NCBI GenBank assembly: GCA_003024175.1
Contig: MDYQ01000395.1
Coordinates: 62,001 to 126,000, forward strand
DNA length: 64,000 nt
Direction of reading: 5' to 3'
Source of the DNA: Planoprotostelium fungivorum
Lineage: Eukaryota > Evosea > Variosea > Cavosteliida > Cavosteliaceae
Part shown: one piece after another, positions 1 to 64,000 of the stretch
Position numbering within the stretch: position 1 is the first letter of the stretch
Layout: every line of letters begins with the position of its first letter
Position numbers and translations under genes: made by a program
The notes under the pieces: model-generated
The model's input: the letters and a program-made list of their open reading frames with translations, nothing else
Database searches by the model: none
Told to the model about the DNA's origin: nothing

Positions 1-237
1 TTTCGTGTTGGGGAGGAAGGGATACAGACTATAATCCATCAGGCATCCGATCATTATCACTCGAACATCTCACAGATTGACATGAGGTGGCCATCGCTGA
101 TATGCCTTATCGTGATTCTTTCTGATGTCTTGTATCTGTTGCCAGACTGACTCGGGCGGAATGACACAGACTGCACTCTTGACTACCTTATCTGCGGGTG
201 TAGAGGATGTGTTGTTGTTTCTCTGTGGTCGAGACAT
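1..237 (-). CDS. 2H phosphoesterase / LENG9-like protein (5' part only)
   Basis: The gene is on the minus strand and runs off the left edge, so only the N-terminal exons are present. From ATG at 237 the protein begins MSRPQRNNNTSS and soon reads AVCVIPPESVWQQIQDIR, then RWPPHVNL. A 45-nt intron (GTGAGATG...TTATAG) splices this to LYPFLPNTK at the edge. The sequence PPHVNLLYPFLP is the first conserved block of the 2'-5' RNA ligase-like 2H phosphoesterases of the LENG9/AKAP7 type, where the His of the HxN/HxT motif is catalytic. Family placement is recognition of this block, and the second 2H motif lies outside the window. An in-frame upstream ATG at 351 exists but would add residues unlike the family. 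Confidence 0.6.
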
Positions 238-833
238 ATTTCTGGTGTGTGATGTGGTTAGACCCCTGCGCATCTGATGCACTTCACCGAATTTCGCTTC
301 CCCGAATGGCCATTCCGAATGGCGATCTACAGGAATCACGTGACAATCCATCGGGACGAGATCTGTTGATCATCCATCGCTTGACTCTGTCTTTGCAACA
401 CAATGTACGGGAGTATAGATGGCTCCCAGACGGAAGCGACAGTGTACATCGTGGGCACGGCTCATGTTTCGAGAATATACATCTTCCTGGCAGGTGGACG
501 GTCCACGAAAGTTCACAGCGGACGGTGCTTTGCCCGAATTTCACCGCTGATGAGACTTGTGACCCGACTTCGAAATATATCCAGCCCACGCGTGGGGATG
601 CTCAAAACTTGCTAGTTTTTTGCGTTATAAAACCGTGTTTTCAGCTACCACACGTTATGATACCGCGTATGGGTCAATTGTACCCGGAGGTGTCAAAGTT
701 GACAGGACGAGGTTCAGCGGAAGCAGACGTGACTCCTTCGTCATTGAAACAGCCGAGCGAAGACATCATTCCAAACGATACCTACTTACGAGCAACACAC
801 AAGGACAACGACCATCATCCACTGACGATCACG
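238..833. other. intergenic region between divergent genes
   Basis: About 600 bp separate the divergent 2H-phosphoesterase-like gene and the LamG protein gene. The reading frame of the LamG gene stays open back to 207, but that extension has no signal peptide and no family similarity. I see no RNA gene or repeat here. It presumably holds both promoters. Confidence 0.5.
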
Positions 834-1724
834 ATGAAACACGCCTTCACTCTGCTGTTTCTCGCCCTCACAACCGCTGCACATGCTGACAGTGTTGCCG
901 CGTCTGCATCTGCAACGAATGTGGTGATCCCATCCTCCCCCGTAGAGCCCCCCATCTACTTCACACCGGCCGCCAACTATCTTCAAAAGCAGTGTGGCTT
1001 ACCTTGGCTCTATTGGTCCTTCGACAACACCAAGGATAAAAGATGCACCGATGACTCTGGCCACGGCCGTCACGGCACATTCAACACCAATGCCTCTATC
1101 GTCACCGGCAAATTACGTCGGGGCTGCGACTGGAAGAGCAACAGCCTCTTCTTCATCACTCTTCCCCAATTTACGCTGGAGCAGTTCACTGTGGCCACTT
1201 GGTTGCGCCTCGACTCGAAGCAAGGAGAGAACATCATTGCATCGACAAAGGGCTGGTACGACGGCTGGGAGCTGTCTCTGGACGGGAAGACCAATGTGAT
1301 CACCTTCCAATCGTCTCGCAGAGATTCGGTCCAATGGAAGCCCGACTCTCTACCCCTCGAAACCTGGTTTCACCTGGCCATCACCGTCAGCCCAAATCGT
1401 GTTGAACTCTACTTGAACGGAGTCTCTAGTGGCCCCAAGGCAATCGTTCAGATTGTACGGTCCGGCTCCAGCCTCTCCGTGGGACGAAAGTTACGTGCGG
1501 ATCCTTTTCGGGGTGCTCTGGACGAGTTCCTCATCTTCGATCGCCTTCTCGACAAAGAAGAGATCATGGATGCCTTGTCCAAGTTTAGGAGCGGAACTTT
1601 AGTGACCAAGACCAACTGGAGCAAGCAGACGAACTCTTACGAGTGGGGAGCCCGCTGGGAGCTGGATACCAAGCAGCTCACTGCTGTCAGAATGGACAGA
1701 TTGAAGCATTGGTGGATCTTTTAA
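834..1724 (+). CDS. secreted LamG / concanavalin-A-like lectin domain protein
   Basis: The ATG at 834 is chosen because it opens a clear signal peptide (MKHAFTLLFLALTTAAHA). After a short linker comes a laminin-G/ConA-like jelly-roll domain. It starts with WSFDN and DDSGHGRHG and includes FTVATWLRLD, IIASTKGW, WELSLDG, ETWFHLAITV, RVELYLNG, LSVGRK and GALDEFLIFDRLL, the standard LamG_3 succession. The Asp/Asn residues near the start (DDSGHG) are typical of the calcium-linked edge of this fold. The product is about 300 residues and is probably extracellular and sugar- or ligand-binding. The C-terminus after ELDTK is uncertain: a GTAAGT...TTGTAG intron-like stretch lies downstream at about 1765-1799, so the gene may continue by splicing. 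Confidence 0.75.
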   Translation: MKHAFTLLFLALTTAAHADSVAASASATNVVIPSSPVEPPIYFTPAANYLQKQCGLPWLYWSFDNTKDKRCTDDSGHGRHGTFNTNASIVTGKLRRGCDWKSNSLFFITLPQFTLEQFTVATWLRLDSKQGENIIASTKGWYDGWELSLDGKTNVITFQSSRRDSVQWKPDSLPLETWFHLAITVSPNRVELYLNGVSSGPKAIVQIVRSGSSLSVGRKLRADPFRGALDEFLIFDRLLDKEEIMDALSKFRSGTLVTKTNWSKQTNSYEWGARWELDTKQLTAVRMDRLKHWWIF

Positions 1725-2261
1725 ACATCCTCCACTGGACGGATCCACTAATACACGAATGTATTGTAAGTCTATTTTCTCTCCTTTGTCCATTTGTAGT
1801 GCGTGGTGCAGTTCCTCCTTGTACGTATGGTTGATTGAAGATTCACATTCCTCGCAGTGCCGTAGGGTGAAACGTGGAATCTGATGTTCGACGATCCAAG
1901 CTGCTGAACGTGTTACAGATGAGTCACGAGGACTCCAATTATGATGTTGAGTATGATGTTGAATGCGGAACATCCTCTACAATGTAGAAGGAGGTCGGTG
2001 CAACCACATTCACGTGAGATACCGTAGCGCTTTGTCTTTCGGTCGCATCGAGTTTGGGATTCACCCTTTTGACGGTATCACCAGTCACCTTGTGCGCGTA
2101 TGACCGCAATCCAGCGCAGAATGTCATCATCCATCACGATCATGACACGTCTAGCTCAGCGCCGAATTCATCAACGACATCATGCGAACGGATCACATCA
2201 TCGTGATGAACACATGACATCGTGCCATACCTTTCGCTCGCCACAAAATAAATCTCCTCAC
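1725..2261. other. intergenic; intron-like segment of unknown use
   Basis: About 540 bp lie between the convergent LamG and F-box/Sec7 genes. A good intron-like segment (GTAAGTCTATTTT...ATTTGTAG, about 1765-1799) follows the LamG stop. Joining it keeps a frame that reads NILHWTDPLIHECI and then CVVQFLLVRMVD before a stop. This could be an alternative last exon of the LamG gene, or chance. Nothing else is recognisable. Confidence 0.3.
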
Positions 2262-3401
2262 TCAGATTTTATTTACCCATTTCGATAGCCAATTCGTCAC
2301 TACGCTGACCGCCTCCCCTGCATTCCACTGGTTGCCCTCCACAGCCTCCAACTTGGATAGAGGCTGCTTCTTGATGTTCGAGTAGATGTCGCTCAAAAAG
2401 CGATCGGGCACATGTGTCCCCGTCAACTTCATGGACTGCTGTGCGAGATTGACGAACGTGGCCACCGACATCTTCCTTCGAATCTTTGGAGAATGCAAGT
2501 CGGTGTCTAACACGATGATGGACCATGTGAGGGTGTAGACTTGATCTTGTTCTTTGATGTCCTGCACCTCACCATCAGATGATGTCGAAGGTGAGAGAGA
2601 TGAGATCACCTCTTGTGGATTCTCTTGGTAGTACGTCTGCGAGAACATGTTCAGAAGGATGCCGGATCGTTGACCTGTGCCCGGCATGGACACAGTGCGA
2701 AATAGACGTCTGAGTGCTGCTTCTATGGACAGACCACCGAAGTTGATCTTCTTCATCACCGCGGTGGCGATCTGGGTTCTCTCGATTACATCTGGATCGG
2801 TGATGAATTCTGCGATCTGATCTTCGGGTGAGTCGAAGAGTTGAAAGAATATTCACCTCTCTCTTGTTGATGCCTGCGGTCGTTTCTGATGAAGTCAGAT
2901 AATCGGCGACCACATCGGGATTGAGAGTCGAAAGCCACTTGAGCATGTCGGTTCTCGATAGAGGAGCCTCTTGATGTGAGTTGTAAGTGATATCGCCACA
3001 AGATGTGATGGTCTGTCGCTTCGGTCCCAATTTTCCCTCCATGTGTAGATGCCATAGACCCTTCAGAGGATCTTGATTGAACTGAGGTGTCCACAATCGC
3101 CACTTTAGACTGCGCTCGATGTAAAGAGTCTTCCAATCTTTCCTCGTTGGGATCGGAGGTGATTCGGTCGGCCATCTCTTCTGGTAGAGAACCCTCCTAC
3201 ATCAGATCAGATGAGAAGATTCAATGAGGATGAATAAAGAAGCAGTTCTCTTGCTCACCACAGTGGTTCGAGTTGTGTGACTTGATATAACAACCGACAG
3301 GTACGTGAAACGGCTGACACATCTGCCGGTTGCAAGTGAGAGAGAACCTCTACGACGGTCTCTGATGGAAGGTAAAGAATGTGCTCTTCTTGTTCAGACA
3401 T
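2262..3401 (-). CDS. F-box / Sec7 domain protein (FBXO8-like)
   Basis: From ATG at 3401 the protein starts MSEQEEHILYLPSETVVEVL, then SHLQPADVSAVSRTCRLLYQ. This is a canonical F-box ending in LEPLW, followed by a second-exon WRVLYQKRWP...LYIERSLKW stretch typical of F-box proteins. The C-terminal half is a Sec7 (ArfGEF) domain: INKREIAEF, GLSIEAALRRLF, VSMPGTGQR, TLTWSIIVLDTDLHSPKIRR and DRFLSDIYSNIKKQPL. F-box plus Sec7 is the architecture of animal FBXO8, which acts on ARF6 by ubiquitination. The loop that carries the catalytic glutamate in ArfGEFs (YLGE) reads FITD here. Several introns are present, one separating INKRE from IAEF. A role as SCF substrate receptor for an Arf GTPase is inference. 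Confidence 0.8.
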
Positions 3402-3683
3402 ATTCTGTTATGTTCATCTGTGGATCTAACCACTGGTCACCACGTGGACCGTGAGGCCTTCGCTCCCCCAACGCATGCGTGTTGATGTCGTTCGGCGAAG
3501 CGAGCTCGACGTTGCAAATTTAAAAATGCTACGTCTACACTGATTTGCTTATTGATTTCAGAGTCGAACATCTTCTACTCGGTTCATATAAAGATCCTAG
3601 CTGAAGGACTCTGGCTGATTAGGTAGAACAGAGAATAACGAGTTAGAGTCAACCTCGCACGAGGCTTTATACAACGTACAAAC

Positions 3684-4610
3684 TTACAGGATATTCCATT
3701 TTCCCGTGCGCCTGTAATGTGACAATACTTGATGTGCCCTCCTCCGGATGACTTTGTCCTCATCGTCATGCATGTTCTCGATGGTCTTGATGACATCATT
3801 CTCCCGCTCTTTTGGGCTTCCATCACAAAGATTATGCAATACTTGATATCTCACTCGAGCTGTAGGTGTTCATCAGCCAAATGAAGTGGATCAAGATGGA
3901 TGTGTCACCGTCTGGATCGTGAGCCATCGCAATGATTCGATCCCAAAACTCTGGCACATTTCGTAAAACTTGACACGGACAGAGATCACGGAGAGCCGCT
4001 TTACGAGCGAGAGGGTCTTCAGATCTCGTGGCCTCTACAAAGTCCTGTAATGGGTCAATCGTGACAATGAGCCAAGGATGTCTTTAATCACATCGATGAG
4101 ACGTCGTCCGTCGGTCTGTGTAGGGGGTATGCTACGAGAGATCAATCGAAGTGTGATGTCGGATGATAATCACAGCTGCTCAGAGGGAGTGGCCACCTCG
4201 AAAGTGTTTCCCGCTCGATTTCCCTTCTTCTCTCCAAAGAGAGCAGAGTCGTTGAACATCAGTTGTGATTTCTTCGTTTCGTTGCTGTCATCGCTCATTC
4301 TTACATTGACGGTCTTTGACGAAGCTGGACGATGTCAGCGAAAAGAGAGCGAGAGGTGATGCCTTGAGGTAATGAGAGACCAAGAGCGTCTAAAAGCTGC
4401 AACGTGAGTTGCTTCGCTTCTGCCTCATCACAACATTCAGCTAGAATTGGTGGAACACCTTGGAAATGTTATTCCACCAAACCTGGGTTCGTACTAACCA
4501 TCCATTATGTCCTCAGCATTGTTGCTGTCCGAAATGCTGACGATGTATTCTAATACGGTGCTATCTAAATTCTTATGGGAGAAAATATCTGTGATCTTGG
4601 TTGCTGCCAT
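3684..4610 (-). CDS. HEAT-repeat protein with ABCF3-like N-terminus
   Basis: ATG at 4610 opens MAATKITDIFSHKNLDSTVL, then EYIVSISDSNNAEDIMDG. After splicing it continues VPPILAECCDEAEAKQL...LLDALGL. This resembles the N-terminal helical region of ABCF3/GCN20 proteins, but no ABC cassette follows. A middle part reads LMFNDSALFGEKKG. The C-terminal half has HEAT-like helices: DFVEATRSEDPLARKAALRD, WDRIIAMAHDPDGD, VRYQVLHNLCDGSP, VIRRRAHQVLSHYRRTGKWN, ending at TAA 3684. Five short introns are inferred. One appears to be of the GC-AG class (CAAG|GCATCA). Function is unknown; the HEAT part suggests a scaffold, and the N-terminal resemblance suggests a ribosome or Gcn1 link only tentatively. Confidence 0.6.
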
Positions 4611-5027
4611 TGTTGAATGATGTGATTCCAACTTTCTTTTGATCAATTCGGTGAACGCTAGCACGTGACGACACGTGACTTGCGTTTCGTCTCAGTCAAG
4701 GCGTTCAGATCTGATGTCCGTCACCTCATTCGGACCACAAAGAACAAATGTCCCGTGAAGCATAACCTCATTAGGTGGAATCTTCCAACCTCTGTGGATA
4801 AATCACGTGACATGGAATGTTGGCCGGAGGATTCTAGTTTGTGTGTGGTAGCAAAATTTCTTACCGCGCAGATATGCATGCCTTACCGCACGAAGGATAA
4901 TAAAATAGAGAAATGTCTGACGACCTTTCTTTTTCTTCTCAATGTCCATCTCGAGAAAGCTTAGGTCAGACAAACCTCATTCCAAACAACATCCAACAGA
5001 CAACAACACACAAGCAAGAGTTACACA
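4611..5027. promoter_or_regulatory. promoter region of the CYKGAC-repeat gene, duplicated at 16524-16745
   Basis: From about 4803 to 5027 this region is clearly similar, in inverted orientation, to 16524-16745 upstream of the paralogous gene. Shared stretches include GACATGGAATG, CGGAGGATTCT, GTTTGTGTGTGG and GTCAGACAAACCTCATTCC just before the ATG. The duplication therefore carried the promoter along. A GATAATAAAATAGAG stretch lies in the left copy. I cannot identify specific factor sites. Confidence 0.55.
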
Positions 5028-5858
5028 ATGAAGTCCATCTTCTTCTTCTTACTCGCCGTCACTGCCGTCGCCGGACTCAGAGGTCAGGCTAAGCCTTTCA
5101 GAGCTGCCGAAGCAGAGTCACACTGCTGGAAGGTGTGCTACAAGGGAGCCTGCGCTCAGAGATGCACAACACCCCTCGACGCCGAACAGGTCAGCCAGCA
5201 CATCATCAACAACACTCTATAGATATACACATACGCCGGACACGAACGCTGACTTCGTCACAGTTGCTCGTCACTTATGATGATGGACACAACGTGACTG
5301 TGACAACAGAGGGATGCACAAAGATCTGCTACAAGGGCGCCTGCATCACTCACTGCACAAAGGCTGACAACGAGATCGTCAGCCAGGGTCACCTCACTCT
5401 CACAAAGATCACTCCACAGTCTACTGGTATGTCATTCACTTCTCTATGTGTACCACAGAGACACGAGAGACTGACATAGAGTGACAGGACACTGCTGGAA
5501 GGTGTGCTACAAGGGCGCTTGCATACAGCACTGCAGCAAGGCTATGGAAGAGCCGCTGAGCATCACAGACGATCTGACTGTGACTCACGTGGACAACACG
5601 CCCACACCTATGGGACACTGCTGGAAGGCTTGCTACAAGGGCGCATGCATACAGCACTGCTCTGACTATGCTGATGGTCTCGTCAACTTTGATCAGCTGT
5701 CTCTCACTCTGCAAGCCACGCCTGCGGCAGAAGAGCTGGAAGCGATACCCATACAGGCAGAGTCTTGCATCATGAACAAGCTGTGCAAGGCAGCATGCAA
5801 GGTGGCGCCTGACTTCAAGGGCTGCTCTCTCCTGTGTGATCACGTCCACAAGTGTTAA
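4803..5858 (+). repeat. inverted gene duplication, left arm
   Basis: The promoter-proximal region, exons and introns of the CYKGAC gene here are repeated in opposite orientation at about 15677-16745. In the third exon the proteins differ by very few residues (for example KAME versus KTME). Similarity stops at the stop codon on one side and near the GACATGGAATG stretch on the other. About 9.8 kb holding two divergent genes lies between the arms. Confidence 0.85.
5028..5858 (+). CDS. secreted protein with four CYKGAC cysteine repeats (copy 1)
   Basis: The ATG at 5028 opens a signal peptide (MKSIFFFLLAVTAVAGLRG). The mature protein has four repeats of the form C-[WT]-K-x-C-Y-K-G-A-C-x-x-[RH]-C: HCWKVCYKGACAQRC, GCTKICYKGACITHC, HCWKVCYKGACIQHC and HCWKACYKGACIQHC. 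A different six-Cys tail follows (SCIMNKLCKAACKVAP...GCSLLCDHVHKC). Two introns are inferred: one after DAEQ (GTCAGCC...GTCACAG) and one inside QSTG (GTATGT...GTGACAG). The even, spaced cysteines suggest small disulfide-bonded modules. I do not recognise the family. It has a nearly identical inverted paralogue at 15677-16523. Composition is unlike the neighbours: it lacks the CTACAACG word. Confidence 0.75.
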
Positions 5859-5985
5859 AACTTTCGGTCACAGCGCCATGGAGCGCTTGTAAATAAATGA
5901 ACTCCCAACTTCAACGGCGTCTCTCATCTTCGTTGTCTCGCAATGACATAAAACGATATTTCATTCGAACTTTCTTTATCTCTTC

Positions 5986-8900
5986 TCACAAGGTGAGCTC
6001 TACGAAATGATCGTCTCTCTCCACCTTCGGCTCCTCTTCCTGCATGACACATCAACATCAACATCATCATCATCACGATGGTCGTATAGACATTGTCACT
6101 CACCGGTGGCTTCTCTTCTTGGTTCCATTCTTCAGCGTCGACCAATTTCATGAAAGTCATGGACGTCTTATAATTCCATCCATACTTCTTTCTCAACTTC
6201 CTGATGGCGTAAGACACGACCATGCCCAAGAAGCAGACGCTCATCAGCACGACGAAGAACCTGCGGGGTTGAGTCCATCTACAACCAGCCACTCCGGCCC
6301 TCCCACCTCCACGCTCCGTCCATGGTGCTCATGAGAGCGACCATGCAGCAGAATTTTGTAAGAACGTTAATGGATGGACCACCGGCCTCCATCAGTGACG
6401 TACTTAGAAAATTCTCCGTCTCGGCGAAATACGCTCCCGTGTTGACCAGGGTGCTGCTCATGACCGAGCCGGATAAGAGGGCCCCTGGGAGAATTACGTC
6501 GGGGATAAGTACGGTACGTACCTCCGATGAACCCGATGAGTACTTCTTCACCAAAGATGACGTAGATAGAGACAGGAATCGCGATGGCAAACGTGGTCGG
6601 TATCAACAGGTTGACCATCGAAGTGTAGACGGCCCACGCCGCCACCTTTCACGATTTGAATTTCGAACGTAACGGTCACTTCACCTTCTTGTGTGACTTC
6701 CTCGTCGTGCTGGCCGCGGCGGCGTCTTCGAACGAAGCTCTGGCCGTGATGGATTTTGCCACCTGATGACGTCATCACTACGAACTATGACGTCATCGTC
6801 CTCACTTGTGACAGAGTCATCATGGTGAGAGAAGAGAAGAGGAAGGGCACCATCGCACCTAAGACGAGGCCGGGCAAGACCTGTGGATCTTTCATCAGAT
6901 CCACCGAATCGGGCCCTGCACGGTAAGCTACCGCGACGAACAAGCTGAACGAGACGAGGGCACTCGAACCTGAGATTTACGTGAGTTCTACGCATCCGCG
7001 ACGCGCATCTGCGAATCTGCGAACCTACCGGTCGAGAAAAATTTGACGACGGAAGCGCAGCGATGTCCCAACGATTCTAAGCTGATGCACTTGTCTATCA
7101 CTGATGGACCCTGGCACGTCATCTCAGCCACTCTCCTCGATGCAGAGAAGACGGAAGACACGGCGTTGTAGCACATCGAAGTGTTCTCGGTGGCCATCAT
7201 GGATAAGACTGCGATGGATATGCCAAATTGTCCGGCGAGGTATCCGGTGGACAGTAGAACGATGAAAACGATGAAGACTGGTGTGAGGGAAGAGGACATT
7301 CCGATGAGGAGAGCCTTGAGTAGGAGACCGAGGAGGTGTGTCTCTTCTTCCTGAAACGAGTCAGAGACGCATCTGCGAAATCGCGAGGAGCATTCGCGAT
7401 CTGCGAGGAGCATCGCGGATCTGCGAAAGGCAATTGTAGATGTGGATGAGATCACCTTGATGGTGTGGATCTGTGCTCGATCGGAAGAGTCTAGATCTCC
7501 TTCTCCTTTGATGTTCTTGGATGTCGTGATCTCAGCCATCACGATCATCACGATGCGGGAGCAATGCCCGATGACGATGCAACCGTACAATTGCGTGTTG
7601 AAATGCAGCAGAAAATTCACTGCGGCGGCCAGAGCTGATACGTGTGAGGAATCGGACGAAATTTCGAGTTACGTACCGAGGTAAGTGATGGAGGAGAGGA
7701 CCCATCCCGCTCTCATCCATCGGAAAATCGTCGTCGTGTTCGAATTTCGACAGAAGATACACAGGCTGATGAGAACCAGAATACTGCTGGTGACTGATGA
7801 CGTCATACCCACAGCGAGTAGCCAGAAGGGTAAGGCCATACCATCCACAGAGTACATCGATGTACCTGATTCGTTCAGTGAAACGACGGAAATTTCCGAG
7901 AAAATTCACCGATGGCGAGAGCGGACACCAGGGAGAGGAGGATGGAATCGGACACCTGAAATCTCGTCGGAATCTGTCATCGGTTCTATTTTTAGAATTC
8001 ACCTCGAGGGTTAAGCCCATGGCATTATCTACCACGTCACCGACGCATTGTAGAATGGCGACGGAATCGTAATTGACTTCCCTGGGATACTCTCTCCTGG
8101 GTAGAGGAGATCCGTCTTGGCTCGTTGTAGATGATATCCGTGATGAATTGGAGCCCACCGAGTCGAACGACCGCGAGGAGGTGGCGCGGTTGATGCCTGG
8201 GACTACCAGGGAATTATTTCTGGGAACGGTGGGACTCAACCCGGAGATATTCCGTGGGACATTGGGACTGGCGGATTTGGGACTCGAAAATTGGGGGGAA
8301 AAAGTGAGATCTGGTGAGTCCGTATCGTTCAGTCGGTTCTCTGCATCGTTCTCCACCCTCATCTTCTGGTAGGAAGTCTAAAAATAGATCAGGTTCCCGC
8401 CAGAAATCACCAAGAAATTTCACCTGAGTCGCTGCGGCAAAAATAGAACCACCGATACGTAAGAGAAGTAACACGATGGAGGCACCGAAGCCAAACGTGA
8501 TGACGCCCTCTGCAGCTTCCCAAAATAGCCTCATGACCGTGATCATGATGAGTAGTGGTGAGCATCCCACCAGACTGGCCACCAACGATGTTCTAAAGAT
8601 AGATCAGAGCGTTGTAGACGGTGAAAACTCACTGATAAGCCACGAGAAATCCCTCGAACATGGACTTGTCCGCGATCGCGTGGACCGTTCGGATGTTACA
8701 AGAGGAAGATATTCTACGAAATTTCCGTCAGATTTCTCCGAGATCTCCCTTCTACAACGAGACACACCTGAGGATGGCTAAGCAACTGATAGAGAAGAAG
8801 ACTGCAGCCAGAATGAAATCAATCATGAGTGTCCACGACATAGTCAGCCACATGACTAGACCGATGAAACCAAAGAGGGGATAGATGATGATCGACACGG

Positions 8901-10777
8901 CGGCCACGGTGGTCGTGCTGCCCTCTCCGATGATGCGGTTGATGGTCTCCAACTCGATGGAGCCTTTCGGGTATCTCCACACGATGATGGAGAAGATGCC
9001 ACCTGTGAGGGTGAGGGGGAGATCGAATGAAATGGAATAAAATGAAATAAAATGGAAGAGAAAATGGAGATTCGTGTGAATCGATCTAGATGCATGAAAG
9101 AGAAGACGCGATGTAGAAAAACGGATGAAAATTCAAGGTAAGCTAAATATAGATCGTGATGAATGGACTGACCCAGAATCCAAGCGAGGGAACAGAAGAG
9201 CATCAGCCCGATGACGGCGTGCCAATTTTGGATCTGCTCTCCTTGTATGTGAACGCTGTAGAAGGGTAAGCCCTTCGCCAGCTTGGCCAAAGTGTTCTGT
9301 AATTGGATCCCCCCGATCGCCTCCGATTGGTCCAAGAAATTCTCCACGGTCAAGTTCAACGATATCGGATATCTGAATGAAATTTCAATACGATGACACG
9401 GTAAAAAAGATGGCCGGGAGTGGGGTTCGAACTCGCGACTCACTTTCGGATCATGAATTCGGCCAGACTCTCTCTCAGGACTTTCGTTGCCGCAGCGTGA
9501 TGTACGAAGAAGGAATTCTCCTCGGTATCCGAGGCAACCGCTGGGGCTAAGCCTGGGCAACCTGTCTTGTAGATCTCGATGACGGCTGTCTCCTTGTGAT
9601 TTCCCTCCAGAACTACATACTTCAACTTCTTATCTTCCGCCAGACGAACTGCATCTTGGTTCCACATGTACTGTCCAAGTCAGAATCTTCCCCGAAATAT
9701 CTCAGAATTATCAAAAAATTCTCATGAAATTGTGAGAAAGATCTCAGAATCTTCTCGGAATTTTCTCACCTGAAAGAATGCAGTCATGAACCATGTGGTA
9801 AGGTTGCCGGGTGTCATCGATGTGACGGGATCGTTCACGATCGCTTTGAGATGACCACACCCGATGCCCTGCGGTTTACACAGCATATTCAATAGCCTCT
9901 CCTTCATCTCGTCCGGTGGATCTAACACGTAATCCTCCGTAACTCCGTGGAGACCCAGAGTGCCCGTTACGTTCTCCCAGGCGTGCATGTCGGTGTGCAT
10001 GTAAAATTGTCGGAAGGGTCCGACAAATTCTAAATAATCATTGAAGAGACCGGTGACGACGAATTGATTCATGGTGAGGCCGTTCCTGGGGAGATAAGGC
10101 GTTGTAGATGGAAGATAATGTGATATTTCACCTCTGGGCGATGTTGAGGGCCAAGAGGAATTCGGCGGCGTCGCCACCGGCCGTGGCGACGATACCTGAG
10201 AGGTTGAATGGACGATCTACAACGTTGTAGACGCTCACCGGCTCTGTATCTACCATCGACGCATGAGTAGTAAGATTCGGTGATGTTGACGAAGTGAGGT
10301 CTGCCAACGTGATGGAGGATGTCTTCGGTCGAGAAATTGGAGGGAAAAGCGGCGGTACCGGGAATGTAAGCCAAGAGATCGGCCTGATTCGAATCGATCA
10401 GAGACGATTTACAAGTTGTGAGGAGGAGAAGAGAAAAGTGGAAGTGAAGGTGGAGATGGAAAAGAAGAGAGGTGATTACCGTTGGTTGTTTGTCGATCCA
10501 ACAATTAGGACCGGTCGTATGTTTGGGCACTTCATGAGCTAACCAAGATCAGATCACATTCAATCGAAATGTTCTTCTTCAGTGGCAGCAGTTACGATCG
10601 AGAACATCGGTGAAGATGCATGCTTCGAGATCTGAAGAACAAAGACTTCTCACCTTCGGGATGTTTCGATTCCTGTTCTCCTGACTCTGTGGAAGCCCCT
10701 CCATTGTCTATGAACCCAAATAACAACAGACAAATGAGAACCACTCTCGTTCTCGAATTGCTGTATGAACTCTTCAT
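5986..10777 (-). CDS. membrane pyrophosphatase-like pseudoenzyme with N-terminal ectodomain
   Basis: ATG at 10777 starts a signal peptide (RVVLICLLLFGFIDNGGA). An extracellular part of about 300 residues follows, with blocks such as ATAGGDAAEFLLALNIAQ, NQFVVTGLFNDYLEFVG and CPGLAPAVASDTEENSFF. I do not recognise it. The rest follows membrane H+-pyrophosphatase order: IELETINRIIGEG, NIRTVHAIADKSMFEGFLVA, FGFGASIVLLLLRIGGSIFA, NYDSVAILQCVGDVVDNAMG, ASRRVAEM, SSLTMMTLSQ, FGEEVLIGFIGG, ILPGALLSGSVMSSTLVNTG and GGPSINVLTK. The catalytic DVGADLVGK segment is replaced by a long Ser/Asn-rich insert, and the C-terminal Asp/Lys motifs are also lost. It ends KVERDDHFVELTL at 5986. More than 15 short introns are present. 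It is probably a non-enzymatic membrane protein of the mPPase fold. Confidence 0.7.
6261..6306 (-). repeat. introner-like intron, inverted orientation
   Basis: This 46-nt intron of the minus-strand pyrophosphatase-like gene (between DGAWR and FFVVLMS) is GTGGGAGGG...CCCGCAG. Read on the plus strand it contains CCATCTACAACCAGCCACTC followed by CGGCCCTCCCAC. That is the same sequence as the plus-strand intron at 12210-12247 and the intron at 29956-29997, but inserted the other way round with its ends used as splice sites. Confidence 0.65.
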
Positions 10778-11384
10778 GTCTGGTCGTATGATATGGCTAC
10801 GCCCGTGCTTCCCGAAGAGGGGTCAGTTGACTGTGTTTGTGATCGCTTCGCAAGTTTTGTGTTCCGCATCTACAACAATGAATACCTCCCGGCATTCAAC
10901 CCCTCACCACTACCCGCTACGCTCGTGCGATGAATTGAGACATCGAAAGACGAAGAGATTCAATTATGTAGGAGCTCTTTATGTCATGGATGTATGATAC
11001 GCAGGAGTGGAGGTGCATCGTCTTCTGCAACGGCCCGAAACGATTAACACCAGCAGCGTAGAGGAACGACGAGGTGGTGGAATATGCTTCTCAGCGACGA
11101 TCAGATCGTTTCAAATTCATAGATCTACGCCAGATCCCCACTCTACATCCCCGTTCGAAATTTGAATTTCGTGAATTTGAACAATTCAACAACACCTTCT
11201 TGCCACTCTCACTCGCAGCGATACTGATAGCATCAAGATCTACTGATGCGATCTGTGGGACCATCAAGGGCTGCACCTTTGATATCATCTGGCACCTTTG
11301 TGGTCCACCACCTGTCAGCTCGACACGAGCCAGATTACCCTACGATTCGTTGGCCCCCATCAGACACAGCTGGGAGGTTAAACC
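10778..11384. promoter_or_regulatory. shared region between divergent pyrophosphatase-like and LRR-receptor genes
   Basis: About 600 bp separate two divergently transcribed membrane protein genes. No ORF here is supported. Only a weak CATCTACAACAATG variant of the iterated word is seen, at about 10868. It presumably holds both promoters. Confidence 0.4.
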
Positions 11385-14300
11385 ATGCACGCAGCCATAT
11401 CGTTACTCCTCAGTGTCTTACTGACGGTAGTTGCGAGTGAGTTTCCGACGCCAATAAACGCTGCAGCTACACCCGATCCTCCAGCCACACCGGGAACAAA
11501 CTCTATCGGTGGAACACCAGCTACGGTTCCAACACCGGTCAATACGGACAGCGGTAGCTCTGTAGCCGATGAGACGACAGCTCTGAAGAAGTTGTATTTG
11601 GATCTGGGAGGTGATAGAAACCACCGTAGAATCATCTCATAGAAAAAGGCACATCCTGGACACAGAGCACATCGTGGGCGACATTTACATCGGCGTGCAA
11701 CTCAACATCGGGGGTGACCACACTGTTTGGGGTCACTTGTAGTGGAGCTTTCGTAAGTGGAATTGATCTGTCCAACAACAATCTGATCGGAGAGCTGCCC
11801 GACGTCTTCACATCATTCTTGCAGCTGACGTATCTCAATCTATCGCTGAATCGAGGTCTCTTGGGTGACCTTCCACGTCCACCACCGAACATCCAAACAT
11901 TCGATGTATCACAATGTAATCTGAACGGATCGGCTGCCAATGCTTTCAACCTCAACCGTCCCATACCTCTTCTCTTCGCATCCGATAATCGTCTGCAAGG
12001 TCCGCTGCCCTCAATCATCAACTTCACCTCTTATTCATCACTATACGACTTGAGTTATAATGAGGTGATTTGTCTACAGACATCGACACATCATCTCATT
12101 CCATCTTTTCATTTTTCTCATTGAACATCACAGATCTCCGGCTCGCTCCCCGACTTCACCTCTAACGCAGGCATCGGTCAGCTCTTCTTACAATCCAATC
12201 AATTTACAGGTGAGCCATCTACAATCTGCCACTCCTGACCCTCCCAGGCCCCATTCCCAACGGTCTCCCCTATCTGTGCAACACATTGGACCTCAGCGCG
12301 AACGATTTCTCCGGACCGTTACCCTCTTACCTCTCACACTCCGGCGTACTGTACGCCTCCGCTGACAGGCTGATGCACTTGAACGTCAGTCACAATCGAC
12401 TGACAGGCTTCATCTCTCCGCTGTGGTACAACAATAGCAACGTGGGATCTATTTGGGACTTGAGGTGGGCGGGTGATTTGAAATTCGAAATTGACGGCGG
12501 CAGCTACAACCAGCTGACGGGCCCTATCGGTAGCTTCTCGAATGCGCGGATCATCCACTTACGCAACAATCGTCTGAGTGGTGAGTGCACACGCACGATG
12601 GTGTGATCATGATGTCGATGATGATTGACGAGAACAAAGGTCCTCTTCCTCCGATCAACTCTACTCAACTGACAGACTATGACGTCAGCAACAACCAATT
12701 CACCTCCCTCCCGTCTGACTTCTGCGATGCCTTGTCGCAGATGCAGAGGTTAGACCTGGGACACAACATCGTGGCGGGAAACCTTCCAGACTGTCAGCGA
12801 GTTCAATTCGATCGTCTGGCTTTCTTCTTGATGAACGACAATCAATTCACTGGTATCATCCCTGATTGGATGAAGAACATCAGTTTGGTACGCAGTGATC
12901 AGTACTACGACTGGCCCGTTCAGTGGAACAGAGACCGTGTGGGAACGGTGGATCTTTCTCGGAATTTTTTGGCGGGAAGGGTATCCGATCTGGCTCACGT
13001 CAACGCCACCGTTTTGAATATCAGTGGAAATTCATTTTACGGCGTCGTTCCCACCATGCCGAACGTGGACGTACTGTACGCCTCCGACAATCTCATCACA
13101 GGTGAGTCCACCCACGAAGACATGTCACTCACACTGACAGGTGTCAACGAGACGTACGTTACGTGTGATCTCCGGGGTAACCCTATGATCTGTCTACCGG
13201 CTGTAACGGGCGCCACTGCTGAGATGAACGCGTGCAGTGCAGCTTGCAACTACACTTGGTTTTGTGATGACGTCATCGATAACGTCGATTGTTCCCAGAT
13301 GACGTCACCACAGATGGTGTACGATGCGATCCAGCGGCTGAGTCCCTCTTCTCTACAACGAGCCAAGTGGACCGACAGGTGATGGTGTGCCGTGTAGGTG
13401 AATAACTGACCTACGCAGATTGATCGACATATTGCAGTATTCTTGGAAATTTCCCATTACGTGGGGTGATCAACTGAACACGGCCGCACTGTGTGCCCTG
13501 AACATCACACTGGGTGTACGTACGTTACGCTCCTATTCCCTGATTCCTTCAGAATCTCACCCGAGAGTGCTCTACTCTGGAAGTCGAATTGCAGGGAGAT
13601 CTCGCGGAGATTTCATTGACGGATGATTGGACTGCCCTCTCTTGGGCTCGACTGTACCACATCGCTGATGCCATCAACGGTTATCAGAACAATTCGAGGA
13701 TTGTCACATCTACAACGAGACTGTCTGGGAACGATAGTGTGAGTCTCAATGTGTCCCTGGGAAGGCCCAGCCGCGCATTCTTGTCCAAAGAGGTCACTGC
13801 AGAGATCCGACAATTATCGGGGGAGAAGCTATTTTTAGTCCAATTTGCCTTCAATCCACTGAAGGCAGATAACGACAGGTGACGATCTATCTATGGATTT
13901 TCCTGGAATTTACAGAGACAGTCTGTGGAGCATCTTGACGAACGTAACGGGTCTATCGATTTTGGGACAAAACGGAACGAAAATCGAAATTCAAAATTTG
14001 AATCACAACATCAGTCTCACCTTGTCCGTCGACAACTCCACGGGTGACCCAATCATCTGAAATTTCCCCCAAAATTCACATTGTACAGATGTGACGTGTC
14101 TGTGGTGGAACGAGAGAAGCTCTCATTGGTCTCCCGACGGTTGTTCATCCATCGTTCTCGATGAAATTTCGGTCGAATGTCTCTGCAATCACCTGACCAA
14201 TTTCACGCTGGGTAGACCGACACCGAAGCCAGTCACCAATAACTACATCACCACCACCGCCAACCCCCTTGGAAACTCCGATATCAGCTCCGGAAATTCC

Positions 14301-15612
14301 GACGGAAATTTCGCGGGTTCGTCCGAGTCGAAAAACTTGCCACTCATCATCGGTCTATGCGTTGGAGGGATCGCTGTACTGTGCCTCGTTGCCATGGTGA
14401 TCATCATCACGCAGAGGAAGAAGATCCACAGGAAGAGATCGAGATCTATCGACATGTCCACGTTCAAACCACCCAATACCATCTCCGCAGACGAATTATC
14501 TCAGAGGATTCTACTGCACAGTGGTACCATGGCTACGGTGTACAAGGCTGTCTACAACGAGACCAATTCTGTGGTCTTGAAGTCTTACGGTCTCCCCTTC
14601 TCCAATCGGTGTCACACCGAGGCCAGCATATTGAACGTAAGTCCTCTCCCTCTATTCATGTGCTGATTACCCACAGAGACTCCACCATCCACACATCGTG
14701 CAGATGTTGGGCGTGAGTGAAACGTCAGGAGACATCTCCATCTTGATGGACTATTCTACCTGCGGCACTCTCAGCTCGTTCTATCGAAGCGGAAGAGAAA
14801 TAAGGGACCCGCAAGACGTCTACGACATGTGAGTCGAAACGAAATGGAAAGAGAAAGTGACTCTCGGTAGAATCGTACAGTTGTGCTCCGTGATGATGTA
14901 TCTGAGAGAGAGGAGCATCGTCCACGGAAATTTGTCGTGTGATAACGTCATGATGATGTCACAAGACAAACCCTTCTCCATCAAACTGTGTGGATTTGGA
15001 ATGTCCGGAGTCAGCCGTTCGGAAGTTCCGAGCGGGGTGATCCTCGACCCCCGACGTACGGTACGTATCCGAACCCTCTATCCCCCTCACCCTCTTTAGG
15101 CACCCGAAGTGCTCCGGAACAATCGCATGAGTTACGCCTCCGACGTATATTCCTTGACAGTTCTGCTGTGGGAAGTCTTCACCAACGGCTTCGTCCCATT
15201 CACTCACATTCTCGATGAAATTTCAGTCAAACGCCACGTGTTGAGTCGAAATTTCCATCCCAAGAACGATTTCTTCATCGAACAACTGGTACCCCAGAAG
15301 GCCAGATCTATCGTGGAGAATTGGTGGGACAGACCCACCACGACCATCCCACTGACGCTCCACAGCCTGAGTCGAGATCATCGTAAGAGACCTGACATGC
15401 GAGCCCTGCATTCACAGATGGTGCTCGTGTGGAGGGAAACACAACCGACCAACGTGGCGACCGCCGCCCTGTTGAAATCGTGGATGGTAGACAACTACGA
15501 CAGAGAGACTCCATCTGCATCGACACAAGATCCTAATCTCATAATCTATCGCAGTGACGTGGAATCATACTCCACGCCGGCTTCGTTGTACTCTTACGGC
15601 CCCAACGTGTAA
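11385..15612 (+). CDS. LRR - GPS - TM - pseudokinase receptor
   Basis: ATG at 11385 opens a signal peptide (ISLLLSVLLTVVAS). A Pro/Thr-rich linker and an LRRNT-like cap follow (WTQSTSWATFTSACNSTSG...GVTCSG), then plant-type LRRs (GIDLSNNNLIGELPD, YLNLSLN, LDLSANDFSGPLP, LDLGHN, VDLSRNFLAG). A non-LRR segment leads to a GPS motif: CLWWNERSSHWSPDGCSS, then ECLCNHLTNFTLG, where GPS proteins cleave at HL/T. The TM is LIIGLCVGGIAVLCLVAMVI, followed by a basic stop-transfer (KKIHRKRSR). The kinase domain has HSGTMATVYKAV and VVLKSYG. However, HRD reads HGN (VHGNLSCDNV) and DFG reads GFG (KLCGFGMS), while APE is kept. It is therefore a predicted pseudokinase. Some 10 or more short introns are present. 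Confidence 0.85.
12210..12247 (+). repeat. introner-like intron, forward orientation
   Basis: This 38-nt intron of the LRR receptor reads GTGAGCCATCTACAATCTG then CCACTCCTGACCCTCCCAG. Almost its whole length matches the intron at 29956-29997 in an unrelated gene (GTGAG, CCATCTACAA, GCCACTCCTGACCC, AG) and the reverse complement of the intron at 6261-6306. Confidence 0.7.
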
Positions 15613-15676
15613 AATAGAACTATTGTAATTCCTTTCTATTTTATTCACAATGCGGGGAAACCGCTGGTAGATCATC

Positions 15677-16523
15677 TCAGCATTTGTGGACGTGATCACA
15701 CAGGAGAGAGCAGCCCTTGAAGTCAGGTGCCACCTTGCATGCTGCCTTGCACAGCTTGTTCATGATGCAAGACTCTGCCTGTATGGGTATCGCTTCCAGC
15801 TCTTCTGCTGCAGGTGTGGCTTGCAGAGTGAGAGACAGCTGATCAAAGTTGACGAGACCATCAGCATAGTCAGAGCAGTGCTGTATGCATGCGCCCTTGT
15901 AGCAAGCCTTCCAGCAGTGTCCCATAGGTGTGGGCGTGTTGTCCACGTGAGTGACAGTCAGGTCGTCTGTGATGCTCAGCGGCTCTTCCATAGTCTTGCT
16001 GCAGTGCTGTATGCAAGCACCCTTGTAGCATACCTTCCAGCAGTGTCCTGTCATTCTATGTCAGTCCCACGTGTCTCTTTCATGCATATAGAGAAGTGAA
16101 TGACATACCGGTAGACTCAGGAGTGATCTTTGTGAGAGTGAGGTGACCCTGGCTGACGATCTCGTTGTCAGCCTTTGTGCAGTGAGTGATGCAGGCGCCC
16201 TTGTAGCAGATCTTTGTGCATCCCTCTGTTGTCACAGTCACGTTGTATCCATCATCATAAGTGACGAGCAACTGTGACGAAGTCAGCGTTCGTGTCCGGT
16301 GTATGTAGTGTGCTGTTGATAATGTGTATATAGCGTGTTGTAGAATGAAGTGAGGGCTGACCTGTTCGGCGTCGAGGGGTGTTGTGCATCTCTGAGCGCA
16401 GGCTCCCTTGTAGCACACCTTCCAGCAGTGTGACTCTGCTTCGGCAGCTCTGAATGGCTTCGCGTGACCTCTGAGTCCGGCGACGGCAGTGATGGCGAGT
16501 AAGAAGAAGAGGATGGACTTCAT
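15677..16523 (-). CDS. secreted protein with four CYKGAC cysteine repeats (copy 2)
   Basis: This is the inverted paralogue of the gene at 5028-5858. ATG at 16523 gives MKSILFFLLAITAVAGLRGH, then AKPFRAAEAESHCWKVCYKG. The same four repeats, the same two intron positions and the same C-terminal six-Cys tail (SCIMNKLCKAACK...CDHVHKC) are present. Intron 1 is longer than in copy 1. The stop is TGA rather than TAA, and the similarity ends there. Function is unknown; it is probably a small secreted disulfide-rich protein. The few differences between copies suggest a recent duplication or ongoing gene conversion. Confidence 0.75.
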
Positions 16524-16745
16524 TGTCTGTCTCTTGCTTTTGTGTTGTTGACTGTTGGATGTTGTTTGGAATGAGGTTTGTCTGACCCACACCTTCTCAG
16601 CGCCAATGCGAAACAGGAGAAAAGTTGAACGACGATTCGGTGTTGTTTCGGTAAGGGGCGTGAATTTTTGCGGTAGGAGAATTTTTCTTCCACACACAAA
16701 CGAGAATCCTCCGACCACCATTCCATGTCACGAAGTGTCAAGAAA
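15677..16745 (-). repeat. inverted gene duplication, right arm
   Basis: Partner of 4803-5858 in opposite orientation. It covers the coding region, both introns and about 220 bp of upstream sequence (ending near the GACATGGAATGGTGG stretch). Confidence 0.85.
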
Positions 16746-17116
16746 TCTACCGAACGAAACTTCGTCCCACCATTCTTATCACGTGACCCGAATCAACAAT
16801 CTCTGCCAAAGATCCTATGCTCCTCCTCCTTATGTCTCTTCGTTTGACTTACAGACACGAAGATGGATGCAGTTGTGGACAGATATCACCTTCAATTCAC
16901 CAAACAAAAACAAATAATCATCGAAGACGATTCGTTTTATCTGGAAGACACTGTCATCCACCATCACCTCGCATCTTGAAGATGAGGTCGCGGTGATGAA
17001 TTCAAAAGGAGGATTGGGGAAGAGAGACGACGGACTGCACTTGAAATGGAGGGCATGTGATCAGGATGGAGGGTGGCTTGGCGATCCCAACCCACAGGAT
17101 CCTGTGAAAACATCAA
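16746..17116. other. intergenic, nothing recognised
   Basis: About 370 bp without a supported gene, RNA or repeat. It is somewhat AT-rich near the middle (CAAACAAAAACAAATAATC). Confidence 0.4.
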
Positions 17117-17474
17117 TCACATGATACGTAGCACAACGAAAACGATGACCGCAGCGCTGCAAGCTACAGCACCCTGATCAGCCGTGTAATACTGGGATGC
17201 TTCAGAAGAGTAGATTGGCTTGATGTTTTACCTTATTGTCGCTGAATCTCGAGTTGAATGCAAGGCAGTTGGCATTGGATGAGTCATCACACATTCTATT
17301 CCATCCGATGTATGTCTTCCTGTTTATGATTAGTTCCAGCAACGAGGCCTAAAGCAACGGCTCACCCAGCATCAGGCTGGTCGACCTTCCCCATTAGGCA
17401 GACTGATATCTATAATGGAAAATAAGAGGGCGACCACAAGAAGATAGATATCTAAAGCGGAAGATGGGATTCAT
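17117..17474 (-). CDS. putative small secreted or membrane protein
   Basis: Spliced exons on the minus strand give a plausible short protein. One exon reads MGKVDQPDAG and joins (intron GTGAGCCG...AAACAG) to KTYIGWNRMCDDSSNANCLA, then FNSRFSDNK. A second intron (GTAAAAC...TGAAG) joins to ASQYYTADQGAVACSAA, then VIVFVVLRIM and a stop at 17117. The end is a hydrophobic tail that could be a TM or GPI-like signal. The first exon (ATG at 17474) contains a hydrophobic stretch YLLVVALLFSI in another frame, so the 5' structure is not resolved. I do not recognise a family. Confidence 0.35.
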
Positions 17475-17912
17475 GGTGTGCTCGGCGGGAGGGGTTTGTT
17501 TGGGGTCGAACAGGAAACAATTTTAATCTTTTATGTTGTCGCCTCCGTTTGGGTGTTTATCAACTCGAACGCATTCGAAAGATGACGAAGCGTAGCTGTG
17601 CAGACAAATTCAATGTCTGACCGTGCCAGTTAATTCGTCAGGCTTCTTCGGATACGAAACTTGGGAATGTTGAACAGTGAGTCTGACGATTGATTCCATC
17701 GATTGACTCGGAGAGTTCGCCGCACAGCCCACTCCGTGTCCAATACCGGATTTCACCCGCGCTTCGATCCTTCGCCGACGCCAGAAGACATCCTGGATTA
17801 CCCGCGGCTTGTTCACTTGGATAGATGACAGGGGAAACACACCGGTCCAGAGCCCTTACAGAACGGGAATTCGTGTACCATTATTACAAAGAGAAAGGGA
17901 CGATCACCAAGC
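17475..17912. other. intergenic upstream of homeobox gene
   Basis: About 440 bp with no supported gene. It is rich in CG steps and TTCG words. It presumably holds promoters for the small minus-strand gene and the homeobox gene. Confidence 0.35.
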
Positions 17913-18416
17913 ATGCACTCACCGAATCAACAGCAGCACCTTGACCTCTCCCATTCAGATACAGAGAGATTGGTGGAGAAGTGGAAGACTTTCAAGAATA
18001 GAAAAGTACCAGAGGATGACGGCAGACTGCAGGGTTCGAAAACTACGTCCACACAGGCCGCTGCGCTTGAGGAGGTGTTCAAGCTCAATCCAAAACCGGA
18101 TATTCAAGAGCTGGAGATAGTATCACGAAAGGTAGGCTTGCCGGAGAGACGAGTGAGGGTGAGGTTAAGACATCATGGTGACGACGTTGACGATGATCAG
18201 ACGTGGTTTCAGAACAAGAGGTCAAGGCAAAAACACTCCACATCTCTCTCAATTTGACCGTGATACAGGTTGAGAAGACAGAAGAAAGAAGAGGAAACCA
18301 TGTTAAAGATTAGGAAGACGGGGGAACACATCATCGACGAATCTCCAGAAGCCAAAGTTCAAGCACACAGGGATCATCGTATGAACATCACATTCGTCGT
18401 CAATACACCACAGTGA
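17913..18416 (+). CDS. homeodomain protein 1
   Basis: ATG at 17913 opens MHSPNQQQHLDLSHSDTERL. The homeodomain follows: GSKTTSTQAAALEEVFKLNP, KPDIQELEIVSRKVGLPERR, then after an intron (GTGAGGTTAAG...GATCAG) TWFQNKRSR. Helix-3 residues W48, F49, N51 and R53 are kept, so DNA binding is expected. A second intron, apparently GC-AG (TCAAG|GCAAAAAC...ATACAG), leads to a basic-acidic tail LRRQKKEEETMLKIRKTGEH, and the frame ends at 18416. An alternative donor (GATCATC|GTATGAAC) near the end could continue the gene. A tandem paralogue follows. Confidence 0.7.
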
Positions 18417-18528
18417 CATTTTTGTGTGGGTACGTACGATTGTCCTGGTGGCAACTGTATCATACTACTAGAATAATAATTCGTGCCATTCTTGCCCTCG
18501 TTGAGAGAGAAGAGGGGTCACGATCGTC

Positions 18529-19030
18529 ATGCACCGTCCACCGAATGCGCACTCATCACAACGACAAGTTCTCGATCTCAGCTCCTGCTCCAAAGGGACT
18601 TGGAGGTTTTCCAAGAAGAGGAAGATATCGGAGAGTGATGGCAGGCTGCAGGGTTACAAAACGACCTCCGAACAGACCGTCATGCTGGAAGAGATGTTTC
18701 AAATCGATCCGAAACCAGATGATAGAGCCCTGAAGATGGTAGCGCAGAAGGTAGACATGCCAGAGAAACGTGTGAGGGTGAGACATCGATCACTGGGACA
18801 GTGCTGACGATGTTTAGACGTGGTATCAAAACAAGAGGTCCAGGTGAGGGCACCGTATGTCTGTAAATGGTTGATTAGAGATAGCGTGAAGCGAAGCACG
18901 AGAGAAGAGGAAGCTGTGCGGAGAATGGCAGAGACGAAAAGGGATTCCACCATCGATGACCAACCTTTCATCGATACAAAGAAACAGAGAGATCCTCGTA
19001 TGTGGATTACCTATGTTTTGAATATATATT
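18529..19030 (+). CDS. homeodomain protein 2 (tandem paralogue)
   Basis: ATG at 18529 gives a basic N-terminus, then GRLQGYKTTSEQTVMLEEMF, QIDPKPDDRALKMVAQKV, DMPEKRVR and, after an intron (GTGAGACATCG...), TWYQNKRSR. This is the same homeodomain as in the upstream gene, with F49 changed to Y. The tail DSVKRSTREEEAVRRMAETK RDSTIDDQPFIDTKKQRDPR also aligns with the first gene. The end is unclear: the frame stops near 19030, but a GTATGT donor after DPR suggests another exon. Spacing and sequence show a local tandem duplication. Confidence 0.65.
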
Positions 19031-19206
19031 AGAGCTAAGACGTTGAGTTCTTCTGTGTCATGGATGCAGTCTTTGTCATCGTATCACCGAGGAGAAGGAC
19101 TTCCATCAGAATACCTAAGACCTCCACAAGATAAAAGGGATGATGTTGTTCATTCGAATTCCTTGTGTAATCATCTGCAGAACATACAAATCCAGATCGA
19201 CGAAAG

Positions 19207-19331
19207 TTGATATTGTCGGCCGATACGGTGGACATGCCAGAGAAACGAGTGAGGGTAGACGATGAAGACATAGTGAGAACGTTGACATTGATCAGACGTG
19301 GTATCAAAACAGGAGCTCAAAGTGAGAAGAT
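19207..19331 (+). pseudogene. homeobox remnant (third tandem copy)
   Basis: Only the last part of a homeodomain is left: VDMPEKRVR, a normal-looking intron (GTAGACGATG...GATCAG), then TWYQNRSSK. The upstream helices 1 and 2 are missing and no start codon in frame makes a sensible protein. It looks like a truncated third copy of the tandem homeobox array. A functional short exon of a longer gene cannot be excluded. Confidence 0.5.
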
Positions 19332-19510
19332 TATCATGTTTGCTGGATTGATTGTGTGGGGGAGCTCTGATTTGGGATGTTTCGATGTCTTATTACAACA
19401 AGTTTTTGGAGATTTTCGGTAAATCTCCCAATCGTGCGCTCGAGCTTCCGACAGAACCCTCCACTACCACCCACAGGAGACCTCAGAGTCACGCCACGTA
19501 CCACCTTCTC

Positions 19511-22500
19511 ATGGCTTCGACACGAACACGTTGGGCCACCATTCAGCCAGAATCCATCGATGGACTCTTTCAAGAGGCCAAGGGAATCGTACGACCTTTC
19601 AGCAAGGTCTTCTATGTGCCTCAGGGATCTCACTTGAAATTTGTCATCGCCGCCGGCTCTTCGGATTATCTGTTAAGAGATCTTTCGCTGTTCATCAATT
19701 ACCCTGCAGAGGGAAAGAAGTTTGACAGAAAGGTATTCCAAGAGATCAAGGCGTGAGTGTGGTCAGCCACTCCTACCTGAAATGTGAACGATGACAGATC
19801 TCCTTATAACGGATTAGACGATTGGGTGGCCGAGTTGAGACAACCCATTCAAGCCTCTGGTTTCTTCGAGTATTACTTCCAATGCCTCGAAAATGGATCG
19901 ACCGTCGTATCATCGAAGAGGTGTATGCTTCCCCTCTCATCCTGCCACATCTGACCCTCTCCAGATCTTTCAATGTAGAACCCGATCTCAAATTGAACGG
20001 TAAACCTCTCCCAGCAGAAGGCATCGTCATCCAAACCGCCCTCACCAAGTGTCTGGGCCATCTCGATGATTGGCAGTCTCATTTTCAGGAATCGTCCGAG
20101 CTGGGTTACAACATGATCCACTTCACGCCGGTACAAGAATTAGGATTCTCTGGCTCCGCTTACAGTCTGTACGATCAGGTGAGATGAGATGTCTCTCGTC
20201 TTCTCATCATGCATCCAGGTGTCGATCGAGCCGACCATCTTCACCGCAAAGACTCGCGCCAACGGTAAGACGGCCGCCAAACAGGTCTGTCTCGTTGTAG
20301 TCCGATCAACCTCTGAAAAATCTCTCAGGCTCCCGCCTTTCCCCAGCGTGAGGTCGCTCTACAATCTGCTATCCAGAAGATGGAAAAAGATTTTGGTCTC
20401 CTGAGTATGACTGACGTTGTACTGAACCACACCGCGAACAACACACCCTGGCTAGCAGACCACCCCGAGGCCGGTGAGTCGAGTTGGCTCGTTGTAGATG
20501 AACTGAAGACGACAGGATACAATCTCGATAATTCTCCTCACCTTCGCAAAGCTTTCGATGTAGACGAAGCTCTCTTGGTGTTCTCCACTGACATCCACGT
20601 GAGTTTTTTGCGAGTTTTCTCGCATCTGATCTAAATTTAGAACGGTGTGTACATGGATATACCAAAGGGAAATTTCTCAGAAGATGACGTACGCCACCTA
20701 CTGAGTGTGTTCCGCAGAACGGTACGAATCTTTGTGCCCATCTACAATTAATTCGGGCAGGTGTGGCCTCAGTGGAAGATGTGGGAGTACTACGTAGTCG
20801 ACGTCGCATCTACGATCGCACAAGTCAGCGCAGAATTAAGAGGAGATTACAAGTTTGATTCTAGATACGGTGCCGACCCCATGTCCGACTCTTGCTTTGA
20901 CCCCCTGAAGGTGGGAGAGGTGTGGGAGACCAAATAATTGAGACTCACAGACCCTCATGGATGATGGAATCCGCGACGATGGTCATCAGGGTCGTTTCAG
21001 CTTGAAGGTGAGATACGAAATCTCGACGAAATCTCACCATCATCAGATCGACCTGGATGTCCTCTTATCCATCTTCGGTTCCGAGGAACAGCTGTCACCC
21101 TCCGACGTAGAGAAGCGTATGGTACGTATGAGGCAAGTGCTGGACCAATTCAATGCGCCTGGTTACCATGCCTACGACACAGATACAGATCTCATCATTC
21201 AAAATCTCTTTCATCGAATCAATCGCGGACCTCTGTTACCCGGGAGACACATCACAGACAACTACTTCACCCGAGTGAAAGGTGACGTCATCCTCTTACG
21301 TAATGGCCGGTTGTAGTCTGACGTCCACCAGGTAGAGACGGTAGACAGATCGCCCTGGCCAATAACGGTTGGATTTGGGCGGGAAACCCTCTCATCAACT
21401 TTGCCGGACCCGAGAGCAACGCGTACTACCTCAGAGAAGTTATCATCTGGGGCGACTGCGTGAAACTCCGCTACGGCCTCAGACCCACCGATTCTCCATG
21501 GGTGAGTGACGATACGTACCGTACGTACTGACGACGTCAGCTGTGGGATCACATGACGAAATACTGCGAGTGGAGTGCGAAATTGTTCCACGGATTACGC
21601 ATAGACAACGCACATTCTACACCCATTCACGTTGCCCAGCACTTATTAGATGCTGCCAGAAGAATTCGACCGGATCTGTATGTCATGGCCGAACTGTTCA
21701 CCGGTTCCCAGGAATTAGACGAGCATTTCGTGTGAGTGGAGATTTCGATTTTGGACGTCACGTTTCCCGCCAAAATGACGATGTACAGTGCCAGCTGGGG
21801 TATCAACGCGCTCATTCGAGAGGCAATGCAAGCCTCTGATTCGTGGGATTTGGGACGTTACATCCACCGCTACGGTGGCTCCCCCGTTGGGTCCGTCTCA
21901 ATACCTCCCGGTGGATCGGACAACTTTGTCGTGTTACCCTCCCCCCCGTTGTCCATCGTTGTAGATTGCACGCACGACAACGAGACACCTCAGCAGAAGA
22001 GGACACCGGAGGACACCCTCTCTAGCTTCGGGTTGGTTGCCATGGCAGCCTCGGCCATTGGATCTACAACGGGGTACGATCAATTGGTTGCGAAGAACAT
22101 CGATGTAGTGCACGAGAAGAAGAGGTATTCCAGCATGAAGAAGGACGGAAAGTGGAAGGGTGAAAATCGGATGAAAACTCGGGGAAATCTGACGGAGTTA
22201 GGGGTCGGTGAGGTGAAGGCCATTTTGAACCGGCTGCACACTCGCATGGCTACGGAGAAATACGGAGAAGTCCACGTGCATCAGGTAGATTTCGTCGAAA
22301 TTTCAATCTACAATGCTAAAAGATGTGACAGGTCGACAATTTGATTGCGGTGCAGAGACACAGACCGGCGGACCACTCTGCCGTCTATCTCATCGCTCAC
22401 ACTGCCTTCAATCACGGTGCTCATCATCTCTCTCCAGAGACGTCCGTTGTCAAGGTGACGTAACGGGAGATTTCGTAATTGAGACGAGCAGGTTCCCGCC

Positions 22501-25359
22501 AAAATCACTTCCGTCATCGTTGGAGCGAGGATCACTGTACCGAGGGGGGTAGAGCAGAAGGACGATGAAGAGATCGCCGGCGTGGAATCTTCCTTGGAGA
22601 TTTCGACCCGCGACGCGTCGCAATTCGCAGATTTCAGAGTGACCACGGATGCCACCGGCAGCATGATCACCGAGGTGGGCTCGTTGTAGACGGTGAAATG
22701 ATTCGAAATTTACGACGACAGGTCCACTTGAAGAATTTCTATCCCGGAAGCATCCTTGCCTTCAATGCGGAACCGTTCCCAGAACAACAGGTCACGTGAT
22801 CTCGTCGACGTCGACACGTATTGAAATTCCACAGAAATCTCTCGTGGCCATTCGTGAGCAGTTGGCCGATACAGCTGCTCTGTACAAGACCTTAGAGGCA
22901 GTTAATCTGGTAGATCTGAACGTTCTACTGTACAGATGCAAGGAAGAAGAAGAAGCCACATTCGGCAGCAGCACATTCGACATCCCCAACTACGGTCGCC
23001 TCATGTGAGTTTTATTTCGTTTTATTCTCTGAAATTGAGACGGGCAGGTACTGCGGTATCGCTTCCTTCGATTGGCTCTTGGAGAAATTGAGACCGAGAA
23101 ATGACATGGGCCATCCTCTCTTTGGCAATTTGAGAGATGGAAATTGGATCCTCGACTACGTAACTGGTAGACTACAACGAGCCAAAGGATTGGACGGCGT
23201 GCGTCTCTGGCTGGAGAAGATTTTCGACGAGATGAAACGGATACCCAGGTAACGGATCGATTTTGGCGGGAAAACTCACTTCTATCAGGTTCTTGATTCC
23301 CAAGTACTTCGACCAGTGCGTGTCGACATTATATCATCTGTCGACACACAGGGCCCTGTCATCCATGTCCTCCTTCGTCCGTCCCAAATCCGAAACTTCC
23401 CACACTTTTTCCCAGAAATTAGCCCTCGGGTCCGTACAGCTGTACAGCTCCGTACAACACGCCTCCCTCCTATCGGGTACGTCCCTTCCATCTACAACCC
23501 GCCGACTTTTTCTCAGGTACAGATAAGCCCTCCCTGGCTGCAGGTCTGCCTCACTTTTCCAGTGGATACATGCGAGCCTGGGGCCGTGATACATTCATCG
23601 CCATTCGAGGTCTATTGATGGTGACCGGAAGATTAGAAGAAGCGAGAGATATCATCACCACCTGCGCTGGATTTATCCGGCACGGTCTCATGCCCAATCT
23701 TTTGGATGGTGGTCAGAACCCCAGGTATTTTCCCGTTCTCCCGTTCTTCCGTTCTTCCGTTTGTCCGACATGTATAGGTACAACGCGAGAGATGCAACGT
23801 GGTGGTTCCTTCAATCGGTGCAAGACTACTGCACGATTGCACCAGAGGGTATCAAACTATTGGACCAGACGATCGATCGATTGTTTCCGCATGACGAGCA
23901 AGAGAAGCACTCGACCTGGAAGGAGAAGAAGGAGCCCGTTCAGATGAAGCTGTCCGATGTCATCCACGAGATCTTCACCAAGCACGCCAACGGTGAGAAA
24001 TTTCGAGGAGATTCCGTGGAAGTTTGACGAAAATTTCAGGAATTCAATTCCGAGAGTGGAACGCCGGCACACGCATCGACGCTCACATGAGAGACGAGGG
24101 TGAGTTGTATCTACAACGAGCCATTTCTCGATGTCGACGCCGAGTCAGGTTTCAATATCAGAGTGTACACCGATTGGAGCAACGGTTTCGTTTTTGGCGG
24201 GAACGTCTGGAACTGTGGAACTTGGATGGACAAGATGGGAGAGTCGCAGAAGGCGGGATCGCAGGTGCGAATCGAGATGCGAATCATTACGTATCATGGA
24301 GACTGATTGGGATAGGGCTTCCCAGGGACACCCAGAGATGGAGCTGACGTGGAGATTGTGGGAATGTTGAAGTCTACGCTCCGTTGGTTGTCCTCCCTGC
24401 ACGAGCAGAAGAAGTGAGAAAATAATTTTATTTCATTTTATTCATGACGACAGGTTCCCCCACGCCGGAGTCGAAGTCAAGCAGGGAGACGGCACGACGA
24501 AAAAGGTAAATTTATTGTTCGTCTACAACGCTCACCCTTCCAGGTCACTTTCAAAGAATGGGATCAGCTCGTTCAACGAAATTTCGAAAACTATTTTTAC
24601 GTACCAGAAGATCCCAAACAGGACGAAGCGTACCACGTACGTACCGAGCACGTAAACCGCAGGGGGATCTATAGGGACACTGTCGGGTCCACTCAAGGCT
24701 GGTCCGATTATCAATTGAGACCTAACGCACCCGTTGCCATGGCAGTGGTAAGTTTTTTTCAAATCTCAAGTACATATCTCGAATGGAAAAGAAGAATTAA
24801 ATTTCTTGAAAAATATTGACGAGAGAAAACAGGCTCCCGAGTTATTCAACAGAGACCACGCCAGACGAGCCCTGGCCATCACCGAAGAGGTGATCCTTCT
24901 ACAACCTGCCATCGTCTCGTTGTAGATGTTGAATCTTCCAGGTACTCGTCGGCCCTCTGGGCATGGCCACTCTAGATCCATCCGATTTCAACTACGAGCC
25001 AGACTACGACATGTCCATCGACACAGACAACCGCAGGCTGTCCAAAGGCTTCAACTATCACCAGGGTCCAGTGAGTCCACCCTACCTCTAAACCCTAAAT
25101 CCACGTACAGGAGTGGGTGTGGGTGTTGGGCTACTACCTGAGAGCGTACGCCAACTTTGAGAGAGAAGACAAGAGGTTGACGCGTCATCACATCTCTCAC
25201 ATCATCGTGGAACACAAGAAGCACATCACAGAGTCACCCTGGAGAGGCATCCACGAGCTGACCAACAAGAACGGAAGCGAGTGCCACTACTCTTGCCCCA
25301 CTCAAGCTTGGTCTCTCTCTTGTCTGTTGGACACGCTGTATGATCTACGATTGGAATAG
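19511..25359 (+). CDS. AGL: glycogen debranching enzyme (4-alpha-glucanotransferase / amylo-1,6-glucosidase)
   Basis: This is a full-length homologue of eukaryotic AGL, spread over 20 or more exons. The N-terminal glucanotransferase part has [84 protein letters not shown] (nucleophile Asp region) and [17 protein letters not shown] (acid/base Glu region). The C-terminal GH133 glucosidase part has [120 protein letters not shown] and [22 protein letters not shown] at 19511 ([12 protein letters not shown]) fits the N-terminus best. It breaks down glycogen branch points in the cytosol. Several introns carry the CTACAACG word. Confidence 0.93.
20474..20515 (+). repeat. 42-nt introner-like intron in the AGL gene, inverted core
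   Basis: GTGAGTCGAGTTGGCTCGTT GTAGATGAACTGAAGACGACAG splits HPEAG from YNLDNSPHL. The human protein has HPECAYNLVNSPHL, so this stretch is absent from the mature protein. It carries TTGGCTCGTTGTAGAT, the reverse complement of the ATCTACAACGAGCCAA core. Its 42-nt length keeps the frame open, so naive translation would include it. Confidence 0.7.
24100..24148 (+). repeat. 49-nt introner-like intron in the AGL gene, forward core
   Basis: This intron lies between MRDEG and FNIRVYTDW (human MKDEGFNI). It is GTGAGTTGTATCTACAACG AGCCATTTCTC...GAGTCAG and carries ATCTACAACGAGCCA in forward orientation. Another AGL intron at 24890-24941 holds TCTACAACCTGCCATCG followed by TCTCGTTGTAGA, an inverted pair of the same word. 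Confidence 0.65.
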
Positions 25360-25550
25360 ATCAAGTTGATCTTCGCGGACATTGTCTATACGAACATCCT
25401 CACTCGCCCTGACCTGATGGCGACTGAGCATCATGAGGCTCAAGTGTTAGACAGGTTCAGTTGTCAGAATCGAAGTCCGAGAATTCCGACACGCTGTGAC
25501 ATCCTTCCACAGACAAACCTCCTTCATTTCCCTACCGCATATTCCCAACA

Positions 25551-26467
25551 ATGAGGAACATTATCTTGGCCTCTGCTCTTCTTTTCGCCTGTGTGACTGC
25601 CGCCCCTTCTGGTGTGTATACATACCACTCTTCCTCTCACATGGACAGGTATCTTCTCCACGAAGGACATCTTTGGAAAATGGCAGACTAACATCACCAC
25701 CTTCCCCAACAAGGCTCACATCGAGTTGAAGGGTACATTCAGCGACGTTACCATCCCCAACGGATTTTCTCTCTCTCTGTGGAAGGTCTGTATGATCTTA
25801 TAGACAATGGATCCAGCGCCTCATCTGAAACAGGCCGAATATGCGACTCAACAGTGGCTGGCCGATGTCTCCTCTAAGGAGGGACAAGTCACCATCGATG
25901 TCAACTCTCCCAGTGATTCCAGCTTCCAGCTCATCCTGCGAGCATGGCATCCTCAGGATGCTCTGAACACCGTTGACTTCTTGTGGTCCAAGAAGTACAA
26001 CACCAAGTCTGATTACTTCCTCAATCCCATCGATTGCAAATACCAGGTACCTCTTCGACATCATTTCCACCATCTAAACAGATCATCTGCAGGCCAAGAA
26101 GTTGTGCTCTGTCACCAACACTCTCACCTTCAATGCGAAGGGAAAGGCATGCGCCTCTTTACCTCTCAGAATCGATTTGGCTGATCTCACGTGAGACTCT
26201 CCCTCCATCACCCACAATGATGACATATCCATCCATCTTCATACAATCTTCTGATGTGATTGAGGCAGTTTTGGAGAGAACGAATTGTACCGAGACTCTG
26301 TTCTGAAGACCAACGTCAAGGAGGGAGAGAACTCTGTCAAATTGAACAAAGCCATGAGACCCAACCAGAGGAGCAGCATGAACATCGCCTTCTACGTGGA
26401 GAACCCCCAATTGAAGGGATCTGTCCAGCAGGTCGCCACTGCTTCGCTCCCTGTCAGCGCGAATTAA
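25551..26467 (+). CDS. secreted protein of unknown family (tandem copy 1)
   Basis: ATG at 25551 opens a signal peptide (MRNIILASALLFACVTAAPS). Four or five exons then give GIFSTKDIFGKWQTNITTFP, NKAHIELKGTFSDVTIPNGF, EGQVTIDVNSPSDSSFQLIL, RAWHPQDALNTVDFLWSKKY, LNPIDCKYQ, LTFNAKGKACASLPLRIDL, and finally LYRDSVLKTNVKEGENSVKL with MRPNQRSSMNIAFYVENPQL. The stop TAA at 26465-26467 is embedded in GAATTAAATAAACC, so an AATAAA signal sits on the stop. I do not recognise the family; alternating hydrophobic strands suggest a beta-rich fold. A paralogue follows directly at 26677. Confidence 0.7.
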
Positions 26468-26676
26468 ATAAACCCACTTCTCTCATCGTCTCGAACTCTT
26501 CAAGGGAGAACACAGCTGGAAACCTTATTGTTGATTGACAGATGCCTGCCTCCTTAGAAGCTTCTAAATGGAAAAAAGGTTCGACTTCAGATGTTCTAAT
26601 GGCAATTTGGCCTGTTGTTCGCGTCGTTTCGCGAATCACACGACGGTTAGCTCAGGACACAAATCTTAAACACACA

Positions 26677-27560
26677 ATGAGCAAGACACTCTTCATCATC
26701 TCTGCCGTTCTTGTCGTCTGTGTGGCTGCCGCTCCTTCTGGTGATATCCATTCTTTCTCTTTCTCTTTCTCACGGGGGCCAGGTATCTTCTCCACGAAAG
26801 ACATCTATGGAAACTGGCAGACCAACATCACAACCTTCCCCAACAAGGCTCACCTGGAGCTGAAGGGTACGTTCAGTGACGTCTCTACCCCCGCCGGCTT
26901 CTATCTCTCTCTGTGGGAGGTCCGTATGATCGCATCCATCGTCTGATCTGATGAAACACAGGCCGATTACGGAAATCAGCATCGACTCGCCGAGGCTTCT
27001 GAGGAGGAAGGACTTGCCACCATAGACGTCGACTCTGTCGGTGACACAGACTTTCAGATCATCTTACGTGCCTGGCACCCTCAAACTCTTCTAAACACCG
27101 TCGATATCTTGTGGTCCAACATGTATTCCTTCAAAGCCGACGCACTAGGGCTCAACCCCATCGAATGCAAGTACCAGGTGCAATCCGTCACTTCATTACC
27201 GTCTTCTGATTGCATCTTCTACAGGCCAAGAAAATCTCCGCCGCTGCGAACACCGTCACATTCCATGCGAAGGGAAAGGCATGCGATGTCTTACCTCTCA
27301 GGATCAATTTGGAAGACAACACGTGAGATGTCTTATTCGAGTGAGATCTGATGTGAAGCAGTTTTGGAGAGAATCAGATGTATGAGGATTCTGTCCTGAA
27401 GACCGACGTGGTGGAGGGAGAGAACATCGTCAAGTTGAACAAAGTCATGAGGCCCAACAAGAGGAGCAGCATGAAGGTCACCTTCTACGTGGAGAACCCT
27501 CGATTCCCAGGATCTGTACAGCAGATCGACTCAAACTCTCTTCCTGTTGGAAGAAACTGA
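26677..27560 (+). CDS. secreted protein of unknown family (tandem copy 2)
   Basis: Paralogue of the gene at 25551. It has a signal peptide (MSKTLFIISAVLVVCVAAAP), then GIFSTKDIYGNWQTNITTFP, NKAHLELKGTFSDVSTPAGF, the block DFQIILRAWHPQTLLNTVDI, LNPIECKYQ, FHAKGKACDVLPLRINLED and VLKTDVVEGENIVKLNKVMR, ending PVGRN at 27560. Intron positions match copy 1. The cysteines in IECKYQ and KGKACD are kept in both copies and could form a disulfide. AATAAA follows the stop within a few bases (GAGCAATAAAC). Function is unknown. Confidence 0.7.
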
Positions 27561-27669
27561 GCAATAAACTCTCACAGTCATCTATGGTTTCGAACGATGA
27601 TACTGTTATTTCTTACACCATTATTAAATAATATATACATAATTTGCATGGATGGCGCATTGCCGCATA

Positions 27670-27740
27670 TCCCTTATGGTGTAGCGGTAACATCCAAGAC
27701 TCTCACTCTTGAGCCCCGGGTTCGACTCCCGGTGAGGGAA
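27670..27740 (+). tRNA. tRNA-Glu (anticodon CTC)
   Basis: A complete cloverleaf can be read. The acceptor stem is TCCCTTA with TGAGGGA (one T-G pair). The D arm is around GGTGTAGCGGTAACATC. The anticodon stem CAAGA/TCTTG encloses loop CTCTCAC with CTC at positions 34-36. The T arm is CCGGG TTCGACT CCCGG, and the discriminator base is A. The B box GGTTCGACTCC is present. A T-run (CCTTTTTATG) follows about 5 bases after the end, as expected for RNA polymerase III termination. No intron. Confidence 0.95.
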
Positions 27741-28268
27741 CACCTTTTTATGATCTTCTTAACGCACTTTTTCGAAAAGGCGACGATTCGCTTGGGCCGC
27801 ACGATAGAAAGATGCAATACGATCCCATATGATAGCGGACAAGCGGTACGTTTTGATAAGACGTGTTGAACCGACCCGGATCTCCAGGAGAATCCTCGGT
27901 CGTTGTTTCATAGGCTTACCCGCCACAGAATTACTCTAAAACGTAGCTTAACCCGGACAAACCCACTTGCGACATTGCAAAGGACCCTTAAGTCGTGTGT
28001 CACCTTCTCTTCGTTCCGCATAATTTGACACACGAACGATAGAAGTGAGAGTCCACAGGGAGTAGAGAGGACGGTACAGTCGTCTGTGTCTCTATCTCTT
28101 TGAATGCGTTCGTGTGGTGCTCCAGTGACTTTGCGTTTTTGTCACGACACCTGAGCAAGTTTCGCGAGATGACACTTATCTCGCTGTATCAGCATTTTCG
28201 ACGAGCTATGAACCTTCTTGTTTTCTTGGTTCAAAAACAAGCCCGACCTACAGAATCAAGCGGGCGTG
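27741..28268. other. region after the tRNA holding one copy of a dispersed 39-bp repeat
   Basis: About 530 bp with no convincing gene. A 39-bp sequence at 27768-27806, starting TTTTTCGAAAAGG and ending CGCTTGGGCCGCACGATA, recurs at 37910-37948. The rest shows no tRNA-like fold or long ORF. Confidence 0.4.
27768..27806 (+). repeat. dispersed 39-bp repeat, copy 1
   Basis: TTTTTCGAAAAGGCGACGAT then TCGCTTGGGCCGCACGATA. The copy at 37910-37948 differs at about 6 of 39 positions, mostly between the two conserved blocks TTTTTCGAAAAGG and TCGCTTGGGCCGCAC. Its nature is unknown. Confidence 0.6.
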
Positions 28269-28610
28269 ATGGAGAGCACGCATGATATCGACACCAGCGA
28301 AGAGAAGACTCGTAAGAGGAGGAGACAGACACAGCATGACACCATCAAATATCTGAACGACTATCGGCCGCAGTTCCTCTTGGGACTGACACAGACGTTT
28401 AAGAGGATGAGGCACGATGACCCCCGAACGACGGTAGCTCAGTATTATCGTGCCCGAGGCCTTTTTCCGCTGGAAGCCACAACGTCTCAGATATGCATAC
28501 CCACTTGCTATGGTCAGACCCCTATTTATACAACATATAACCCTAAGAGGAAGACGAAACCTGTGAATAGCCAGAGCTCGAGAATCTCAATACAAAATCT
28601 CATCTCTTAA
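28269..28610 (+). CDS. small charged protein, paralogue of the gene at 32106-32564
   Basis: The frame from ATG at 28269 reads MESTHDIDTSEEKTRKRRRQ, TQHDTIKYLNDYRPQFLLGL, TQTFKRMRHDD, VAQYYRARGLFP, and ends SSRISIQNLIS. The protein at 32564-32106 shares the pattern (R/Q)-YDxIKYLNDxxPxF, KRxxxxE/D, ARYxRxRxxxP, PIY(I/T)T and a C-terminal SR(I/V)SIQNL(I/L). The conserved C-terminal motif suggests a binding peptide. The frame is open further upstream without an ATG, so an upstream exon is possible. Family unknown, likely largely helical or disordered. Confidence 0.55.
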   Translation: MESTHDIDTSEEKTRKRRRQTQHDTIKYLNDYRPQFLLGLTQTFKRMRHDDPRTTVAQYYRARGLFPLEATTSQICIPTCYGQTPIYTTYNPKRKTKPVNSQSSRISIQNLIS

Positions 28611-29138
28611 CATGCGTCTTCTGAAGTCGAAGTAACAGCGCTTTCGATCATCTATATGGAATTGGGACTTCATACACAACTTTATGAGATTAACCCCAAA
28701 CGCCACAGGATTCGCGTCGTTTCGCTAATCACACCATCCGATGTTAATGCATGCCACGATTGTGTCAACAGATATAGGTAACACCAGCCACCAACAGGAG
28801 CATCGGCACCGAAAGTCTCGTTGTTCCTCAGACCAGCCCAAAAGAGCATCATGCATTGGATCTCCCGAGGAAGCATCTGCTTCGGACTTGACCTCCTCAT
28901 ATAATCGGCGATTCTTCATAAGAGAGCCGATATGCTCTTACACTAAAAACAAAAAGTTCACATCGCATGATTCAAAATGATGACACGTGATTTCTCGAGG
29001 GGAGAAGACGCATGAGGCTCGAATCGAGACAAGAACAGATCTCATGGCCAACACCATACAAATCGATCCGACGAAACATCTCAATCACATCGCGTCCACC
29101 ATCCATGTTCCATCTCATGTTCGGCTCTTTATTTCTCC
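28611..29138. other. intergenic, nothing recognised
   Basis: About 530 bp between the small charged gene and the 3' end of the dynamin-family gene. No supported ORF, RNA or repeat is visible. Confidence 0.4.
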
Positions 29139-31892
29139 TCACAATTCGTATCCCTTTGGGTTACCCTTGGAGAAATCCGCCGCGTGCTGTCTCAGCAGAC
29201 TCTCCCTCTTGTCGAATCGTCCGAGCATGAGCTTCACGTCTTCCAATTCTTCCTTCAAGTTCTTCGTGGTGACATCCACTTCGAAGAGCTCTCTCAATTG
29301 GTCGTCGGTCATACAGGTGATGTTGCCCTGGACTTCGGTCCACAGCTCGCTCTGCCTGATGATCGTGTCAGCCGTTTGCGATGATGATGATGATCGCATC
29401 ACATTGGGAGGAGGAAAAAGTTGTATGTCTTGAGAGCCACGTTGCGAGCGATGCGCTCTCTCAACTTGTCAAACAGCTCGTGGGCGAGGCCAGACACTAC
29501 TTTTCTGACGTCCGCAGGGTTCGTGGGCTCCTGCACCTTCAGGTCCTTACCGTCCAAACTATCCACGTCAGCATCTACAACGAGCCGAAGATGAAACTCA
29601 CGCCGTACGCTCCCAGTAGATGATGCGAGTAGACAGAAACTCGTCCAGACATTTGTTCTTGCATGTCTCTGCAGTGTGCTCTACAAACTTGTAGTACAAG
29701 TCCTTCACGGTGTGGGTGAAGAAGGGATAATTCTCTAAATCATCGAATGCGTTCTACAACTCGTCAGGAGCATTCGAGATTTCTCGGAAATTTTACCTCC
29801 TTGCCGCCGATTCTCTTGCGTAACTTACGCTCCGAGTCCATCATCTGATCGGCAACATCGACCAGACGCCTCATGACATAAGTTGCCCTCTTAAACAACT
29901 GCTCCAAGAGAGGTAAGAGAGCCCTGTGGATCTGCTTCTGAACGATGTCGGCGGCCTAGTTGGGTCAGGAGTGGCTCGTTGTAGATGGTCGACTCACGGC
30001 CCACACGGTGTTGATCGCATTGTTGACTTTCTGCGGTCCGGTTGCCGTGGCGATGTCATCCATGCTCAACTCTTCTATCCTACGACATCTCAGTGAAATT
30101 TCCCCCACTTTTCCTCACTCGGTGTGATCTACAACGGCCTTAAATTCTGCCAATAATCTCTCCAATTGTTGTCCTCCGTACAATTTGGACGAAGCGTGTG
30201 GAATCTTCCATGCCTCTGGATCGTACTGGATGCGAGTGAATTCACGATTCATCCATTCTCCCGTCTCTGATTTGTGCTTCAGTCGAATGTTTCGTGTGGC
30301 GATGACTCACCGTCCTGTGCCTTCTCTTCCACGAGTGTCTGTCCGTTGAGGCCGGGATTACCTTCTAATGTGCCCAGCAAAAGCTTTTCGATGAGCTGTA
30401 AAAAGTGCATGACGAATCTGGAAGCGTTGCCGCGCAATTTGTTGCTGTCGAGGGAGGCCACCTGTTGCTCCAGGCCGGACAGTTTCTCCTCGGATCTACG
30501 GGAGATTTCAGGTTACGTACTTTGGTTACGCTCTCACTTCTTCTTCAAGAGACGTAATCTCTTGAGTAGGTCGGGGACGGCCGATTGATATCTCTGCCAG
30601 ATTGACTCCTGCAAGTGTTTGCGTAGACCTCCAATGCCGATGCATCCGGCATATCTGAATCTTTTAGTCATCTACAACGCGCCATTTTTTTTCACCTGCG
30701 GTCGTATTGCAGCTGCTCCAAGTTGGACAGATCGTCTTTCGACAGAGCATCGAGACGAGAGTAAAACTTGTCCTTGCTGTCTAAAGCAGCTCTCTCTTCC
30801 TTTCCTGGAAGAGTCACAAAGAAGGTGGGAGCGTCGCTGCCGCTGAGGGCGGTCAAGTACCTGTCAGATGTCATACGTACGTTACGTACGAGATTACGCT
30901 ACCGGTTGAGCTCCTTAGAGGAAGTGAAGCCCTTGAGCTTGTCCGATAGCTTTGTGAAAGCGAAGATGGTGCGATCTAATTTGGGATCCAGCCTGGACTT
31001 GACGAAAGAGGTGAGCTCGCTCTGTCCTCCCTCCTTGACTTCCTCGACGGCCAAGATGATGCGTTGAGATGGCTTAGACAGCGACACGATGAGGTCTTCG
31101 TCCTCGGTGCGAGTCTGTGGGGTGTGAGATGGATGTGGATTAGATATGATATGGAGGTGATGGGTATGATGATTGAAGATGGATGATGAGCGAGAGAATG
31201 GGAGACGCACTCCTTCTTTGGTGATGCTGAGGGCGGGGGTATCGTAGTAAGTGATGTTCCAGGTGTTCTTCGCCTCGTAGTGCAGGTGAATGGGAGTGGT
31301 GGATTTCACGTTTCTCTTCTGCAGTTCGGCTTCTAATTCGGATGGCTTCAGCACCTGATTTTCCGATTAGATGACTGATTCACAAGTGTAAAGTGGAGAG
31401 GTGAGAAGTCTAACCTTGTCGTTGGAGAATTCCTCCTGAGAAGCATCCCTCTTAAGGGTGATGATTGGCTCATTCGCATTCGGGTTGTTGAGAACAGAGA
31501 CGACGAGAGGACGCTTGTTTCGTGCGTGAGTCAAGGATGGTCGATTCTAACGAATGGACATCAAGAATGACGAACGAATTAAGGATATCTTCGGCGTTCA
31601 CTGGAAGAGAGGGCAGACCTAATAAGGCCTCCAAGACTGTCGTCTTTCCATGTGATTTCTTTCCAATCAGAACAATCTCGGGTGCCTCGAGTTGTGTGTT
31701 CAAACTGATGGAGTCAAACCCTATAGAGATCGCTAATCACGGATCCTCACTCTCTCGCAAATGTCTGCAGTTTGTTGAAAGAAGAGAAGACATCCTCACC
31801 CGATGCATTGGATGAGGGAGCGCTAATTGAAGTCAGATGAGAGGTGTTTAAATCGAGATAGAAAGGACTGACCTCTGTTGGGGTTGTGCCAT
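29139..31892 (-). CDS. dynamin-superfamily GTPase
   Basis: ATG at 31892 gives MAQPQQ, spliced to SAPSSNASGEDVFSSFNKLQ TFARE. Then come FDSISLNTQLEAPEIVLIG and the P-loop GKKSHGKTTVLEALLG, the dynamin GxxSxGKS/T form. A switch-I-like stretch LTHARNKRPLVVSVL follows. The DxPG motif reads YYDTPAL, and a TKLSDKLKGF stretch takes the place of TKLD. The stalk follows over several exons. The C-terminal GED-like part has REELWTEVQGNITCMTDDQL, RELFEVDVTTKNLKEELEDV and KLMLGRFDKRESLLRQH, ending GNPKGYEL at 29139. About ten short introns are present, one an introner-like copy at 29956-29997. It probably self-assembles on membranes (fission or fusion); the substrate is not clear. The 5' joins near 31740 are uncertain. 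Confidence 0.8.
29956..29997 (-). repeat. introner-like intron in the dynamin-family gene
   Basis: This 42-nt minus-strand intron is GTGAGTCGACCATCTACAAC GAGCCACTCCTGACCCAACTAG. It shares CCATCTACAA plus GCCACTCCTGACCC with the LRR-receptor intron at 12210-12247, in the same sense relative to its gene. The flanking exons read GP|A and A|ADIVQ. Confidence 0.7.
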
Positions 31893-32105
31893 CGTTTGTT
31901 TGAGGGTCGCAGGGATGGGTGCGACGTGGAACCGTCAGAGTTGTAGTCTCTCAATCTTATTTCCGCTTTCAGCACGATTGCAAATGAATTCCTTTCCACT
32001 TTGAGGTAATGAGGCAACAAGAAGCAATTTGAAGAGGGTGAGATACGTGTGTGTTCATTCTGTAGTTTGGTGTGTTTCATACTTGATCTGATGATGGTGT
32101 TACCA

Positions 32106-32564
32106 TTAAGAGGAGCGCAATATCATGCCTTTGATTCTCCAAGAGATGGATAGACGAAAATAGACCAAATAACATAAAAGATTTTGTATTGACACTCTCG
32201 AGATCTGACTCGTCATTATGGATGAGAAGGAAGGCGTGAACGGCGTGGTCATCATATTCGGTGGCCTTGTCGTCGTATATGAGCTCCCCCACTCCAATTG
32301 TGACGGTGGTGTTGTGATATAGATGGGTCCAACTTGGTTCTCAGTGGCAACAAAGACGGTGGGCATGACTGCTCTCGTTCGATGATAGCGAGCTAGCAGG
32401 ATGGCAGCTTCTTGTCTTTTGATTCTCTTCATCTTCTGATCCATCTCTCTCATGAACATAGGTTTGAAGTCGTTGAGGTATTTGATTCGATCATATCGCG
32501 TCTGTCTGTACTTCTTCGTGCTCTCCACGGGCTGGTTCTCTATCGACAGGTTGCTGTTGTTCAT
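32106..32564 (-). CDS. small charged protein, paralogue of the gene at 28269-28610
   Basis: ATG at 32564 gives MNNSNLSIENQPVESTKKYR, QTRYDRIKYLNDFKPMFMRE, MDQKMKRIKRQEAAILLARY, HRTRAVMPTVFVATENQVGP and IYITTPP. Further on is SRVSIQNLL, matching the C-terminal SRISIQNLI of the paralogue. After that motif the frame runs on for about 25 residues, so a short intron or a different end is likely. The two paralogues flank the dynamin-family gene in opposite orientations. Function is unknown. Confidence 0.55.
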   Translation of the reverse strand: MNNSNLSIENQPVESTKKYRQTRYDRIKYLNDFKPMFMREMDQKMKRIKRQEAAILLARYHRTRAVMPTVFVATENQVGPIYITTPPSQLEWGSSYTTTRPPNMMTTPFTPSFSSIMTSQISRVSIQNLLCYLVYFRLSISWRIKGMILRSS

Positions 32565-33068
32565 GGTATGTATATTATGATTCTATTTCTCAGATACAGA
32601 TTCTCACACAAGTTCACTCTCGCGAGAAACATCAGTCTCGCGGGCAAGGGTGCCGTGATATGACGTTGTAGAGAAAGTCTAACGTTCTTTTCTCCTCCAG
32701 AAGCACTCCTGTGAATGTGGCACTGCCATACTGCGAGGTCGCCCACAGTTCCACACAGATCTTCGTATCGCAAGTGTGACGCCCAGAGAATTCAAATGGT
32801 TCATTCTTGCTCGCAGTTTGGCATGTGGGTGACCCGACATCGAGAATATTAGGAGAAGGGCATCACAGATAAGAGAGTCTATTTGTATATGGAGGACGAA
32901 AGAAGGACGTATGGTGGTAGAATATAAAGTCTGCTCGTTGAAGGAGGGAGATGAAATCGTTGCCGCAGTGTCCAGAACACCCTCCCGGACGTTGTTGTAG
33001 AGCATCGGAGTATCCGAAGACCATATGTATCGCCATGATTTATTGACACGAGAACCAGCCGATCAGAC
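32565..33068. other. intergenic region between divergent genes
   Basis: About 500 bp between the small charged gene (minus) and the Dabb protein gene (plus). It has two CGTTGTAG words (near 32660 and 32992) and a short purine-rich stretch. No gene is recognised. Confidence 0.35.
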
Positions 33069-55726: not shown

Positions 55727-57727
55727 ATGGTCAAGCCATACAGTCTGACGTCCAGCAGCTCACAGTACTCTGAGGACAGCTTCACGATGGAGGTGAGGGT
55801 AGAGATCGAATGAGGGGTAACATGCGGACCAGAGCATCGTCGAGCACCAGTTCAAACCTCTAGAGGACATCTGGGATAGACAAGATCACCCTTCAGATGA
55901 AGAGACGGAGGCGTTTAGCCAGAGACTATACAGCCGATTCTCAACATCGAATGAGAGAGCCGTTCCTTTGATATCATGGCTTGTTCTACGCGAGATAGGT
56001 GATTCGACGAATGTCCGTTGGTGGTCTGATTTACATTATCACAGAAGGGGGATTCGACTTTCGTAAGACGTCTCTGTCATCTCGCACCATCTTCTATCTG
56101 CTTCATTCGAAGTTGACGATTCGATTCTTGCAGATGGTCATTTCGACCTTCCAGGAGATGAAACAGGTGACGAGACTGCCGATCCCCCATCTGAACCCTC
56201 TGCAGGTGACAGAAGACCCCTTAGCTAGAAGTTCTTCCTTTCTAGACGTTCTTTTGTCATCCATTGAAGATGTCCCAGTGTGAGTTCATCCTCTAAACCA
56301 CGTCTGAGATGATATACAGAGATGTTAGAAGATATCTTCACACCTTCCATCACAGCGTCGGTACTCGGATAGAGGCCACTGAGGGTATCCCATTCGCGGC
56401 CGTGTACTTTTTCGAGCAGATCATCTTCCCCTTTCTCTCATCTCAAGATGAGAAATCGACTGGTTCGTCACCAACGAGGTATGGACCTTCATCTTCGTTT
56501 GTCCTCACATGTCACCAGAGGCATCGTCCACTGCTTGCAACAAGTATTTGGAGGAGAAACTGCCCACTTGAACAACTATCAGCTTAGAGACAAGGTAACG
56601 TCGTCGGCTCCATCATCTGATCTCTGATTGTCTAATCAGATGCACGACTGGTTCGTTCAGGTCATCGATGAGGTGCAGAGTTACACAGCTGACATCCAAT
56701 GATTTAAAGACATGACAGATCGAGATCACCAAGTACGAAAAATTGATCGCCTGCTCTTCTGTCGTTCTGGCGAAAAAGTCCACGGAAGAAGATCAGAAGT
56801 TTTTGGAATGGATCAATCAGCTCAGAGGCCCTGTCAGTGAACCAGAAGACGCCGAGGTGATGAGCATCACGATCATCGTCTTCGATGCGAACTGAGCATC
56901 TACAGCGTGAATACATGAGACAGCAACTTCTCGAAAAGATCAATTGTAAAACATGGAAAGTCATGGTAGAAAAAGAATCGGAACGTTTCCAATTCTACAG
57001 CAGAAAAGAGCCGGTGCGTGTTGTATTGTAGACGAAGCACTGACACTGTGGTACAGGGCATACCCAGTACGGCAGCTAAGATACAGACTCGCATCTACTT
57101 GCCGCTCAGAGAAGCTGTACAGCAGTGGTCGACGAGAATGTGGAGTCCAGAGGATGACGACATGATCAAGGTGTCCTTTCGTTTCTCTCTACCTTCTCTC
57201 TACCCTCTGACTGATGATGTTGACAGTACTACAAGCTAGAGCCGCAGGACAATGGTGACATCCACGCTATCGTCAATTTCAAGCTGCCGCCTCCCTTTCA
57301 GAATCGTCTGTGGTCGTGGTACGTCAGCGAGAAGTGGACCTCACATCGTGTCGTACGCATGGGCTGGAACGCACCACACCCTCCCGTCAAAGGCTGCGTC
57401 GTGGGACACGTGTACTGTGAGATCTGTCGATCTACAAGGATGTAGATGAGCTGAGGGTAGACAGTGGAAGGAGAGGTGTACGAAGAAGTGGAAGAGGGAG
57501 TCACTGATGTCACCATGATATTACACGCGACGACGAAGGGTAATATTCCGGCCTGGGTGAGATGATGACGTCACGTGACGTCACTGACGGACCTGTAGGT
57601 GGAGAATATATCACTGGGCAAGCAGGCGACGAAATTTCGTAAATTGACGAAGAAGATCAACCGGACGGGAGCAACGAGATCTCCATCGAAACGATCGACT
57701 TCATCATCGAGTGTGAGCGAAATGTGA
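55727..57727 (+). CDS. START-domain protein (tandem copy 1)
   Basis: ATG at 55727 gives MVKPYSLTSSSSQYSEDSFT, as in copy 2. An alpha-helical N-terminal half follows (QRLYSRFSTSNERAVPLIS W, SSRTIFYLLHSKLTIRFLQM, RRYLHTFHHSVGTRIEATEG, AVYFFEQIIFPFLSSQDEKS), whose family I do not recognise; a RasGAP-like helical array is one possibility. A coiled region leads to the C-terminal START-like part: VVRMGWNAPHPPVKGCVVGH, then VYEEVEEGVTDVTMILHATT KGNIPAWVENISLGKQATKF RKLTKKINR. The SIPAW...KxxxxxRKL end is typical of START. Many introns; the gene ends at 57727. It probably binds a lipid in the cytosol. A near twin follows at 58022. Confidence 0.6.
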
Positions 57728-58021
57728 GAACATAAAACGAAGAGAGGCATGCTGTTCAGCGATTTTGGATGCAGAATTCGAGAAAGGTGTCTGCCTTCTG
57801 AATGTGATTTGGTGCTCATACCGCAAAATCGCCTCCCTGTGAAATATCTAAATTGTGGCATAAAGAGCGGAAAGGAAAGAGCGTGACTGTCAAAATCGTG
57901 CCAAGTGTGTTGACGAGACGCCTTGGGCCAAGTTTACTCAGGAGCTGACGAGTTCAAATTGATTAATGAGCGGGTTCAGACAGCCAACGCCATTGACAAC
58001 ATAACTTCTCATCGACACACG

Positions 58022-60007
58022 ATGGTCAAGCCATACAGTCTGACGTCCAGCAGCTCACATCATTCGGACGACAGCTTCACGTTGGAGGTGAGCACGAGAC
58101 GTCTTTATGAAGTGGTGATTAGTCTACAGAGCATCGTGGAGAGCCAGTTCAAGCCGATAGAGGATATTCTTACCCGACAAGATGACCCCACGGACGAAGA
58201 CACCCTCATAATGAGCCAGCGACTATACAGCCGTTTCTCGACTTCGAACGAGAGGGTCGTTCCACTTATATCGTGGCTGGTTCAACGCGAGCTAGGTGAT
58301 GTGGAGATATGACGCCGACCGATTTACGTTATCACAGAAGCGGGGTTCAACTTCGGTCAGAAGTCTCTGTCTTCTCGAACGATTCTACTGCTCCTGAATT
58401 CTGAGTTGACGGTTCGACTCCTACAGACAGTGCTTTTGACCTTCCAAGCGACAAATCAGGTAATGTCCAAGAGATGATCTTTCTTTTGAATAGTCCGTAG
58501 GTAACAGAAGATCCGTTTCTAGCGACTTCTTCCTTTCTCGACGTCCTGTCATCGTCCATAGATGATGTCCCAGTGTGAGTTCATCCTTCAAACATCTCCC
58601 TTTGAGAGGACATCAATCTGAAACGACATATAGAAACGTTAGAAGATACCTTCACACTTTCCATCACAGCGTCGGCACTCGCATAGAGGACGCCGAGGGT
58701 GTTCCCTTCGTTGCCGTATACTTTTTCGAGCAGATCATCTTCCCCTTTCTCTCATCTCAAGATCAGAAGTCGGTTGGTTCATCGTCAGCCAGGTGAGAAC
58801 GTCACTGAGAGTCTGTTCTAACGTGTGACAGGAGTGTCGTCGAATATCTGAGCCAAGTCTTTCAAGGCTCCATGATTGAACCAAACGGCTCTCAACTCAG
58901 AGATACGGTAACATCATGATGATGGCTCCATCTTCTTCATCTGACATCATCAGATCCACGATTGGTTCGATCAAGTCATCGATGAGGTATCAACCCTGTA
59001 CTTCATCTTCTCCACATCACTAAAGTGCATCAGGATGAGATCACTAAATACGAGAAGCTGATCGCCTGCTCTTCCGCAATCGAAAAATCTTCCGTGGAAG
59101 AAGATCAGAAGTTTTTAGAATGGATTAATCAGCTCAGAGGCCCCGTCAGTGAACCAGAAGATGCCGAGGTGATGATCAGCACGATCATCGTCTTTTATAG
59201 CTGTTGAATATCTGCAGCGTGAATACATGAGACAGCAACTTCTCGAAAAGATCAATTGTAAAACATGGAAGATGATGATGCAGAAAGAGAAGAATCATTA
59301 TAGATTCTACAGCAGAAAAGAACCGGTGCGTGTAGCCTTGTAGACGAAGCACATGACACTGTGGTACAGGGTATATCCAGCACGGCAGCCAAGATACAAA
59401 CTCGCATCTACTTGCCGCTCAGAGAGGCTGTACAGCAGTGGTCGACGAGAATGTGGAGTCCAGAGGATGACGACATGATCAAGGTGTCCTTTCGTTTCTA
59501 TCTGCCTTCTGTCAACTGATGATATTGACAGTACTACAAGCTAGAACCACAGGACAATGGTGATATTCGAGCATCCGCTTATTTCAAGCTACCATCTCCC
59601 TTTCAGAATCGCGTGTGGTGTTGGAACGTCAGCGAGAAGTGGACTTCTCATCGTGTCGTACGCATGGGCTGGAACGCACCACACCCTCCCGTCAAAGGCT
59701 GCGTCGTGGGACACGTGTACTGTGAGATCTGTCGATCTACAAGGATGTAGATGAGCTGAGGGTAGACAGTGGAAGGAGAGGTGTACGAAGAAGTGGAAGA
59801 GGGAGTTACTGATGTCACCATGATATTACACGTGTCGAGTCAGGGAAACATGCCGGCCTGGGTGAGATGATGACTTCACGTGACGTCATTGACAGTCTGT
59901 AGGTGGAGAAAATGTCACTGAGTAAGCAGGCGGATAAGTTCCGCAAGTTGACGGAGAAGATCAACCGAACAAACATGTCTGTCACCGTTGAGACTGGACG
60001 AAATTGA
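58022..60007 (+). CDS. START-domain protein (tandem copy 2)
   Basis: This is a paralogue of 55727-57727 along its whole length: MVKPYSLTSSSSHHSDDSFT, SIVESQFKPIEDILTRQDDP, NERVVPLISWLVQRELGD, NVRRYLHTFHHSVGTRIEDA, VPFVAVYFFEQIIFPFLSSQ, ITKYEKLIACSSAIEKSSVE, LREAVQQWSTRMWSPEDDD, VEEGVTDVTMILHVSSQGNM PAWVEKMSLSKQADKFRKLT. Exon-intron structure matches copy 1. A block of about 160 bp spanning the VVRMGW...VVGH exon and the following intron is virtually identical to copy 1, more so than flanking exons, which suggests gene conversion. An upstream in-frame ATG at 57923 is possible, but copy 1 supports 58022. Ends at 60007. Confidence 0.6.
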
Positions 60008-60289
60008 TACACTATAAATACATACTACTACCACTGTTGAGAATGTAGTCTCACCTCTTCCGCCGCCCAAACTTGCCGCTCTATCGGTAAATCCTCTTCC
60101 AAAGTAGTGTACCTGAGTCAAGGACAGACCTACTCAGGATCTCACGACAGTTCAACTGGGATTCTTGTCATTCAGCTTCGGCTTGGTATCGTGGCCTCTC
60201 TCTGAGGAGGATAGATTTCACCCTGCCAATGTTATCTTTTACTGTGAAGACTTGTCACGTGCACGATCGATGAGACGGTGGAAATGAGA

Positions 60290-61376
60290 TCACGTCTCTT
60301 TATCTTTCTTGTCCAGATATTTAGCCACGAGCCTCTTGAAGGGAGAGAGTGTGGGTAGGACGGCCACCAGAGACAGGACGATGAGCATGACGAAGATCTT
60401 CCAGTCGAACAGCTCCCCGGTGGATGTGATCTGATGCAATGTGATACCCGCTCTGACTGCCACGAACGTCTGTGGCATCACCCCTTCAAATTTTCAGTCA
60501 CAAGAGAACATCATTGTCGATGATTATGTCATCAACATCTCAAACGGTGTGATGTGATGATCTTTGATGAACTCACCAAAGAAGGTAGCCAGAGCGAAGA
60601 GATGAAGTGATATACCGACAATGGGTGACGCAATATTGACGAACCAATTCGGGACCACAGGTGTGAAGCGGAGAAATAAAACGTAATTGAAGATATTATT
60701 CTTCCTCTTTTGGACCTAGAAGATTTCATCATCTACAACGTTGTAGATCGTCACCTCATCGTGAAGAAACGAGATACGTTGGGGGAACCATTGGGTGATG
60801 AGACTGCGGCACAAATATTTGGACACCAAGAAGGAGTTGCATGCACCAACGGTGGATAGCTGGTGGTTTCATTTGAATGAGACGGAACGCATGACTCACT
60901 GTACAGACGAGGAGGAATCCCACGTAAAATCGGAAGATGGCACCTGCTAAGATGCTGAGAAAGACTGAACCTGGTATAGAGAACGTTTGGAGGCTGTCGT
61001 TCGATCATCAGCGTGAGGTCGATTGATGGGAGATGATTGATCTCACAATAGATAAGCGAGACTGTAACCCACTATGACTATGAAATAATAGTCTTCCGTG
61101 TAGAGGTCGAGCACGCTGCTGATGTCTCGCACATCAGATAGACTCCGTGGTAATCGTATCAATTTGGACTTCTGGTCCACTCTGTTCATGAGTCAAAGAT
61201 CATACCATTTCGAATCTTCACGTCAGACTGGGGAAGTTGTGATACACGAGAAAGAGAGAAGAGAGGAAAATGAGGACCAAAAGGGCGAGGATGGACAAGT
61301 TTTTTCTCAATCCCTCCTGTTATCGTTTGTCAGACTCTGTCTATCGGCACATAGAACATGCGCTGTCGCTCACCAT
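60290..61376 (-). CDS. TMEM41-like VTT-domain (DedA/SNARE-associated) membrane protein
   Basis: Spliced exons give a TMEM41 protein: first TM NLSILALLVLIFLSSLFLVY HNFPSL, LPRSLSDVRDISSVLDLYTE DYYFIVIVGYSLAYLL, YIFLQTFSIPGSVFLSILAG AIFRFYVGFLLVCT, YLCRSLITQWFPQRISFLHD, NYVLFLRFTPVVPNWFVNIA SPIVG, VMPQTFVAVRAGITLHQIT and KIFVMLIVLSLVAVLPTL, ending LDKKDKET at 60290. These are the F..FxxxPGS and RxTPxxPNWFxN VTT motifs. TMEM41B is an ER phospholipid scramblase needed for autophagosome formation. The start is best explained by ATG at 61376 directly followed by an intron (ATG|GTGAGC...ATAACAG) joining to EGLRKN. It is divergent from the Sec20 gene, about 80 bp between starts. Confidence 0.85.
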
Positions 61377-61456
61377 GCTACCGACCGCCAGCAATTTGTG
61401 CCCAATTTTCTACTGCACAATCAATTGAAACAGATCACATCACATCCCCCACATAC

Positions 61457-62458
61457 ATGCAGGCAACTGTGTCACGAACACCGAGGAACGTCAAAACAAC
61501 GGTCGTTCCAGACAGATCTATTCTATCCAGAATCGATGAACTCGTGCAGACGGAGTTGTCCATACAGAGAGACATCGCGTCGCTGAGCCGAAAAGATGTA
61601 ACACCAAAAGAGGTGCGTATACAGTCGACATCTCACTCCTAACATTAAAAGATAGCGGACGAGAACATTCGAATCAAAGAGCGAATTGCAGAGTTTCACA
61701 ACACGATCAAGTCCTTGAAGAGGATCGCACAAGAACAGACGGACGATCAGACGAGAGAGAAGGCCATCGAGAAGATTCAATCTCATCTGAAAGAAGAAGA
61801 AAAGTCAGTCACACCCTCTCATCTTCTCTGACCTTCCCACAGCCTCACGAGCGATTTGAGAAAAGCCAACATCTTACACAAATTGAAATCGGAAGAAAAA
61901 GTAAGCTCCATCTTCATTTCACCACTGCTGATCTCTTAATCAGGCTGCACAAGAGAGGGAATTACTGTTGGGAGGAGACAATACAGTCGCAGAGCTCAGA
62001 CAATTGAGAGGAAAGCAAGATGCGGCCAAGGCCAGCGAGCTTCTGTCCGAAGACCTGTCTCGAATTCGCTCGAGAATGAGATCTGAAGCAGAACGAAGTG
62101 CAGAGGCATTGAAAGAATTAGAAAGGTCATCTCACGTCGAATCATTCGAACATCATCAATCTATCACCGATACACCATCACATACGTCACAGCCATCACT
62201 TCATCGTCTCATCTCGACCTGTGTATTGAGACATCAGACAGATCATCCAAGGTGATCGAGAACACCGTCACCGAACACAAAGGCATGACAGGATCCATCA
62301 GAGCCGGGCGCGCCGCTCTGACCAAGTTACAGAGGAGGGAGAAGACGGATCGGTTTCTCATCATGCTGGCTCTCATCTTCTTCTTTCTCGTCGTACTGTA
62401 TATCCTCAAGACAAGACTGAGGGTCAGCTTCAGTATACTATTGTATCCATTTTCATAA
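61457..62458 (+). CDS. Sec20/BNIP1-type SNARE
   Basis: ATG at 61457 gives MQATVSRTPRNVKTTVVPDR, then helical heptads ILSRIDELVQTELSIQRDIA and ENIRIKERIAEFHNTIKSLK. After two introns: LTSDLRKANILHKLKSEEKA AQERELLLGGDNTVAELRQL. The SNARE motif is ELLSEDLSRIRSRMRSEAER SAEALKELE, then SSKVIENTVTEHKGMTGSIR AGRAALTKLQRREKTDRFLI. A C-terminal TM anchor follows (MLALIFFFLVVLYILKTRLR). This is the Sec20 layout (RE-x-x-D then a TM ending VLYIL-K-x-R-L). Sec20 is a Q-SNARE for Golgi-to-ER retrograde traffic. The frame stops at 62458, but a GTCAGC donor after RLR could add a short exon. Confidence 0.8.
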
Positions 62459-62634
62459 AGAAGATGCAGAGAGCATGACTCGTGGGTTCGTCTATCGATT
62501 CAGTCAACTTGTTCAGTTATGTATAGAGTTGGAGTTTATCCATCAGCAAGTCCTCCATCGAGAGAGAATAAATTCGATTAAAATGAAAACAGCCCAATTC
62601 TCGTGTCATTTCGTGTATTCGATTCGTGTATAAC

Positions 62635-63342
62635 TTAGAGAGCCTTGTGGACGACTGGGACGGGGAACCCTTGAGCGGCCAGAGCCTCCATGCTTCCTCC
62701 CTTGACTCCCAGCTCACGCTCGACGAGCAGCTCTCTCTGGAGGACGGGGGCCTCGACGACCTTCTCGTAGATGTTCTTCGTCTCTTGGATGAGCGTCGTT
62801 TGGATGATGTCCTTCTCAAGAACGGGCTGGACCTCCTCGATGATGGTCTTCTTGATCCTGCACCGCGAGTCAGAACGGGATCACATTCTTGGTTGGTGGA
62901 TGATGGGAAGAGGTGTCGATTCACTCACACTTCGTTGACGATGGGAGCGTGGACGACTTGAGATCGGAGGGTGGCATCGACATCGACGGTGGGGGCAACG
63001 TAGTTCACTGGAATGGGAGCGGCCTTCTCTACCATGACCTCTCTGACTTCGGCGGCCAGCTCTCTCTTCTCGACCAGAGTGGGCTTGATCTCAGTCTCAT
63101 GCAGTCTCTCGGTGACTTGCTTCACGGCGAGCTGCTCTCTCTCTCTGTAGATGACGGGCTGGATCTCCTCCTTCATGACGGGGTGGATGTGCTCGTGGAC
63201 GACGGTCTCCTTCTATAAGATGGAGTCAATCGACAGCCGATCGATCGCGATTCGGACACACCTGAATGACCTCAGTCTTCAGGGGAGCGACGGTCTCGGT
63301 TCTGATGGTGGCTTCGGTGACTTGGACGTTGGTAGCTTGCAT
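62635..63342 (-). CDS. Val/Glu/His-rich charged repeat protein
   Basis: ATG at 63342 gives MQATNVQVTEATIRTETVAP LKTEVIQ. After an intron it continues KETVVHEHIHPVMKEEIQPV IYREREQLAVKQVTERLHET, EIKPTLVEKRELAAEVREVM, APIPVNYVAPTVDVDATLRS. A second intron leads to IKKTIIEEVQPVLEKDIIQT, EKVVEAPVLQRELLVERELG and ends VPVVHKAL at 62635. The loose repeat V-x-(E/H)-x-(I/V)-x-P-(V/I) recurs. It resembles charged, low-complexity fungal allergen-like and plant hydrophilin-like proteins, so a stress or desiccation role is possible but unproven. There is no signal peptide or TM. Confidence 0.6.
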
Positions 63343-63736
63343 TGTGTGTGTTTGTGTGTTGTTCGTGTGGTTGAATTGTGTTCTGCAGTGTATCTTAGGC
63401 TCAAAATTCTAAGCGAAAACTCCCGGAGTCATATTTCTCCGGGGAGTTCCATCTACACCATTTCTCCGGACAAATACGAGAATAAATCCTGATGAAATGT
63501 TCGTGTTATTGATTTAAAGATTAGAGGTGGTGCTGTTAGTTGTCGTGTGAAACTTACACCGAAGCACTTGAAATCGCCCGTAGAAAGCAAGCATCAAGGC
63601 GAAAGTCAATCATTGGCGATCACTCCCTCGATCATGCCACAGAAAAACAGGAGTGGCTGCAATTGTCTACATATCAATCACCGATAGATGACAATCGTCA
63701 CCTTCTCAGAACACTGCTTCACCACAATCTTTTGTT
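63343..63736. other. intergenic, nothing recognised
   Basis: About 390 bp upstream of the charged repeat gene and downstream of the SerB-like gene. A short inverted pair (ACTCCCGGAGTCATATTTCT near 63420) is probably incidental. Confidence 0.35.
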
Positions 63737-64000
63737 TTATAACGCGATGAGATCGCTCAAACCGATCAGATCGGCACCCTTCACAGTCGGATGCTTACTG
63801 ATGGCGGCGTCCAAACTCGAAGTCTGAGACGGTTCGTATCCCAGAAAGTGACACAAGAAGTTCATCGGTGAGTGATCCACATGATGTGGCGTGTGCTGTT
63901 TCAAGATGGTTTTCGCATGAAAAGCGACCCCCAGCCCAGCGTTTCCCACCATAAACTTGTCGTTCGATCCATCACCCATGGCGATACTCTATAGATCAAC
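63737..64000 (-). CDS. SerB-like HAD phosphatase (3' end only)
   Basis: The gene is on the minus strand and its 5' part lies beyond the right edge. The visible exon reads SIAMGDGSNDKFMVGNAGLG VAFHAKTILKQHTPHHVDHS, PMNFLCHFLGYEPSQTSSLD and ends LIGLSDLIAL at 63737. GDGxND is HAD motif IV, and GxGVAxHAKxxxxxxA...HxDL...LG is the standard C-terminus of bacterial-type phosphoserine phosphatase (SerB). The likely reaction is phosphoserine to serine, the last step of serine synthesis, but the nucleophile motif is not visible here. Confidence 0.75.

Follow-up and report, generated by a model that had tools for sequence, protein, structure and literature searches.

Why do tiny introns in unrelated genes of Planoprotostelium fungivorum resemble one another, and why in both orientations? 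The question arises from a window of 64,000 nucleotides (contig MDYQ01000395.1, positions 62,001 to 126,000), the whole stretch of DNA analysed. An earlier note proposed that one short sequence forms a family of introners able to splice in either orientation. Here, most of the likeness is traced to a short DNA word in two parts, found in exons as well as introns, and a minor part to introns that seem to have been copied.

Similar short introns in the window

The letters and coordinates of all nine segments cited as introns are correct. Trained on this genome, an ab initio gene finder predicted eight of the nine at its default setting and all nine under a milder intron penalty, with lengths of 38-52 nt. 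The ninth, 20474-20515, is in-frame and stopless and was called under the milder penalty only. Homology shows excision in one gene: the residues flanking the 29956-29997 junction align without gaps to 8 of the 8 homologs shown. With 20474-20515 removed, the AGL protein places 434 residues on positions 2-439 of the glucanotransferase profile, nearly end to end. The other cited introns are gene-finder calls.

6261..6306, minus strand: 46-nt intron of a minus-strand H+-pyrophosphatase gene; family sequence inverted (6270-6306 on the plus strand, antisense to its gene; model positions 2-38)
10196..10238, minus strand: 43-nt intron with the perfect palindrome TCTACAACGTTGTAGA (gene finder and site scan)
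12210..12247, plus strand: 38-nt intron of an LRR receptor-kinase gene, in the copied-looking family (12215-12246; model positions 7-38)
20474..20515, plus strand: 42-nt in-frame intron of AGL, site on the antisense strand
24100..24148, plus strand: 49-nt intron of AGL, TCTACAACGAGCCA in sense
24890..24941, plus strand: 52-nt intron of AGL, sites on both strands
29956..29997, minus strand: 42-nt intron of a dynamin-family gene, family member in sense (homologs; 29962-29990, model positions 5-33)
35756..35800, plus strand: 45-nt intron of a short-chain dehydrogenase gene, variant palindrome TCTACAATGTTGTAGA
47381..47423, plus strand: 43-nt intron, TCTACAACCTGCCA in sense

The likeness in both orientations was borne out for the three main members (12210, 29956 and the inverted 6261), which match 29-37 positions of one 41-position profile. 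The E-values, rough by the tool's own statement, are 2.8e-10 for 12210, 1.2e-9 for 6261 and 3.9e-9 for 29956; the 30 introns used to train the model include 12210 and 29956 and exclude 6261. Intron likeness also exceeds chance in a set of 562 introns. Pairs from different gene models share a 12-mer 373 times on the same strand and 278 times on opposite strands, against means of 23.6 and 18.4 over 20 shuffled sets. The segments described as partial members do carry a real recurring sequence, but only about 18 nt are in common. Nor is the word confined to introns: it is present outside them and is enriched in exons.

A two-part word on both strands

The recurring unit is a strand-symmetric two-part site: TCTACA, exactly 4 bp, and then GCCA or TGTAGA. 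Genome-wide, TCTACAACNNGCCA has 1948 sites and the perfect palindrome 681, as opposed to 14 and 0 for the reversed-pattern controls. In about 260 kb, with ascertained centres masked, TCTACA-N4-GCCA occurs 53 times and any other spacing from 0 to 35 at most five times; in the same test, TCTACA-N4-TGTAGA has 19 sites and other spacings at most two. This fixed spacing of half-sites on either strand is that expected of a dimeric DNA-binding-protein site. Where motif introns were picked without reference to the long pattern, similarity stops at about -5 and +12, giving about 18 nt.

At the default gene-finder setting, which was used for densities and codon tests, the word reaches 3.9 per kb in short introns as opposed to 0.6 per kb in exons. 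Milder intron penalties merged genes and left word densities similar, with TCTACAAC at 3.62 or 3.06 per kb in short introns, 0.62 or 0.68 in exons and 0.60 or 0.48 between genes. An ordinary transcription-factor site would be expected to be enriched in promoters, but the word is not, at 0.28 per kb in the promoter-proximal 250 bp and 0.34 in other intergenic DNA. Its two orientations in introns are about equal (32 introns sense and 39 antisense, 4 of these both). In the first fifth of genes the word is present in 15 of 137 short introns, and in the other four fifths in 18.9-26.4%; this lack of 5' concentration makes the word unlike an enhancer. Variation from gene to gene is large, with no word in 24% of 55 genes. 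In 25 of the 562 introns, the inverted word forms the 3' splice site GTTGTAG/A.

A long inverted duplication in locus L026 led to its omission from all density counts. Locus L023 was left out of the promoter, word-ranking and gene-position counts, and L023 and the TIG gene out of the exon-length relation and one part of the Leu-Gln and amino-acid test. The exclusions of the window, the TIG gene and L023 were made because a missed gene or repeats inflate counts. Further sites in the window are as follows.

29754..29796, minus strand: intron of the dynamin gene with 3' end GTTGTAG/A, the inverted word being the 3' splice site
30655..30695, minus strand: 41-nt intron of the dynamin gene, inverted site
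60732..60747, no strand assigned: perfect palindrome outside predicted genes (site scan)

The word in exons and codon choice

A reading confined to introns was rejected, since exons contain the word at about 20 times the chance level and codons there are chosen in keeping with it. Over all sense frames and the antisense strand, synonymous codons yield the word 95 times where 13 are expected. At fixed amino acids, TCTACAAC was seen 76 times (11.5 expected) and GTTGTAGA 19 times (1.5 expected); without the whole window and L023, the counts are 43 (7.1) and 15 (1.2). Sixty shuffled control words gave a median ratio of 0.91 and a highest ratio of 3.6. The antisense excess over codon expectation is at least as strong as the sense excess. 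Such enrichment at synonymous sites beyond codon usage is that expected of a word under DNA-level selection, which we infer here. A protein-level reading of the exonic copies was also rejected because the word occurs in each of the three sense frames and in antisense (26, 32, 18 and 18) and because the codons for Leu-Gln depend on the next base. CTA-CAA was chosen in 20 of 52 cases before C, 8 of 46 before T, 2 of 49 before G and 1 of 55 before A, which places the dependence at the level of DNA, not protein.

30128..30135, plus strand: exonic word in the minus-strand dynamin gene, codes VVD; homologous position, no insertion
21958..21965, minus strand: exonic word in AGL, codes IVVDCTHDN; aligned without gaps to solved debranching enzymes
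22063..22070, plus strand: exonic word in AGL, codes GSTTGYD; also aligned without gaps
51248..51261, minus strand: exonic word with GCCA half in a CSC1-like channel, codes within FLVLQLATV; one residue fewer than the solved relative, none extra
13352..13365, plus strand: exonic TCTACAACGAGCCA in the LRR receptor gene, SLQRAK (site scan)
8118..8131, minus strand: exonic TCTACAACGAGCCA in the pyrophosphatase gene, STTSQ (site scan)

Of 28 exonic copies listed for the window, five conserved ones were compared with homologs, and none had an insertion at the word. Three lie in ungapped stretches (one in dynamin, two in AGL) and two in a weaker channel alignment, where one site is adjoined by a one-residue deletion and the other has a two-residue insertion about seven residues upstream. 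An amino-acid excess (VV[DE] 47 against 24-30; STT 38 against 18-20) leaves room for some insertion in these frames. Since gene prediction was ab initio, overlooked in-frame introns, of which 20474-20515 was one, may account for some exonic copies. Exonic density rises from 0.20 per kb in exons under 100 nt up to 0.96 at 300-500 nt, and is 0.57 and then 0.37 above that, on small numbers; the relation to exon length is suggestive only.

Other words behave alike. TTCCCGCC, GAAATTTC and TGACGTCA have the same ranking of introns over exons over intergenic DNA, with a codon excess of about 7- to 10-fold for the first two and about 3-fold for the third. Across 55 genes, the density of TTCCCGCC correlates with that of TCTACAAC (rho 0.59). 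CACGTGA breaks the ranking, being commoner between genes than in exons, and the codon excess of TCAGAATC and GATTCTGA is little or none.

A copied-looking intron subfamily

One subfamily of introns of about 40 nt goes further. Its members have about 33 nt in common at fixed spacing, consisting of the core and the CTGACCCTCCCCCAG tail. This unit, which runs right up to the 3' splice site, was found in 16 of 19 fetched loci selected by the tail. Such a unit at fixed spacing needs copying, and intron-to-intron copying, of the kind known for introners, does seem to lie behind the subfamily. Placed under the milder gene-finder setting, 42 of 47 long-pattern matches fall in predicted introns (16 sense, 26 inverted); the 47 include L026, two being mirror images. 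Copies in both orientations, a mark of introners, are thus present among the long-pattern matches and in the inverted 6261. The tails, compared under the same setting, hold 6.0 C per 10 nt in family introns (n=15) as opposed to 2.35 in other introns of the same genes (n=82).

The core of tail-family introns starts 7-14 nt into the intron, and at 10 nt or less in 17 of 24. In Gozashti et al. 2022 (PMC9860276), introners are recognized by at least four introns in unrelated genes with similarity near both splice sites, within a 10-nt limit; most motif introns outside the tail subfamily do not come near both sites. The flanks of 24 tail-family introns showed no excess match, as target-site duplication would give, over 500 shuffles. 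Other introns do have palindromes, which were present at 8 of 20 loci picked with the 5' half.

Intron turnover between paralogs

Intron positions turn over massively among the five P-type ATPase paralogs compared, with or without the motif. Motif introns are at positions unique to one paralog in 11 of 12 cases, and the same is true of non-motif introns in 55 of 61. At one shared position, the motif is present in one paralog and absent in the other. At locus L012, both of two tandem paralogs carry the motif.

Origin of the word

We consider it probable that a gene-body word, putatively the DNA site of a dimeric protein, has been accumulated by tiny introns, together with a minor introner-like subfamily. 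The double-stranded site, with its half-sites 4 bp apart, would most likely be bound in gene bodies by a dimeric sequence-specific protein. Selection on DNA, rather than a mutational process, would keep or create the site wherever transcribed sequence permits: freely and in either orientation in introns of about 40 nt, and through synonymous codons in exons. Once an intron of 40 nt has to accommodate an 18-nt site along with a 6-nt donor, a branch site and an acceptor, it would resemble a copy of any other such intron. Atop this selection, one subfamily would spread by intron-to-intron copying. What role the site might have is a more tentative matter. It is possible, though we would lean against it, that a strand-symmetric vocabulary of DNA words makes up a gene-body mark, spread partly by copied introns. 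Its words would sit in tiny introns where present and in synonymous codons elsewhere, and the mark might serve licensing, chromatin or recombination control.

The introners proposed in the earlier note, taken here as copies, of varied ages, of a short nonautonomous DNA element that inserts into exons either way and is spliced out, are unlikely as a general cause. This reading agrees with the 33-nt unit of the tail-chosen loci, the inverted copy at 6261, the C-rich tail absent from other introns of the same genes, the intronic place of most long-pattern matches and the unshared motif introns of the ATPases. A minor copied-looking subfamily survives from it, 6261 included. However, outside that subfamily the core is exact and the flanks are nearly without information, and exonic copies arise by codon choice. 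Even among 16 otherwise exact 26-nt matches, the two internal N are six different dinucleotides. There is no duplication excess, non-motif positions are unshared as often, the motif is present in one paralog and not the other at the shared ATPase position and in both paralogs of L012, and several unrelated words behave alike. If the palindrome were instead two joined terminal repeats of a MITE and the half-site a single end, the 681 perfect palindromes and the strict spacing would be accounted for. This is quite improbable, since transposon debris would be expected to collect in intergenic DNA, where the word is sparse (0.34 per kb), the five checked exonic copies lack an insertion, and the 24 tail-family introns tested lack a duplication excess.

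We give very little credence to an RNA-level signal by which the word assists the spliceosome. The inverted word does form some 3' splice sites, but the strands are nearly equal in introns and the exonic antisense excess is at least that in sense. Hardly any greater weight falls to a mutational or gene-conversion process that writes the word into gene bodies. It would explain why synonymous sites and introns are affected alike and why genes vary so much, but it would need both a template and some bias towards gene bodies, and exact spacing with variable internal bases would better fit recognition. A viral origin was considered and rejected: scanning viral contigs for 17-mers found 4 matches, roughly chance by an estimate in which the collection size is approximate.

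If the gene-body word is the right explanation, short introns can be alike through a functional site that they share rather than through mobile introns, and in this eukaryotic genome the effect of a DNA-level word on codon choice is plain to see. The fast turnover of intron positions, in the one gene family compared, may make mechanisms of intron gain testable here.

Comparison with known systems

Among the matches listed in literature searches, five forms of the word returned only unrelated subjects by title, and introners in Amoebozoa returned no title on the subject. The earlier note took elements of about 40 nt to be undescribed, but Gozashti et al. 2022 (PMC9860276) report median lengths of 30-654 nt for introner families, and they also scored likeness in opposite orientation. 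Like those families, the introns studied here are similar, within that length range, in unrelated genes and in both orientations; in contrast, the likeness here is mostly that of an 18-nt site, which codon choice places in exons too. Target-site duplication or terminal inverted repeats are present in some introner families only; the 24 tail-family introns tested had no duplication excess.

Duons are transcription-factor sites inside coding exons, where DNA-level constraint acts on synonymous codons. Constraint of this type would also act on the word, which, unlike duons, is densest in introns and shows no rise in density close to gene starts. HIP1 and DNA uptake sequences are short bacterial words that occur far above chance on both strands of coding and non-coding DNA. 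The word shares these properties, but it is eukaryotic, two-part, fixed in spacing and concentrated in introns. The PATCs of C. elegans are periodic A/T signals in introns that license expression, and are an orientation-indifferent feature of gene bodies. Although it is a sharp sequence word without a periodic A/T pattern, the word described here resembles PATCs in being indifferent to orientation and in residing in gene bodies, mainly in introns.

Predicted introns and motif excess

A simple splice-aware gene finder learned from the window together with 20 other stretches of 9-10 kb from this genome (36.86 Mb, 471 contigs). It pools introns and intergenic DNA in one low-order background model, so the word TCTACAAC itself is no feature of the intron model. 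The finder predicted 747 introns, 580 of at most 60 nt and 510 of 35-49 nt, with the consensus AG/GTGAGT ... CAG. The earlier note had read nine segments of the window as related short introns. Its letters are present in all nine; eight were called as introns at the default setting and all nine with a milder penalty. Homologs bear on the introns of one gene:

29139-31892, minus strand: dynamin-family gene, four motif introns

The named matches to its protein include dictyostelids, Balamuthia and Pelomyxa, which marks the organism as an amoebozoan. Once the four motif introns are removed, the flanking residues follow one another as they do in the 8 homologs shown. The junctions of 29956-29997 and 30655-30695 are gapless against the homologs, junction 29754 adjoins a variable loop, and only one homolog carries an additional residue near junction 29559.

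The motif is in large excess genome-wide when the same pattern read backwards serves as control. CCATCTACAACNNGCCACTC occurs 101 times (47 and 54 on the two strands) vs 0, TCTACAACNNGCCA 1948 times vs 14 and GTGAGTCCATCTACAAC 113 times vs 0; for the perfect palindrome TCTACAACGTTGTAGA the counts are 681 sites vs 0. The proposed likeness in both orientations holds: 42 of the 47 long-pattern matches in fetched loci lie inside predicted introns, 16 sense and 26 inverted. The other five look like missed introns of 39-51 nt.

A two-part site in gene bodies

The unit in common is mostly a site and not a whole intron. Among introns chosen independently of the long pattern, the word varies widely in position, and alignment on it leaves information only from about -5 to +12, equally in sense and antisense. 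The site consists of TCTACA followed exactly four bases later by GCCA or TGTAGA; the spacer usually begins with AC, and its last two bases vary. With ascertained centres masked, TCTACA-GCCA occurs 53 times at spacing four (exon 24, short intron 23, long intron 2, intergenic 4) and at most five times at each other spacing from 0 to 35; the window alone has 13, and at most two at other spacings. For the inverted pair TCTACA/TGTAGA, spacing four gives 19 sites and no other spacing more than two. To judge from its letters, this fixed-spacing site looks like that of a putative dimeric protein. The inverted word serves as 3' splice site oftener than uniform placement predicts: of 562 short introns, 25 (including some in fetched stretches L016, L027 and L028) have GTTGTAG as their 3' end, with A as the next base.

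The site prefers gene bodies. Against a chance expectation of about 0.03 per kb, TCTACAAC reaches 3.9 per kb in short introns and 1.3 in longer introns. Exons have 0.62 and intergenic DNA 0.60; the intergenic value falls to 0.34 without stretch L023, left out because a gene was missed there. Upstream of genes, the nearest 250 bp are no richer in TCTACAAC than other intergenic DNA. Nor is the word concentrated in early introns, and this lack argues against a start-proximal enhancer.

Codon choice in exons

Exonic copies number 26, 32 and 18 in the three sense frames, 18 in antisense as GTT-GTA-GA and 1 in another antisense frame. With amino acids fixed, codon choice favours the word: 76 sense copies vs 11.5 expected and 19 antisense vs 1.5, or 43 vs 7.1 and 15 vs 1.2 without the window and L023. 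For 60 shuffled words the observed/expected ratio had a median of 0.91 and went no higher than 3.6. Use of CTA-CAA for Leu-Gln follows the next base (C 20/52, T 8/46, G 2/49, A 1/55). Insertion of the word into exons is unnecessary in the Leu-Gln frame, since its peptides are as numerous as expected (48 seen vs 39-49), and may have contributed in the frames giving VV[DE] and STT, where the amino acids themselves exceed expectation. Of 28 exonic copies listed in the window, 5 were compared with homologs. Those of dynamin (1) and AGL, the debranching-enzyme gene (2), lie within gapless alignment stretches; in a weaker alignment, two in a CSC1-like channel show no added residue at the word, and a one-residue deletion adjoins one of them. 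An open reading frame at 41477-45676 (1400 codons, six TIG-domain stretches) holds 13 exonic copies, and the whole gene model around it 18.

Other words behave similarly. For TTCCCGCC, GAAATTTC, TGACGTCA and GTACGTAC, density falls from short introns through exons to intergenic DNA, where it is low; CACGTGA also peaks in introns, but its intergenic density exceeds that in exons. The codon test gave 16 vs 1.9 expected for TTCCCGCC, 19 vs 2.0 for GGCGGGAA and 29 vs 4.4 for GAAATTTC, smaller excesses for TGACGTCA (13 vs 4.5) and CACGTGAC (4 vs 1.3), a slight one for TCAGAATC (11 vs 5.2) and none for GATTCTGA (1 vs 2). TTCCCGCCAAA, a second, E2F-like gene-body word, has 1076 genome copies vs 4 for the reversed pattern. 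Some of the words are similar to known transcription-factor sites (E2F, CREB/ATF, bHLH). Across 55 genes, density correlates with that of TCTACAAC for TTCCCGCC (rho 0.59) and GAAATTTC (rho 0.41), and weakly for the others.

A copied-looking subfamily and intron turnover

A subfamily of introns of about 40 nt, with the word and a C-rich 3' end (the tail), does look copied. The end CTGACCCTCCCNNAG, used alone to pick loci, occurs at 20 places vs 7 for the reversed pattern. Among 19 fetched loci, the word stands in sense at fixed spacing in 16 (two being the same sequence), inverted in 1 and absent in 2. The tail has 6.0 C per ten bases in 15 family introns vs 2.35 in 82 other introns of the same genes (p 1.4e-8). 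Among the first 21 of the matches listed for the 5' half, one (L017) runs into the tail and 20 do not; eight of these continue into the inverted half, four exactly. By profile, the window members are 12210, 29956 and, inverted, 6261. Sixteen otherwise exact copies carry six different dinucleotides at two free positions, and 24 tail-family introns show no excess of target-site duplication. An identical 60-nt stretch in two contigs (L019 near 8660, L027 near 3490) is possibly part of a longer repeat.

Intron turnover looks extreme among five P-type ATPase paralogs (L024, L054, L095, L096, L097; 33-60% identical; ab initio models, some cut at the ends). Of 73 intron positions, 66 occur in one paralog only and 7 are shared. 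Motif (11/12) and non-motif (55/61) positions are alike unshared, so intron gain or loss is fast irrespective of the word; the one shared motif position is occupied in the other paralog by an intron lacking the word. One copy has 29 introns, 8 with the motif, and its 60% identical 18-intron paralog has none with it. In two tandem paralogs of L012 (70% DNA identity over 682 bases), an intron and its exact word are shared and the intron flanks differ. The window holds these duplicates:

25551-26467/26677-27560: tandem gene pair, 68% protein identity
55727-57801/58022-60007: tandem gene pair, 72% protein identity
5229-5854 and 15681-16306; 4953-5206 and 16345-16598; 4806-4858 and 16680-16732: fragmented inverted duplication

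Exact TCTACAAC is in none of the four genes of the tandem pairs; the genes of the second share the variant TCTACAAGGATGTAGA in an intron. The inverted pieces are 91-96% complementary and about 10-12 kb apart. Stretch L026 also has a long inverted duplication (mirror-image matches), real or an assembly artefact.

Proposed working and comparison with known introners

The site would be bound by a putative protein and maintained by selection. Introns, being free of coding constraint, would accumulate it, and part of the motif introns may afterwards have been copied to other places. Searches of an open-access library yielded neither the word nor a report of introners in Amoebozoa. In Gozashti et al. 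2022 (PMC9860276), introners are defined by likeness reaching near both splice sites, counted in the same or opposite orientation, and the median lengths reported are 30-654 nt. The earlier suggestion that such short elements were undescribed thus fails, and neither size nor double orientation is new.
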